Source of the DNA: Fictibacillus arsenicus
GTDB taxonomy: Bacteria; Bacillota; Bacilli; Bacillales; Fictibacillaceae
Reading direction: 5' to 3'
DNA length: 64,000 bases
Assembly (NCBI RefSeq): GCF_001642935.1
Contig: NZ_CP016761.1
Coordinates: forward strand, 3,720,001-3,784,000
In this document: positions 1 through 64,000 of the stretch, one piece after another
Position numbering within the stretch: the stretch's first letter is position 1
How the letters are laid out: each line of letters begins with the position of its first letter
The notes under the pieces: model-generated
The model's input: the letters and a program-made list of their open reading frames with translations, nothing else
What the model was told of the DNA's origin: nothing
Database searches by the model: none
Translations under genes and position numbers: made by a program

Positions 1-3000
1 TAGCTTGCTGGATGTGATGTCCATGTGTCCTTGCCTGGTTCCTTCACTTGAAGTTCGGCTTGCAGACCTTCCGCTAAATCACTTTCTGTTTCACCTTTTA
101 TAAAAATGTCAGCTGAAACGTTTTGTGATTTGGAAAGATCGATCACACCGTTTTGAAGCTCCGTTACATTAGCAATCTCATAGTTTCCTTCTTTTAAAGC
201 AACGTGCGGGATTGCTGCATCCGATTCTGTTTTCACAGATTTGTTATTGTTCTTGTCGATCGCAACTACCCCGAAATAGTATTTGCGGCCGTTATCTAAG
301 CCATCAATTTTGATAGAATTACCTTTTGTCTCTGCGACCTTTTCATAAAAAGCCCCAGAGATTGTCGTTTGGTAGACTGCATAACTTCTCGCGTCGCCTT
401 CCCATGTCAGCGATACTGAGTGGCTAGCTTCCGTTGCCTTCACGTTCGTTACCGCTTCAGGACTCTTTAAGATCTGTCCTTTGTCTGACACGAGCATGCG
501 TCCGCTCATCGCAGGAACGGTTACTGTCAGCTTGCCGTCTTTCACGCTTGCTTTGTATGTTTTATCGAGCTGATCAGTCAGCTTCACGTTGTTTACGATC
601 AGCTTTTTCACATCTAGCTCAACTGTTTTTTCTTCACTGCCGCGGTTTGTGATCACTACCGCTGCGTTCTTTTTGTCAGTACGTGTGTATGTCAGCACGT
701 CTTTTTCAGCGTATAAGTGATTTAACTCACCATAGCTGAACAGATTATGATAGTAAGCACGAACTTTACCGATTTCTTGATAATGCTTCACAAGTTCCTT
801 ATCTTCAGAACCCCACGGATATGTTCTGCGGTCATCGGGATCCTTTGAGCCTGTAACGCCAGCTTCATCTCCATAATAAACGGTCGGCGCTCCGGCATAG
901 CCCATCTGTAAAATCGCCGCAAGCTTCAGACGCTTCACGCCAAGCTCATGGTTATAATTCGGATCCAGCTCAGCACGTTCGTAGGAGTCTGTACCGTTTC
1001 CAAGCACAAAAGCAGCACGAGGTGTATCGTGCGATCCCATCAAGTTCATGAGCGCGTAGAATGCTTCCTGCGGGTAATCTTCAAAAACAGCGTTCAGCTG
1101 ATCTTCAGCACCCTTTGCGTTCCCGTTCTTTAAGTAGTCGATCATCGCACCGCGGAAACGGTAGTTCATTACAGAGTCGTAAAGATCGCCAAGGAAGTAT
1201 TCAGACGCATCATCCCAGATCTCGCCAAGGATCAACGGATCGTCCTTCTTGCCTTCTTTTAGTTCGTCACGGAACTCTCTCCAAAACTCGGTATCTACTT
1301 CGTTCGCTACATCCAAGCGCCAGCCTGATGCACCGCGGTCCAGCCAAGATTTTGCCGCAGAATCTTCGTCATACATGATATAGTCCGCGAATGGCTTGTT
1401 ATTTAACTCAGAATCATAGTCTACTGCTTCACCTGGAATCGATTTGATCTCTGGAAGTGAATCGAATCCCCACCACGCTTGGTATTTATAGACACCGTTC
1501 ACTTTTTCGTTCTCGATGTTAAACCAGTTGTGGAAGCCGTATGAACTGAATTTCTGTCCTTCTGCTGTGAACTTCTCTTCAGTTTGTTTCTTCGCTTCTT
1601 CTTCTGTTAAGCCTTGCTCGTTCATAAGATCATAAATGCTTGCCCAATATTCGTAAGCACCAACCGTGTCGTATTTTCCGTAACGGTCAAAATAGATCGA
1701 GTCGTCACCAACGTGGTTGAACACGCCGTCTAAGATCAGGTGCATCTTGCGTTTTTTCAGTTCTTTTGTAAAAGCTTTGAATTCTTCAGGTGTTCCAAAC
1801 ATCGGATCGATCGCCTTGTAGTCTGTCGCATCGTACTTATGGTTCGATGCAGCATGTGCGATCGGGTTCAAGTAAAGTGTGTTCACGCCAAGAGATTGAA
1901 TGTAGTCTAGCTTCTTTTGGACACCGGCAATGTCACCGCCAAAGAAATCGTTCGACCAGATCTCGTCGCCTTCGTATCCTTCTGTTTCAGCTTGACGCGG
2001 GTTGTCCGGAAGCTCACTCCACTCTTGATGTTCGATAGGTTCTTCCCCGCGCGCTGTTGTTTTTGCTGTATCGTTCTTTTTGTTGCTATTGAAAAAACGG
2101 TCAGGGAAAATCTGATAAACAACAGACTCTTTCATCCAGTCTGGCGTTTTATAAGAAGGATCGTAAACGGTCATTTGGAAAAGACCAGCGTTCGTGTCAG
2201 CAACCGCACCTTTTCCGCCTTCCGCAGTGTCCTCACCGTATTCTTTTACAGCGTCTCCATCACGTGCCGTAAATTTATATCCGTAAACACCTTTTTCCTC
2301 AGGTGTAACCGTAGCTTCCCAAAGCTCGATCTCTTCACCGTTAACCGTTGTCCATCCACCGTTCTCCATATCTTTTACGGTCGTGCTGCCAGAGTTGTAG
2401 TTTCGGAGGTAAAGTTTCGCGCCAGTCAGGTCGCCTTTTTTCGTTTGAAGGCGCAGTGTTACGGCTTCACCTGCTTTGATCGCCCCAAATGGTGCACGGA
2501 ATGCTTCGTTCCACGTATCATGGTACAGCTTGTCCCCGTTCACACTGCCGTCCGGCAATCCAGCATCATAGTTGGTATACACTTCTTTTGTGTCATGGTT
2601 ATAAAAGAACGTAATTTCAGCGTCTTTTATGACGTTTAGTACAAAGTTGTCGGCTGGATAAGCAGGCGCATTCCAGTCGTTTCCGAGAACAATTTTAAAC
2701 TCGTGCTTCCCTTTTGGCACTTGTGTTGTATATGTGTAGATACTGTCTAAATCTTCATCTTGTAAAAGTGCCGTGGATTCTCCTGGTGACCATTCACCGC
2801 CAGCACCGATATCAGGCTGGATGTCGCCGACGATACGCGGAGTCTGTTCCGCTGGAAGTGGTTCAGGAATTGTAACTTTATGCGTCGTGTCGTCATACAT
2901 AAACGTTACCTCTTTTTCAGAATCCAGAGTAAGTTTGTAGTTGTCACCACCCGCTTTTCCATCAACGCCATAGTTCTCATCCCAAGAACCGTTGATGGCG

Positions 3001-3266
3001 ATCTTGTATTCATAACTGCCTGCAGGCAATGTTCCTGTAAGCTTGTACTTTCCATTTGGCTGTAGCTCCATCTTCGTTGCAGGATCTGCTGGATTCCACT
3101 CTCCAGATCCGCCAAGTTCGTCTTGCAGGCTGCCAACGAGTGTCACCGTTCTTTCTTCAGCTGTCGTTTTCGCTGGCTGTATAAGCAGTGCAGATGCAAA
3201 CGTTTGCAAAATCATCGTAAATAATAAAAGCCATGATACTGCGTAACGCGATTGTTTCTTCCTCAC
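1..3266 (-). CDS. Secreted amylopullulanase / alpha-amylase, GH13 (C-terminus beyond window)
   Basis: Hydrolyses alpha-glucans (starch, pullulan) outside the cell. The GTG start at 3266 follows a GGGGG ribosome site and opens a signal peptide, then about 1,088 codons run off the window edge. Domains in order: two X25-type starch-associated modules (about residues 40–137 and 140–235, the first with VGSLQDELGGSGEW), a neopullulanase-like N domain (about 240–360), the GH13 barrel (about 375–840) and a fibronectin type III domain (about 930–1020). The barrel shows DGVFNHVG, GWRLDVANE (nucleophile Asp), LGEIWD (acid/base Glu) and GSHDTPR. Bifunctional Bacillus enzymes of this plan carry a second pullulanase module further on; whether this one does cannot be seen. 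Three catabolite-repression sites surround the start. Confidence 0.9.
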   Translation of the reverse strand, partial: MRKKQSRYAVSWLLLFTMILQTFASALLIQPAKTTAEERTVTLVGSLQDELGGSGEWNPADPATKMELQPNGKYKLTGTLPAGSYEYKIAINGSWDENYGVDGKAGGDNYKLTLDSEKEVTFMYDDTTHKVTIPEPLPAEQTPRIVGDIQPDIGAGGEWSPGESTALLQDEDLDSIYTYTTQVPKGKHEFKIVLGNDWNAPAYPADNFVLNVIKDAEITFFYNHDTKEVYTNYDAGLPDGSVNGDKLYHDTWNEAFRAPFGAIKAGEAVTLRLQTKKGDLTGAKLYLRNYNSGSTTVKDMENGGWTTVNGEEIELWEATVTPEEKGVYGYKFTARDGDAVKEYGEDTAEGGKGAVADTNAGLFQMTVYDPSYKTPDWMKESVVYQIFPDRFFNSNKKNDTAKTTARGEEPIEHQEWSELPDNPRQAETEGYEGDEIWSNDFFGGDIAGVQKKLDYIQSLGVNTLYLNPIAHAASNHKYDATDYKAIDPMFGTPEEFKAFTKELKKRKMHLILDGVFNHVGDDSIYFDRYGKYDTVGAYEYWASIYDLMNEQGLTEEEAKKQTEEKFTAEGQKFSSYGFHNWFNIENEKVNGVYKYQAWWGFDSLPEIKSIPGEAVDYDSELNNKPFADYIMYDEDSAAKSWLDRGASGWRLDVANEVDTEFWREFRDELKEGKKDDPLILGEIWDDASEYFLGDLYDSVMNYRFRGAMIDYLKNGNAKGAEDQLNAVFEDYPQEAFYALMNLMGSHDTPRAAFVLGNGTDSYERAELDPNYNHELGVKRLKLAAILQMGYAGAPTVYYGDEAGVTGSKDPDDRRTYPWGSEDKELVKHYQEIGKVRAYYHNLFSYGELNHLYAEKDVLTYTRTDKKNAAVVITNRGSEEKTVELDVKKLIVNNVKLTDQLDKTYKASVKDGKLTVTVPAMSGRMLVSDKGQILKSPEAVTNVKATEASHSVSLTWEGDARSYAVYQTTISGAFYEKVAETKGNSIKIDGLDNGRKYYFGVVAIDKNNNKSVKTESDAAIPHVALKEGNYEIANVTELQNGVIDLSKSQNVSADIFIKGETESDLAEGLQAELQVKEPGKDTWTSHPAS
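3195..3208. promoter_or_regulatory. CcpA catabolite-responsive element (cre), intragenic
   Basis: A perfect 14-bp palindrome TGCAAACGTTTGCA, within the signal-peptide codons of the amylopullulanase. It fits the looser cre consensus (TGNAANCGNTNNCA). At this position CcpA would act as a roadblock. Confidence 0.6.
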
Positions 3267-3302
3267 TTTGTATCCCCCTTTTTAAAATGTTGTGCAAATA
3301 AG

Positions 3303-3316
3303 TGAAAGCGTTTGCA
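3303..3316. promoter_or_regulatory. cre upstream of amylopullulanase
   Basis: TGAAAGCGTTTGCA matches the cre pattern TGWNANCGNTNNCA and lies 37 bp before the GTG start. Confidence 0.7.
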
Positions 3317-3328
3317 CAAATGCATTTA

Positions 3329-3342
3329 AGTTAGCGCTTTCA
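3329..3342. promoter_or_regulatory. Second upstream cre-like site
   Basis: Read on the minus strand, TGAAAGCGCTAACT matches cre at 13 of 14 positions. It lies 26 bp centre to centre from the neighbouring cre, so the amylopullulanase has a triple-site arrangement. Confidence 0.5.
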
Positions 3343-3497
3343 TTTCAATTATTATCCCATGTTTTCTTATATTGGAAAATGCGCCATTCGGCTGATAAGA
3401 CTGTAAATAAATAGGTAAATATTCTTATTTTCCTTTAAAACCTTTTATCTAATTAATTTCTAACCGATATAAAGCATGAATTACGCACACTGGAAAC

Positions 3498-3590
3498 GTA
3501 AAAGGATAAAGGCAAACCTATGGAAACATAGCGACGCAAAGCTAAAGGGGCTTCTGCACACCGTGTAATGCCAGCCAGCTGCGATCGTAA
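3498..3590 (+). ncRNA. Cyclic di-GMP-I (GEMM) riboswitch aptamer
   Basis: The GEMM core is present in order: AAAGGCAAACC, a CTATG/CATAG stem closed by a GAAA tetraloop, then GACGCAAAGC, a second arm, and GCCAGCCAGCTGC. These match the conserved joining regions and tetraloop stem of class I c-di-GMP riboswitches. An ACCGATAT at 3463–3470 resembles a sigma-D -10 box, but no good -35 partner was found. Only a short open frame and a terminator lie downstream, so what it controls is unclear. Ends are approximate. Confidence 0.85.
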
Positions 3591-3658
3591 AAATGACCGT
3601 GGAAACGAAGAAAAAGGTAAAGAGAAAGAAAATAAAGGCAAGAACAAAGAATAATAAT
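3572..3658 (+). other. 28-codon charged open frame after the c-di-GMP aptamer, possible remnant
   Basis: This frame begins ATG CCA GCC inside the aptamer and ends TAA with a Lys/Glu/Asn-rich tail (…KGKEKENKGKNKE). It has no ribosome binding site of its own. The tail resembles the charged C-termini of many secreted Bacillus proteins. It may therefore be the last codons of a deleted riboswitch-controlled gene, or a real small peptide. Nothing in the sequence decides between these. Confidence 0.3.
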
Positions 3659-3690
3659 GAACCCTTCCGAAAACTTATGGAAGGGTTTTT
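3659..3690 (+). terminator. Rho-independent terminator after the c-di-GMP riboswitch
   Basis: AACCCTTCC and GGAAGGGTT form a 9-bp stem followed by a run of T, about 70 nt after the aptamer. Confidence 0.8.
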
Positions 3691-3697
3691 TACTTAT

Positions 3698-3770
3698 AAT
3701 CGCACGTTATTTTATAAAATCACACGTTAGCAACCTGGAATCGCACATTAAAATGAAAAATCGCACGTTA
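3698..3770. repeat. Periodic array A: four AATCGCACGTTA-type words, 20–21 bp apart
   Basis: Unit starts are 3698, 3718, 3739 and 3759, giving spacings of 20, 21 and 20. The units are AATCGCACGTTA, AATCACACGTTA, AATCGCACATTA and AATCGCACGTTA. Spacer sequence is AT-rich and not conserved. The array lies between the riboswitch terminator and the terminator of the leftward lipoprotein gene. Confidence 0.85.
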
Positions 3771-3834
3771 ATTAAGAGATACACGATTTTTGACACTAGG
3801 TTTCATTACCGGCAACCTCGCTCCCTCCAAAAAA

Positions 3835-3877
3835 TAAAACACCAGGTCCTCTCTGGAAGGTAGAGGCCTGGTCCGTT
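3835..3877 (-). terminator. Terminator of the acidic lipoprotein gene
   Basis: ACCAGG, CTCT and their complements form a long stem directly after the leftward stop codon, with a T-rich tail in both directions, so it is probably bidirectional. Confidence 0.75.
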
Positions 3878-3885
3878 TTTATATC

Positions 3886-4089
3886 TTATTCAGCTGACTC
3901 CTCAGTTGATTCCTCATCTGTTGTAGTTTCTTCAGTAGAACCTTCTTCTGTTGATGTTTCCTCGTCTTGGGTTTCAGTTTCTTCCGTATTTGTTTCTTCT
4001 TCCGTGTTGTCTTCCTGATTGTTACATGCAGTGATTAACATAATTGCCAAAAGAGATGCTCCGATTTTCGCCATAAACGTTTTGCTCAT
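3886..4089 (-). CDS. Small acidic lipoprotein
   Basis: A 67-residue protein. The start ATG at 4089 has an AAGGGAG ribosome site 10 nt upstream; a longer open frame to 4167 lacks one. It has a signal peptide with a lipobox ending ITAC, so the Cys would be lipidated and anchored to the outer face of the membrane. Everything after that is a disordered Glu/Thr/Ser/Asp tail (repeats of TEE and STEE). Family and function are not recognised. It is a single-gene unit with its own terminator, next to the leftward alpha-glucan locus. Confidence 0.75.
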   Translation of the reverse strand: MSKTFMAKIGASLLAIMLITACNNQEDNTEEETNTEETETQDEETSTEEGSTEETTTDEESTEESAE

Positions 4090-4259
4090 CTTAAATTGCT
4101 CCCTTCGGATTTTCATTATGATTTGCATGAGTACGGGATTTCTTTGTCCCTGCTCAGAATATATCACGAAAAAAAACCGAAAAGACGGAATTTACCAAGT
4201 CATAACGGAGACTTTACACTTTCTGTATAATGTTAATATTTGCTTTACAAATGTTCTTA

Positions 4260-5555
4260 TCATTCACTTTTTAATAGCTGATCCATTCTTGCGGCTGCAT
4301 CATCTAAAGTTGTCTCAATGTCCTGTTCATGAAAAATAATAGCTTCCATCGCTTTCGTATAAATATTTTCCATACGGGACCAGCTTTTTACTGGCGGACG
4401 CAGACGGGCGTTTTCCAGCCCTTCCACATACGCCTTCATATAAGGCGTTTTTAACATCGCTGAAGAATTAGCAGCTTCTTTATTGGCAGGGAGGATACCC
4501 GAATTAAACATGCGCAGCTGTATGTCTTTACTTGTCATCCAGTTCATAAACGTCCATGAAGCGTCTTTATGTTCTGTCCCTTTCATGATCACGAGGTTTT
4601 CACCCCCAAGTATTGATCCTTTTCCTTGCTGATCTACCGGAAAAGGAGCAGGAATCGTTACGTTCATGAGTTGTTCCACAGTGTAATAAGAAGTGGATAG
4701 CACACTGTAAAACCATGGTCCATCTTCCGCCATAAACGCCTGTCCCTGAAGGATCGAGTTCCATGTATCAACCGATCCAGCTGTAAAGTTTGGCGCAAAC
4801 AGTCCTTTTTCTTTCCAGCCTTTTATCGTTTTTATCGCCTGAATACTTTCTTCGCTGTTAAAATATCCAGTTGCTTCCGTATAATCACCGTTTGTTAACA
4901 TGCCGCCAAGTCCCCAGAAGAAAGGAAGGCTATCCCACCCATTCACTCCTTTCATCCCAATATATGCTTTTCCCTGTTTTTTTTCAGCAAGCTTTAAGAA
5001 ATCCTCCATTGTTTCAGGAGGCTTCTCAAAACCTGCTCTGCGAAGGGATAATTTGTTGTATATCGCTGCTTTGGTGGTGATATTAACGGGAAGTCCGTAG
5101 TATAGTCCGTTGTAAAAATTGGTTTGGAGTGCATTTGCATATAATGTTTTTTTCTTGTGATTAAAACCCGTAAAATGATCCAGAGGTTCGAGCAACCCCA
5201 GGGAAGCGAATTCCGGAACCCAGGCAATATCAATCCTTACTACATCCGGGGCTTGTCCTGAGGATCCTTTTGATATAAGAGCGGATTTTAAATGCTCATT
5301 GTATGGCTGCCTGACGGATGTAATTTTTATGTTCGGGTACTTTTTTTGAAAAAGCGGCAGCAGATCTTCCTCGAACACCCTCGTCTCTTCATCACTGTAT
5401 GTGTGCCAAAAGACAAGCTCTTCTACTTTCTCTTTTTTATCGAGAGCAGGAACGGTGTCTTTGTTATTAATAATCTGATCAGAGCAGCCGTTTAGAAGTA
5501 AAGCTAAACAAAAAAACAAAAGCATTTTGTAACCATACCTTTTTTGTTTAACCAT
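4260..5555 (-). CDS. Sugar ABC transporter substrate-binding lipoprotein (paralogue 2)
   Basis: A 431-residue family 1 extracellular solute-binding protein (MalE-like). The chosen ATG at 5555 has AGGAGG 5 nt upstream; the longer frame would overlap the response-regulator gene. The lipobox LLNGC is followed by the conserved opening VFWHTYSDEE and later DIAWVPEF. It is a clear paralogue of the binding protein at 12665–13942, sharing EYWHTYSD/VFWHTYSD and IIWVPEF/IAWVPEF segments. It is the last gene of the leftward dextran-type locus, directly behind the two-component pair. It could supply the permeases with a second ligand or act as the ligand sensor for the kinase (inference). Confidence 0.85.
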   Translation of the reverse strand: MVKQKRYGYKMLLFFCLALLLNGCSDQIINNKDTVPALDKKEKVEELVFWHTYSDEETRVFEEDLLPLFQKKYPNIKITSVRQPYNEHLKSALISKGSSGQAPDVVRIDIAWVPEFASLGLLEPLDHFTGFNHKKKTLYANALQTNFYNGLYYGLPVNITTKAAIYNKLSLRRAGFEKPPETMEDFLKLAEKKQGKAYIGMKGVNGWDSLPFFWGLGGMLTNGDYTEATGYFNSEESIQAIKTIKGWKEKGLFAPNFTAGSVDTWNSILQGQAFMAEDGPWFYSVLSTSYYTVEQLMNVTIPAPFPVDQQGKGSILGGENLVIMKGTEHKDASWTFMNWMTSKDIQLRMFNSGILPANKEAANSSAMLKTPYMKAYVEGLENARLRPPVKSWSRMENIYTKAMEAIIFHEQDIETTLDDAAARMDQLLKSE

Positions 5556-5577
5556 ACGTAACCTCCTCTGCTCTGTT

Positions 5578-7119
5578 TTATTGGTGCGCTTTTTCCCGAA
5601 ACTCAACTGGACTGAAACCTGTAAGCTTTTTAAAGAGTTTGCTGAAATACTTTACATCATTAAATCCGGATTTGTGTGCGACCTCATATACTTTTAATGA
5701 AGTATTGGCCAGCAGGTCTTCTGCCTTTTTAATCCGCAATGAGATGACATAATCGATGAAGTTTTGATCCATGTATTTTTTGAATAATAGACTGAAATAA
5801 TTTTTGCTTATATAACTGTAGTCCGCCATTTTTTGCAGGGTTAGATCGGATGTGTAATTTTGCTTGATATAATGCAATGCTTTTTCCATAAGATGCTGAT
5901 GGGAGGTCAAGGAATCAAATGATACAGGGTGTTCTACGTCCCATTGTGCGATTGTCGCATAAAGGAGCGCTTTAAGCTCTTCCACTGTTTCTGTATGAGT
6001 GAGCTCATCCATTTTCTGCAGAAGAATCGGAATATCTACTTTCCTTTGAAAAAGGATGCTTAACATCTGACCCGCTTCACGTTTTACTCTATCAGGTGCC
6101 GCCGACCTTTTTTCCCATTCAGCGATCCATTCTTCTTTTATAAGCTCTATTTTTACGCTATCACTTTCACCGACAGCTTCTTTCAACGAAGTTTGATAAC
6201 CGTTAGTCTTACTCTCTTCCTCTAAAAAGTCAGCAGCATACGGATAGCATTCATTTGAAACGTCATAAAAATGATGATCACACGCTTCTTTCGCCTGATA
6301 AAAACACGTATTAAACTGAGTGGCCTCTTCCCCTGTCTGGTAACCAAAAAGCAGGGTGATGCCCGTTTCCCCTTCGAGCTTGTTTTTTACATGATGCAGA
6401 CCGTTCTCTAATTCCTTCTCATGAGGCAGAACTAGAACAACGTCAGAATTATAAAGAGAAAACATCGTACCTGTATCAAAAAATCTGTAAAAGACATCGA
6501 CCACTTCTTCTGCTTTAATCCCAGCAAAAAGATATCCGTATTTTTCTGCAAGCTCTTTTCTTTTATGAATTCTTCCATATGCGATGACAAAGCCTTTTTG
6601 AAACACGGAGTTCCATTTCACGGGATCTGGCCGATGTTCATTTGTAGCCAGCGTCAGCTTCAGTTCCTGTTCCAATTCTTTTCGGTGAAGCCCTTTTTGG
6701 GTCTCTCTATGCTCATGAAGATCATGCTGAATCTTTTGTTCCTGCTCAATAAGCAGTGCGCATTTTTCAATCAACTGAAGCAGATCTTCCGGCTCTAATG
6801 TTGGTTTTAGCAAGTAATCAACCGCACCAAGCTTGAGACCTTCTCTTACATAATTAAAATCGCTGTAGCTGCTGATGAAAATGATCTTTAGGGAAGGATG
6901 GATGTCTAACGCAAGTCTGGCCAGCTCTAATCCGTCCATTACTGGCATCTTAATATCTGTGATCAGGATATCAGGACATTGCTTCTTAAAAAATCCGAGC
7001 GCTTCTTTCCCGTTTGCAAAAGCACCTGTTAGTTCGTACTTGCCGTCATCGAGCGGTATCGATGCTTTTAATCCATAACGAATAACAGGCTCATCATCCA
7101 CAATCATGACTTTATACAT
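5578..7119 (-). CDS. YesN-type response regulator with AraC DNA-binding domain
   Basis: A 513-residue transcriptional regulator. The N-terminal receiver domain has the DD pair in VMIVDDEPVIR, the phospho-acceptor Asp in ITDIKMP and the KP motif in YLLKPT. A poorly conserved middle region follows. The C-terminus is an AraC/XylS double helix-turn-helix ending FNDVKYFSKLFKKLTGFSP. The ATG at 7119 is 8 nt from AAGGAAGG and overlaps the end of the kinase gene, so the two are translationally coupled. Regulators of this type usually control the neighbouring sugar transporter; here that would be the locus up to 13942. Confidence 0.9.
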   Translation of the reverse strand: MYKVMIVDDEPVIRYGLKASIPLDDGKYELTGAFANGKEALGFFKKQCPDILITDIKMPVMDGLELARLALDIHPSLKIIFISSYSDFNYVREGLKLGAVDYLLKPTLEPEDLLQLIEKCALLIEQEQKIQHDLHEHRETQKGLHRKELEQELKLTLATNEHRPDPVKWNSVFQKGFVIAYGRIHKRKELAEKYGYLFAGIKAEEVVDVFYRFFDTGTMFSLYNSDVVLVLPHEKELENGLHHVKNKLEGETGITLLFGYQTGEEATQFNTCFYQAKEACDHHFYDVSNECYPYAADFLEEESKTNGYQTSLKEAVGESDSVKIELIKEEWIAEWEKRSAAPDRVKREAGQMLSILFQRKVDIPILLQKMDELTHTETVEELKALLYATIAQWDVEHPVSFDSLTSHQHLMEKALHYIKQNYTSDLTLQKMADYSYISKNYFSLLFKKYMDQNFIDYVISLRIKKAEDLLANTSLKVYEVAHKSGFNDVKYFSKLFKKLTGFSPVEFREKAHQ

Positions 7120-8917
7120 GACCTTCACCTTCCTTTAACGGATAGAGCAACAGTGTGATCTGTGTTCCCGTCCCTTTTTGGCTTTCAACGATCATTGTTG
7201 ATTTTGGCGAGTAATAAAGCTTAATACTTTCGTACACATGCGAGAGTCCAATCCCTATAAAAGCATTCTGTATAGACGTTGCCATATCTTTGACTTGTTT
7301 TAATTTTGACGGATCAAATCCATTGCCGTTATCCGTAATGGTAAATTTCATCGCTCCCTTTTCCTCTTCTTCTGCTTTTAATTGGATCAGCCCGACTTTA
7401 TCCGTTGGAACGATGCCATGGAAGATCGCATTTTCCACGATAGGCTGCAGCAGCATTCTCGGAATCCGAAAATCCAGAAGCGTTTCAGCAATATCGATAT
7501 CCATCTTAAATTCCCGATCATATCTGATTTTCAGAATCACTAAGTATTTTTCTAAAATATCTAGTTCCTCTTTAACGGTAATGAAGTTTCCCTTCTTGCC
7601 CATGTTCGCTTCAAGCAGCCGCGTTAATGCCGAGATCGCTTCATTCGCCTTTTCGTTCTGCTTAAACTGGATCAGCCATTTGATCGTGCTTAACGTGTTA
7701 AAGAGAAAATGAGGATTGATGCGGTTCTTGATCGCCCTTAGCTCTGCCTGCTGTTTTTTACTCCGTTCATCTTTAACACTTGCCATTAACTCTTCTATTC
7801 GGTCGATCATCGTGTTGAACTGATTGCTCATCAGTCCGATCTCATCACCAGAGATAACGTTTGTGCGTGCTTTTAAGTTCCCTTTTTCAACACTTCTCAT
7901 TTGTGTCGTCAGCTGTTTGATCGGGTTTGTAATCTTCCCTGCGATAAATAGTCCGATCAGAATGGCCGCAATGGCCAATCCGAGCGAGGATAGCAGCACG
8001 AGACGGTGCAGCTTCTCCATCTGCCCTGTTATCTCGTGGATCGGCACGGTCCCCACGATCATCCAGCCATTGCTCAACTGCTGCTTAACACCGTAATAAT
8101 TCGTGTCGTTATGTACATATTCAAATTCTGCTCTCTCATTTTGGACGACCGATCGAAACAGATCATTATTCTTAAGCTTGCTTCCAACCAGGGAGATATC
8201 CGGATGGATCATAATTTCTCCTTCTTCGTTCACGACAAAGAATTTTCCCGTCTTGCCAAGCTTCAGCTGATCAATCTTGGATAGGATATTCTTCCCATCC
8301 AGATTCACTAAAATATAGCCGATATTATTAAGCGTTTCAAAATCCTTTAGGACGCGGCCTACCGGCAGGACAAGCTCTGTATTGTCTCCGCCTCCGCTGT
8401 ATCTGTCTTTTTGGAGACCCATCCAGACAAGCTTACCGTCTTTTTCTTGTGCCTCCCTCAGCCATTTTAGCTCTGACTTTCGTTCATTGTTCCATTTATA
8501 AAAAGAGAATGTACCGCTTCCCCAGCTCGTATTTTCTTCCTGCAGCACATATATAATTTTTATGAAGGAGCTCGAAAAAACATAGTTATTCAATTTGTCT
8601 GTCAGAATCCTATTGTTTTCTTGCTTTTCAATGTTTGCTACAGAGGCATCTGTATCCATTTTAACAGTTTGCTGAACAGCAGGATCCGCGTATACCAGTT
8701 CCGAAGTATCACTGCCAACCGTAAAGATATACGAGAGTGTGTTTGCTGCTTGTTTTGTAATTTGAAGAGAGGATTCGCGGACATTCTTTTTAATGATTGC
8801 AGAAGAGGAGTTGTAATAAAAAAAGCTTAAGAAAAAGGCTGGAATTAAGATCACGACCAAGAATGCTGCGATTAGCTTTACAGCAATACTTTGTTTTTGC
8901 CACGTGTGTCGGATCAT
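7112..8917 (-). CDS. YesM-type sensor histidine kinase
   Basis: A 601-residue membrane kinase. A transmembrane helix at residues 13–33 is followed by a large extracellular Cache-like sensor (to about 305), a second helix (about 306–328), a HAMP domain (ITNPIKQLT) and a cytoplasmic kinase. The kinase is of the LytS/YesM class: the phosphorylated His lies in NRINPHFLFNTLS, and the ATP-binding site has DNGNGFDP and GIGLSHVYESI. The start has a GAGGGG ribosome site. It pairs with the overlapping regulator gene and probably senses an oligosaccharide, directly or through a binding protein. Confidence 0.9.
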   Translation of the reverse strand: MIRHTWQKQSIAVKLIAAFLVVILIPAFFLSFFYYNSSSAIIKKNVRESSLQITKQAANTLSYIFTVGSDTSELVYADPAVQQTVKMDTDASVANIEKQENNRILTDKLNNYVFSSSFIKIIYVLQEENTSWGSGTFSFYKWNNERKSELKWLREAQEKDGKLVWMGLQKDRYSGGGDNTELVLPVGRVLKDFETLNNIGYILVNLDGKNILSKIDQLKLGKTGKFFVVNEEGEIMIHPDISLVGSKLKNNDLFRSVVQNERAEFEYVHNDTNYYGVKQQLSNGWMIVGTVPIHEITGQMEKLHRLVLLSSLGLAIAAILIGLFIAGKITNPIKQLTTQMRSVEKGNLKARTNVISGDEIGLMSNQFNTMIDRIEELMASVKDERSKKQQAELRAIKNRINPHFLFNTLSTIKWLIQFKQNEKANEAISALTRLLEANMGKKGNFITVKEELDILEKYLVILKIRYDREFKMDIDIAETLLDFRIPRMLLQPIVENAIFHGIVPTDKVGLIQLKAEEEEKGAMKFTITDNGNGFDPSKLKQVKDMATSIQNAFIGIGLSHVYESIKLYYSPKSTMIVESQKGTGTQITLLLYPLKEGEGHV

Positions 8918-8957
8918 CTTTCCAGCCCCTCATTTGTAAGACTATCAATTTATGATT

Positions 8958-10748
8958 TTATTTTTCATATTCAATGACAAGCATATCCCAATATTTCAAT
9001 GCTGGTATGATTACAGTCATTTTACCATCTTTTTGCTCAAAATCTAGTGTAACCGGGGAACCCAAATATTGGTCTGGAGAAGCAATCCATACGTTCTCCA
9101 CCTTTTTATCTGCTCGAATCTCTAACTCTATGTCTTTCATTTCTTTCGGCTCTGTCTGCATACCCTCATTATCTCTCCACTCCATCGTAGATGCATCTGT
9201 AAAATTAATAAGGTGGACGATATCCTGATTCTCTTTTTCATAGGAAGAATAGTGGATCTCACCTTTTTTAAACTCAGGAGAAACCTTGACCTCTTTACTG
9301 ACAGCATCCACTTCAAAAGATCCTGGCTTAACACCATCACGAAGGTAGTTTTGATAACCTGTTAAAAAATCGTAATACGAGATTAATCGACTCTCGAGCT
9401 GATCTGTTATCTCCAGGTTTTTATGTGGAAAGTATTCTTTGGAAAGCATGTTTTCCCCGAGCTCTAAATGAGACCCGCCTGCTGAAAAGATTACGGCATT
9501 CGTTAGCAGAACGGCCGGTGTATTAAATTCGCCCGTACTGTCTGACAGATCATAATTCATGTAGGCAGCAAGGACCGTATTTTTTTGGAAACCGCTGTAG
9601 TTATTGTTCTGCTCAATAACCTGCTTTAGATGACTGAAGTGATTGAAAGGCTCCCAAATTTCCGTATAAAGAAAGTCAACAGGTGCTTGTTGAGCGATAT
9701 TGATCTGTGCATACTGATTTACGGCGTTCATGACCAGAGGGACGTTCAACGCTTCTTTTGCCGCTTTTAAGAAGTCGATGTATGACTTGTCAAGCGCTAC
9801 GATATTTCCTTCATAATCCCAACGCATTCCCCGGTCACCGAGCTGGTCCACATGCCAGCCGTCAAATGGGAGCTTGCTGAATGCTTCTATTTCCTTTTTA
9901 AGCAAAAAGGATTGCCACTCTTTATTGGACGGATCAAGGAGCATAATATCACTCGCCCATGAATCGGGCAGCGGGTGAGAATCCTGTGTCTCATGAGCAG
10001 AGTCTTGAAACAGCCCCCACTCCCGCTTCACGCCGTCTTTTTCCGAATCCTCATACGCACCGAACAACAAGTTATAGTTCATAGCCATCATGTTGAGTTT
10101 ATGGGACAAGTCTATATATTGCTTAACGGTTTGGTAAGAAACAGGTCTGTTCGCGATATCTGGCCATTCCTTCTCTAGTGGGCTGCCTTCCGGCGGAATC
10201 GGCTGATTATGTTTATACTGCCAATCGTAAAATTGAACACCGTTGATATGATAGCGATTTAAACGTTTCATCACCTTTTGCTGCTCAGCCGCTTCCATCT
10301 GACCAAAATCGGCTAAATACCCGTAACGCGGGAACTTTGACCAATCCTCTGATACATCCACTGCAATGTTCAAATGGTCAACATACTCTTTTTCTTTCTT
10401 TAAAAGGACTTCTACCAAATATCCTTTTTCATTATCTTTCGGTGTTTTCCACTCCCAAATAAATGTTTCGTCTTGCTTTATTACTTTTTCCTCTTCTTTT
10501 ACCGTTTCGTCACCATGACGATAACGAATGACGAGGGACTCTCCGTTCATTTTTTGTTTTAAGTTTAATGTAAAGTGAACCGTATCACCTGGATTATACC
10601 GGGCTTTGTCGGTTTCGACCGAATCCAGATAATCGGTCTTCTCTTCTTTTTCATCGATCTCAACGACAGTGCTTTTGGATGAGCATGCCGCAAGCAAAAG
10701 ACACATGCAAACAAACATCGGCAGAATGATTGATGAATTTTTTCTCAT
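8958..10748 (-). CDS. GH66 dextranase-type lipoprotein
   Basis: A 596-residue surface lipoprotein; its signal peptide ends in LLAAC. An immunoglobulin-like domain (about 40–130) precedes a TIM barrel. The barrel has the features of glycoside hydrolase family 66 (dextranases and cycloisomaltooligosaccharide glucanotransferases): FDGWHVDQLGDRG with the likely nucleophile Asp, and FLYTEIWEPF with the likely acid/base Glu. GH66 acts on alpha-1,6-glucans. It overlaps the permease gene by ATGA, so the enzyme is made together with the transporter. Hydrolysis to isomaltooligosaccharides followed by uptake is the simplest reading; cyclising activity cannot be excluded. Confidence 0.82.
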   Translation of the reverse strand: MRKNSSIILPMFVCMCLLLAACSSKSTVVEIDEKEEKTDYLDSVETDKARYNPGDTVHFTLNLKQKMNGESLVIRYRHGDETVKEEEKVIKQDETFIWEWKTPKDNEKGYLVEVLLKKEKEYVDHLNIAVDVSEDWSKFPRYGYLADFGQMEAAEQQKVMKRLNRYHINGVQFYDWQYKHNQPIPPEGSPLEKEWPDIANRPVSYQTVKQYIDLSHKLNMMAMNYNLLFGAYEDSEKDGVKREWGLFQDSAHETQDSHPLPDSWASDIMLLDPSNKEWQSFLLKKEIEAFSKLPFDGWHVDQLGDRGMRWDYEGNIVALDKSYIDFLKAAKEALNVPLVMNAVNQYAQINIAQQAPVDFLYTEIWEPFNHFSHLKQVIEQNNNYSGFQKNTVLAAYMNYDLSDSTGEFNTPAVLLTNAVIFSAGGSHLELGENMLSKEYFPHKNLEITDQLESRLISYYDFLTGYQNYLRDGVKPGSFEVDAVSKEVKVSPEFKKGEIHYSSYEKENQDIVHLINFTDASTMEWRDNEGMQTEPKEMKDIELEIRADKKVENVWIASPDQYLGSPVTLDFEQKDGKMTVIIPALKYWDMLVIEYEK

Positions 10749-11587
10749 CCTTTCATACTTCCTTCACTTAACCCGCTCTTCACAAAATGTTTTTGGAAGA
10801 TGATATAGATCAAGACAACCGGCAGAAGTGCGATGATAGACGCCGCGAAGATCCATGCCCAGTTGCTGGCGTGCTGCCCTTGAAACATCATGAGTGCGAT
10901 CGGCAGTGTACGGAGTGCTTCATCTTTTATAATGGTAAGTGCCACAAAGTACTCATCCCATGTTCCTGAAAAGGAGAAGATGGCCATTGTTCCTAATGCC
11001 GGTTTCGACAAGGGCAAGTAAATATTCCAAAAAATACGCCAGTTTCCGCCGCCATCGATCCGGATGGAATCTTCGAGCTCTTTCGGAATCGTTTCAAAAA
11101 AGCCCCGAAGAAAGAATGTTGATCCGACTACTCCGCCGCCGATGTAGAGAAGCCATAATCCTGCGTACGTATTTACGAGTCCAAGATTACTGATAACCGT
11201 AAATTGAGGAACGATTGCAAGCACAACGGGAATCATCATCGTAAAAAGGAACATGCGAAACAGAAATTCTTTAAACGGAAAATGAAAACGTGCGAACGCA
11301 TATGCGGTCAACGCACCTAAAAACAAGCTGCCGATCATCGAAACTCCCGCGATCAATAAGCTGTTTAAAAAATAACGGAAAAAGTTATTCCTGTTCCAAA
11401 CCGTTTCATAGTTATCCAGATTCGGTGTGACGGAGAAAACCTCGCTCGGCCGGGGCAGCGTATACGCATTGTCTACGAACGTCGTTAAAAGCATATAGAT
11501 AAACGGAACAATAAATATGGCTGCACCTGCTATCAGTACGGCATATACGACAAACTTCCAAAACAAACTCGTTTTTGTTGTATACAC
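10745..11587 (-). CDS. Sugar ABC transporter permease, MalG type
   Basis: A 280-residue inner-membrane permease with six predicted helices. It carries the EAA-type cytoplasmic loop ELEDSIRIDGGGNWRIFWNI, which contacts the ATPase. The C-terminal end QKHFVKSGLSEGSMKG is typical of the CUT1 MalG/AraQ branch. It is the second of two permeases and overlaps the GH66 gene by 4 nt. No ATPase gene is present in the locus, so a shared MsmX-like ATPase elsewhere is expected, as is usual for CUT1 systems in Bacillus. Confidence 0.9.
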   Translation of the reverse strand: MYTTKTSLFWKFVVYAVLIAGAAIFIVPFIYMLLTTFVDNAYTLPRPSEVFSVTPNLDNYETVWNRNNFFRYFLNSLLIAGVSMIGSLFLGALTAYAFARFHFPFKEFLFRMFLFTMMIPVVLAIVPQFTVISNLGLVNTYAGLWLLYIGGGVVGSTFFLRGFFETIPKELEDSIRIDGGGNWRIFWNIYLPLSKPALGTMAIFSFSGTWDEYFVALTIIKDEALRTLPIALMMFQGQHASNWAWIFAASIIALLPVVLIYIIFQKHFVKSGLSEGSMKG

Positions 11588-11615
11588 GCTTTGTCCTCCT
11601 TTCTAAAAGACAAAA

Positions 11616-12593
11616 TTAAAAGTATCTCTGGTTTCCTATCTTCTTTTGCTGTGTCCATGTTATGAAAAAGATCGTAAGTCCCATCATGACACCTAGTGCA
11701 GAAGAATAGCCAAAATTAAAATTGTTGAACGCTTCCTTATAAATCATGCTTTGTAAAACTTCGGTCTGGCCGATCGGGCCGCCATTCGTAATAAAGTACA
11801 CTTGCGGGAAAATATTAAATGCGCCGATCACCAGGTTTATCAATACAAAGATCGTCACCGGACCTAACAATGGAATCGTAACATTCCGGAACAAGCGCAG
11901 TCCGTTTGCGCCGTCAATGCTCGCTGCTTCATACAGCTCTTTTGGAATTCCCTGCAGTGCTGCTAAATAGATAACAACCGTCCATCCGACTGTTTTCCAA
12001 ATGTGAAATGTCCAGATCACAAACATGGCTGTCCATTGATTTTGCAGCCAGCTGATTGGTTCATCGATGATTCCAAGCTTCGTATGCAGCAAAAAGTTAA
12101 TAAGGCCATTCTCTCCGTCAGCAAACAAATAGCGGAATAAAAAAGCAACCACGATCCAGGATGTGATGATAGGCAAATAATAAAGCGTCCTGAATGTAAT
12201 TTTGTATTTTATAAAATGCATGTTGATCAAAACAGCAAATACCAGACCTAAAAACCAGTTGATCGGTACGGTAACCACTGTGTTTAAAAGTGTATTTCTG
12301 ACTGCGTATTTGAATTGTTCATCACGAAACGCTTCTTTATAATTTTCAAGACCTACAAATGGACTCTCTGCCCCTGGAATGATGCTGTAGTCTTGAAAGC
12401 TCATAATAACCCCTTTAATTAAGGGATAAATAACAAAGACTACCGCTCCAATCAAACCAATCATGATAAAGGGAAATACTTCCCCCCATTGTTTGATACC
12501 TTTTGTAATGGCACTCTTCTTTCCTTCTGGTTTGGGATTTGGCTGCTGATTGTATTTTGGCGCATTATTTAATGCTGGTTTTACAGATGCCAT
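11616..12593 (-). CDS. Sugar ABC transporter permease, MalF type
   Basis: A 325-residue permease with about six helices. It has the EAA loop (KELYEAASIDGANGLRLFRN) and a long, charged, Gln/Asn-rich cytoplasmic N-terminus (residues 1–35). The ATG at 12593 lies 5 nt after GGGGGGAG; the longer open frame to 12638 has no ribosome site. It pairs with the MalG-type permease 28 bp downstream and with the binding protein upstream to form one CUT1 importer. Confidence 0.9.
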   Translation of the reverse strand: MASVKPALNNAPKYNQQPNPKPEGKKSAITKGIKQWGEVFPFIMIGLIGAVVFVIYPLIKGVIMSFQDYSIIPGAESPFVGLENYKEAFRDEQFKYAVRNTLLNTVVTVPINWFLGLVFAVLINMHFIKYKITFRTLYYLPIITSWIVVAFLFRYLFADGENGLINFLLHTKLGIIDEPISWLQNQWTAMFVIWTFHIWKTVGWTVVIYLAALQGIPKELYEAASIDGANGLRLFRNVTIPLLGPVTIFVLINLVIGAFNIFPQVYFITNGGPIGQTEVLQSMIYKEAFNNFNFGYSSALGVMMGLTIFFITWTQQKKIGNQRYF

Positions 12594-12664
12594 CTTTCTC
12601 CCCCCTTGCGATCTGATAGTGGAACAAATGCACTCCACTCAATGTGAAGTGCATCTGCTTTTTC

Positions 12665-13942
12665 CTATTTCTTAAGGATGGCTTCTCCTTGTTTAGCAGC
12701 ATCATCCAGCGCTTCTTTTGCTGACATCTTGCCGCGGAGTGCTTTTTCAATGTTCAAGTTAAACACTTGTTCAAATTCAGACCATTGCGGAATTGGTGTC
12801 CTTGGTAATGCGGTTTCCAATTGATCGACATACTCCTTTACAAAAGGAACCTTTAAAAACTCAGGATCTTTTGCCGCGTTCATGTTTGTTGGGATCAGGC
12901 CTGTTTCAGACATCAGTTTCTGAGGTTCTTCTGTCAGCATCCATTGTGCAAATGTCCAAGCTTCTTCTGGATGCTTGGAGTTTGCAAAGATGACGAGATC
13001 CTCTCCACCGATTACAGAACGGCTGCCACCCGGCCCTTCAGGTATCAGACTGCGAACGGTATACTCCAGCGGGTCTTCTTTTTTCTTCTCTTCATTCATC
13101 AAGACACTGTAGAACCAGGGTCCGTCATCAAGCATCATATATTCATGCTTCTTGATTCCATCCCAGGCACCTGGCTCACCGCCAAGGATGGTTGGGCTTA
13201 AGATTTTGTCTTTGTTCCACTGGATAAGCTGTTCTAATGCTTTTACGCTTTCAGGACTGTTTACAAAACCATCAATCTTTGTGTAATCATCGTTGGTTAA
13301 TTTTCCGCCTAAGCTCCAGAAATATGGAAGCACACCCCAAGCATTGGCTCCCCCGATCGTGATTCCGCCTTTAGCTCCAGCATCCTTTGCTTTTTTAGCT
13401 GCCGCCGCAAGCTCTTCCATCGTTTTTGGAACTTCTGTTACACCAGCTTTGTCTAATACTTTCTTGTCATAGATTGCTATTTTTGTGTTCGTATTCACTG
13501 GAACACCGTAGTATTTTCCATCAAAAATATTTGTAGCCATTGGACCTTCAAATACAGACGATTTTACATTATCGAAACCATCTAAGCTGCTGACTTCTTT
13601 TAAAGCACCCATTTTTGCAAACTCTGGCACCCAGATGATGTCCATACGCATGAGGTCTGGAGCTGCGTTTCCGGAGACACCTGCGATAACTTGCTGCTTT
13701 AGTCCTTCATAAGGCATACGTGTTAGTTTTAGCTTAATATGAGGATGTTCTTTTTCAAACATCGGTTTAATCTTTTCTTTTAATACTTTTTCTTCTTGAT
13801 CACTGTAAGTATGCCAATATTCAATCGTCACTTTTCCATCTGAGCTCTTTTCCGATGAATGATCAGAGGATGAGCAAGCGCTTACAAAAAGCAAAGCAAT
13901 AATAGACAGGATCCCTAACACTTTAGAAAAAGGTGTTTTCAT
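12665..13942 (-). CDS. Sugar ABC transporter substrate-binding lipoprotein (paralogue 1)
   Basis: A 425-residue MalE-like binding protein and the first gene of the leftward locus. The signal peptide ends in the lipobox LFVSAC. A family 1 solute-binding fold follows, with IEYWHTYSDQEEKV near the start and IGGEDLVIFANS, EEAWTFAQWML in the second lobe. The ligand is inferred from the neighbouring GH66 enzyme to be an isomalto- or related gluco-oligosaccharide. Transcription probably begins in the 13943–14060 gap, where a cre site lies. Confidence 0.9.
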   Translation of the reverse strand: MKTPFSKVLGILSIIALLFVSACSSSDHSSEKSSDGKVTIEYWHTYSDQEEKVLKEKIKPMFEKEHPHIKLKLTRMPYEGLKQQVIAGVSGNAAPDLMRMDIIWVPEFAKMGALKEVSSLDGFDNVKSSVFEGPMATNIFDGKYYGVPVNTNTKIAIYDKKVLDKAGVTEVPKTMEELAAAAKKAKDAGAKGGITIGGANAWGVLPYFWSLGGKLTNDDYTKIDGFVNSPESVKALEQLIQWNKDKILSPTILGGEPGAWDGIKKHEYMMLDDGPWFYSVLMNEEKKKEDPLEYTVRSLIPEGPGGSRSVIGGEDLVIFANSKHPEEAWTFAQWMLTEEPQKLMSETGLIPTNMNAAKDPEFLKVPFVKEYVDQLETALPRTPIPQWSEFEQVFNLNIEKALRGKMSAKEALDDAAKQGEAILKK

Positions 13943-13997
13943 TTTTAAATCCCCCTTTGGTGTTGTTCGTTCTATTATTAAAAATTTTCAGAATATT

Positions 13998-14011
13998 TGT
14001 AACCGCTTCCA
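13998..14011. promoter_or_regulatory. cre upstream of the dextran-type locus
   Basis: TGTAACCGCTTCCA matches cre (TGWAANCGNTNWCA) at 13 of 14 positions, 56 bp before the binding-protein start. It predicts glucose repression of the whole locus. Confidence 0.6.
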
Positions 14012-14065
14012 TTATCAGAATGGTGTATTATCTTCCACACTCTATCTCATCCTTCTTAATGAACT

Positions 14066-14112
14066 AATAAAAAAGGTGTACGATCTCCCTTTTTTAAGAG
14101 AAATAGTACACC
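14066..14112 (-). terminator. Terminator of the SolA-type oxidase gene
   Basis: GGTGTAC and GTACACC arms with an inner TCTC/GAGA pair, followed on the minus strand by a T run. Confidence 0.85.
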
Positions 14113-14176
14113 ATAACTTTTATATCAATGTTTGTTAGGCTGTTTGCCACACAATCACTCGGTGACAGGTCCAACA

Positions 14177-15313
14177 TTAGAATCGATTTAGCGAAAACAA
14201 AGATATGTCATGTTCCGTTCGGCCACTCACAGCTAGCTGACTAAGCACCTCACCCATAACACTAGCAAACTTAAAACCATGCCCGGAAAATCCACAAGCG
14301 ATGATGACATTTTCATTTTCAGGGTGCTGATCAATAATAAAATGATGGTCACTCGATTGGGTCATTAAGCATGTTTTCCCTTCGTTGAGCTTTCTATTTG
14401 CTTCGGGAAGATAGTTTTCTAGAAAATCACGCAGCTCACCTTCATCCGATTCATAAGCTCCAAAGTTTTGGGAATGCTGATCAGGATCAATGGGTTGGCC
14501 GCCGTCCGTTCGTCCCAACTTAAGACCAGTACCGTTGATATTAGGAAAGCCGTAGAACATTTTATCAACATCATCGACATAAAAGGATGGAAAATGACCG
14601 ACATTGAACAGGTCCTCCGGTGTTTCAAACCAGCATACGACTTTGCGGACGGGTTGTACAGGAAGCTTCAACGAAGGTAACATCTTAGCCGCCCATGCTC
14701 CTACGGTCACAATCACTTTTTTTGATAAATATTCATTTCTCTCCGTTTTAATTCTAATTAACTCATCACTATTTATTTCAATTTGTTGCACGGGAGAATT
14801 TATCAAAAGCTTGGCGCCATTTTTAAGTGCCATTTCTTTATAGGCTTGAACTGCATTTTCGCTATACACCAATCCAGATTCTGTTTCATAGCATCCAATA
14901 AAGTCACTTGGCACATGAATTCCCGGCCATTTTTCCACTATATCGCTTGCAGACATGACGTTTAATGGGAGGTCATACCTCCGAGCTGCTTCTATGGTTT
15001 CTTGGAGAAACACAGAATCCTTTGGACCTAATCCGAGAACACCGGTTTTTTCAAAAATTTTGGTTCCACTTTGTTTTTCTAATTCTGCCCATAATTGCTG
15101 AGCACGTTGAACTAACTTTACATACTGTACTCCTTCTCCATATGCATGGCGGATCATCCGGGTACCCCCATGGTGACTGCCATGATCATGCGGAGGATTA
15201 AATGAATCGATCAATAGTGTCTTTACATTTTGTTTTGCTAGAAAAGCACCCGCCGCCATTCCCATTGTGCCGGCGCCAATAACTGTTACATCAAAAACGG
15301 TTCCTTGTGTCAT
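14177..15313 (-). CDS. SolA/MSOX-type FAD amine oxidase (N-methyl amino acid oxidase)
   Basis: A 378-residue flavoenzyme of the monomeric sarcosine / N-methyltryptophan oxidase family, which oxidises secondary amino acids to imines with production of hydrogen peroxide. The FAD-binding dinucleotide motif is VIGAGTMGMAAG. The family segment GSHHGGTRMIRHAYGEG follows. The Cys in KTCLMTQSSDHHFIID sits where these enzymes bind FAD covalently, and GFSGHGFKF is conserved. It lies 79 bp downstream of metQ behind a terminator-like hairpin, so it may be read through from the SAM-controlled transporter operon. The substrate is not known. Confidence 0.85.
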   Translation of the reverse strand: MTQGTVFDVTVIGAGTMGMAAGAFLAKQNVKTLLIDSFNPPHDHGSHHGGTRMIRHAYGEGVQYVKLVQRAQQLWAELEKQSGTKIFEKTGVLGLGPKDSVFLQETIEAARRYDLPLNVMSASDIVEKWPGIHVPSDFIGCYETESGLVYSENAVQAYKEMALKNGAKLLINSPVQQIEINSDELIRIKTERNEYLSKKVIVTVGAWAAKMLPSLKLPVQPVRKVVCWFETPEDLFNVGHFPSFYVDDVDKMFYGFPNINGTGLKLGRTDGGQPIDPDQHSQNFGAYESDEGELRDFLENYLPEANRKLNEGKTCLMTQSSDHHFIIDQHPENENVIIACGFSGHGFKFASVMGEVLSQLAVSGRTEHDISLFSLNRF

Positions 15314-15346
15314 CTTATTTACTCCTATGTTTTTTCTATGTCTATA

Positions 15347-15388
15347 TAAAAATTGAACTGTTTATTTTATTAAACAGTCCAATTTCAT
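15347..15388 (-). terminator. Terminator after metQ
   Basis: ATTGGACTGTTTA and TAAACAGTTCAAT form a near-perfect stem with a short T run on the minus strand. Confidence 0.75.
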
Positions 15389-15391
15389 TAC

Positions 15392-16234
15392 TTAATTTTG
15401 TTTATAATCATCTAAATAAGAGATTGGTTCTACAACTGGAATCGCAGCACCATTAAAGTGTTTTTTGATAAAGTTTGTCACTTCTTCAGTATGATAGATA
15501 TCTGCAATTTGTTTCAATGTCTTATCATCTTTACGTTTCGTTTGAGCAGCGATAATGTTAACGTATGCTTTATTGCTTGCATCTTCACCAAAAATAGGAT
15601 CTTTTGTTGGGTTTAACCCAGCATTAATCGCCATATCACAGTTAATAATGGAAGCCGCCGCATCGTCTAAACCACGTGCTGTTTGCCCAGCGTCTACTGG
15701 AGTGATTTTTAAGTTTTTAGGATTTTTTTCAACATTTTCTAGACCGCCAGCACCAGTAAAGCCTTCTTTTAATGTGATAAGACCTGCTTTTTGCATTAAC
15801 AATAGTGCTCTTCCTAGATTCGTAGGGTCTTTTGGAATAATCACTTGGTCCCCGTCTTTAAATTCGCTAACTTCTTTAATTTTTTTAGAATACATTCCCA
15901 TCGGCCAGATAGAAGTTGTACCTATAGCTGCTAAATCAAGATTACGGTCTTTTTTAAAGCTATCAAAATATACAACAGTTTGAAATGCATTGATATCAAT
16001 TTCTCCACTATCTAATGCAAGGTTTGGTTGAACATAATCATCGAATTTGACAATTTCAAGAGTAATTCCTTTTTCTTTCGCAAGCTTTTTAACTAATTCC
16101 CAAGTTGGAACTTCTGCTGATGATGTACCGACTATAACTGTTTTACTGCCTTCGCTATTATCTGAACTGCTGTTTGAACCACAGGCAGAAAGTAATAGAA
16201 GTAATCCTACTAAAATAATGGCTAATTTTTTCAT
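15392..16234 (-). CDS. metQ: Methionine ABC transporter substrate-binding lipoprotein MetQ
   Basis: A 280-residue NlpA/MetQ family lipoprotein with lipobox LLSAC. Family segments include DDYVQPNLALDSGEIDINAFQTVVYF and IPKDPTNLGRALLLM in order. It captures methionine, often including D-methionine, at the outer face of the membrane and passes it to MetI. It is the last gene of metN-metI-metQ, 62 bp after metI and followed by a terminator. Confidence 0.95.
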   Translation of the reverse strand: MKKLAIILVGLLLLLSACGSNSSSDNSEGSKTVIVGTSSAEVPTWELVKKLAKEKGITLEIVKFDDYVQPNLALDSGEIDINAFQTVVYFDSFKKDRNLDLAAIGTTSIWPMGMYSKKIKEVSEFKDGDQVIIPKDPTNLGRALLLMQKAGLITLKEGFTGAGGLENVEKNPKNLKITPVDAGQTARGLDDAAASIINCDMAINAGLNPTKDPIFGEDASNKAYVNIIAAQTKRKDDKTLKQIADIYHTEEVTNFIKKHFNGAAIPVVEPISYLDDYKQN

Positions 16235-16296
16235 GTTTATAATCCCCTATGCTGTTTTTTTTTATAAAAGGATAACCTTTTACAAACGAATATGTT

Positions 16297-16959
16297 TTAG
16301 TTTCTTCTCAATTTTTTCGCGATCACGTTCCCTATTGATTGAACAAGTTGAACCATGATAATGAGTGTGACAACGGTAATGACCATAACCTCTGTTTTAA
16401 ATTGGTTATATCCATACGTAATCGCTAGATCACCGATTCCACCGCCACCAACGGCCCCCGCCATTGCGGAAGCACCGATTAATCCAATTGTCGCGATGGT
16501 TAAAGCTAACACAAGAGAGCTTCGTGCTTCAGGAAGGAGAAATCTCCAAATAATTTGCCAAGGAGTCGCCCCCATGGCTTGAGCTAATTCGATGGTCCCT
16601 TGATCCACTTCAAGAAGTGAGTTTTCAACTAAACGCCCGATATAAAAGGCTGTATAGAGGACAAGTGGGACAATTGCAGCAGTCGTACCAATTGAAGTTC
16701 CGACTACTAAGCGAGTAAAAGGAATAATCGCCACAACTAGAATAATAAAAGGAATCGATCGAAAAATATTGATAATAACGTTAAGAATATTGAAGACTAT
16801 TTTATTTTCTAGAATCCCGTGTTCTCTCGTAATCACTAACACTACGCCAATTGGCATACCAATAATGATCGAAATAATCAGCCCTACAATAACCATATAT
16901 AAGGTTTGATCAATAGCAGTTAAAAATTCAGGCCAGAACCAGCTCCAATCAAATGGCAT
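16297..16959 (-). CDS. metI: Methionine ABC transporter permease MetI (MetP)
   Basis: A 220-residue permease with five predicted helices. The family sequence FRSIPFIILVVAIIPFTRLV and the EAA loop (ELAQAMGATPWQIIWRFLLP) are present. It overlaps the metN end by 11 nt, so the genes are coupled. It is called metP in Bacillus subtilis. Confidence 0.95.
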   Translation of the reverse strand: MPFDWSWFWPEFLTAIDQTLYMVIVGLIISIIIGMPIGVVLVITREHGILENKIVFNILNVIINIFRSIPFIILVVAIIPFTRLVVGTSIGTTAAIVPLVLYTAFYIGRLVENSLLEVDQGTIELAQAMGATPWQIIWRFLLPEARSSLVLALTIATIGLIGASAMAGAVGGGGIGDLAITYGYNQFKTEVMVITVVTLIIMVQLVQSIGNVIAKKLRRN

Positions 16960-17989
16960 CTTTAGACACCTCCTTTATCACAGCATCATTCTCGTTTATA
17001 TATTGAATCGCACGATTAATCTCTTCACGGTCTCCCTTAAATTCAACTAGCAAATTTCCAAATGGAACTCCCTGGAGCTCTGTTACCATCCCGTGGATCA
17101 CATTCAAATCGATAGAAAATTTTTTAGCCGTATTCGAGAGCAACGGTGTATTGGTCGATGCGCCCTTAAAGATAATCCGGTAAATACCATGTGGGTTCGT
17201 CTGACTACTTTCCTCAATTAATCGTTTGATCGAAGGTGGAATCGTTTGGTTCAATACCGTCCTCACAAAGCTTCTTGCAATTTTCGTTTTCGGCTCGGTG
17301 AACACATCGATGACAGAGCCTTGTTCAACAATTGTTCCCTTTTCTATGACCGCAACCTTGTCACAAACATCACGGATGACATTCATCTCATGGGTAATCA
17401 TTAAAATCGTGATGCCTAACTCGTCCCGAACCTTGCGCAGTAATTCCAGTACCGCTTCCGTCGTATTCGGGTCAAGGGCAGATGTCGCTTCATCACAAAG
17501 GAGAATATCTGGATCTGTTGCCAATGCTCGTGCGATACCCACCCTTTGCTTTTGACCTCCTGATAGTTGTTCAGGATAATGATTCATCCGATCCGCCAAC
17601 CCAACGAAGGATAATAATTTTGTCACTTTCTCTTTAATCTCATCCTTCGGGACGCCTTCTAAAATAAGCGGCATCGCAACATTTTTGAAAATCGTTTTCG
17701 CTTGCAATAAGTTATATTGCTGAAAAATCATCCCGATTTTTTTTCGTTGCTTGCGTAAGTCCCTTGGATTAAGCGTAAGGAGGTCAACGTCATTAATCAG
17801 GACTTTCCCGGAAGTTGGACGTTCCAATATATTCACGCAGCGGATTAGTGTACTTTTCCCGGCACCACTAAATCCAACCACGCCGAAAATTTCTCCTTTA
17901 TCAACTTTTAGGTTGATTCCTTTCAAAGCTTCAACTTTTTTGTCTTTCCCTTTCCCAAAAACTTTGTGAACATCATCTAGTACAAGCAT
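16949..17989 (-). CDS. metN: Methionine ABC transporter ATP-binding protein MetN
   Basis: A 346-residue ATPase. Walker A is GFSGAGKST, the signature is LSGGQKQRVGIARAL and Walker B is ILLCDEATSALDP. A C-terminal NIL domain (about residues 265–340) binds methionine in this family and gives feedback inhibition. The ATG at 17989 lies 8 nt after AAAGGAG and is preferred to the in-frame ATG at 18013. It is the first gene behind the SAM-I riboswitch. Confidence 0.95.
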   Translation of the reverse strand: MLVLDDVHKVFGKGKDKKVEALKGINLKVDKGEIFGVVGFSGAGKSTLIRCVNILERPTSGKVLINDVDLLTLNPRDLRKQRKKIGMIFQQYNLLQAKTIFKNVAMPLILEGVPKDEIKEKVTKLLSFVGLADRMNHYPEQLSGGQKQRVGIARALATDPDILLCDEATSALDPNTTEAVLELLRKVRDELGITILMITHEMNVIRDVCDKVAVIEKGTIVEQGSVIDVFTEPKTKIARSFVRTVLNQTIPPSIKRLIEESSQTNPHGIYRIIFKGASTNTPLLSNTAKKFSIDLNVIHGMVTELQGVPFGNLLVEFKGDREEINRAIQYINENDAVIKEVSKDAI

Positions 17990-18032
17990 GTTGTAGTCTC
18001 CTTTTTCAAGCATCTAAACCTAAATAAAACAC

Positions 18033-18061
18033 AAAAAAACCACAATCATTTGAAAGTGGTT
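18033..18061 (-). terminator. SAM-controlled terminator of the met operon
   Basis: AACCAC and GTGGTT arms followed by a T run on the minus strand. It is the expression platform directly after the SAM-I aptamer and before metN. Confidence 0.85.
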
Positions 18062-18077
18062 AGCCGTTTATCTAAAC

Positions 18078-18180
18078 CTTATCTTTCAGAATGATATCAT
18101 TCTGCAGGAATTAGCACCTTTCATAAAAATGATGGTTGCTGGACGTCATAGGGCCTGTCCCTCAGTCTCTCTGGATAAGT
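18078..18180 (-). ncRNA. SAM-I riboswitch (S-box)
   Basis: On the minus strand: CTTATCCAGAGAG, then GACTGAGGGAC, GGCCCTATGACGTCC, AGCAACC and GGTGCTAATTCC, closing with GATAAG that pairs with the opening CTTATC (P1). This is the full S-box order. SAM binding should favour the terminator at 18033–18061 and shut off metNIQ. Confidence 0.95.
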
Positions 18181-18203
18181 TATTCTTTTATTTTACTTTT
18201 TTT

Positions 18204-18232
18204 AGTATATAAAAGTAATAGAATATAGTCAA
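18204..18232 (-). promoter_or_regulatory. Sigma-A promoter of the met operon
   Basis: TTGACT (18227–18232), 17-bp spacer, TATACT (18204–18209), placing transcription start just before the S-box. Confidence 0.8.
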
Positions 18233-18309
18233 TATTTTTTATTTTTTATTTTTTAAAATATGTGAAGGATAAAAAGGAAAAGTTATTATTTGCGTAATTC
18301 TTAAAAGTT

Positions 18310-19341
18310 TTAACGGTCGTTATGAAGTATGCGATCCATGACTAACTGAACTAAGTGTCCATCATAAAAGTCAGGCTGTTTTATAACACGAGAAGGATCT
18401 AAGATGCGATCTACCCATTTCCATATTTCATTTCTTGACGTCAAACGCCAAGGGCGAAAATTCCCTTCTCCGCTTTCTTCCTTTTCATTCCATGTATGGG
18501 TCTTGTTCGTCCCGTTTTGAACAGAAAGTTGAATGCCAAATTCTGTTGATAACATTTCCATTTTTCCATTGTCACCATACACGTTGATTTTAATTGTTTG
18601 TCCCCTGCCTCCTTGATAACGAACCCAGCTTGTTTGGAAGCTTGAGATCGCGTTATTGGGCAGCATCGCTGTAAAAAATACCGAATCAGGTGCTTTCTCT
18701 TTATCATTTGTATCTCTTTTTACAATTTGATAGGAAGCTGACAGTGGATGAATAGGTCCGTCAAATAAATAATGTGCCAGATCGATAAGATGGGAACCTA
18801 GGTCAGCCAGAACACCGCCTTCACCACCAAGCTGAATATCCCCTCTCCACCCTGGTGAGGATTGAATACCATAATCACCGGTATATTCAAAATCAGCTTC
18901 AAGTATGTTTCCTATTCTTTTCTCACGCAACTCATTCTTCATCTGCTTAACGGCAGGATTTTCACGGTATGTAAAATTCACTGCATGTATGATAGACGAA
19001 TGAACACCCTCTATTATTCTAGTAGATTCTTCCGTATTTAGGGCTAAAGGCTTCTCACAAATAATGTGCAAGCCCCTCTTTGCTGCCGTTAAGATTATGT
19101 CGGCATGAGTACAGTTCGGCGTTATAATACATACCCCGTCTAAATTCTCGTTATCTATCATTTGTTCGTAAGAAGTATAACTTTTTGCAATGCCGTATTT
19201 TTTAGCCATCAAACGAGCGTTGTTTCCATTCTCACTGCAGATGGCGGTCAACTCAGCTTGAGGATGCATGTTAAGGACGGGTAAATACCATAGATCCGCA
19301 AACCAGCTGGCTCCGATTACACCTATTTTAATCGGTTTCAT
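18310..19341 (-). CDS. Gfo/Idh/MocA family dehydrogenase
   Basis: A 343-residue NAD(P)-dependent sugar or cyclitol dehydrogenase-type protein. The N-terminal Rossmann fold starts IKIGVIGASWFADLW. The family motif is ICEKPLALN with the catalytic Lys, and GGVLADLGSHLIDLAHYLFDG follows in the substrate domain. Its start overlaps the end of the broken paralogue upstream by 4 nt (ATGA), so both were once one translation-coupled unit. Substrate unknown. No transporter or kinase lies beside it to suggest a pathway. Confidence 0.85.
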   Translation of the reverse strand: MKPIKIGVIGASWFADLWYLPVLNMHPQAELTAICSENGNNARLMAKKYGIAKSYTSYEQMIDNENLDGVCIITPNCTHADIILTAAKRGLHIICEKPLALNTEESTRIIEGVHSSIIHAVNFTYRENPAVKQMKNELREKRIGNILEADFEYTGDYGIQSSPGWRGDIQLGGEGGVLADLGSHLIDLAHYLFDGPIHPLSASYQIVKRDTNDKEKAPDSVFFTAMLPNNAISSFQTSWVRYQGGRGQTIKINVYGDNGKMEMLSTEFGIQLSVQNGTNKTHTWNEKEESGEGNFRPWRLTSRNEIWKWVDRILDPSRVIKQPDFYDGHLVQLVMDRILHNDR

Positions 19342-20383
19342 TTTATCACCTCATGCTCAGAGGTGATTCTCGTGTTTTCAAGAATTTGATGAAGTACCTT
19401 TTGATTTTCATAGCCATCATAAAAGGTTGGACAATCCTCTGGTGTAAGACCGTTAATCAAATCTATGAAATCTTCGAGCTGATTTCTTTTATAGGTGACA
19501 GGCACTTCTAAACTTGTTTTATCTCTTGTTTTCTGTTCGTGGTTGAACCGGATCAAATGTATATTGTCAGGTCGCTCACAAGAAAGCTCCATCGTCCCTT
19601 CATCTCCAAAAAGAGTAACCTCTAGTGCGTTCGAAAAACCTACTGCATTCCTTGTTGTCATGAACTGGCCACCGCGATAAACGCTGAATAATCATCAACA
19701 TCTACTTCTTCAATCTGTTTGTTTGCGTCTAGTGATGCTCTTTCTTTTACAAAAGTCGTATTTAAACTCTTAATCTGCTGAAATTCTCCAGCAAAAAAAC
19801 GAGCCGCATCGATCATGTGCGAACCAAGATCCCCAAGTGCGCCAGAACCGGAAAGCGCTTTCTTAAAACGCCAGGTTAAAGGAATTTGAACAGCGGGGAT
19901 GCCCCAATCCTGTAAATAACGGATAGAGATATGCCGCAGCTTGCCGATCTTGTTCTGCTGAAGTAAATCTTTCGCATAGCGGAACGAAGCAACATAACGG
20001 TAAGAAAACCCAACCATGCATGGAATAGGCTGTTTTTCGTATTGCTTTTTAAGTTCTATAGCCTCTTCAAAGTTTAATGTAAATGGTTTCTCTGTCATAA
20101 GCGGTTTTTGATGCTGTATACAATTACTGATTATTTCAGCGTGTAGATAGTTAGGTACGATTGAAATGACAGCATCTACCTCTGAATCTTTGATCAGTTC
20201 CTCATAATCTTCATATCTCTTATTCTGAGGAATATCCAGCTTGTCTCCAATCACCTGAAGCTGCTCTTTATTCACATCTGATATAGCGCCCACCGAAACA
20301 TTTTTTAATTGAGATAAAAGATAGATATGATGATTTGCCATGCCTCCTAAACCAATTAAGCCGATTGAAATATGATTTGTCAT
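19338..20383 (-). pseudogene. Frameshifted Gfo/Idh/MocA dehydrogenase
   Basis: The first part (from 20383 or 20392) carries the Rossmann motif IGLIGLGGMANHH, MTEKPFTLN and GALGDLGSHMIDAARFF, but stops after VDDYSAFIAVASS at 19658. The rest of the family domain (RGGQFMTTRNAVGF to the C-terminus at 19338) continues in another frame. The family normally reads as DDYSAFIAVYRGGQFMTTRN here. That sequence is restored by adding 10 nt that would duplicate TTTATCGC, consistent with a deletion between two short direct repeats near 19672. A sequencing error cannot be excluded. The second fragment starts ATG at 19661 without a clear ribosome site, although it overlaps the stop as ATGA. Confidence 0.8.
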
Positions 20384-20501
20384 CTTCTTCATTCCTCCTT
20401 GTTTCGTTACACCCTCTATACAAGAAAAACTGAAAAATACCTTCTTATTTCTTCAACTTCGGAAATTAATTACACGATTATTAGAAAATAATACGATAAG
20501 A

Positions 20502-20978
20502 TTATATATCTAAGTGCAGCACATATTGAGGTCCAACCGGTCCGTGTTTGATCTGACCGCGGTCTTGAAAACCTGCCTTTTCATATAATTGTTTGGCAGA
20601 TTCGTTTTTAAAGTTTACCGATAAAATTAATTCATTGATTTCAGGATAATGGTTAGAAACAAATGCTGGCAGCTGCAGCATCGCTTCTTTCGCATATCCT
20701 TTTCCCTGCTCAGACTGATTGATTGACAGGGCACGGATTACCATAGCCTGAGGGTTCGCTGTAAAATCCCGGATATTCTCCCCAGCATGCAGAACAAAAA
20801 AGCCTACTGGCACGTCTGATTCCGTGATAACCACTGGATTTCGGCTAGGATCTTCTTCGCATATTTTCAAGGCATCACTTGGCATGGCGGTAAACTTCTT
20901 TTGGTCTTCTACTAGATAGAAGGCATTAAGAGCTTCACGATGAATTTCTTCAAAAAAAGTGAGTGCAACGTTCCCCAT
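20502..20978 (-). CDS. GNAT family N-acetyltransferase
   Basis: A 158-residue cytoplasmic acetyltransferase. The acetyl-CoA site is seen as VIRALSINQSEQGKGYAKEA (Q/RxxGxG/A), and the C-terminal motif NESAKQLYEKAGF is present. The ATG at 20978 is 8 nt from AGGGG; an upstream ATG at 20984 is too close to it. Substrate unknown; GNAT genes of this size act on amines or small antibiotics. It sits 20 bp behind the SGNH esterase gene, probably in one unit. Confidence 0.85.
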   Translation of the reverse strand: MGNVALTFFEEIHREALNAFYLVEDQKKFTAMPSDALKICEEDPSRNPVVITESDVPVGFFVLHAGENIRDFTANPQAMVIRALSINQSEQGKGYAKEAMLQLPAFVSNHYPEINELILSVNFKNESAKQLYEKAGFQDRGQIKHGPVGPQYVLHLDI

Positions 20979-20998
20979 ATTCATAACCCCTGTCGTTT

Positions 20999-21595
20999 TT
21001 ATAGATCAATCAATGATTCTGCTGCTTTTAGCCAAGCTTTCGCCATCAGTTCATTCCCTTTTTTTCTCATATGTACACCGTCTGTTGTCAATGAAACATC
21101 AGGCTTTTTTGTTAGGTGGCTGATGAAAATGTCATGTGTTGGGACGAGTACTGCGTCAAACTCCACCGCTAGCTTCCGAACGGCATCAACATACGGGATC
21201 AGCATCTGGTTTCCTTGAGATTGCGGGTTCTCTTTTATGATCGTCGGTTCCATGAGTACAAGCTTTGTGGTGGCGGGAAGCTGTGACAACAGGTCACGAT
21301 AGACCTCTTCAAATTTAGAAACATCAATCTGAGCAAGATCTGGGCTATCCAGCTGTCTCCAAACATCATTGATTCCTATGGAAACTGATAAAAGATCAGG
21401 CTCTAGATCAATAACATCCCGCTCCCAGCGGAAAGCAAGGTCTGTAACGCGATGTCCATTGACGCCTTTGTTGATCACCTTAACATCCTCTGGCAGCACT
21501 TCTTTAATCATGCGGACATAGCCGTTCCCCAGTCTTTCAGGATCAGTATTTTTAATAGAAGCTGTGATGCTGTCACCGATAAAAATAATTTTCAA
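20999..21595 (-). CDS. SGNH/GDSL family esterase
   Basis: A 198-residue hydrolase without signal peptide. Block I is FIGDSITAS with the nucleophile Ser, block II has NKGVNGHRV, block III is GINDVWR, and block V is DGVHMRKKG with the catalytic Asp and His. The fold is that of cytoplasmic lysophospholipase/acetylesterase-like enzymes. Natural substrate unknown. It is the first gene of a leftward pair with the acetyltransferase, divergent from the methyltransferase at 21721. Confidence 0.88.
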   Translation of the reverse strand: MKIIFIGDSITASIKNTDPERLGNGYVRMIKEVLPEDVKVINKGVNGHRVTDLAFRWERDVIDLEPDLLSVSIGINDVWRQLDSPDLAQIDVSKFEEVYRDLLSQLPATTKLVLMEPTIIKENPQSQGNQMLIPYVDAVRKLAVEFDAVLVPTHDIFISHLTKKPDVSLTTDGVHMRKKGNELMAKAWLKAAESLIDL

Positions 21596-21720
21596 GGCTG
21601 TTTCCCCCTCCGGTTCGTTTTTTCTTATTTTACCATGTGTGTGAATAAAACATGATTTAAAGGATTTTGGACAGCTGTTTTGGAATACATATAGAAAATC
21701 CTTTTTACAGGAGGAAGAAC

Positions 21721-22755
21721 ATGATTGAAACTGCTGTTCATCGCCCAGTTACATTAGGTCAGACGGAAAAGATGCCGTCCTACCGTATGGATTTGCGGCA
21801 ATATAAAAATCAGAAAGAATATGAGAAGTTTGTAAAAGTAAATACGGTGAATGACTGGTCGACCGTTTCTTGGAAAGACATCGGGAAGCCGTATGAAGTG
21901 ACTTCGTTTTCTAAAGATAAACTGGATTGGGAGGAAGAGCATGGCAAGACCCTGCCTGTTCACACCTCTTGGACGATGTTCAACCAGTCTTTTCATGAGT
22001 GGTTTTCGAAGGATGTTCCTGCTGAAATCCACGAAAAGAAAGGTGCCTTTTTTCATAGTTTAAAAAGCTTTAAGCCTTCTGAAGTAAAAGTAGCGCTCGG
22101 AGATTATATTCGCATTCATTTATGGAATTATGTTCACCGGGTACAGGATGGCATTTGGGATCCTCGCGGGAAACGAGCGTTGTTTGAAGGGCTGGATATT
22201 CAAAAGCCTCGCATTTTATTTTTAGGTGCGGCTGAAGGTTATGAGGCGATGCAGCTATCTGCGATGTATCCAGGCGGTGAAGTCGTGATGGTCGATTATG
22301 ATGCGTTCTGCCGGGATGCGAGGTTTGCAGAGTTCCCTGAATCCTATCCGTTCTTGGGGAAAAATCCTAGTACAGGCGGAGAAAAAGTTTATTTTAAAGA
22401 CGATTTTAAAATTTCGTATGTGGTGGATGACATTCGCAATCTTTCCTTTGGAGCGGAGTTTGATATCGTGCTGAGTGTCGGTTTGCTTGAGCACTTCCCA
22501 GATTCTATGAAGGCTGAGGTTGTGGAGTGGCACCGGAAGTTCTTAAAACCGGGTGGCTATATTGTGATGACAACTCCGCGAGCCCAGCTTCGGTCTAAGC
22601 TGTATTACGAAATCATGGCGGATGTGATGAACCATACGTACCGGGAGCTCATGACGCTGGAGCAGATGGGGCTTTATTTGTACGAGAACGGACTGGATAT
22701 AATGAATCACGGTTATATAAAAGTGCACAATGGGATTGTGGCGAGGGCGAAATAA
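21721..22755 (+). CDS. Class I SAM-dependent methyltransferase
   Basis: A 344-residue protein; ATG 6 nt after AGGAGG. The N-terminal ~150 residues match no family I recognise. The SAM fold follows: motif I ILFLGAAEGYEAMQL, the acidic end of strand 2 VVMVDYDAF, motif IV FDIVLSVGLLEHFPD, and KPGGYIVMTTPR. The GLLEHF element is typical of small-molecule or lipid methyltransferases. It begins a rightward trio on the strand opposite to most of the region. Substrate unknown. Confidence 0.8.
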   Translation: MIETAVHRPVTLGQTEKMPSYRMDLRQYKNQKEYEKFVKVNTVNDWSTVSWKDIGKPYEVTSFSKDKLDWEEEHGKTLPVHTSWTMFNQSFHEWFSKDVPAEIHEKKGAFFHSLKSFKPSEVKVALGDYIRIHLWNYVHRVQDGIWDPRGKRALFEGLDIQKPRILFLGAAEGYEAMQLSAMYPGGEVVMVDYDAFCRDARFAEFPESYPFLGKNPSTGGEKVYFKDDFKISYVVDDIRNLSFGAEFDIVLSVGLLEHFPDSMKAEVVEWHRKFLKPGGYIVMTTPRAQLRSKLYYEIMADVMNHTYRELMTLEQMGLYLYENGLDIMNHGYIKVHNGIVARAK

Positions 22756-22780
22756 GGAATTTTAGCGAAGGGTGGTCGTT

Positions 22781-23830
22781 ATGAAAGTTGGGACGGCACG
22801 AGCAATTGCTGCTGAATGGGTGATGCTACATTTGAGTGAAGAGCCATGGTTTCGCGGAGCATATTTCAGCGGTTCCACGATACATCTAAACGAAAATGAG
22901 GAAATGTCAGCAGCTTCTGACATGGATGTTGTTGTCGCTATGGCTCGTGATGAAACACCTCTGAAACTTGGAAAATTTCGATATGAGGGCGTTCTGATCG
23001 AAATTACGTATTTGTCATGGAGTAAGCTTCAATCGGGTGAAGATGTGCTGACAGACTATCATCTTGCAGGGAGCTTTCGAGTAAACACCATCATTAGCGA
23101 TCCCACCGGACATTTGGAAAAATTGCAACACGATGTTTCAGTTCATTTTACGGAGGAAGCTTGGGTTCTTTGCAGGTGTGAGAATGCTCGCCTTCGAATT
23201 GAGCATGGGTTGAAGTCTATTCATCCCCAGGACCCTTGGCATGATCAAGTGACCTCTTGGCTGTTTCCGACAGGCGTGACTACTCATGTCATTCTAGTAG
23301 CAGCCCTTCAGAATCCAACGGTTAGGCTGCGTTATTTGAAGGTCCGAGATGTCTTGAAGGAGTATGGTTACGAGGACGTTTATTCCGAGCTGCTTAAATT
23401 GTTGGGTGTCTGGGATATGACTGCGGAACGGGTAGAGCTTCATTTACGTGCGCTGGAACAAACATTTGACGCCGCTGTTTCGGTATCTAGGACTCCTTTC
23501 TTCTTTAGCAGTGATATTACGGCGGAAGCACAGCCGATTGTAATTGACGGAAGCCGCGACCTTATACGATCGGGATTCCACCGGGAAGCTGTTTTCTGGA
23601 TGGTTGCGACTTTTGCACGCTGCCATAAAATTTTTGAAGTGGACGGTAGTAATGAAATTCAATTGAAACATCGTCCAGCTTTTGATGCGATGGTTGCAGA
23701 CCTTGGAATATTTTCAACAAATGATTTAACTCGGAGGGCTGAAGACGTTCTGGATTTCTTGCCTAGACTTTGGGAGACAGCTGAGTTAATTATTTCTGCA
23801 AACCAACATATTTTTAAAAAGAAACATTAA
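22781..23830 (+). CDS. Nucleotidyltransferase-fold protein, uncharacterised
   Basis: A 349-residue cytoplasmic protein. Residues 25–55 read FSGSTIHLNENEEMSAASDMDVVV. This resembles the GS…DxD active-site pattern of the pol-beta nucleotidyltransferase superfamily, which includes aminoglycoside nucleotidyltransferases. The helical remainder matches nothing I know. The ATG at 22781 follows AAGGGTGG; an in-frame GTG at 22772 is less likely. It starts 25 bp after the methyltransferase gene and is probably cotranscribed. Drug modification, tRNA-type transfer and a non-catalytic role are all possible. Confidence 0.6.
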   Translation: MKVGTARAIAAEWVMLHLSEEPWFRGAYFSGSTIHLNENEEMSAASDMDVVVAMARDETPLKLGKFRYEGVLIEITYLSWSKLQSGEDVLTDYHLAGSFRVNTIISDPTGHLEKLQHDVSVHFTEEAWVLCRCENARLRIEHGLKSIHPQDPWHDQVTSWLFPTGVTTHVILVAALQNPTVRLRYLKVRDVLKEYGYEDVYSELLKLLGVWDMTAERVELHLRALEQTFDAAVSVSRTPFFFSSDITAEAQPIVIDGSRDLIRSGFHREAVFWMVATFARCHKIFEVDGSNEIQLKHRPAFDAMVADLGIFSTNDLTRRAEDVLDFLPRLWETAELIISANQHIFKKKH

Positions 23831-23857
23831 CAATAACAAATTTTGCGAGGAAACGAA

Positions 23858-24412
23858 ATGATGAATCAAAATGAGGGACATCATAATAAACTCCAAAAGT
23901 TATATGAAACACAAAAAGTTGCTTTGTATGTGTTGTTGGGACTTATTTATTCGGGTTTCTTAGGAACTCAGCTTGGGAGGATCCAAGCGATTTCTGACTT
24001 TAATTATACGCTGCATGAATTATTGTTTGTACCAGCGACATTGGCACTTTACCTTGGACCTGTCATGTTTCTCGTTTATTTTTATCTTCTTATAAAATAT
24101 ATAAAAAAACGTGAAAGAGGTCATTGGGGCATTAAATCAGCCGCCAAAACCATTTCGGTCATAGCTTCTATTGTGGCGATTCTAATCATTATGAATCATC
24201 AATCCCACGAAGTATCAACAGCCGGTATTTTTGTTTTAGAACAGAAACATCTTGTAGAGGGAAAATATTATTTAGTGATTGATGAAAGACAGATTAAGGT
24301 CTCTAGGAATGAATACCAGTTAGCTGAAGTTGAAAATGAGTATCTTGTAAGTTTCATTTGGAATTCACGCTCTAAAAAAGGTATCCTGGAAACGATTGAA
24401 CCAGTTAAATAA
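23858..24412 (+). CDS. Small integral membrane protein, unknown
   Basis: A 184-residue protein with an N-terminal hydrophilic stretch. Three predicted membrane helices follow (about residues 25–43, 58–85 and 105–120) with a basic loop (KYIKKRERG). The C-terminal soluble part contains a beta-rich stretch (GKYYLVIDERQIKVSRNEY) resembling a small SH3-like or OB-like domain. The start ATG is 7 nt from GAGG. It is the third gene of the rightward trio and ends at a strong terminator. Not recognised. Confidence 0.6.
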   Translation: MMNQNEGHHNKLQKLYETQKVALYVLLGLIYSGFLGTQLGRIQAISDFNYTLHELLFVPATLALYLGPVMFLVYFYLLIKYIKKRERGHWGIKSAAKTISVIASIVAILIIMNHQSHEVSTAGIFVLEQKHLVEGKYYLVIDERQIKVSRNEYQLAEVENEYLVSFIWNSRSKKGILETIEPVK

Positions 24413-24420
24413 AAAAGGTC

Positions 24421-24453
24421 GCACACATATATGACGATATGTGTGCTTTTTTT
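24421..24453 (+). terminator. Terminator of the methyltransferase trio
   Basis: GCACACATAT and ATATGTGTGC form a 10-bp stem with a TTTTTTT tail. Confidence 0.9.
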
Positions 24454-24561
24454 GTCGTAAAAATAAAAAGGTAGGAAAATGAAGCTTGAATTGGAGCATT
24501 CCCTATTAGACATTTGCTCCATTTCTAACTTTTATGATAATTGTGTGGGGACAGTCCCCCC

Positions 24562-24987
24562 TTATTTACCTAGAGCAAATGTGATTTCTACTTCGCATGC
24601 TACCTGTCCATCAACCGTTGCGATTCCTTTGCCTTTACCGATCGAACCGCGTACGCGTGTCATCTCGACTTCTAGACGAAGCTGGTCGCCTGGTACGACT
24701 TGCTTTTTAAAGCGGCAGTTGTCGATGCCCGCAAAAAATGCAAGCTTCCCGCGGTTTTCTTCTTTTTTCAGCATAGCTACAGCTCCTACTTGAGCAAGAG
24801 CTTCGACGATCAACACGCCTGGCATTACCGGGTACTCAGGGAAGTGGCCGTTAAAAAATTCTTCATTTGCTGTTACATTTTTGATACCGACTGCACGCTG
24901 TCCTTCATCTATTTCTAGAATGCGGTCAATTAACAAGAATGGATAACGATGCGGGATAATTTCTTTAATTTCTTCGATGGTTAACAT
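24562..24987 (-). CDS. fabZ: 3-hydroxyacyl-ACP dehydratase FabZ
   Basis: A 141-residue hot-dog enzyme that dehydrates 3-hydroxyacyl-ACP in fatty acid elongation. The active-site His is in [14 protein letters not shown] and the active-site Glu in [12 protein letters not shown]. The N-terminal [12 protein letters not shown] is diagnostic. It is the homologue of ywpB in Bacillus subtilis, found in the same place beside flhP. An apparent FapR operator precedes it. Confidence 0.97.
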
Positions 24988-25034
24988 GGTCTACATCACC
25001 TTTCTTCTATTCACTTTTTTATTATTTGTTTTTT

Positions 25035-25040
25035 ATTATA
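25035..25040 (-). promoter_or_regulatory. -10 box of the fabZ promoter
   Basis: TATAAT on the minus strand, 48 bp before the fabZ start. The -35 region would be covered by the FapR site at 25047–25066 and is weak. Confidence 0.5.
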
Positions 25041-25046
25041 CTTGGT

Positions 25047-25066
25047 ATTGTTACCTGGTACTAATT
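25047..25066. promoter_or_regulatory. FapR operator upstream of fabZ
   Basis: On the minus strand AATTAGTACCAGGTAACAAT resembles the FapR box (ATTAGTACCTnnTAnnTAAT). It sits over the expected -35 region. FapR represses lipid genes until malonyl-CoA accumulates, so this would link fabZ to that switch. Confidence 0.65.
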
Positions 25067-25070
25067 ATAA

Positions 25071-25110
25071 TCAAAAGAAAAACAATGACTCTGTAAATCT
25101 GCCATTGTTT
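25071..25110 (-). terminator. Terminator after the flhO-flhP-EpuA unit
   Basis: AAACAATG and CATTGTTT arms followed by a T-rich tract on the minus strand. Confidence 0.75.
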
Positions 25111-25123
25111 TATTATTATATCT

Positions 25124-25420
25124 TTACTTCTCTTTTTCTACAAGGTCGATAATGTGTGTCCAAGTTTCCTTCTCAAAGACATTCATCGGCTTTCCGTCAC
25201 CGATCACACCATAGCCCACCATTGTACCAATCGCAAAACAAACCACGATTCCGCAGATCAGCAGCAAAAGCCGAAGCCAGATCGGAAAGCTTCTCTTTGT
25301 GCCGCGGTGGATTAGTTTCTTCTTTTCTTCCTTTGAAGAACTCTTTTTCTCCTGATAGCGCTGTGTTTTTTGATTTTCTTTTTTATTTAACTCTTGCTCA
25401 TGCATTTCATTCGTTGTCAT
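25124..25420 (-). CDS. EpuA-like small membrane protein (often annotated RNA polymerase beta-like)
   Basis: A 98-residue protein. A highly charged Lys/Glu/Gln N-terminus (residues 1–45) precedes one membrane helix (about 48–70). A conserved tail GYGVIGDGKPMNVFEKETW follows. This is the small family (PF11772 type) that databases often mislabel as a DNA-directed RNA polymerase beta subunit. No polymerase motif is present. It is located directly behind flhP, as in other Bacillus genomes. Function unknown. Confidence 0.75.
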   Translation of the reverse strand: MTTNEMHEQELNKKENQKTQRYQEKKSSSKEEKKKLIHRGTKRSFPIWLRLLLLICGIVVCFAIGTMVGYGVIGDGKPMNVFEKETWTHIIDLVEKEK

Positions 25421-25435
25421 ACAAACCTACCCCAT

Positions 25436-26263
25436 TTAGCGAAGCCCGTTTACTAACCCCATCATCTGGTCAGCAATTGTAAGAGAACGCGCGTTAAATT
25501 GATATGAACGTTGTGTCTGAATCAGTTCCGTCATCTCAGTAGAAATGTTCACGTTGGAAGACTCCAATACGCCTTGCTGAACGAAGTTGCCTGCTCCAGC
25601 TTCTATTTCCTCAATTACTTGATTTAACGGAATGCCTTGTGGCGCTTGGAAATTATGTCCGACTGCAAGCATCAGCTGCGGCCGAATAATATTCGCAAGT
25701 GCTAGCTGTCCTGATTCAACAACCGCTCCATTATTTAACGTTACCGAAACTTGGCCGTTTTGTCCAATGGTAATTTTATTATGGTCACTAGGAATCGTGA
25801 TTGGGCCGTTCACACCCATCACACGATTACCTTCTGACGTAACGAGTTCCATCTCATCAGGATTTCCTGCAGACGGCGATAAGTAAAACGCACCGTCACG
25901 AGTATATTGAACAACTTCTCCGCCATTATTATCCGTCGTTTGAATCTGAAAAAACAACCCTGGCTGCGTAAGTGCCACATCGAGCAAACGGCCTGTTTGC
26001 TGCAATGTTCCTGATTCTAAACTAACCGCTGTCGAAGAAATACGCGCGCCGCTCCCAAGCCGGATGCCGTTCGGAGTCAATCGTCCATCTTCTGTAGGGT
26101 TTAGAGCCTTACTCTCCATCTGCTGAAAAAGCAGATCAGAAAACTGTGCTTCCCGTCGTTTGTAGCCGTTCGTCGTGCTGTTCGCCATATTATTTGAAAT
26201 GGTATCCAGCTTGTGCTGAAGCTGTCCCATCGTCACTGCTGCTGAAATCATAGACTGGTTCAT
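25436..26263 (-). CDS. flhP: Flagellar rod/hook-basal body protein FlhP
   Basis: A 275-residue FlgE/F/G family rod protein. The N-terminal motif TISNNMANSTTNGYKRREAQFSD and the C-terminal VLESSNVNISTEMTELIQTQRSYQFNAR are the paired coiled-coil ends typical of axial flagellar proteins. It lies 11 bp after flhO. With FlhO it is needed for hook assembly in B. subtilis. Export is by the flagellar type III apparatus, so no signal peptide is expected. Confidence 0.95.
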   Translation of the reverse strand: MNQSMISAAVTMGQLQHKLDTISNNMANSTTNGYKRREAQFSDLLFQQMESKALNPTEDGRLTPNGIRLGSGARISSTAVSLESGTLQQTGRLLDVALTQPGLFFQIQTTDNNGGEVVQYTRDGAFYLSPSAGNPDEMELVTSEGNRVMGVNGPITIPSDHNKITIGQNGQVSVTLNNGAVVESGQLALANIIRPQLMLAVGHNFQAPQGIPLNQVIEEIEAGAGNFVQQGVLESSNVNISTEMTELIQTQRSYQFNARSLTIADQMMGLVNGLR

Positions 26264-26274
26264 GCGTGATCCCC

Positions 26275-27096
26275 CTAGCCGATTCGGCCAATTTCATTTG
26301 CGGCTTTTTCCATCGTACGGTCATAGGCTTGAAGCACTTTTTGATTCGCTTCAAATGCACGGTATGCCGTCAGCATCTCCGTCATCGTCTGTTCTGTGTT
26401 CACGTTGGAGCGTTCAATAAAACCTTGCTGCAGGTTATACGTGATCGCCGGGTTGCCGATAGCGCTAGCCGCTTCTCCATCTAGTCTGAAAAGCCCTGTT
26501 CCCTCTTTTACTAGATTGTTAGGATTCACCACATACGCAACATCGATCTGTCCTGCAACGGTACCGTTATCGATCACCTGGCCTTCCTTGTTAACTGTAA
26601 AATTATCGCTTGTTACTGTGATTTGTTCTCCATCCGTCCCAAGAACATAATGCCCTTCAGGCGTTACTAAACTGCCCTCTGCATCAACTGAGAAATGACC
26701 GTTTCGTGTAAAACGCTCCTGTCCATTTGCGTTCAACCGGAAAAAGAGTCCGCCTGGAAGCCCTGTTTCAGGATCGGCCGGTACTTGTCCTTGTAAAAGA
26801 GCAACATCCGTTTTGATTCCTGTCTCGCGAAGATCTCCTTGCATGAAGTTCGGTGTCGTCTCTTGAACATATACTCCCGTTGAAAGTATTCCAACCGGGT
26901 GATTGTTCGGAATTTTATTACCGTTCATTTCGGTTTGTCCCATATGCTGAAGAAGCATTGTAGGGAACGTGCGCAGACTTGCGTTGTCTGCTTTATATCC
27001 AGGTGTATTGGCATTTGCCATATTGTTCGTTAAAATTTCTTGTTTGCGCTGCTGTGCCAGCATTCCGGCTGCAGCATTATAAAAGCCTCTTAACAC
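26275..27096 (-). CDS. flhO: Flagellar rod/hook-basal body protein FlhO
   Basis: A 273-residue FlgF/G-type rod protein, the paralogue of FlhP. The start is a GTG at 27096 (LRGFYNAAAGM), 8 nt from AGGAGG; the open frame runs on to 27141 without support. It carries ILTNNMANANTPGYKADN near the N-terminus and ERSNVNTEQTMTEMLTAYRAFEANQ at the C-terminus. It is the first gene of the flhO-flhP unit. Confidence 0.95.
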   Translation of the reverse strand: MLRGFYNAAAGMLAQQRKQEILTNNMANANTPGYKADNASLRTFPTMLLQHMGQTEMNGNKIPNNHPVGILSTGVYVQETTPNFMQGDLRETGIKTDVALLQGQVPADPETGLPGGLFFRLNANGQERFTRNGHFSVDAEGSLVTPEGHYVLGTDGEQITVTSDNFTVNKEGQVIDNGTVAGQIDVAYVVNPNNLVKEGTGLFRLDGEAASAIGNPAITYNLQQGFIERSNVNTEQTMTEMLTAYRAFEANQKVLQAYDRTMEKAANEIGRIG

Positions 27097-27275
27097 GGAG
27101 TATTCCTCCTGTAATTGTAATCTGGACACAAAATGTCTCATCGGTCATATCGACAGATTTTTACATTTCTTAATAAGATTCTGCGAAAAATGACGGATTC
27201 CTTTTTAAAATGAGGAATTTGTACCAGAAGATTGATAGCGGTCGTTTTGTCGAAAAGCCTATAAATGAAAAATTT

Positions 27276-27350
27276 TTGAAGGCTCATAAATCTAATTGAA
27301 GGACCATAAAAAATTTTGAAGGCTTATAAATTCAACTGAAGGATCATAAC
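27276..27350. repeat. Periodic array B: four TTGAAGGcTcATAAA words, exactly 20 bp apart
   Basis: Unit starts are 27276, 27296, 27316 and 27336. The units are TTGAAGGCTCATAAA, TTGAAGGACCATAAA, TTGAAGGCTTATAAA and CTGAAGGATCATAAC. A weaker unit (GAAAAGCCTATAAA) precedes them. The array lies between flhO and the mbl terminator. Confidence 0.85.
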
Positions 27351-27415
27351 TCTTCAGATATTAAAATAAATAGGTTGCTTGGCACTCGCCAAGCTTCTTC
27401 ACTAACCTAAAAACC

Positions 27416-27443
27416 AAAAATGCCACCCAACTTGGGCGGCATT
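27416..27443 (-). terminator. Terminator of mbl
   Basis: AATGCCaCCCAA and TTGGGcGGCATT arms with a T run on the minus strand, 8 bp beyond the mbl stop. Confidence 0.85.
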
Positions 27444-27450
27444 TTCCTCA

Positions 27451-28452
27451 TTAAAACACTTTTCTTTTCGCAATCTTATCCATATGTTCAAGCATTAAGC
27501 CCGTTCCGTTCGCTACGGCTTTCATTGGCTCTTCAGCAACCAGTACTGGAACCTTCAATTCTTCTGCAAACAGCTGATCGATTCCGTGAAGAAGCGCTCC
27601 TCCGCCTGTCAGCATAATACCGCGGTCGATGATATCAGCGGATAGTTCTGGCGGCGTCTTCTCAAGCACGCTTTTAGCTGCTTGAACGATTACCATCACT
27701 GGCTCCATCAATGCTCTTTGAATTTCTTTTGAGTGAACCGTAATGGTACGCGGCAATCCGGATACCATGTCACGGCCGCGGATCTCAAGCTCTTCATCAC
27801 GTGCGCCTGGATAAACCGTCGCTACGTTCAGCTTAATGTTTTCCGCTGTGCGCTCCCCGATCAGCAGTTTGTACTCTTTCTTTATGTACTGGAGGATCTC
27901 TGAATCGAACTTGTCCCCAGCCATTTTAATAGAAGAGGAGGTGACAATATCGCCCATGCTCAAGACCGCAACGTCAGTTGTGCCACCACCGATGTCAACA
28001 ACCATATTGCCGCTTGGCTGGAAGATATCCATCCCCGCCCCAATTGCAGCCACTTTCGGCTCTTCTTCAAGAAAAATATGCTTAGCGCCGCATTTTTGTG
28101 CAGCTTCTCTAATGGCTTTTTGTTCTACAGACGTAATGTTCGTTGGCGTACAGATCAAGATTCTTGGCTTAGCAAACACGCCCTTCACTTTGATTTTATT
28201 AATAAAGTGTTTCAGCATTTGCTCAGTTACTTCAAAGTCAGCAATTACGCCGTCTTTCAGCGGACGAATTGCTACGATGTTGCCTGGTGTACGGCCTACC
28301 ATGCGGCGGGCTTCTTCTCCAACAGCGAGTGCTTTTCCGGTATTCGTGTCGATCGCAACGACGGATGGTTCGTCAAGCACAATCCCTTTTCCTTTTACAT
28401 AGATCAATACATTAGCGGTACCAAGGTCAATTCCAACGTCCCTTGAAAACAT
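27451..28452 (-). CDS. mbl: MreB-like actin homologue Mbl
   Basis: A 333-residue bacterial actin guiding lateral-wall peptidoglycan synthesis. The actin ATPase signatures are present: phosphate 1 DVGIDLGTANVLIY, phosphate 2 MVVDIGGGTTDVAV, and the adenosine motif MLTGGGALLHG. It follows spoIIID as in Bacillus subtilis, which separates it from mreB and mreBH. The start ATG is preceded by GGGAGG. Confidence 0.96.
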   Translation of the reverse strand: MFSRDVGIDLGTANVLIYVKGKGIVLDEPSVVAIDTNTGKALAVGEEARRMVGRTPGNIVAIRPLKDGVIADFEVTEQMLKHFINKIKVKGVFAKPRILICTPTNITSVEQKAIREAAQKCGAKHIFLEEEPKVAAIGAGMDIFQPSGNMVVDIGGGTTDVAVLSMGDIVTSSSIKMAGDKFDSEILQYIKKEYKLLIGERTAENIKLNVATVYPGARDEELEIRGRDMVSGLPRTITVHSKEIQRALMEPVMVIVQAAKSVLEKTPPELSADIIDRGIMLTGGGALLHGIDQLFAEELKVPVLVAEEPMKAVANGTGLMLEHMDKIAKRKVF

Positions 28453-28646
28453 GTTATATCCTCCCTGTTAAACATCCATACAATATAATGACATTTTTAG
28501 TAAAAAATCGAAGTTCTATCCAATTTATCATTATATCACAAGTTTGTCGAACAAGGTGAAATATTGTCAAAAATTAATTATTGGACGTCAGACCTATAGG
28601 CACATAATGATTTTGGTGTCATGTTGCATCCCTATCAATCGTAGAC

Positions 28647-28913
28647 TTATTGAACAACTTCCTCTGTGCCTTTTTTGTATTTCACGCGCGTCGCTTCCCC
28701 ACCCCGCAAGTGGCGGATGGACTTGTGGTATTCGAGGATTTCTTTTACGTTATTTGCAAGATCCGGATTAATTTCAGGCAGTCGCTCGGTGAGGTCTTTA
28801 TGCACCGTGCTTTTGGAAACCCCGAATTCTTTTGCGATCATGCGGACTGTTTTTCTTGTCTCCACGATATACCGTCCTATCTTGATGGTTCGCTCTTTGA
28901 TGTAATCGTGCAC
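28647..28913 (-). CDS. spoIIID: Sporulation transcription factor SpoIIID
   Basis: An 88-residue DNA-binding protein acting in the mother cell, where it switches genes of the sigma-E and sigma-K programmes. The helix-turn-helix is MIAKEFGVSKSTVHKDLTE (residues 25–43), with a basic C-terminal region HLRGGEATRVKYKK. The GTG start (HDYIKER) is 8 nt from GGAGG, as in B. subtilis. In that species, translation depends on a short upstream frame (usd); short frames are also present upstream here. Confidence 0.97.
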   Translation of the reverse strand: MHDYIKERTIKIGRYIVETRKTVRMIAKEFGVSKSTVHKDLTERLPEINPDLANNVKEILEYHKSIRHLRGGEATRVKYKKGTEEVVQ

Positions 28914-29001
28914 ACCACTCGCCTCCCTAAAATGGATGTGAGAGATGCGATAGAGACTTCTATGAACAAGCTACGTGACAAGTTCTGTTGTCATCTTCGG
29001 C

Positions 29002-29043
29002 TTATAAGTATTGCTTCCATTCCCCTTTTTCCACCGCAGCCAT
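29002..29043 (-). other. 13-codon leader-type open frame upstream of spoIIID
   Basis: ATG…TAA encoding MAAVEKGEWKQYL, about 90 nt before the spoIIID start. It could correspond to an upstream-ORF control like usd in B. subtilis, but no sequence match could be tested and its own ribosome site is poor. Confidence 0.25.
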
Positions 29044-29277
29044 AGTACGATTTCTCACCGCTCACCCTCAATTTGAATTATTGTAGGTTTTGTAACATCT
29101 TATTAACCAAGTTTTCGTTATATGCCTAAATCTCAACTGGGACAAGGGGAAATGTCCATTTTTGTGAAAAAACCTCCATAAACAGGTGAAAAATCTATTG
29201 GTGAAAGGAAGCCTGTCTGAGGAAATTGGTGGGGATTTTAAGATTTACGGTACGTGTTCTTTTTTCTGTTACACGTT

Positions 29278-29385
29278 CGCTCAAGCTGACCTAATTTTCG
29301 CTCAAAATCCCCGATCTACGCTCAGAATCTTCACGCTACGCTCAAATCTCCTGTACGACCGCTCAAGAATCCTCTGGTACGCTCA
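29278..29385. repeat. Periodic array C: six CGCTCA words, 20–21 bp apart
   Basis: CGCTCA starts at 29278, 29299, 29319, 29339, 29360 and 29380 (spacings 21, 20, 20, 21, 20), usually followed by A and preceded by TA/TT. The remaining 14 bp of each period vary. The array lies between spoIIID and the spoIIQ terminator. This is the longest array in the window. Confidence 0.9.
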
Positions 29386-29436
29386 AACATCTTCAAATCG
29401 TCCATTTTGCCCTGCAAAATCTTCATTATTTCTTTT

Positions 29437-29475
29437 AAAAAACGAAAAGCTGCCCCGATATTCTCGAGACAGCTT
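29437..29475 (-). terminator. Terminator of spoIIQ
   Basis: AAGCTGtCtCGA and TCGgGgCAGCTT arms with a T-rich tail on the minus strand. Confidence 0.75.
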
Positions 29476-29486
29476 CTTTTTTTAAA

Positions 29487-30455
29487 TTATTCGCTTGCAC
29501 CTGAATCATCTGCTGATGTTTCATCTGATTCTGCTGGAGCATCAGTGTCTTCTGCAGATTGAGATGATGATTCTTGTTCACGGTTGGCATCTTTGCCGTC
29601 TTTACCGTCTTTTGTGCCTTTTGTGTCTTTTGTGTCTTTGCCGCCTTTATCGTCGGCTTTTGGTGCTGCTGGCTTCTTTTCTTCAGCAGGCTTTTGCTCT
29701 TCTGCTTTTTTCTGCTCTTCAGCCGCTTTTTGCTCTTCTGCTTTCTTCATCTCTTTACGAGAATCTTCAACAGCGCTTGCAAGCTGTGCTACAGATTGAT
29801 CCCAAGCCATTACTGGGTCCACTGCTTCTCCATCTTTGCGGACTTCGAAGTGTGCGTGAACTTTCGCATCCTTATCATAAGCATTTTCGCCAGCTTGTCC
29901 AAGAACTGCTCCTTGTTTCACTTGGTCGCCTTGCTTAACCGATACAGAGGCTAATGATGAATAGTGTGTTACAACACCTTTGTCATGTTCAACTTCTACA
30001 ACCCAGCCTAGTGCAGGGTCTTTTGCAACTTTTACAACATTACCACTTAGTGCAGCTGTTACATCGAACGCTTTACCATCTTCTGTCGCTAGATCGATAC
30101 CGCGATTTTGGTAGTAGATATTGTTATAGAATACGAGTGCTGCTTCTTGCTCTTGGGCTGTAGCTTCTGAACTAAAGAAATCCTTCACTACTTCAATGGC
30201 TTCAGGGTCAGCAACTGGCATTTGGAATACTTCTTTTGTAAGTGATACTGGTACTGCTGTTCCATCGTCTTCTAATGCGCTTTCTGGAGTATTATTATTC
30301 TCCGTATTTTTCGCATCGTTTTGATACCATAGAACAGATGTTAAAATGACTGCTGCAAAACTAAGATACACTGCAGGATAAACCCAACGTTTTTTCATAG
30401 CATTCTTACCTTTCATCGGTACTGTTTTTTTGGTTTGTTTTTCTTCTTCTTTCAT
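29487..30455 (-). CDS. spoIIQ: Forespore channel / engulfment protein SpoIIQ
   Basis: A 322-residue forespore membrane protein; in B. subtilis it pairs with SpoIIIAH across the septum. A short cytoplasmic N-terminus precedes one membrane helix (about 25–43) and an M23/LytM domain (about 105–220). The second zinc motif HAHFEV is kept, but the first reads QNRGIDLA: Asn replaces the first zinc-binding His, so catalysis is unlikely, as in B. subtilis where a Ser is found. Residues about 235–322 form a long Lys/Glu/Ala then Asp/Lys/Gly low-complexity tail, longer than the usual SpoIIQ. Confidence 0.93.
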   Translation of the reverse strand: MKEEEKQTKKTVPMKGKNAMKKRWVYPAVYLSFAAVILTSVLWYQNDAKNTENNNTPESALEDDGTAVPVSLTKEVFQMPVADPEAIEVVKDFFSSEATAQEQEAALVFYNNIYYQNRGIDLATEDGKAFDVTAALSGNVVKVAKDPALGWVVEVEHDKGVVTHYSSLASVSVKQGDQVKQGAVLGQAGENAYDKDAKVHAHFEVRKDGEAVDPVMAWDQSVAQLASAVEDSRKEMKKAEEQKAAEEQKKAEEQKPAEEKKPAAPKADDKGGKDTKDTKGTKDGKDGKDANREQESSSQSAEDTDAPAESDETSADDSGASE

Positions 30456-30474
30456 TTTTCATCACCTCAGCAAC

Positions 30475-30504
30475 AAGTTTGAACAGAATTCTGAAAATAT
30501 ATAC
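30475..30504 (-). promoter_or_regulatory. Candidate sigma-F promoter of spoIIQ
   Basis: GTATA (30500–30504), 15-bp spacer, GTTCAAACTT (30475–30484). This fits the sigma-F pattern GYATA-N15-GGnnAnAHTR at all -35 and 8 of 10 -10 positions. The implied leader is only about 13 nt, which weakens the call. Confidence 0.4.
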
Positions 30505-30544
30505 TTTAGTGCGAAAATTTTTTGAAAGTTTCTTTCGACATATT

Positions 30545-30580
30545 AAAAAACCGCACCATGTTTTATGACACAATGCGGTT
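30545..30580 (-). terminator. Terminator of spoIID
   Basis: AACCGCA and TGCGGTT arms with TTTTTT on the minus strand. Confidence 0.85.
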
Positions 30581-30592
30581 CTCTATATAGAA

Positions 30593-30616
30593 GGGGTCTG
30601 TCCCGGGACAGACCCC
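30593..30616. repeat. 24-bp perfect GC-rich palindrome
   Basis: GGGGTCTGTCCC followed directly by its reverse complement, between the spoIID stop and its terminator. A related GGGGACAGTCCCC occurs at 24547–24559. Confidence 0.85.
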
Positions 30617-30634
30617 CTACAATTCTCACACAAT

Positions 30635-31666
30635 TCACTTTAGGGCAACCCTTTTGTCAGCGAGCGGCTTGTAATCTGTAATTTCAATCCCCTTATAATA
30701 ATAGTTTACGATCTCCTTATACGACTTGCCTTCCTCTGCCATTCCATTCGCTCCGTACTGGCTGAGTCCTACTCCATGGCCATAGCCTTTTGTGGTGATG
30801 GTGATCTGCTTGCCCTTTTTCTCCATTTGAAAATCGGTTGAGCGCAGCCCAAGCTTCTCTCGTATTTCTTTTCCGGAAAACTCTTTTTTCCCGATCGCGA
30901 ACTTACCGATTCGTTTTCCGCTCGTTGTTGCGACAACCTTGCCGACTTTGCCATCCTTTTTGATCGATACTCCCAACTTTTCCTCAACAGTTCTAACTTG
31001 CAATTGAATAGTCTGCACGTACTTCGGCGACTTTTTATCCCATGGGCTTTCTACACTTCTTAAGTACGGGTATTTATTTTTCCAATAGTCTTCTGAATTA
31101 ACGGTAAAGCCATTGCTTGTGGAGAAGAAGCTTGCCTGGATCGGCTCACCTTCATACGTTAAGATCTGCCCTTTTGTTTCTGTGACAGCTTCAACGATCT
31201 TTGCGAGCTTTTCGTTAAAATCATCTCCCCAAAGTGCCTCCAGTTCATCGTTCCCTTTGTACACCTGATGCATGATCGTGTCTGTTACAACGGCTTCATC
31301 TGGTAAACTATCATCTTTCCCGGGGTTTAGCATAGCTTTTACAATAAACGTTCTAGCGGTTAATGCTTGAGCTTTCAGTGCCTCGAGCTCAAACTCTGCA
31401 GGCATCTCAGAGGCTACCACACCTGCCACATACTCTTCTAACGGGATGTTCTCGACTGTATCCTTTGATGTGCGGAATACAGGGACGACGATGTCCGAGT
31501 GCGGAATTTCCAAAGCTAGCATTCTCTCAGACGGCCTTGCCTGATTCTCTTCTTTCCATTCAGGAGGCTCCGACGAAAATGGTAGCACGAGTATGGCGGG
31601 AAGCAGGACGATTACGGCAACAAAAATTGCTAGAATCCAGATCAGTGGCTTGATTTTCACATTCAC
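30635..31666 (-). CDS. spoIID: Stage II sporulation lytic transglycosylase SpoIID
   Basis: A 343-residue protein, the same length as in B. subtilis, using a GTG at 31666 placed 9 nt after AGGAGGG; the open frame to 31699 includes that ribosome site and is not the start. One N-terminal membrane helix is followed by the SpoIID domain. VASEMPAEFELEALKAQA contains the catalytic Glu, and GYGHGVGLSQYGANG is diagnostic. It degrades septal peptidoglycan during engulfment, with SpoIIM and SpoIIP. Confidence 0.96.
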   Translation of the reverse strand: MNVKIKPLIWILAIFVAVIVLLPAILVLPFSSEPPEWKEENQARPSERMLALEIPHSDIVVPVFRTSKDTVENIPLEEYVAGVVASEMPAEFELEALKAQALTARTFIVKAMLNPGKDDSLPDEAVVTDTIMHQVYKGNDELEALWGDDFNEKLAKIVEAVTETKGQILTYEGEPIQASFFSTSNGFTVNSEDYWKNKYPYLRSVESPWDKKSPKYVQTIQLQVRTVEEKLGVSIKKDGKVGKVVATTSGKRIGKFAIGKKEFSGKEIREKLGLRSTDFQMEKKGKQITITTKGYGHGVGLSQYGANGMAEEGKSYKEIVNYYYKGIEITDYKPLADKRVALK

Positions 31667-31860
31667 TTTCCAATGCCCTCCTATTTTGTTTTCTACCATA
31701 CAACTTATACAAAAGGTGCAGCCTTTAGAACATGAAAACTAGTATTTTTACAATTGAAATGTGCTTGCTATGACATGTTTACAAGTTTTGTTTTGAAGCC
31801 GACTGTTACAAGCTGCCCGCTGCATAAATTAATAAGAGACCCAACGAAAGGGTGAGCGGC

Positions 31861-32475
31861 ATGGACAACTTTCAGCCTCCTGTTCTTGTCAGGACGCTTA
31901 CGTATTCCCCTGGTCAGATGAGAATTTACTATCCGCAGATTGAAGGCAGAATCAACCCTCGCATCCAACAGCAAGTGAATCAGCAAATCATTCAGATCAA
32001 CCAAGAGCTCCAGCAGATGCAAAATCCTGAAGCACGACCTACTATGTACGGGGAGTTCGCTGTAAAAACAAACGAAAAAAAAATTCTCAGCATCGGATTT
32101 TTGAACTACGGCTACACCCCAATGGCTGCACACGGGATGACGTATATCAAATCGCAAACATGGGACCTGACAACAGGACGGACATATCAGCTAAAAGATC
32201 TCTTCAAACCTGGCAGCGACTACGTGCAAGTTTTGAACCGGATCATAAAAGAACAAATAAAACAGCAGCAGATTTTCACGTTTGAACCATTCATGACCAT
32301 CAGCCCGAACCAAGATTATTATATTGCCGATAAAGCACTCGTCATCTATTTTCAGCTGTATGACCTTACTGCTTATGCTTACGGTTTTCCGATGTTTGTT
32401 ATCTCGGTGTTCGATCTGCAGAATATTATTGATGAGAACGGACCGCTTGGAAAGCTAGCGGTGAATAGTTTATAA
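31861..32475 (+). CDS. DUF4163/DUF3298-type protein (RsiV-like C-terminus), no signal peptide
   Basis: A 204-residue protein; ATG 8 nt after AAAGGG. The N-terminal part (YYPQIEGRINPRIQQQVNQQI) looks like DUF4163. The C-terminal half (TWDLTTGRTYQLKDLFKPGSDY, …YYIADKALVIYFQLYDLTAYAYGFP) resembles the DUF3298 module, found in PdaC and in the lysozyme-binding anti-sigma factor RsiV. There is no membrane helix or signal peptide, so a cytoplasmic or forespore role is likely. It is convergent with the neutral protease gene. Function unknown. Confidence 0.65.
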   Translation: MDNFQPPVLVRTLTYSPGQMRIYYPQIEGRINPRIQQQVNQQIIQINQELQQMQNPEARPTMYGEFAVKTNEKKILSIGFLNYGYTPMAAHGMTYIKSQTWDLTTGRTYQLKDLFKPGSDYVQVLNRIIKEQIKQQQIFTFEPFMTISPNQDYYIADKALVIYFQLYDLTAYAYGFPMFVISVFDLQNIIDENGPLGKLAVNSL

Positions 32476-32479
32476 CGAT

Positions 32480-32518
32480 AAAAAACCCTGATCCTCACTT
32501 GGAAGATCAGGGTTTTGC
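32480..32518. terminator. Bidirectional terminator between the DUF3298 gene and the neutral protease
   Basis: AACCCTGATC and GATCAGGGTT arms with T runs on both strands, shared by the two convergent genes. Confidence 0.85.
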
Positions 32519-32524
32519 GTTTAT

Positions 32525-34204
<1,680 letters not shown>

Positions 34205-34350
34205 TCAATCCCCTTTGCTTTATGTAATTTTTTTGAAGCCAGTGGATTCATGTTACCATTATTTATTTTATTTTCAAACTATTTAAAAAATTTTGATTAT
34301 AATTCACCAGTTGAAAGCTTGTTTTCATAAAAACAGGTAATTAGACACAT

Positions 34351-34384
34351 AAAAAAAGAAGCGTTTCATAAGGAAACACTTCTT
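34351..34384 (-). terminator. Terminator-like hairpin upstream of the protease gene
   Basis: AAGAAGTGTTTC and GAAACGCTTCTT arms with a seven-T run on the minus strand. It stands beyond array D, as a second stop signal behind the small membrane-protein gene. Confidence 0.75.
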
Positions 34385-34447
34385 TAGAGAGGAGATATAA
34401 AGTAAAACTGGGACAAGAGAAAAGGCTTTGCATGCAGATAGTTGTTA

Positions 34448-34501
34448 ACCGTACAAAAAATCGACTTAACCGAACAAAAAAGCAGGGTCACCGAACAAAA
34501 A
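34448..34501. repeat. Periodic array D: three ACCGaACAAAAAA words, 21 bp apart
   Basis: Unit starts are 34448 (ACCGTACAAAAAA), 34469 (ACCGAACAAAAAA) and 34490 (ACCGAACAAAAAA). It is located between two leftward terminators. Confidence 0.8.
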
Positions 34502-34533
34502 ATAATTTTCGCTCCTACTACTGTATTGACATC

Positions 34534-34560
34534 AAAAAAAAGCCAGCCATCATGGCCGGC
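34534..34560 (-). terminator. Terminator of the small membrane-protein gene
   Basis: GCCGGCCAT and ATGGCTGGC arms followed by an eight-T run on the minus strand. Confidence 0.9.
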
Positions 34561-34571
34561 TTTTTCTTCAG

Positions 34572-34718
34572 CTATTTCATTTTTCTGCCTTTAAAGAAGT
34601 TCAATAGGAAGACGATCACAGCGATGACGAGAAGAATATGGATGATTCCGCCTGCGACGTCGAAAAGAAAACCTAGCAGCCATAATACTAATAAAATTGC
34701 GGCTATTGTCCAAAGCAT
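34572..34718 (-). CDS. 48-residue membrane protein, lmo0937 family
   Basis: A very hydrophobic protein with two closely packed helices (about residues 2–20 and 24–43), a GG turn (DVAGGIIHI) and a basic end FFKGRKMK. It matches the small family known from Listeria lmo0937. ATG 8 nt after AAAGGATG. The Listeria gene is reported to be under sigma-B, and a sigma-B-like promoter is visible upstream here, so a general stress role is plausible. Confidence 0.85.
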   Translation of the reverse strand: MLWTIAAILLVLWLLGFLFDVAGGIIHILLVIAVIVFLLNFFKGRKMK

Positions 34719-34763
34719 GAGTTCGACATCCTTTCAAATTGTATTCTTGCAACTAGTTATAGA

Positions 34764-34789
34764 TTTCCCGAACCATCGTTGTTATAAAC
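34764..34789 (-). promoter_or_regulatory. Candidate sigma-B promoter
   Basis: GTTTAT (34784–34789), 14-bp spacer, GGGAAA (34764–34769), compared with GTTTAA-N12-15-GGGTAT. It matches 5 of 6 and 4 of 6 positions and is placed 46 bp before the small membrane-protein start. Confidence 0.45.
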
Positions 34790-34869
34790 GCTTTTACAAT
34801 AAAAATGAAAGGCTCTTTTCTAAAAAAGAATGTTGCTACAGAGTGATCTTAAGAAATGCTTCATTGAAA

Positions 34870-34996
34870 GTTAATTGGAGCGAAAGGGCGAGACTCCTGC
34901 AGGATGAGTGGGACAGGTGAGACCATTCAATGACGCAAAGCGTCGAATGAGCTCACCGCACACCCTGCGGAAAGCGAGTCCTGCAGCGGAAATTAG
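34870..34996 (+). repeat. Bacillaceae palindromic element, copy 1
   Basis: About 127 bp bounded by GTTAATT and AATTAGC, with internal GGAGCG, GAGACTCCTGCAGG, GGTGAG/CTCACC arms, a GACGC-AAA-GCGTC hairpin and CCCTGCGGAAAGCGAG. It belongs to the same family as the copies at 44283, 44463 and 50097. Intergenic, between the small membrane-protein gene and murA. Confidence 0.85.
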
Positions 34997-35031
34997 CCTC
35001 TATCAAAAGCAACAAAGTTTAGCCAAATGAA

Positions 35032-35056
35032 AAGAACCCTCTCATCGAGGGTTCTT
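35032..35056 (-). terminator. Terminator of murA
   Basis: AAGAACCCTC and GAGGGTTCTT arms with a short T-rich tail, 12 bp beyond the stop codon. Confidence 0.8.
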
Positions 35057-35068
35057 GGATTAAAAATA

Positions 35069-36379
35069 TTATGCTAAATTACTTTTTAATGATTGCTCTT
35101 TCGCTGGTGTTGTTTCCACACCTTCGTTTACACGCTCGATGTCAGCACCTAATGCAGCAAGTTTTCCAGTAAAATCAACGTATCCGCGGTCAATGTGCTT
35201 CAATTCAGTTACGCGAGTATAACCTTCTGCAACAAGCCCAGCAAGTACTAAAGCAGCACCTGCGCGAAGATCAGTTGAAGCAACCTCAGCACCTTGAAGA
35301 TTTACAGGTCCGTTGATTACAGAAGAACGGCCTTCAATTTTAATGTCACCATTCATGCGGCGGAATTCTTCCACGTGCATGAAGCGGTTTTCAAACACAG
35401 TTTCCGTAATAACACTCGTTCCGTTTGCACGAAGCAATAGTGCCATCATTTGCGACTGAAGATCAGTCGGGAATCCTGGGTGAGGCATTGTTTTAATATC
35501 AACAGGCTTTAATTCACGAGGTCCGCGAACACGAAGTCCTTGGCCTTCTTCATGAATCTGAACACCCATCTCTTCCATTTTTGCGATCAAAGGACGTAAG
35601 TGTTCTGCGATAGCATTTTCAATTAACACGTCACCTTGTGTAATTGCTGCAGCTACCATATAAGTTCCTGCTTCGATACGGTCTGGTACAACAGTATGCT
35701 CAGCACCAGCTAGCTCTTCTGCTCCTACGATGCGGATTGTGCCTGTACCTGCACCAATTACAGTAGCACCCATAGCATTTAGGTAGTTAGCTAAACAAAC
35801 GATTTCTGGTTCTTTTGCTGCATTTTCAATAACGGTTGTTCCTTCAGCAAGTGTTGCTGCCATCATGATGTTCTCAGTAGCTCCTACACTTGGGAAGTCT
35901 AAATAAATTTTAGCGCCTTGCAAGCGGCCGTCGATTTTAGCTTCGATAAAGCCGTTGCCGATCTTTACTGTAGCACCCATTGCTTCGAAACCTTTAAGAT
36001 GCTGATCGATCGGACGTGATCCGATTGCGCAACCTCCAGGAAGTGCAATACGAGATAGTCCTACACGAGCAAGCAAAGGTCCCATCACTAGGAATGATGC
36101 TCTCATTTTACGGACATACTCAAATGGTGCTTCTGTCTTTAATTCACTTGTAGCGTCTACATGGATCTGCCCATTTTCGAATGCTACATCAATATTTAAA
36201 TAGCGTAATACTTCATTAATTGTAAAAACATCAGCAAGAGTGGGCACCTCTTTTATAGTACTCGTGCCTCTACTGGCTAAAATGGATGCTGCGATGACAG
36301 GAAGTACGGCATTCTTAGCTCCCTCAACTCGTACAGAGCCCTCTAACCGCCTACCACCACGGACAATGATTTTTTCCAA
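35069..36379 (-). CDS. murA: UDP-GlcNAc 1-carboxyvinyltransferase MurA
   Basis: A 436-residue enzyme for the first committed step of peptidoglycan synthesis (phosphoenolpyruvate plus UDP-GlcNAc). The Lys of GAKNAVLPV and the active-site Cys in [19 protein letters not shown] (about residue 117, the fosfomycin target) are present. It lies in the ywmB–murA–spoIID order, which identifies it as the murAA-type copy of B. subtilis. Confidence 0.97.
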
Positions 36380-36409
36380 CGATATTCCCCTCCGCGTCCA
36401 ATTTGTATA

Positions 36410-37153
36410 TTAATATTCAGACGTAATTATTGGTGTGCCAATTGTGACAGTAGTTTTACTGCCCAATTCTTCAGATCTTAACGCCACCTGAAGATTCATT
36501 TTATTTTGATGACCGGTATAAATCGCTTGTTCCCACTGTCCAGTATATGCAGATAGTGACACAAACGTCTCTTCCTTTAATTCCTCGACAGAAACTCCAG
36601 AAAAAGCTTGTACCAATTCATTTGCTTGCGAATACAAATCAACCACCATTTTATCACCGTATGTACCGGTAACACAAGAGAAAATTTTGGGATTTCCTCC
36701 TACAGAATCTTCAATACGGTCATCCAACAAGCGTCGAATTTCTTTCCAATTCTGATTTGTATTTACAAGTCCTTCAACCGCATAAATAAAATACGATGCA
36801 GTTTGTTCTTTTTGGGGGTATGTGATGATGGTCACCTTCTCAGTTAGACCTATTTCATCATGCTGAAACTTCCCGGTCATTTTGTAATGTCCGGCATCAT
36901 CTTCACCTTCCGCCCAGCTAAATTCAGGATAATTACGCTTAAGCTCTTCTGCTTGTTTTAAATACCCTAGTCCTTTAGATGTAAAACCTAATTCTCCATT
37001 AAAATACATGGTCCATTTGTCAGGTTCTGCACCTTTTTCTTTTAAAACGTCTATTATATGTGCTACTTCATTTGTTTTATCGTCTTTTGCGTATCCAGAT
37101 GAAACCATAATAATAAGCAAAATTGCTGTAATCGTCATTGTCCATTTTTTCAT
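36410..37153 (-). CDS. ywmB: YwmB family exported protein
   Basis: A 247-residue protein of the YwmB/DUF1779 family. A signal peptide (MKKWTMTITAILLIIMVSSGYA) precedes two similar alpha/beta halves. The fold is TATA-box-binding-like by family knowledge. Function unknown. The ATG at 37153 is preferred because it starts the signal peptide directly, although the ribosome site is ambiguous. It lies 30 bp upstream of murA, as in B. subtilis. Confidence 0.88.
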   Translation of the reverse strand: MKKWTMTITAILLIIMVSSGYAKDDKTNEVAHIIDVLKEKGAEPDKWTMYFNGELGFTSKGLGYLKQAEELKRNYPEFSWAEGEDDAGHYKMTGKFQHDEIGLTEKVTIITYPQKEQTASYFIYAVEGLVNTNQNWKEIRRLLDDRIEDSVGGNPKIFSCVTGTYGDKMVVDLYSQANELVQAFSGVSVEELKEETFVSLSAYTGQWEQAIYTGHQNKMNLQVALRSEELGSKTTVTIGTPIITSEY

Positions 37154-37261
37154 TCCCCAGCACATCCTCTCTATTTCTCATTGTTGCCAAAGAGAGAAAG
37201 GATATCCGTGGAACTTGTAGTCATATTCCGACAATTCCGTTAATGGAATTGTAACTCGGAA

Positions 37262-37495
37262 TTAACCAAATAATTGACTAAGATTGGTGGAATACTGTAG
37301 ATACTTCAAAAAGAAATCACTGGCTAGACTTGCAAGACTGATGACCATTAAAATGTAGAGCACTCTAGCCTGCATAACTTTGCCTTTTTTGATCCATTTG
37401 TCAAAGTGAATCGCCTGCATTGCCCACCAAGCAATAACAAGAAATAATAAATGTACGATTATATGTAATAAAGCCTGTTGTCCTACTGGAATCAT
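37262..37495 (-). CDS. ywzB: YwzB family membrane protein (DUF1146)
   Basis: A 77-residue protein with two membrane helices (about 9–28 and 45–65). The conserved loop WWAMQAIHFDKWIKKGKVMQAR lies between them. This small family is regularly found between the respiratory operons and murA in Bacilli. Function unknown; an association with the membrane energy complexes is suggested only by its position. Confidence 0.88.
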   Translation of the reverse strand: MIPVGQQALLHIIVHLLFLVIAWWAMQAIHFDKWIKKGKVMQARVLYILMVISLASLASDFFLKYLQYSTNLSQLFG

Positions 37496-37819
37496 AATTC
37501 AACTTACCCCCTATTACATATTTCGACAACTTTAAGCATAATTCTTTCTTCTCATTAAAAAAAGATACTTTATCCCTACTTTTGCCTTATGAAAGCCCTT
37601 ACTTTTCAAGTGTTCAAAAAGTTGTAACGATTATTTAATTTTAAAATTTTACTTCCTCATATATAGTCGTATAAAAATGGTACAGGTTACGGTAGTTTCG
37701 GCTCATTTTTGAATCATTTTCATATAAGAAAAGTGCCGTTCCTTTTGAGGGAAACATCTTGTTTGATAGTCCGTACTGGGCGCACAGATAAATCGCTAAA
37801 AAACTGCACAACTCAGAAT

Positions 37820-37910
37820 TCCTGGCTTAATTCAAATAATCCCACGTTAATTGGATTTTTCCCACGCTTAGCTCAATTAATTCCACGTTAAATGAAAAAT
37901 AACCACAAGT
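37820..37910. repeat. Periodic array E: TCCCACGTTA-type words, 20–21 bp apart
   Basis: Unit starts are 37820 (TCCTGGCTTA, weak), 37840 (TCCCACGTTA), 37860 (TCCCACGCTTA), 37881 (TTCCACGTTA) and 37901 (AACCACAAGT, then CGAC). Spacings are 20, 20, 21 and 20. The rest of the 37496–38006 gap shows no gene. Confidence 0.85.
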
Positions 37911-37960
37911 CGACAAACTCAGGTTTAAACACTGCTAAACATCAATCCACCGGCTGCAAT

Positions 37961-38000
37961 AAAAAAAGCCCGCTAAGGTTAACAAGCAACCTTAACGAGC
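37961..38000 (-). terminator. Terminator of the nuo operon
   Basis: A long stem with AACCTTA/TAAGGTT core and GC-rich base, followed by TTTTTTT on the minus strand, 7 bp after the nuoN stop. Confidence 0.9.
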
Positions 38001-38006
38001 TGATGG

Positions 38007-39542
38007 TTAATGATCATGCGTATGAGTATCAACCGCTTCGATATTCATGAAAAACTCATTAATATCGAAGTTTCCGTAAAAGAAATCCAGTGCGAGATCT
38101 GGCATTACACCAAGGATGACCGTCGATACCGCGCAAAATGCGAGTACCGCTGCCAAGCCGGATGGCACTGCAACCTTCGCCCCTTCACCATCCCGGAAAA
38201 ACATAACCGCGATGACATTAAAGTAGTACACATATGAGACTAGCGTGGTTGCCATCATGACGGCTGCGAGCCAATAATGAGCCGGCTCCAGGCCAAGCGC
38301 TCCCATAAAGATTCCGAACTTCCCGACGAATCCAGCGGTGATTGGTATCCCTGCCAGTGATAAAAGAAAGAACGTCATCGGTACAGCTAGCCACGGTGAT
38401 CGTTTAAACAATCCGCGGAAAATACTAATGTCGTTTGATTTTTCCTGAGCGGTTAAAACTTGAATTATGGTAAAGGCACCGATATTCATAAACAAGTAAG
38501 CCAAAAGATAAAACCAGATTAGTTCAAATAAAAGCGACGAATTTGATACAAATGGAACGAGGATATAACCAGCTTGGGCAATGGACGAGTAGGCGAACAT
38601 CCGCTTAATATTTCTCTGTCTCAGTGCCGTTACGTTCCCGATGATCATTGTAGCAGCTGCCAGAATCATGACATAAGGCTGAACTTCCAGCAGCAATGAT
38701 TCACTATCGATTCCAGGAGCTGCGATAAAAGTAATGATGATAAAACGCAGCAAGATCACAAATCCTGCTGTTTTTGAAACAACGCTTAAAAATGCTGTGA
38801 CCGGAACTGGTGCTCCTTCGTACACATCTGGCGCCCACATGTGAAGAGGTGCTGCTGCAATTTTAAACGTAAGTCCCGCAAACGTGATAAGGAATGCAAA
38901 CATCAATAGAAATCCGTGCTTCAATAATTCTGGGTCCTGCATATTTTGAGCGATCAAGAACAGGTTCGTTTCACCTGTCAGACCGAAAACATAACTCATT
39001 CCGAACAAGGTGATCGCCGTTGCAATTCCGCCAGAAACCACATATTTAAACGCTGACTCATTGCTCCGTTTATTGCGTCTTTCAAGCCCTGCCATGATAT
39101 AAGAAGCAAGAGAGAGAAGCTCAAGACCGACGAACAAGGTGATTAAGTCTGCGCTTGAAGCCATCATCATTGCCCCTAATAGAGCAGACAGCAGCAAATA
39201 ATAGAATTCTCCGCGGTTCTCTTCAATGTCTTCCTTCTTGTAGCTTGCTGCTAAAACCAAGACCAGAAGCGTTCCAAGCAAAAGCAAAATCTTGAATGCT
39301 TTTGAAAAAGAATCGAGTCTGTACGTATCATAGAGAATGGACGTTACTTCTGTATCCAGCTGCATGAAGATCGCAGCAAGTGCACCAAGCACCCCTGCCC
39401 CGGCAAGCCATGCTAAAGGTTTGCGGCTGGATTCTTTTTTCATAAAAAGGTCGATCACAGAAAGCAGCGTCGCAACACCAAGTATGATAAATTCGGGAGC
39501 CATGACGCTCCATTTAAAGGATAATAACGTATCTAGATCCAT
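38007..39542 (-). CDS. nuoN: NADH-quinone oxidoreductase subunit N
   Basis: A 511-residue antiporter-like proton-channel subunit with about 14 helices. The family Glu is in LFVGLELLSLASYIM, and the Lys-bearing FKIAAAPLHMWAPDVYEGAPVPV is conserved. It is the last gene of the operon, 3 bp after nuoM and directly before the terminator. The C-terminus is His/Asp-rich (DTHTHDH). Confidence 0.95.
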   Translation of the reverse strand: MDLDTLLSFKWSVMAPEFIILGVATLLSVIDLFMKKESSRKPLAWLAGAGVLGALAAIFMQLDTEVTSILYDTYRLDSFSKAFKILLLLGTLLVLVLAASYKKEDIEENRGEFYYLLLSALLGAMMMASSADLITLFVGLELLSLASYIMAGLERRNKRSNESAFKYVVSGGIATAITLFGMSYVFGLTGETNLFLIAQNMQDPELLKHGFLLMFAFLITFAGLTFKIAAAPLHMWAPDVYEGAPVPVTAFLSVVSKTAGFVILLRFIIITFIAAPGIDSESLLLEVQPYVMILAAATMIIGNVTALRQRNIKRMFAYSSIAQAGYILVPFVSNSSLLFELIWFYLLAYLFMNIGAFTIIQVLTAQEKSNDISIFRGLFKRSPWLAVPMTFFLLSLAGIPITAGFVGKFGIFMGALGLEPAHYWLAAVMMATTLVSYVYYFNVIAVMFFRDGEGAKVAVPSGLAAVLAFCAVSTVILGVMPDLALDFFYGNFDINEFFMNIEAVDTHTHDH

Positions 39543-39545
39543 CGA

Positions 39546-41063
39546 TTAGCCCCCTAACCCTAGCAGAATGGCATCTAATGTTGGACGGAGCATATCACTT
39601 AACCACGCTGGATAAATTCCGATAAAAAGAATCGCTGCGAGCAGCACGAACGCCGGAACCCGTTCTGACGATGATAAGTCACGCGTTTCATTCAGTTCTT
39701 TTTCAGCTCCAAACGTGATAGCCAGTACGGCTCTCAATACATAAACCGCTGTTAAAATCAGGCCAAGGGTTCCCACTGCAGCTAACACTGGCATTTTTTC
39801 AAATAACCCTAAAAACGCCATGAACTCGCTAATGAAGCCGGACATACCCGGCAGACCAAGTGATGCGAGACCGCCGGCTAGGAATACACCAGCCAGAATC
39901 GGCATCCTTTTTGCCACTCCGCCAAATGCACTTAACTCAGAACTGCCGGATCGTTCATATAATGCACCCACTAAGAAAAACAGCAGTGCTGAGATCAAAC
40001 CGTGAGAGACCACTTGGAAAACGGCTCCCATCATTCCTGATTCATTGCCGGCAGCAAGACCAATCAGTACGATTCCCATATGTGAAACGGAAGAATAAGC
40101 GAGAACGCGTTTTACATCGGTTTGGGTTAATGCTAAAAACGCTCCGTAAAGCAGGTTGATCACACCGAAAAGTCCGATAATAAAAGCGAGTGACTTGAAC
40201 TGATCAGGGAACATGCCTGCCCCAAACACGATCACTCCGTAAGCTCCAATTTTCAACAGGATTCCTGAGTGAATCATGACAATCGCAGGCGGCGCCTGAA
40301 CGTGCACACGGACCATCCATGAATGCAGAGGGAAAACCGGCAGCTTTACGGCAAATGCGACCAGCAGCGCAATCAGCATCCCCATTTTAAAGCCCTTTGT
40401 AATAAACAGCTGGTTCAGCTCTGCTTGCGGCAGAGAAAACGTGTAAGCGAGCTGTTCGAAGTTCATCGTGCCTGTTTTCATGAACAGCGTAACGAATACA
40501 ATAAGCAAAATGGCTGAACCAACACCGTTATAGATTAGAAAGCTGTAAGCCGCTTTTTCTTTTTCTAAGTAACCCCAGCGTCCGATTAAGAAAAACATCG
40601 GAATGAGTGTGACTTCAAAGAAAATAAAGAATAAAAACAGATTTTGAGCTGCAAACACGCCGAGCATTCCCATCTCCAGAAGGAAAAACAAAATGAAGTA
40701 GCTTTTCCAGTTTTGTTTGATGGAGAAAGAAGCGATTGCTGCGAGCACCGAAACGACAGCTGTCAAGAGGATCAGCACCATCGAAAGTCCGTTAACCCCT
40801 ACTTCATAAAAGATCGGATAGCTTACCTGACCTTTTGACTGAAAAACTTCATAAGAGATCCAGCTGAATTTTTCCGTCAGCTGCAGCCCTTCTCCTCCCA
40901 TTTTGAAAGCTGAGAGGACGACTAGTGCGATGCCTAATGGGAAAAGTGTTCCTAACACACCAAGCCATTTAATCGATTTTTCATCGTTAGAAGGTACAAA
41001 CATGAGTACCAGCACACCTAACAAAGGGGAAAAGATCAAGATGGAAAGAAGCCATGCGTTCAT
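39546..41063 (-). CDS. nuoM: NADH-quinone oxidoreductase subunit M
   Basis: A 505-residue proton-channel subunit with about 14 helices. FIFFEVTLIPMFFLIG has the conserved Glu, and FAVKLPVFPLHSWMVRVHVQAPPA the conserved Lys and signature. It overlaps nuoL by 4 nt. Confidence 0.96.
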   Translation of the reverse strand: MNAWLLSILIFSPLLGVLVLMFVPSNDEKSIKWLGVLGTLFPLGIALVVLSAFKMGGEGLQLTEKFSWISYEVFQSKGQVSYPIFYEVGVNGLSMVLILLTAVVSVLAAIASFSIKQNWKSYFILFFLLEMGMLGVFAAQNLFLFFIFFEVTLIPMFFLIGRWGYLEKEKAAYSFLIYNGVGSAILLIVFVTLFMKTGTMNFEQLAYTFSLPQAELNQLFITKGFKMGMLIALLVAFAVKLPVFPLHSWMVRVHVQAPPAIVMIHSGILLKIGAYGVIVFGAGMFPDQFKSLAFIIGLFGVINLLYGAFLALTQTDVKRVLAYSSVSHMGIVLIGLAAGNESGMMGAVFQVVSHGLISALLFFLVGALYERSGSSELSAFGGVAKRMPILAGVFLAGGLASLGLPGMSGFISEFMAFLGLFEKMPVLAAVGTLGLILTAVYVLRAVLAITFGAEKELNETRDLSSSERVPAFVLLAAILFIGIYPAWLSDMLRPTLDAILLGLGG

Positions 41064-42940
41064 GAGAAATACCCCCCCGTCAATGCCACAATAAGCAATA
41101 AAATCACGATTCCAAAGATAGCCGCTGTTCCGTAGGACTGCACTTGACCGTTCTGCAGACGCGAGCCGATCTTGCTAAGTCCTTGAACACCGTTTGTTAC
41201 AGCTGTTACGAGTCCATCAACAACATAGCGGTCGAAGAGAACACCAAGCTTGCTCAAACCTCTCGTTCCTTTTACAACGGTTTGATCATAGCCTTCATCG
41301 ATATACCACTTGTTGTAGATAACATCCGCGAGGCTAGGGAACGAACGAGTAATCCAGTCTCTGGAAAGAGTCCCTTTTTGATAGATTAAATAAGCGAGAC
41401 CGATTCCTAAAGCGGCAGCCAGTGTGGCAACAAGCGGGATCCAAGCAGGTCCATGGTGATCGCCGTGCGTCAGTTCAACCGGGCCTTGTGCCAGGTAATC
41501 GGATAAAAATGTTCCAAACCATGTTGTGTTCAGGTAACCCGCAACGACAGCTAACACGCCAAGAACGATCATCGGGAATGTCATCACGCCTGGTGATTCA
41601 TGGACACCCTTCTCGTTACCTCGTTCCTCCCCTGTAAACACAAGGAAAAACAAACGGAACATATAGAACGCAGTCATGAATGCAGCGATGACAGCGAGCC
41701 AGAACAGTCCGTACTTGCCGTCTGCATATGTGCTTGCTAAAATTTCATCTTTTGAGAAGAATCCTGATAAAAGCGGAACGCCTGAAATCGCGAGTGCTCC
41801 GATCAAGAAGAGTGGCCCCGTGATCCGAAGCTTTTTCCAAAGCCCGCCCATTTCTTCGATGTTTTGTGTATGTACGGCATGAATGACACTTCCGGCCGCT
41901 AAGAACAGCAATGCTTTAAAGAAGGCGTGTGTCGTCAGGTGAAAAATCCCTGCCACATAGCCTGATGCACCAAGCGCGAGCATCATATACCCTAACTGGC
42001 TGACAGTAGAATACGCTAAAACGCGTTTAATATCTTTTTGCATGAGGCCGATCGATGCTGCGAATATCGCTGTCAATCCCCCGACAACAGCAACAACCGT
42101 CAATGCTGCTTCTGATGCTTGAAAGAGCGGATACATCGCCGCTACTAAGTACACCCCAGCTGCTACCATCGTTGCAGCGTGGATGAGTGCCGAAACAGGC
42201 GTAGGGCCTTCCATCGCATCCGGAAGCCACGTGTGAAGCGGCAGCTGACCTGATTTACCGACCGCTCCTACAAAAATACAAAGAGCCGTGAGTGTCAGCA
42301 TCCCTGATGAGATATCGCCATTTTTTACAGAAGCAAAAATCTCGTCATATTCGAAACTGCCAACTTGCCAAAATAGCAAAACCATTCCGATAAACAGGCC
42401 AACGTCTCCGATACGGGTCATGACGAAGGCCTTTTTAGCAGCGGCCTTTGCTTCCGGCTTAAAATAATAGAATCCGATTAATAGAAAAGAACCAAGTCCT
42501 ACAAGCTCCCAAAACATATACAGCTGTAATAGATTAGGAGAAAGAACCAGTCCGAGCATCGCGAATGAAAACAATCCTAAATATGCGAAGAATACCGGGA
42601 ATCGTTCGTCACCGTGCATGTACCCTTTTGAATAAAGGTGTACTAAAAAACTTACAAGTGAAACGATTACGAGCATGAGCGCATTAAGAGGATTCACCTC
42701 AAAGCCCATCGTGATCGCACGTTCTCCGATCTGAAACCAAGTTCCCTCTGTCTTTATACCCTCACCTTGCCAGACGGCAAAAAATACGCCGAAGGACATG
42801 ACGAGCGAAATTCCTGTTAAAAGCACTCCAATCCAAGCGGTGCTTTCACTTTTGGATTTCCTGAACAGCAGTAAAAGAATGAAGGATAAAAGCGGGAACA
42901 ACGGTATAAGCCAACTCATCTGCAACATCATATTGTCCAT
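41060..42940 (-). CDS. nuoL: NADH-quinone oxidoreductase subunit L
   Basis: A 626-residue distal proton-channel subunit with about 16 helices and the long lateral helix near the C-terminus. YMFWELVGLGSFLLIGF and KSGQLPLHTWLPDAMEGPTPVSAL are conserved. It sits 8 bp after nuoK. Confidence 0.96.
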   Translation of the reverse strand: MDNMMLQMSWLIPLFPLLSFILLLLFRKSKSESTAWIGVLLTGISLVMSFGVFFAVWQGEGIKTEGTWFQIGERAITMGFEVNPLNALMLVIVSLVSFLVHLYSKGYMHGDERFPVFFAYLGLFSFAMLGLVLSPNLLQLYMFWELVGLGSFLLIGFYYFKPEAKAAAKKAFVMTRIGDVGLFIGMVLLFWQVGSFEYDEIFASVKNGDISSGMLTLTALCIFVGAVGKSGQLPLHTWLPDAMEGPTPVSALIHAATMVAAGVYLVAAMYPLFQASEAALTVVAVVGGLTAIFAASIGLMQKDIKRVLAYSTVSQLGYMMLALGASGYVAGIFHLTTHAFFKALLFLAAGSVIHAVHTQNIEEMGGLWKKLRITGPLFLIGALAISGVPLLSGFFSKDEILASTYADGKYGLFWLAVIAAFMTAFYMFRLFFLVFTGEERGNEKGVHESPGVMTFPMIVLGVLAVVAGYLNTTWFGTFLSDYLAQGPVELTHGDHHGPAWIPLVATLAAALGIGLAYLIYQKGTLSRDWITRSFPSLADVIYNKWYIDEGYDQTVVKGTRGLSKLGVLFDRYVVDGLVTAVTNGVQGLSKIGSRLQNGQVQSYGTAAIFGIVILLLIVALTGGYFS

Positions 42941-42948
42941 CTCCTCTC

Positions 42949-43263
42949 TTATCGCTTCATCGTATCCATTTCATCCACATTTACCGTTTGACGGTTGCGA
43001 TACAACGCGATCAGAATCGCGAGTCCCACTGCCGCTTCTGCAGCCGCTACCGTAATGGTGAACAAGGAGAAAATCTGTCCGGTGAGTCCCGGATTAATCG
43101 AGTATTTCGCAAAAGCTACTAAATTAATATTTACGGCATTCAGCATCAATTCTATTGAAATCAGCACAATGACCGCATTTCGTTTTGTAAGTGCACCGAA
43201 CAAACCGATGCAGAACAGGATCAAGGCAAGCATCAAGTAAGCCGTTAAAGGTACAGAGCTCAT
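42949..43263 (-). CDS. nuoK: NADH-quinone oxidoreductase subunit K
   Basis: A 104-residue, three-helix subunit (MnhC/Nqo11 like). Membrane Glu residues in the second helix ([16 protein letters not shown]) and the third ([13 protein letters not shown]) are the ones needed for proton transfer. It overlaps nuoJ by 4 nt. Confidence 0.96.
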
Positions 43264-43772
43264 TTTTTTGCCTCCTTCTCATCATCATCGCGTTTTGCGA
43301 GGATGATGGAGCCGATCAATGCTACCAAAAGCAGAACTGATGTTAATTCAAACGGGATAACGTAATGGGAATACAGCTCGATCCCGATCTTTTTCGTGTT
43401 ATCCACGTGCAGTTCCACGTCCTGCTGGCCAAAGTTTAAGTCTTTGATTTTTCCGTACATAATCAGAAAGAAAAGACCGATCGCAAGGCCCGTCAGTATA
43501 ATTTTTAGCCGCGGTGCACGCTTCTCTTTTTCCTGATGCCTCGTCAGCATGATTCCGAATAGCATGATAATTGTAATGGCACCTGAATAGATGAGCACTT
43601 GAACAACCGCTACGAATTCAGCAGACAACGTAATGTAAATACCTGCAATCGCAATAAATGTGAAAATAAGTGCGACAACCATGTGTACGACATTTGTCAG
43701 ATTGATCAGAAGAACACCGCCGGTAATCGCTGTCAGTGCTAGCAGGAAAAAAGCTATCATTTCACCGGTCAT
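43260..43772 (-). CDS. nuoJ: NADH-quinone oxidoreductase subunit J
   Basis: A 170-residue subunit with about five helices. The conserved stretch [20 protein letters not shown] forms the helix with the pi-bulge in known structures. It overlaps nuoI by 4 nt. Confidence 0.95.
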
Positions 43773-44188
43773 GCTTTGTTCTCCTTTCTGACGTTCTCAT
43801 CGTTTTCATCCAGCCATTCGAGATTTTTAAACAGATCGTCGCGGCTGTATTCCGCGAGTTCAAACTGGTTTGTCATGACGATCGCCTCTGTTGGACACAC
43901 TTCTGTACAGAGATCGCACAAAATACATATTTCAAAGTTGATATCATACGTATCAATGATTTTTCCTTTTTTCGCTGGATCCGGATGCGGCTTACCCGTT
44001 AACTGGATGCAGTCTGTCGGGCAAATCTGCGCGCACTGGTTGCACACGATGCACTTTTCCGGATAAAACTTTTGGATACCGCGGAAACGGTCGGGCATTT
44101 GGATCGGCACGTCCGGATAACTTGTCGTCACGTTCTGCTTCGTCAAGTTCTTAACGGTGTAGCCTAAACCTTTCACAAGACCTTTCAT
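43769..44188 (-). CDS. nuoI: NADH-quinone oxidoreductase subunit I
   Basis: A 139-residue peripheral subunit with two [4Fe-4S] clusters (N6a, N6b), seen as CIVCNQCAQICPTDC and CILCDLCTEVCPTEA. It passes electrons to NuoB. It is separated from nuoH by a 441-bp gap that holds two inverted palindromic elements, unlike the tight packing elsewhere in the operon. Confidence 0.96.
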   Translation of the reverse strand: MKGLVKGLGYTVKNLTKQNVTTSYPDVPIQMPDRFRGIQKFYPEKCIVCNQCAQICPTDCIQLTGKPHPDPAKKGKIIDTYDINFEICILCDLCTEVCPTEAIVMTNQFELAEYSRDDLFKNLEWLDENDENVRKENKA

Positions 44189-44282
44189 CCTGAGATCACG
44201 CTCCTTATGCTTTGGTCTATCTATTGACTGGGCTTGTTCTAGTGGAAGTCTATTAATCTAGTAGCTCTGTTGGACTCTAGCT

Positions 44283-44419
44283 GTTGATCTTCCAAAGAAG
44301 CTAGGAAATCCACTCCCTTTCCGCGGACGAACCGCCAAGCCTCCTCGTTCGCAAGCTCTCTGTGGGGTCTCGGCAGTCCGTTTTCCCGCAGGAGTGTCGC
44401 AGATTTCCTTGCCATCAAC
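44283..44419 (-). repeat. Bacillaceae palindromic element, copy 4 (inverted, inside nuo operon)
   Basis: About 137 bp with ends GTTGAT and ATCAAC. Read on the minus strand it has ACTCCTGCGGG, GAGACCCCACAG and CCGCGGAAAGGGAGTGG, the same order as the other copies but more diverged. It faces copy 2 across 43 bp. Confidence 0.75.
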
Positions 44420-44462
44420 TAAGATGCCCTTAAAACGTTTTTGTGAAGATACTTCGTTGCAA

Positions 44463-44593
44463 GTTGATTGGAGCGCAAGGTGCGAGACTCCTGCGGGATC
44501 AGCGGGACAGGTGAGACCATTCAATGTCGCAAGGCGACGAGTGGGCTCACCGCACGCCCCGCGGAAAGCGAGCATCCTGGAGCGGAAATCAAC
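44463..44593 (+). repeat. Bacillaceae palindromic element, copy 2 (inside nuo operon)
   Basis: 131 bp with inverted ends GTTGATT and AATCAAC. Internal GAGACTCCTGCGGG, GGTGAG/CTCACC arms, a GTCGC-AAG-GCGAC hairpin and CCCCGCGGAAAGCGAG. The hairpin differs from copy 1 (GACGC/GCGTC) by a paired change that keeps the stem. Confidence 0.88.
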
Positions 44594-44629
44594 CCCTTTT
44601 AAAAGCAACAACGAATCCCAAGAGCTGTT

Positions 44630-45631
44630 TTATAAAAATAGTTCTTTTACTGCTGCACTTACAAAGATATTTAATAGTGCGAGCGGAAGAAGTACTTTCC
44701 ACGCAAAGCCCATCAGCTGATCAGCACGCAGACGAGGAAGTGTTCCGCGAATCCAGATCATGAAAAACACAACTAGGCTGAATTTTACGCCAAACCACAA
44801 CATTCCTGGAATGAATCCTAAGAACGGTATCGGCATCCATCCGCCGAGGAACAGTACTGTTGTCAGCGACGCCATCGCGAACAGATACACGTACTCTGTC
44901 AGCATGAAGAATGCCCAGCGGAAACCGGAGTATTCCACGTGATAACCGGCAACAAGCTCTGATTCTGCTTCTGGCAAGTCAAACGGTGTACGGTTCAGCT
45001 CAGCGATCGAGGAGATCAAAAAGACGAAAAACCCGATCGGTGTTAAAAAGATGTACGCGATATTTTCTTGTCCTCGTACAATGTCGTTTAAGTTGAGGCT
45101 GCCGGCAAAAAGGATAACGCCGATCACCGAGATGACGAGCGGGATCTCATACGAAATCATCTGTGCCGCAGCACGCATGCCGCCTAAAAGCGAGTATTTA
45201 TTGTTTGATGCCCAGCCGCCCATTAAGATGCCGATCGTTGAAATCCCTGAGATGGCTACATAATAAAGCAAGCCGACACCAAGGTCTGCGAACTGCATGT
45301 TTTCCGAGAACGGTATCGTCGCGAGCACCATGAACGCAGGTGCGAACGCGATAACCGGAGCCAGAATGAATAGTGGACGGTCAGCAAGCTTTGGAATGGT
45401 ATCTTCTTTTATTAAAAGTTTAAATACGTCAGCGACGGTTTGCAGAAGACCGAATCTTCCCCCAACGCGGTTCGGCCCTGTACGCATCTGCATGAATCCG
45501 AGCACTTTACGCTCAGCTAAAATTGCGTATGTTACGAAACCTAAAACGGTCATAAGCAGCGCTGCACCAAGTGCGAAGAAGATGGCTACATGCATCCAGC
45601 CAGGCTGTGCGTATAAAAGATCCTCCATCAT
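44630..45631 (-). CDS. nuoH: NADH-quinone oxidoreductase subunit H
   Basis: A 333-residue, eight-helix subunit that forms part of the quinone site. The signature AERKVLGFMQMRTGPNRVG and the later ELNRTPFDLPEAESELVAGYH are conserved. It overlaps nuoD by 1 nt. It is followed in the operon by the palindromic-element gap. Confidence 0.97.
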   Translation of the reverse strand: MMEDLLYAQPGWMHVAIFFALGAALLMTVLGFVTYAILAERKVLGFMQMRTGPNRVGGRFGLLQTVADVFKLLIKEDTIPKLADRPLFILAPVIAFAPAFMVLATIPFSENMQFADLGVGLLYYVAISGISTIGILMGGWASNNKYSLLGGMRAAAQMISYEIPLVISVIGVILFAGSLNLNDIVRGQENIAYIFLTPIGFFVFLISSIAELNRTPFDLPEAESELVAGYHVEYSGFRWAFFMLTEYVYLFAMASLTTVLFLGGWMPIPFLGFIPGMLWFGVKFSLVVFFMIWIRGTLPRLRADQLMGFAWKVLLPLALLNIFVSAAVKELFL

Positions 45632-46731
45632 CAGCCATCAACCTCCCCGAGCACAATGTCGATTCCGCCTAAAATCGTAATCAAGTTGGAAATGTTTTCG
45701 CCGACTAAAAGCTTAGGCAAGATCTGCAGGTTATAAAAAGACGGTCTGCGGAACTTTAAGCGGTAAGGCTCTTTCTTTCCTTCTGATGCTATGTAGCAGC
45801 CGATCTCGCCACGCGGCGACTCTATTCTGACAAACGCTTCCCCTTTTGGCGGCTTGATAATTCTTGGCACTTTTGCAATTACAGGACCCTCTTCAGGGAA
45901 TTGTTCAACAGCTTGTTCTAAAATTTTTAATGATTCCTCAATTTCCTGCATGCGGCACTGATAACGCGCCCATGCATCGCCTGTATGAAAGACAGGTACA
46001 TCAAAATCAAAACGGTCATAGATTGAATACGGCTCGTCTTTTCTAAGATCCCAGCTCGTGCCGGTACATCTTAAGTTCGCACCGCTTAATGAGTAATCGA
46101 GTGCTTCTTCCTTCGTGTAATAGCCGATCCCTTTTACACGGTTCAGGAAGATTTCGTTTCCTGTCACGAGATCGTGATAGCCCGCAAGTTCTTCTCTCAT
46201 ATACGGAATAAAATCACGAACCTTTTCGATCCATCCATCTGGCGCATCCCACTTCACGCCGCCGACACGCATGTAGTTGAACGTAAGGCGCGCACCGCAA
46301 ATTTCGTTCAGCATGTTGATGATCGCTTCCCTTTCACGGAATGCGTATAGAAACGGGCTCATCGCACCAATATCAAGTAAATATGTACCGAACCAAACGA
46401 GGTGACTCGCGATTCGTCCAAGCTCCATCACAATAACGCGCAAGTATTCAGCACGTTCCGGAATCTCAAGACTCATCATCGTTTCAACGGCATGGCAGAT
46501 CACGTAGTTGTTCGTCATCGCAGCCAAATAATCCATGCGGTCTGTGTAAGGGATGATCTGCGTATATTGTAAATTTTCAGCGAGTTTTTCAGTACCGCGG
46601 TGCAAGTAGCCGATTACAGGTGTCGCTTCAATAATGGTTTCACCGTCGATCTTCAGTACGATCCGGAAAACGCCGTGTGTACTTGGATGCTGAGGTCCTA
46701 CGTTAAGGAGCATCTCTTCTGTTCTGATCAT
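45631..46731 (-). CDS. nuoD: NADH-quinone oxidoreductase subunit D
   Basis: A 366-residue peripheral subunit of the 49-kDa type, forming the quinone pocket with NuoB. NVGPQHPSTHGVFRIVLKIDGE is the family start and has the conserved His-Pro-Ser-Thr-His. It ends DIVLGEVDG. It is separate from NuoC (not fused as in some enterobacteria), 3 bp downstream of it. Confidence 0.97.
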   Translation of the reverse strand: MIRTEEMLLNVGPQHPSTHGVFRIVLKIDGETIIEATPVIGYLHRGTEKLAENLQYTQIIPYTDRMDYLAAMTNNYVICHAVETMMSLEIPERAEYLRVIVMELGRIASHLVWFGTYLLDIGAMSPFLYAFREREAIINMLNEICGARLTFNYMRVGGVKWDAPDGWIEKVRDFIPYMREELAGYHDLVTGNEIFLNRVKGIGYYTKEEALDYSLSGANLRCTGTSWDLRKDEPYSIYDRFDFDVPVFHTGDAWARYQCRMQEIEESLKILEQAVEQFPEEGPVIAKVPRIIKPPKGEAFVRIESPRGEIGCYIASEGKKEPYRLKFRRPSFYNLQILPKLLVGENISNLITILGGIDIVLGEVDG

Positions 46732-46734
46732 TCT

Positions 46735-47997
46735 CTACACCTCCACGTCATGCGGTTCGTAATCTTTTCTGAGCGGATGACCTACCCAGTCATCCGGAAG
46801 CATGATGCGTGTTAAATTTGGATGACCTTCAAATTGGATTCCTAAAAGATCATACGTTTCACGCTCAGGCCAGTTTGCGCCTGCCCATAACGGGGTAATA
46901 GAGTGGGTAACTGCACTATTTCTGTCTATTTTTACTTTTAATGCAACGGACTGGCGATTTACAAACGAATATAAATGGTTATAAACTTCAAAATGGGTTT
47001 CAAAATCTGTCCCATGCATTTCAGACAGATAATCAAAACGAAGCTGATCGTTGTGTTTTAAAAACTCAGCGATTTTGTAATAGGTATCGGGTTTCGCGAC
47101 TAATGTCGGCACGTCTTTTGAGAGTCTGTTAATATAAGCATCTTCTAAAACATCTTCTCCTAAGTGCTCTTTGATGACTTTTATGTAGGTATCGAGGATC
47201 GGCTGGTTTGGAGATGGTTTCTCTTCTTCTGCTGGTTCTGATGCAGCTCCTTTTGCGTTAGCTGCGGCACGCGCTTTTGCAGCGGCTGCGGCCTTTGCTT
47301 TCGCGGCAGCGATGGCTTTCGCCTTTTCATTGTCCCCTGCTGGAGCATCTCCGCCCGCTTCTCTTGCTGCTTTTGCTTTCGCGGCTGCAGCTGCTTTTGC
47401 TTTTGCAGCGGCGGCAGCCTTTGCTTTTGCTGCTGCTTTCGCTTTTTCGTCGTCGGGTGCTAGTTCTGATGCTGCATCTCCGCCTGTTTCTCTTGCTAGT
47501 TTTGCCTTCGCGGCAGCGGCTGATTTCGCTTTCGCAGCTGCAGCGGCCTTTGCTTTTGCTGCTGCTTTCGCCTTTTCATCATCCCCCGCTGGCTCAGTTG
47601 ATTCAGTGGAAGCTTGGGCTTTTTCAGCCTGACGCTGCTTCGCAAGCTCAAGCGCTTTTGCCTTCGCTTCTGCAGCAGCTTTCTTTTTCAGCTCTTCTTT
47701 TGTTAATTCAGGTTCTGCCGCTGGTTCAGGCGCTTCTGCCGCTTTCGCTTTTTCAGCCTGACGCTGTTTTGCGAGTTCTAGTGCTTTTGCCTTCGCTTCA
47801 GCTGCAGCCTTCTTTTTCAGCTCTTCTTTTGTTAATTCTGGTTCTGCAGCGGGTTCTGATGCTTCCGCCGCTTTCGCCTTTTCCGCCTGACGCTGTTTTG
47901 CAAGCTCATGTGCCTTTGCCTTTGCCTCTGCGGCTGCTTTCTTCTTTTGCTCTTCTATTGATAATCCTTCATTTGATTCACCATGCTCTTTTGTCAT
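46735..47997 (-). CDS. nuoC: NADH-quinone oxidoreductase subunit C with a long Ala/Lys-rich extension
   Basis: A 420-residue protein. The 30-kDa complex I domain occupies only the last ~150 residues ([17 protein letters not shown]…, [28 protein letters not shown]). The first ~265 residues are repeats. About 37-residue blocks of [33 protein letters not shown] occur two to three times, followed by three blocks of [20 protein letters not shown], separated by short Gly/Asp linkers. Typical NuoC proteins are about 150–230 residues. The extension should form long charged helices. It overlaps nuoB by 4 nt. Confidence 0.95.
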
Positions 47998-48509
47998 TCG
48001 CTCATCACCTTCTTGCCGGTCTTCGCTTCATAACGGATTTTTTCCTGAAGCTTGTTGATGCCGTAAATAAGCGCTGCTGGGTTCGGTGGGCAGCCTGGTA
48101 TGTACACGTCGACAGGGACGATCTGATCGACCCCTTTTACAACGGCATATGATTTGATATATGGACCGCCTGCAGTTGCACAAGAACCCATCGCAATGAC
48201 CCACTTTGGCTCAGGCATCTGCTCATACAATCTTTTTAAAACAGGCGCCATTTTTTTCGTAACGGTTCCTGAAACGATCATGACATCTGACTGCCGAGGA
48301 GACGTCCGAAAAATACTTCCGAAGCGGTCTAAGTCATAATGCGAGGAACCCGTTCCCATCATCTCAATCGCACAGCACGCGAGTCCGAATGTGAGCGGCC
48401 AAAGCGAGTTGCTTCGTGCCCATGCTTTTACTTGTTCGAGTGTTACCATAAAGACGTTGCGTTCCAGTTCTGAACGTTCTTCAGCCGTAAGCTCCCATTT
48501 TATGTCCAT
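47994..48509 (-). CDS. nuoB: NADH-quinone oxidoreductase subunit B
   Basis: A 171-residue peripheral subunit carrying cluster N2, the last cluster before quinone. The ligands are the adjacent Cys pair in [11 protein letters not shown], the Cys in [10 protein letters not shown] and the one in [11 protein letters not shown]. It overlaps nuoA by 10 nt. Confidence 0.97.
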
Positions 48510-48874
48510 TTAAGCACCTTCTTTTTCCAAGCGTATACGAGACCTAACGTTAAAAGAACAACGAAAATTCCCATTTCAATCAGGGCAAAAACACCTAGCT
48601 CTTCATAAGCCACTGCCCATGGATATAAAAACACGGTTTCAACATCAAAAATGACGAACATAAGTGCAAACAAATAATAGCGGACATTGTATTGAACCCA
48701 GCTTTGGTGAAAAGGTTCGATCCCGCTTTCGTAAGTGGTGTATTTTTCTGCTGATGGCTTATAAGGTCGCAGCAGACGACCCGCTGTCAAAGCGACAACC
48801 GGCAAAAGAATCCCTAAAAAAAGAAATACAGCCACGATGAGGTAATTGTTCTGATATAAATTGTAAAAATCCAT
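48500..48874 (-). CDS. nuoA: NADH-quinone oxidoreductase subunit A
   Basis: A 124-residue three-helix subunit. The loop between helices 1 and 2 has [20 protein letters not shown] (the Glu-Ser-Gly-Ile-Glu-Pro family motif), and [12 protein letters not shown] follows. The ATG at 48874 is 8 nt from GGGGG; the earlier in-frame ATG at 48889 contains part of that ribosome site. First gene of the operon. Confidence 0.96.
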
Positions 48875-48913
48875 TCTGACTACCCCCATAAAAACTCAGA
48901 ATTTTTCAAATTG

Positions 48914-48927
48914 TGTAACCGCTTTAA
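48914..48927. promoter_or_regulatory. cre-like site at the nuo promoter
   Basis: TGTAACCGCTTTAA matches cre at 13 of 14 positions and overlaps the -10 edge and start region of the nuo promoter. Confidence 0.45.
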
Positions 48928-48955
48928 TTATAACAAATTCCATTTTTTGTGTCGA
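48927..48955 (-). promoter_or_regulatory. Sigma-A promoter of the nuo operon
   Basis: TCGACA (48950–48955), 17-bp spacer, TATAAT (48927–48932) with an extended -10 TG (TGTTATAAT). Confidence 0.8.
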
Positions 48956-49102
48956 TGATGCCTTTTTGTCTTACCTACCTGTACTAAATAAATGTTCTAT
49001 CCTTATTTTTCTATAGAAAAGTTCATAATCCTGTAAATTTTTTGATGTGAATCATAGAAAGATAGCAGTATGATAGAAGTGTAAAGAGGAGGTAGATAGA
49101 TT

Positions 49103-49300
49103 ATGGATTTTTGGTGGATTGCTTATTTTTTAATTGTTGTCATTTCAATCGCTGGGTTAGTAGGAACGATTTTGATCTCCAGGACTCAGGATGAAAAATA
49201 CGGAAGTTCAACAAAACAAAATCTCTTTCGTTTAACTGCGATTTACGCTGTGCTGATTCTTGTCTCATTAATAGCACTCGCGCTTTACGTTTTCATTTAA
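49103..49300 (+). CDS. Two-helix membrane protein, unknown
   Basis: A 65-residue protein with two hydrophobic helices (about 3–26 and 43–64) and a short polar loop (SRTQDEKYGSSTKQNLFR). The start ATG follows AGAGGAGGTAG. It is divergent from nuoA and 32 bp ahead of the YbgA-like gene, probably in one unit. Not recognised. Confidence 0.65.
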   Translation: MDFWWIAYFLIVVISIAGLVGTILISRTQDEKYGSSTKQNLFRLTAIYAVLILVSLIALALYVFI

Positions 49301-49332
49301 TAAAATGCCTAAAAAGAGGATGTGATCTCTAC

Positions 49333-49722
49333 TTGAAAAAAGAGACCGAACTGCTTTGGGCTAGTGAAAAGTATTCTGTAATGGCCAAGGGCTATAATTT
49401 TTATAAAGATATTCAGGGTAAAATGAGAGAAGCACGATCTGCAGAAGATTATTATGAAATTCAACGTTTGATCGCCGATTATAAACAAAAACCTTACGAT
49501 AAAAAAGCACTTATCAATACATTGGAACACGTCTGGGGTTATTTTAAAAAAGAGGCTGAAGAAAACGATAAAAAGCACTTTTTTTCTTTATTAAATGAAC
49601 TGAAAGAGTTAGAAGTAGTTGAGATGGATGACATTCCATATGAGATGAAGCTATTTTTGCATTATCTGCTGCAAAAATACCCGTCTGACTTCTTAAATCA
49701 ATCTACTTTTATAAAAAAGTGA
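49333..49722 (+). CDS. YbgA-like protein (DUF1722)
   Basis: A 129-residue protein of the DUF1722 family. LLWASEKYSVMAKGYNFYKDI and NTLEHVWGYFKKEAEENDKKHF correspond to the family's HKYxVMA and HxxGYFK motifs, and FLHYLLQKYPSDFLNQ to its end. The start is TTG at 49333, with a rather distant AGAGG ribosome site. In other bacteria the domain stands alone or joined to DUF523, sometimes beside photolyase. Function unknown. Confidence 0.75.
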   Translation: MKKETELLWASEKYSVMAKGYNFYKDIQGKMREARSAEDYYEIQRLIADYKQKPYDKKALINTLEHVWGYFKKEAEENDKKHFFSLLNELKELEVVEMDDIPYEMKLFLHYLLQKYPSDFLNQSTFIKK

Positions 49723-49758
49723 GGATGCTGCCCAACGTTATCGGCTGCATCCTTTTGT
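49723..49758 (+). terminator. Terminator of the YbgA-like gene
   Basis: GGATGC and GCATCC arms with a T-rich tail directly after the stop. Confidence 0.75.
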
Positions 49759-49835
49759 TTTGTTTAGAAATAGGGAAAGTTTCGGCGGCCGAAACTGTTC
49801 ATGATCTATACCTTAGGAGGTATTCGGACATATAA

Positions 49836-49926
49836 TCCCACGTTAAATCGGATAATCCCACATTAAATTGATTTTTTCTCACGTTAATTGAAATAATCCC
49901 ACGTTATTTTGAAAATAACCACGAGT
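49836..49926. repeat. Periodic array F: five TCCCACGTTA-type words, 20–21 bp apart
   Basis: Unit starts are 49836 (TCCCACGTTA), 49856 (TCCCACATTA), 49877 (TCTCACGTTA), 49897 (TCCCACGTTA) and 49917 (AACCACGAGT, then CGAT). Spacings are 20, 21, 20 and 20. The word and the ending unit are nearly those of array E, 12 kb away. Confidence 0.9.
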
Positions 49927-50043
49927 CGATACACCGCGACAAATTTCGCAAACTGCATACCCCACTACCTAAACGCCCTACAAACAAAAAAGCTACCCCG
50001 CACCAAAAGAGGGCACTGAAAAACCGGTTGAACAGAAAAAAGA

Positions 50044-50080
50044 ATCAAACCACCTGATAAGAGCTGGTTTGATCCTTTTT
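50044..50080. terminator. Bidirectional terminator beyond glpD
   Basis: ATCAAACCA and TGGTTTGAT arms with T runs on both strands. The palindromic element copy 3 lies between it and the glpD stop. Confidence 0.8.
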
Positions 50081-50096
50081 TTGCATACAAACATGT

Positions 50097-50228
50097 AAGG
50101 ATTGTAGCGGAAGGGTACTGACTCCTGCGGGACGAGTGGGACTGGTGAGACCCCTAAAGGCGCGTAGCGGCAGGGGGCTCACCGCCCGCCCCGCGGAAAG
50201 CATGTACCCTGGAGCGGAGATCCCCGCA
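50097..50228 (+). repeat. Bacillaceae palindromic element, copy 3
   Basis: About 130 bp with TAGCGGAAGGGTACTGACTCC, CTGCGGGACGAGTGGGA, GGTGAG/CTCACC arms, a CCCCT/AGGGG hairpin and CCCCGCGGAAAGCATG, ending GGAGCGGAGAT. It lies in the 3' untranslated region of glpD. Confidence 0.85.
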
Positions 50229-50288
50229 TTCAACATTTTATTTAGAGACTTTTTCAGTGCCCTCCACCTAAACGGGATAGCTCTCATT

Positions 50289-51953
50289 TTAGTCATTAAC
50301 CGGTTCAACTGACAATCTCAGCTGCTCTTCAAATTCTGCTGCGTAATCACGCTTTTCTTCTTCATCCCAGCCTAATTTATCCGCCATGCATCTGATGACG
50401 TTTTCCTTCCATTTGTACACCGTATCGATATCAAAATATAAAGCGGAAATCCGGCGGATCAAGAAGTCAGATGGCGTCGAAGCCATCTCGTATTCCAACG
50501 CATATAGAAGGGACGCGTACAGACTCTTCGGCAAGTTGCAGCTCTTCGCTTCCTCACCGCGCTCTTTCATAAATCCATAAACAACGTCAATATTAGTCCC
50601 GTAACGCTGAACAAGCTCTCTTGCTTTCGCTTCATCCAGTCCTAATGCTAAACCTTCCTGCACTTTCTTACGTAAAAAGTCTCCAAAGTTTTCACTTCCG
50701 CCCATTTTACCGCCTGACAGTTCCAAGTGCTGCGTTCTGCAATCTGGGAACTTGGCATTCTCTTCGTCTGCCAGCTGGTCACGAACGATATCCACTACTT
50801 TTTCCGCCATTTTGCGGTAGCCGGTAAGCTTTCCGCCTGCAATCGTCAATAGACCAGAAGGCGAGTGGAAAACTTCATCTTTTCTCGAAATTTCAGATGG
50901 CCCCTTTTTCGGCTCATGAATCAACGGACGCAGTCCTGACCATGAGGACTCAACATCATCACGGGTGACCTTCACTTCCGGGAACATAAAGGAAATGGTG
51001 TTTAGGACATAATTCAGATCTTCCTCAGTCATGCCTGGGTTTGCGAGATCTCCTTTATAATCTGTATCTGTTGTTCCCACATACGTTTTACCAGCTCTCG
51101 GGATCGCGAACACCATTCGGCCGTCTTCTGTGTCGTAATAAACAGCCTGTTTGAGCGGGAACTTCGACTGGTCGATCACAAGGTGGATTCCTTTTGTATG
51201 GTGAATCTCTTTACCTGTTTTCGAGCGGTCTTCTTCGCGGAGTTCATCAACCCAAGGGCCAGTTGCGTTCACGATTTTCTTCGCATAAATCTCATGAACT
51301 TCCCCAGTCAGCTGATCTTCTACTTTTACGCCTACTGCTTTTTTTCCGTTATATATAAAACTTGTAACTTTCGAATAGTTAACAGCTGAAGCACCACGCG
51401 CAACAGCTTCTTTCATGATTTCAAGAGTCAGACGGGCATCATCCGTTTTGTATTCCACATAGTACCCGCCGCCTTGTAGCCCGCTCTTTTTCAAAAGTGG
51501 TTCGTGTTTCAATGTTTCTGAAGCTGAGAGCATTTTTCTGCGTTCTTGTTTCTTTACGCCTGCTAAAAAGTCATACACTTTTAAACCGATAGATGTAGAG
51601 AATTTACCGAACGTTCCATTTTTATAGATCGGCAGAAGCATCCATTCTGGTGTTGTTACATGCGGTGCATTCTCGTAAACGATTGCGCGCTCTTTTCCGA
51701 CTTCGGCAACTAGCTTCACTTCGAACTGCTTGAGATAGCGCAATCCACCGTGAACGAGTTTTGTTGAACGGCTGGATGTTCCCGCTGCAAAATCCTGCAT
51801 CTCGACGAGCCCGACCTTCATTCCGCGCGTCTGGGCATCGAGCAGAATACCTGCTCCTGTAACACCGCCGCCGATTACGAGCAGATCAAGCTTTTGTTTT
51901 TTCATATTTTCGATGATTGCTTCTCTATTATAGGTTGAAAATGTTGCTGTCAT
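50289..51953 (-). CDS. glpD: Aerobic glycerol-3-phosphate dehydrogenase GlpD
   Basis: A 554-residue FAD enzyme at the membrane. It oxidises glycerol-3-phosphate to dihydroxyacetone phosphate and reduces quinone. The FAD motif is LLVIGGGVTGAGILLDAQTRG, with DFAAGTSSRSTKLVHGGLRYL following. The ATG at 51953 follows AAGGAG and GAGAGG; the longer frame to 51989 includes these sites. It has its own leader and terminator-type regulatory hairpin, separate from glpFK. Confidence 0.96.
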   Translation of the reverse strand: MTATFSTYNREAIIENMKKQKLDLLVIGGGVTGAGILLDAQTRGMKVGLVEMQDFAAGTSSRSTKLVHGGLRYLKQFEVKLVAEVGKERAIVYENAPHVTTPEWMLLPIYKNGTFGKFSTSIGLKVYDFLAGVKKQERRKMLSASETLKHEPLLKKSGLQGGGYYVEYKTDDARLTLEIMKEAVARGASAVNYSKVTSFIYNGKKAVGVKVEDQLTGEVHEIYAKKIVNATGPWVDELREEDRSKTGKEIHHTKGIHLVIDQSKFPLKQAVYYDTEDGRMVFAIPRAGKTYVGTTDTDYKGDLANPGMTEEDLNYVLNTISFMFPEVKVTRDDVESSWSGLRPLIHEPKKGPSEISRKDEVFHSPSGLLTIAGGKLTGYRKMAEKVVDIVRDQLADEENAKFPDCRTQHLELSGGKMGGSENFGDFLRKKVQEGLALGLDEAKARELVQRYGTNIDVVYGFMKERGEEAKSCNLPKSLYASLLYALEYEMASTPSDFLIRRISALYFDIDTVYKWKENVIRCMADKLGWDEEEKRDYAAEFEEQLRLSVEPVND

Positions 51954-52064
51954 TTTCCTCTCACTCCTTCTGTTAGAACCGCCGGACACGTAATGCTATG
52001 GGTAGTTTTCCCGTAAATTTGCTAAGCAACACCCAGATTTTACGTTTGGTGCGCTCTAATTACG

Positions 52065-52125
52065 CAAAAAAAGACCACAAGAACCCCGCAACTGTTTACG
52101 AGGTTTTGTGGTCTCTCCTGATCTC
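52065..52125 (-). promoter_or_regulatory. GlpP-type antiterminator leader of glpD
   Basis: AGACCACAA and TTGTGGTCT arms (52072–52080, 52106–52114) with inner AACC/GGTT pairing and a seven-T run form a terminator ahead of glpD. The upstream GGAGATCAGGAGAG resembles the segment before the glpF terminator. In B. subtilis GlpP with glycerol-3-phosphate prevents termination at this position. Confidence 0.8.
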
Positions 52126-52184
52126 CAACCGGTTCAATATCAACTTGTTTTCAGTATAGCTTAAGTTTTAAATTTTTTAAAGGG

Positions 52185-53720
<1,536 letters not shown>

Positions 53721-54551
53721 TTAGTTTTCAATTTTATTTCCGTGCGGTATCGCGTGTGTGCCTTTTTTCCCTAACATGAACGTTATTGCCAAAACTCCTG
53801 CACATACAGCTGTCCAGATCCAAAATAGCGATGTTACTTTACCAGTGAAAACAGCTTGATAAAACAATGCTCCGAATATTCCTCCAAGAACTGGCCCTAC
53901 AACCGGAATCCATGAATATGTCCAGTTTGACCCGCCTTTTCCTGGAATCGGCAAGATTGCGTGTGCAATTCTTGGTCCTAAGTCACGGGCTGGGTTGATC
54001 GCGTAACCAGTAGTACCACCAAGTGATAAACCGATTGCGACGATCAGGAATCCGACGATCAGCGGATTAAGTCCTTCTGAAAATTTATTCGCTCCGATCG
54101 ATAATAATCCTACCAGCAAAACAGCTGTTCCGATAAATTCTGAGAGCAAGTTCGAAAAAGTGTGCGGGATCGCCGGGTCAGTTGAGAATACTCCGAGCTT
54201 AACCGCTTTATCGTCAGTTGCTTTCCAGTGCGGCAGGAAGTGGAAGTATACAACGATTCCACCAAGCATTCCTCCGATTACTTGAGCGATAATGTACATC
54301 GGCACATCGCTCCAAGCAAATTCACCGATTGCAGCAAGTCCGAGCGTAACAGCGGGATTGATGTGTGCACCGCTAAAACCTCCGACAGCGTAAACCGCTA
54401 CTGATACTGCAAGTCCCCAAGCTAATGCAACAACAATCCAACCGCCGCCTTGTGCCTTGGATTTATTTAAGGAAACGTTTGCAACAACGCCACCTCCAAA
54501 AATAATGAGGATCATAGTACCGATTAATTCTCCCATAAATGTAGACATCAT
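53721..54551 (-). CDS. glpF: Glycerol uptake facilitator GlpF
   Basis: A 276-residue aquaglyceroporin with six helices. Both NPA boxes are present: SGAHINPAVTLG and GYAINPARDLGPR, the second with the Asp that marks glycerol channels. The first ATG at 54551 has AAAGGAGG 5 nt upstream. First gene of glpFK, controlled by the GlpP leader. Confidence 0.96.
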   Translation of the reverse strand: MMSTFMGELIGTMILIIFGGGVVANVSLNKSKAQGGGWIVVALAWGLAVSVAVYAVGGFSGAHINPAVTLGLAAIGEFAWSDVPMYIIAQVIGGMLGGIVVYFHFLPHWKATDDKAVKLGVFSTDPAIPHTFSNLLSEFIGTAVLLVGLLSIGANKFSEGLNPLIVGFLIVAIGLSLGGTTGYAINPARDLGPRIAHAILPIPGKGGSNWTYSWIPVVGPVLGGIFGALFYQAVFTGKVTSLFWIWTAVCAGVLAITFMLGKKGTHAIPHGNKIEN

Positions 54552-54621
54552 TTTTTCCTCCTTTGTGCTAAACTGACAAGATAATTTTTATGATAGCTTT
54601 TTGAACCGTGAAGAAAGCAAA

Positions 54622-54659
54622 CAAAAAAAGACCCAGCAAAAGATACCTATAGTTTTGCT
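54622..54659 (-). promoter_or_regulatory. GlpP-dependent terminator in the glpFK leader
   Basis: AGCAAAA and TTTTGCT arms with a T run lie between the promoter and glpF. The leader contains ACGGAGAACATGGAGATCCAC upstream, similar to the glpD leader. Confidence 0.8.
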
Positions 54660-54715
54660 ATAAGTTACCCCTTGTGGATCTCCATGTTCTCCGTCACGTG
54701 TATGAACTTGTCTCT

Positions 54716-54743
54716 ATTATAGCAAGGATGTAAACGTTGTCAA
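54716..54743 (-). promoter_or_regulatory. Sigma-A promoter of glpFK with overlapping cre
   Basis: TTGACA (54738–54743), 16-bp spacer, TATAAT (54716–54721). The cre-like TGACAACGTTTACA (54729–54742, minus) covers the -35 and spacer, so catabolite repression at the promoter is expected as in B. subtilis. Confidence 0.8.
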
Positions 54744-54762
54744 ACGTTATTCAGGAAAAATA

Positions 54763-55308
54763 TTAGATCCACAATTCTGGATTAGAGGTCGTTACTGCTT
54801 CCGCACCTGCCTCAAGCGCCTGCATGACATTTTCTTTTGTACGAATAAGTCCGCCAGCAATTATTGGTATTTGCGCTTGTAGTCTTACTTCTTTAATTAT
54901 TTCCGGCATGATGCCCGGCAAAACCTCTAAATAGTCTGGCTGAGCACGTTCGATTACTTTATAACTCGTTTCTAGAGCTAGTGAATCTAATAAAAATAAA
55001 CGCTGCACAGCAATCATGTTCCTTTTTTTTGCCCGGATGATGCAGTTTGAGCGTGTCGATATAATCCCAGCCAGCTTCATTTCCTGAGCTAAAAAATCCA
55101 CGGCGTATTCGTTCGCTTTCAGGCCATTGATCAGATCAAGATGAACAAGAACTTTTTTATTTCGCTCGTTCGCCATGGAAATCATAAATTTCAGCTGACT
55201 GATATGCGTATCTAAACAAACGATGTATGTATATTTGCTTTTTAGCAGTTTCTCAAAATCTTTCATTTTTCTGGCAGCGGGTAAAACCTTTTGACCGTGA
55301 AAGCTCAT
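54763..55308 (-). CDS. glpP: Glycerol operon antiterminator GlpP
   Basis: A 181-residue RNA-binding antiterminator with a TIM-barrel-like fold. Diagnostic segments are VLVHLDLINGLKANEYAVDFL, GIISTRSNCIIRAKK and IPIIAGGLIRTKENVMQALEAGAEAVTTSNPELW. With glycerol-3-phosphate it lets transcription pass the leader terminators of glpFK and glpD. ATG at 55308, 8 nt after AGGAG. It ends just ahead of the glpFK promoter. Confidence 0.94.
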   Translation of the reverse strand: MSFHGQKVLPAARKMKDFEKLLKSKYTYIVCLDTHISQLKFMISMANERNKKVLVHLDLINGLKANEYAVDFLAQEMKLAGIISTRSNCIIRAKKRNMIAVQRLFLLDSLALETSYKVIERAQPDYLEVLPGIMPEIIKEVRLQAQIPIIAGGLIRTKENVMQALEAGAEAVTTSNPELWI

Positions 55309-55467
55309 CGTGCACACTCCTCTTACCTTTTATCATTTTCAAAAAGCAGCTATTTTATCGGGATGCTGAGCCCTTTTTTATATTCTGTGATAATAACACA
55401 TACCAACTGCCCTGGACGAGCATTTAATGTGGTATGGCTGTTCTGTTCCATGATAAGGAGTGATAAA

Positions 55468-55647
55468 GTGGAGAAGAAAAAATTAGCTAAACCTATATCA
55501 CCTTTTGTACGTTTCCCCAACCCTTTTGGAGACGAAGTGGCAGAACTTCATGAAAAAATAGAAGCTTCAGCGGCAGCTGATGAAAATGGCGAACAGATTT
55601 GGTTAACACAACGAAACGATTTACCGCCGATTTTCGGAAGATCTTGA
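55468..55647 (+). CDS. 59-residue conserved-looking small protein, unknown
   Basis: GTG start 6 nt after AAGGAG; soluble, no membrane segment. The N-terminus is basic and Pro/Phe-rich (KPISPFVRFPNPFGDEVAEL), the middle acidic, and the end QRNDLPPIFGRS. It is followed by its own terminator. Placed between glpP (divergent) and the atp operon (convergent). Not recognised. Confidence 0.6.
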   Translation: MEKKKLAKPISPFVRFPNPFGDEVAELHEKIEASAAADENGEQIWLTQRNDLPPIFGRS

Positions 55648-55711
55648 CTTCTATCCCTCAAAATAGTATTTCTTCATTTCAACCTCCCTCAATAATGAAA
55701 TGAACGTGATG

Positions 55712-55755
55712 AATATCCCTTCTGACCCATGTTTAGAAGGGATATTTTATTTTCA
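55712..55755 (+). terminator. Terminator of the 59-residue protein gene
   Basis: AATATCCCTTCT and AGAAGGGATATT form a 12-bp stem with a T-rich tail. Confidence 0.9.
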
Positions 55756-55837
55756 AACTAATAAACCATGGTTTAGGCACAGTTTTGGAACCGAATCGGT
55801 TAAATCAGGGTACCATAAGGGGTATTAAGAAGATTAA

Positions 55838-55932
55838 TTCCTGAAATATTGGATATAATTCCTGAAATTTTGCTGTTAATCCCGCGAGTTTTTGCCATAT
55901 TCCCGCGAATTTTAGGTGTATATCCGCGAGTC
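55838..55932. repeat. Periodic array G: TTCCTGAAAT then TTCCCGCGAGT words, 20–21 bp apart
   Basis: Aligned third positions fall at 55842, 55863, 55883, 55904 and 55925 (spacings 21, 20, 21, 21). The first two units read TTCCTGAAAT, the next three ATCCCGCGAGT, TTCCCGCGAAT and ATCCGCGAGT. The last is followed by CGATAAAACTCGAC. Two word types in one array show that words can change while the spacing is kept. Confidence 0.82.
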
Positions 55933-55987
55933 GATAAAACTCGACAAAAACGACTCGCATTATACCCACCACCCATATCAACAGAAC

Positions 55988-56025
55988 AAAAAAGCCCTCC
56001 AGCTCCACTATAGAGCTGAAAGGCT
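55988..56025 (-). terminator. Terminator of the atp operon
   Basis: AGCC…CAGCTC and GAGCTG…GGCT arms followed by a six-T run on the minus strand. Confidence 0.9.
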
Positions 56026-56031
56026 TGAAAA

Positions 56032-56445
<414 letters not shown>

Positions 56446-56461
56446 TTACCCCTTTCAGGCA

Positions 56462-57886
<1,425 letters not shown>

Positions 57887-57908
57887 TTAAATCAACTTTT
57901 ATAAAGTT

Positions 57909-58760
<852 letters not shown>

Positions 58761-58783
58761 TCATTTCACCACCTTTATAGCGG

Positions 58784-58909
58784 AGGTTTAAAATGCCGGT
58801 TAACAACGAGCAAATCTTGCACGAAGGCTACGAGTTGCACCGAGTAATCGCAGGTGCATGTTACTGCGTCGCCTCGAACTCCTCCGCCCTGTTAATCCTC
58901 ATTTTAAAC
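58784..58909. repeat. Long imperfect palindrome in the atpA–atpG spacer
   Basis: GTTTAAAATG (58786–58795) pairs with CATTTTAAAC (58900–58909), and GGTTAACA (58798–58805) with TGTTAATC (58890–58897). Inner arms include GAGTT/AACTC and GCACC/GGTGC. The whole 226-nt spacer has no gene. Confidence 0.75.
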
Positions 58910-58986
58910 AAACCTTTTTAGTAAGCTGGTTGCAGGGTGCGAAACTTTGCCGCACCGCTGCTTTTGGGTCTTTTATTTATAAAAAA

Positions 58987-61644
<2,658 letters not shown>

Positions 61645-61678
61645 TTATAAAAATCGTAATAAACAATGCTTGTTATGA

Positions 61679-61921
<243 letters not shown>

Positions 61922-61976
61922 TTAAAATTTTTATGAAAATTGGCTCCTATGTTAGAAGCTTGATTTTTCCCGATAA

Positions 61977-62687
<711 letters not shown>

Positions 62688-62693
62688 CTATGT

Positions 62694-63080
62694 TCACCTC
62701 TTTTCCTTTGGAGTACGTATAGCTTGAGTTAGTGAATCTATTAACATGATAATGTAGACCGACATCAATCCCACTACCACACTTAATAAATGAAAATGTT
62801 CCGGGTATTTCATTGCGATGAGCACGGCTAACCCTGCTAGTAGGAGTCTTGAAAGTGAACCGAGTGATTTCACTTTTTTTTGCTGAATCACTGCTTGTCC
62901 CATCCGTTCAATCTTAGAGTACATGCTCCAAAGATTGTAGAGGCCGAATACAGTTCCTAAAGCAAGTCCTAAAAAGACCGTTTTGTAGGGAGTGACAGCA
63001 TATCCGATGAAAAGAAGCGAGAGCAGATACAATGTGTACTTTATGTATTTAAAAAACACCGATTTGTACTCATTCATCAT
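62694..63080 (-). CDS. atpI: ATP synthase I subunit
   Basis: A 128-residue membrane protein with four helices that assists c-ring assembly in related bacteria. LGLALGTVFGLYNLWSMYSKIERMGQA is typical. It overlaps atpZ by 4 nt. Two adjacent Met codons leave the exact start open. Confidence 0.9.
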   Translation of the reverse strand: MMNEYKSVFFKYIKYTLYLLSLLFIGYAVTPYKTVFLGLALGTVFGLYNLWSMYSKIERMGQAVIQQKKVKSLGSLSRLLLAGLAVLIAMKYPEHFHLLSVVVGLMSVYIIMLIDSLTQAIRTPKEKR

Positions 63081-63301
63081 TGCCCGTCCCCTGAAAACTT
63101 CGATATTAAGCGGATCATCCCGTAAACACCTGCTCCAAGACCAAGAAACAACCCGATGATGAGGAAGATTGGAAATTCATTGCCGATGTACGCATCAAGC
63201 CATTTGCCTCCAAAAAGTCCGATCAAAATGCAGCCAACAAGCTGAGAGAGAATGCCAGACATTAAAGCCATTGCTTTATAAGGGCGTTTCCCATTGCTCA
63301 T
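63077..63301 (-). CDS. atpZ: AtpZ/AtpI family small membrane protein
   Basis: A 74-residue protein with two helices. The GILSQLVGCILIGLFGGKWLD motif and GLGAGVYGMIRLI correspond to the AtpZ family, implicated in Mg/Ca transport or c-ring assembly with AtpI. The ATG at 63301 is 9 nt from AAGGAAGGAG; the longer frame to 63412 would include the promoter region and is rejected. First gene of the atp operon. Confidence 0.85.
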   Translation of the reverse strand: MSNGKRPYKAMALMSGILSQLVGCILIGLFGGKWLDAYIGNEFPIFLIIGLFLGLGAGVYGMIRLISKFSGDGQ

Positions 63302-63394
63302 AGATGTGGACTCCTTCCTTCTGGAAACAGGTAATTTTTTCTTAAAAAACCCTTGAAAAGACAAGAATGTAAACCTTACCATATTCCCTTTGTA

Positions 63395-63423
63395 AGAATA
63401 CAATAGTGACATTTCTATGTCAA
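63395..63423 (-). promoter_or_regulatory. Sigma-A promoter of the atp operon
   Basis: TTGACA (63418–63423), 17-bp spacer, TATTCT (63395–63400), about 94 bp before the atpZ start. Confidence 0.8.
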
Positions 63424-63590
63424 CGACTTCCGGGACGGTTTATTAAATAAATTGTGGAAATTTTGTGGCTTGTTTCAAAGGTTTATAGTTAACATTGTGT
63501 ACTATCTTTCCCTTCATTTTCCAAGAATCCGAATAATTCCACCCATTTGATAAATACTTACATTAAATATATGGAAGGAGCTTGGTCAAA

Positions 63591-63998
63591 ATGAAACAAA
63601 AAGTATTAATTTTGATAGCCGTTATTGGTGTTCTTGCAGCAGGTTGCATGAACGACGACAAAAAACCAGTGGAAGAGTCCCGCGATATGAGAAATAATGT
63701 CGAGCAGGATCGAGACAAACCTTTAAACGTACAGTATAACGATCAGACACCAACGAACATGACCCAAGTTGATTATGCAAAATGGGGTAAAATTGCCTTA
63801 AAAGAAACAAAAAAGAAGTATCCAAACAGCCGTGTCAGCGATTATCAATATGATACCCGCAGAGTAGCCCCAGATGGGACCATCACCGATTACTTCGACT
63901 TTACCGTTTATCAAGATAATACGAAGCGCTTGGTAAAAGTCGGCGTGATGCATGATGACAACAAACTGATCGATATGAAGTTTGAGGAAATGAGTTAA
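63591..63998 (+). CDS. DUF3889-like lipoprotein
   Basis: A 135-residue protein; the signal peptide ends VLAAGC, so it should be lipid-anchored. A polar linker precedes a domain with VDYAKWGKIALKETKKKYP and VSDYQYDTRRV, resembling the small DUF3889 (YqzG-like) family of Bacillus secreted proteins. The ATG at 63591 is 10 nt from AAGGAG; the in-frame TTG at 63582 is too close to it. Divergent from the atp operon. Function unknown. Confidence 0.75.
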   Translation: MKQKVLILIAVIGVLAAGCMNDDKKPVEESRDMRNNVEQDRDKPLNVQYNDQTPTNMTQVDYAKWGKIALKETKKKYPNSRVSDYQYDTRRVAPDGTITDYFDFTVYQDNTKRLVKVGVMHDDNKLIDMKFEEMS

Positions 63999-64000
63999 TA

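What the first reader, a model, noticed from the sequence alone, without database searches (positions are those of the whole stretch)
3698..55932. Seven intergenic arrays of different words share one 20–21-bp period
Arrays at 3698–3770, 27276–27350, 29278–29385, 34448–34501, 37820–37910, 49836–49926 and 55838–55932 hold 3–6 degenerate 6–15-bp words. Nearly every measured spacing is 20 or 21 bp, two turns of B-DNA, so all words face the same side of the helix. The words differ between loci (CGCACGTTA, TTGAAGG..CATAAA, CGCTCA, ACCGAACAAAA, CCCACGTTA, CCCGCGAGT). Conserved spacing with a variable word suggests binding by a family of proteins, a phased structure, or a slippage-type generator that copies a fixed length. 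I know no accepted name for this. It is the best candidate in the window for an undescribed element.
Basis: seen in the sequence. Interest (0 to 1): 0.85.

Follow-up and report, generated by a model that had tools for sequence, protein, structure and literature searches.

The report
Species-specific word arrays at operon ends
Many gaps between genes in this Fictibacillus bacterium hold a short DNA word repeated every 20 or 21 base pairs, and related species often keep the array in place but carry a different word in it, as if a fast-evolving protein that has not been identified reads them.

Summary
In 81 kb of intergenic DNA from a 464-kb sample of this Fictibacillus genome, 22 arrays pass a threshold that none reached in ten shuffles, and none occur at lags 15-18 or 23-38. 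Many arrays carry one of two conserved caps: a 34-bp inverted repeat (49 sites examined; present in 17 of 18 Fictibacillus genomes) or a ~60-bp double palindrome. At the seven window loci, relatives keep an array in 24 of 35 comparisons, in about half with another word. At three loci word bases changed in every comparable unit; the spacers are clearly still orthologous at one and less clearly at two. Within this genome word type predicts spacing: TTGAGCG 20.4, G[GC]GYG 21.0 bp. Words are far more constrained than spacers. Arrays with other words were called in 17 of 52 Mbl loci of other genera. Best reading: rows of binding sites for cooperative, sequence-specific DNA-binding proteins whose specificity evolves fast. 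The protein and its benefit are unknown. Fixed-length slippage fits poorly. Ten limited literature searches found no description.

The parts
3698..3770 (+). Array of 4 words (C[GA]CAC[GA]TTA), spacings 20,21,20; orthologous array in G002 (mixed words), G014 (same words) and G007 (all four CCCACGTTA)
27276..27350 (-). Array of 4 words at 20 bp, read TTTATGgTCCTTCAA on the strand of mbl; between mbl and the flagellar rod gene (flhO by synteny, name recalled). Same or nearly same word in L029 and G016; other words in L028, L073, G007, G003; no array called in L026 and L027 (L027 and G014 share a contig length, so probably one genome); remnant in G002
29244..29279 (-). Cap B: inverted-repeat module AACGTGTAAC..AACACGTACCGTAAA that closes the array on the side away from the upstream gene
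29278..29385 (-). Array of 6 words ([TC]TGAGCG) between an M23 peptidase gene (SpoIIQ-like) and spoIIID. Same word in L026, G002, G007; other words at the same place: TGAGCGAA at strict 21 (L073), TGCGTGAA (L027/G014), TCTATGAGC (L029), ACCGGTGA-like (L030), TGCGTGGAA-like (G003, seen as L138)
34448..34501 (+). Weak array of 3 words (ACCGAACAAAA), spacing 21,21; no like array called in five relatives
37820..37910 (+). Array of about 4 words (CCCACGTTA type) past the Proton_antipo_M gene (38007-39542); relatives: CGCACATTA/CGCACGTTA (G014), CCCACGTTA (G007), TTCACGTTA at 20,20,21,20 (G016), TCCACGG at 21 (G003), mixed CCACG/CCATG words at 21 (G002)
49779..49824 (+). Cap A: GTTTCGGcggCCGAAACTG ... 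ATACCTtaggAGGTAT, two palindromes in front of the array
49836..49926 (+). Array of 4 words plus a degenerate fifth (CCCACGTTA type, spacing 20,21,20) between convergent genes; in G002 three units read TCCACGGTA and one TACAGGGTA, spacing 21,21,21
55780..55826 (+). Degenerate cap A in front of the array
55838..55932 (+). Array of 5 units (TTCCTGAAA x2, then CCCGCGAGT type x3), spacing 21, past the ATP synthase epsilon gene (56032-56439); relatives carry ATCCAGAA/ATCCACGAG/ATCCAAAAG (G002, G014, G007), CCGCGAGT (G016) or GGCGAGTT (G003)

Best explanation
The arrays are tandem recognition sites for sequence-specific DNA-binding proteins. One monomer reads each word (about 7-12 bp), all in the same direction, and neighbours touch across two helical turns, so that four to six or more monomers load cooperatively. 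The caps are palindromes where a dimer of the same or a partner protein could bind and start or stop the row. Several specificities coexist in a genome (TTGAGCG; G[GC]GYGAA; CACGTTA; TCCANRAG; others), each with its preferred 20- or 21-bp ruler. As specificities evolve, an array adapts word by word, or is replaced. The element mostly sits past the 3' ends of genes and operons, so the likely role is to mark or insulate transcription-unit ends, for example as a roadblock or chromosome-organising site. Shown: period, word constraint, caps, concerted word change, link of word and spacing within G000, 3' location, words that differ between species. Inferred: that a protein binds, that it binds as a row of monomers, and what it does.
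For: Words conserved against spacers: nine cap-anchored dispersed copies, word 11/378 differing, spacer 85/603, p=9e-10; orthologous spoIIID array in window, G002 and G007, word 40/42 identical in each pair, spacer 44/66, 41/67, 45/66. In-place concerted word changes at three loci, permutation p 0.0003 to 0.016 in five comparisons that share sequences. In G000 word type goes with spacing: 30 TTGAGCG arrays have 93 spacings of 20 and 53 of 21; 13 G[GC]GYG arrays have 3 of 20, 49 of 21 and one of 22; at 49723-50288 CACGTTA at 20,21,20 corresponds to CACGGTA at 21,21,21 in G002. One word at many loci with different spacers: TTATTTGC triples only in G001 among 18 genomes, 18 matches. No fold above chance in five pieces taken as RNA, z -0.11 to -1.60.
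Against: No binding protein has been found. Word choice is partly local: G000 uses CGCACGTTA at one locus and CCCACGTTA at two others, and G002 has mixed words at 3216-3885, so one protein shifting its taste cannot explain all; several specificities per genome must be assumed. The core word alone does not fix the ruler: in L073 TGAGCGAA words are strictly 21 apart while TTGAGCG in G000 averages 20.4. Strict 20-bp spacing (Virgibacillus) does not keep words on one face. Orientation follows the upstream gene in 38 of 48 cap-B cases, which an RNA-level role would also predict. Spacer orthology is plain at 3216-3885 but weak at 49723-50288 (27/34 against 46/68 for mismatched pairs) and rests on one spacer at 37154-38006.
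Confidence: 0.47

Rival explanations
1. RNA-level element: read-through transcripts (or antisense transcripts) carry the words, which are bound by an RNA-binding protein, a small RNA or Rho; cap A or cap B would be a processing or end signal.
For: Words run in the sense of the upstream gene in 38 of 48 cap-B arrays; 29 of 37 measured arrays start within 133 bp of the stop codon. Only 21 of 37 upstream genes had a terminator by the script's criterion, so read-through into the others is possible.
Against: A spacing held at 20 or 21, with the value going with the word in G000, is natural for a double helix and not for single-stranded RNA. Upstream genes have intrinsic terminators about as often (21 of 37) as other genes (53 of 86 tandem, 7 of 14 convergent), so the array does not seem to replace the terminator. 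No structure beyond chance in five pieces.
Confidence: 0.21
2. Ordinary minisatellite: slippage or unequal exchange makes and homogenises units, and the spacers simply mutate.
For: Long arrays in Psychrobacillus (L059) and Ureibacillus (L064, L085) have 27 to 36 units, two of them with recurring sets such as 21,21,21,19, which suggests multi-unit duplication.
Against: Slippage homogenises spacers with words; here words change in concert and spacers do not, and one word recurs at unrelated loci with unrelated spacers.
Confidence: 0.09
3. Molecular drive: the arrays are a species 'dialect' for DNA uptake or another sorting machine, like uptake sequences, and spread because DNA carrying them is taken up preferentially.
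For: Dominant words differ between species, many loci, nine dispersed copies with closely similar spacers, intergenic location.
Against: Several words coexist in one genome; many arrays are orthologous and old rather than freshly inserted; uptake words known from other bacteria are not arrayed at two turns (recalled).
Confidence: 0.1
4. Remnants of a mobile element whose transposase binds rows of sites near one end (Tn7-like or REP/RAYT-like).
For: A dispersed TTGAGCG subfamily with similar spacers exists; a Y1 transposase gene has a match in 18 of 18 genomes.
Against: No intergenic array beside that gene in the four loci read; no coding part and no oppositely oriented partner end noticed (not searched for systematically); one array had no match in 72,556 plasmids or 50,697 phages; array positions conserved in 24 of 35 comparisons.
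Confidence: 0.1

Closest known systems
Iteron arrays of theta plasmids (Rep/TrfA/pi type; recalled)
   Same: Direct repeats of one word about two helical turns apart, same orientation, next to an inverted repeat; word differs between replicons
   Different: An estimated couple of hundred chromosomal copies, mostly past gene ends; Rep_3 domain found in 1 of 18 genomes and not in G000
REP/BIME repeats with RAYT
   Same: Many dispersed intergenic copies, species-specific; a Y1 transposase gene in 18 of 18 genomes
   Different: G000 units are not palindromes and run in one direction (BIMEs alternate: abstract of PMC2817692 as shown), and were not found beside the RAYT gene
CRISPR arrays
   Same: Like repeats, differing spacers, conserved sequence at one end
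   Different: 7-12-bp words, roughly 8-14-bp spacers, and words change in place while spacers stay recognisable; cas genes were not searched for
DNA uptake sequences (DUS/USS dialects; recalled)
   Same: Short word, species-specific, intergenic
   Different: Arrayed at fixed spacing, several words per genome
Terminator-protein arrays such as the Sal-box repeats behind rRNA genes (TTF-I; recalled)
   Same: Tandem protein sites past the 3' end of transcription units
   Different: Eukaryotic, one gene type; here many loci and a variable word

Membership tests
Plasmid iteron origin | Direct repeats of about 17-22 bp in helical phase | tested here: met
   20-21 bp spacing, (phase exact only for the 21-bp types)
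Plasmid iteron origin | Cognate rep gene next to the array / in the genome | tested here: not met
   Rep_3 (PF01051) in 1 of 18 genomes, none in G000; only this Rep family was tested
REP/BIME | Palindromic units, alternating orientation | tested here: not met
   G000 words are non-palindromic and all in one direction within an array; some words of other species hold a palindromic core (ACCGGT; CCGCGG)
REP/RAYT | Repeats flank the RAYT gene | tested here: not met
   No intergenic array in 7 kb around the gene in four genomes; the one chain called, in L300, lies inside a coding sequence
CRISPR | Repeat persists while spacers are acquired | tested here: not met
   Words changed while spacers stayed recognisable
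CRISPR | cas genes | not tested
   no search was made
Minisatellite/VNTR | Whole unit homogenised | tested here: not met
   Word 97% vs spacer 86% identity to consensus in nine copies; concerted word change
Uptake sequence | Biased DNA uptake | not testable with these tools
   needs a competent strain
Intrinsic terminator part | Replaces the terminator of the upstream gene | tested here: not met
   21 of 37 upstream genes have a terminator by the script's criterion, against 53 of 86 and 7 of 14 other genes
Structured RNA family (Rfam) | Match to a covariance model at gathering score | tested here: not met
   Only SAM and c-di-GMP-I riboswitches in the window, neither in an array

The most novel reading that the evidence does not exclude
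A previously undescribed class of chromosomal element in Bacillaceae and relatives: rows of sites with an exchangeable word and a 20- or 21-bp ruler that goes with the word, often capped by palindromes and placed at the ends of transcription units, read by a family of DNA-binding proteins that change specificity so fast that species have their own dominant words and whole arrays are rewritten in place.
Probability: 0.42. Interest if true: 0.92.

Novelty: categorically new. Interest (0 to 1): 0.82.

Why it matters
If right, an abundant class of intergenic DNA in Fictibacillus, with kin in other Bacillaceae and relatives, has a defined grammar (word, ruler, cap) and an unknown reader. The coherent rewriting of words at fixed loci makes protein-DNA co-evolution testable in bacteria, and natural variants of the lock are already in the databases. 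The 3' location suggests a role in separating transcription units or organising the chromosome.

Tried and rejected
Slippage generator: disfavoured as the main cause. Terminator replacement: not supported; a stricter first search found terminators in only 7 of 36 upstream regions and would have misled, so a second method with other genes as control was used. Replication polarity: 39 of 49 cap-B elements are co-oriented with replication (terminus assumed at 2.0 Mb), but 8 of the 10 exceptions follow the upstream gene, so gene direction explains it better. RAYT as reader: weak. Rep_3 as reader: 1 of 18. Plasmid or phage carriage: one array tested, no match. RNA structure: none beyond chance in five pieces. 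A sigma-B-like -10 (GGGTAT) in cap A: noted, but a matching -35 is less conserved than the palindrome, so not adopted. DnaA-box likeness of TTTATCCAC words: noted, not followed. My first measure of word constraint used copies found by their words and was biased; it was repeated on copies found by the cap alone. In one search the 40% cut let in arrays of another word type; the nine-copy figure keeps those below 30% spacer difference and drops the other eight of 17; with all 17 the figures are word 105/698 and spacer 264/1104, p=5e-6. The reversed-pattern control gives up to 7 hits in a genome, probably because its letters (GCGAGTT) are themselves a real word type. GCGTGGA as a dominant exact word of G003 was not borne out: one match there, one in G014. 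The fresh 20-kb stretches of 20 other genera gave an array in only 2, fewer than I expected from the Mbl loci. Literature: ten searches, listings and abstract starts only, no paper opened; others returned nothing, and most subscription papers are not held, so absence from print is not shown.
Full report
What is there. The window lies at 3,720,001-3,784,000 of a 4,055,461-bp single-contig genome. The closest Mbl relatives, L026-L033 and L073 (88 to 100% identity), are all Fictibacillus, so it is a Fictibacillus. The seven arrays are present as described.

More than chance. I sampled 20 stretches of 20 kb around the chromosome and added the window, 464 kb in all. Genes were called by codon usage in a script, so errors in gene ends are possible. 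In noncoding DNA, identical 7-mers recur at lag 20 (91 pairs) and 21 (92) against 6.8 and 6.4 in shuffles, with harmonics at 40-42 and 60-63; coding DNA lacks the peak. With a chain score of 24 or more, 22 arrays were found in 257 intergenic pieces, 0 in ten shuffles, 0 at lags 15-18 and 23-38, and 3 at lags 11-14; at 22 or more the figures are 26 against a shuffle mean of 0.6; at 26 or more 19 against 0.3. Four of the seven window arrays are among the 22; the other three score 22. Scaled up, this is roughly 190 arrays per genome (inference). By type of gap, arrays fell in 10 of 165 tandem, 5 of 23 convergent, 1 of 53 divergent and 5 of 15 edge pieces: they are rare between divergent genes.

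Anatomy. In the 20 TTGAGCG loci first read, arrays end in a cap, here called cap B: AACGTGTAAyaRATATAAGAACACGTACCGTAAA, an inverted repeat fused to the last word. Searching for ACACGTACCGTAAA alone found it in 17 of 18 genomes of the genus, 4 to 48 copies each, with none for the reversed control. In G000 I examined 49 cap-B sites: 48 gave a chain of at least three words, 33 of them with six; a few of the three-word chains are doubtful. The gene in front runs towards the array in 38 of 48 sites with a called upstream gene, and 21 sites lie between convergent genes. Only 4 of 49 sites lie between 1.5 and 2.9 Mb. Other arrays start at cap A: (G)CAGTTTCGGnnnCCGAAACTG, about eight bases, then ATACCTnnnnGGGTAT. 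The pattern CGAAACN{5,28}TACCNNNNNNGGTA has 67 hits in 16 of 18 genomes, against 9 for the reversed control. Of the 30 of these 67 loci that I read, 5 were unrelated (both G001 hits among them) and were set aside, so true cap A was seen in 15 genomes; of the other 25, 22 gave a called array next to the cap and 3 did not.

The word changes, the array stays. Between the SpoIIQ-like gene and spoIIID, nine other Fictibacillus loci were compared. Five gave an array with the same cap: L026 with the window's word, L073 with TGAGCGAA at strict 21, L027 with TGCGTGAA, L029 with TCTATGAGC, L030 with ACCGGTGA-like words; L028, L031, L032 and L033 gave none there. In 64 kb of synteny from five relatives (identity of one gene 81-93%), the seven window loci give 35 comparisons; a corresponding array was called in 24, and in about half of these the word differs. 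By locus: 37154-38006, 49723-50288 and 55648-56031 in 5 of 5 relatives (G003 weak at 49723); 3216-3885 in G002, G014, G007 (G003 has a chain with an unrelated word, G016 none); 28842-29486 in G002, G014, G007 (by eye also G003, which is L138; G016 none); 27142-27450 in G007, G016, G003 (G002 a remnant, G014 another gene); 34199-35068 in none (G014 has an array of another kind with cap B).

In-place rewriting. At 3216-3885 the four words are C[GA]CAC[GA]TTA in the window and G014 and CCCACGTTA in all four units of G007, with orthologous spacers 26/34 and 27/34 identical against 29/66 and 31/66 for mismatched pairs; G002 has mixed words there. At 49723-50288 the window has CCCACGTTA-type words at 20,21,20 and G002 TCCACGGTA-type words at 21,21,21, with two word columns changed in all four units and spacers 27/34 identical (mismatched pairs 46/68, so this contrast is weak). 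At 37154-38006 the second word base differs in three of three comparable units between G014 and G007 (one spacer comparable, 10/11). Permutation p values are 0.0006, 0.001, 0.0003, 0.005 and 0.016; the five tests share sequences and are not independent.

Constraint and ruler. In nine cap-anchored dispersed copies the words differ from consensus at 11 of 378 bases and the spacers at 85 of 603. At the orthologous spoIIID array words are 40/42 identical in each of three pairs, spacers 44/66, 41/67 and 45/66 with one free gap each. In G000, TTGAGCG arrays (30) have mean spacing 20.36 and G[GC]GYG arrays (13) 20.96, Fisher p=4e-14; spacings within an array, and arrays copied from one another, are not independent, so the p value is too small, but the contrast is plain. 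Both kinds share the cap and the genome. Against a simple rule, TGAGCGAA words in L073 are strictly 21 apart.

Species words. TTGAGCG triples: 8 of 18 genomes. TTATTTGC: 1 of 18, the genome without cap B, which nevertheless shows the lag peak, 72 pairs at 21. CTATGAG: 6 of 18. GCGTGGA triples: 2 of 18, one match each.

Other genera. Among 52 Mbl loci of other Bacillaceae- and Planococcaceae-type genera (9 kb or less each), arrays of score 24 or more were called in 17: 11 of 26 in the Psychrobacillus-Lysinibacillus-Ureibacillus-Solibacillus group, 4 of 12 in the Halobacillus-Virgibacillus-Pontibacillus-Lentibacillus group, 2 of 7 in the Cytobacillus-Heyndrickxia group and 0 of 7 in the Alkalihalobacillus-Halalkalibacterium-Planococcus group (no shuffles were run). 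For 20 of these genera or species, partly chosen because one search had shown arrays, I added a 20-kb stretch: an array of four or more words was called in 12 of 20, but in ten of the twelve it lay in the Mbl locus already known; the added stretches gave one in 2 of 20 (Solibacillus, weak; Pallidibacillus). Eight gave none: Heyndrickxia, Alkalihalobacillus, Anoxybacillus, Oceanobacillus, Halalkalibacterium, Thalassobacillus, Brevibacillus and Planococcus. The arrays are thus widespread but probably sparser than in Fictibacillus.

How it may work. The facts ask for a reader that (a) is specific for a word, (b) meets several copies at two turns, (c) has a spacing that goes with its word, (d) tolerates any spacer, (e) changes between species and between loci, and (f) does not need an RNA fold. 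Cooperative binding of monomeric DNA-binding proteins in a row satisfies a to d directly. Point e requires a family of readers, or one reader with loose specificity that favours uniform rows. The location past gene ends, with terminators as frequent as elsewhere, suggests an insulating, roadblock or chromosome-organising task. None of this has been observed.

Limits. No reader was identified; RAYT and Rep_3 were the only two candidate families tested. The literature was searched only in the open-access library. 'New' therefore means not found here.

Noticed in passing
window about 50088 to at least 50200; L116, L118, L119, L121, L126, L128 in front of arrays: A GC-rich dispersed repeat (like GGTTGATTTCCGCTCCAGGATGCTCGCTTTCCGCGG) lies in front of several TTGAGCG arrays and may have helped to disperse them.
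   Followed up: no
window 3501-3700: A c-di-GMP-I riboswitch runs almost straight into a short coding-like tail and a terminator; G002 and G014 have about 1.85 kb in this gap instead of 0.67 kb, so the gene it served may be deleted here.
   Followed up: partly
window 18076-18181: SAM riboswitch on the minus strand (Rfam match).
   Followed up: no
G000:C1:3685349-3685681 (L297): A Y1 (RAYT-like) transposase gene with a match in 18 of 18 Fictibacillus genomes; in the distant G001 it is flanked on both sides by GGTACGGTACC-like sequences.
   Followed up: partly
window 47345-47965: 129-bp repeats inside a gene on the minus strand.
   Followed up: no
L059, L064, L085: Very long arrays (27 to 36 words) in Psychrobacillus and Ureibacillus; L059 and L085 have sets such as 21,21,21,19 that look like periodic phase corrections.
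   Followed up: partly
cap A modules, e.g. L260: Cap A resembles a sigma-B-type -10 (GGGTAT), and units of many of its arrays alternate TTTATCCACGAG and CAATCCAAAAG; the first is close to a DnaA box (recalled consensus).
   Followed up: partly
G000 1.5-2.9 Mb: Cap-B arrays are scarce around the presumed terminus (4 of 49).
   Followed up: no
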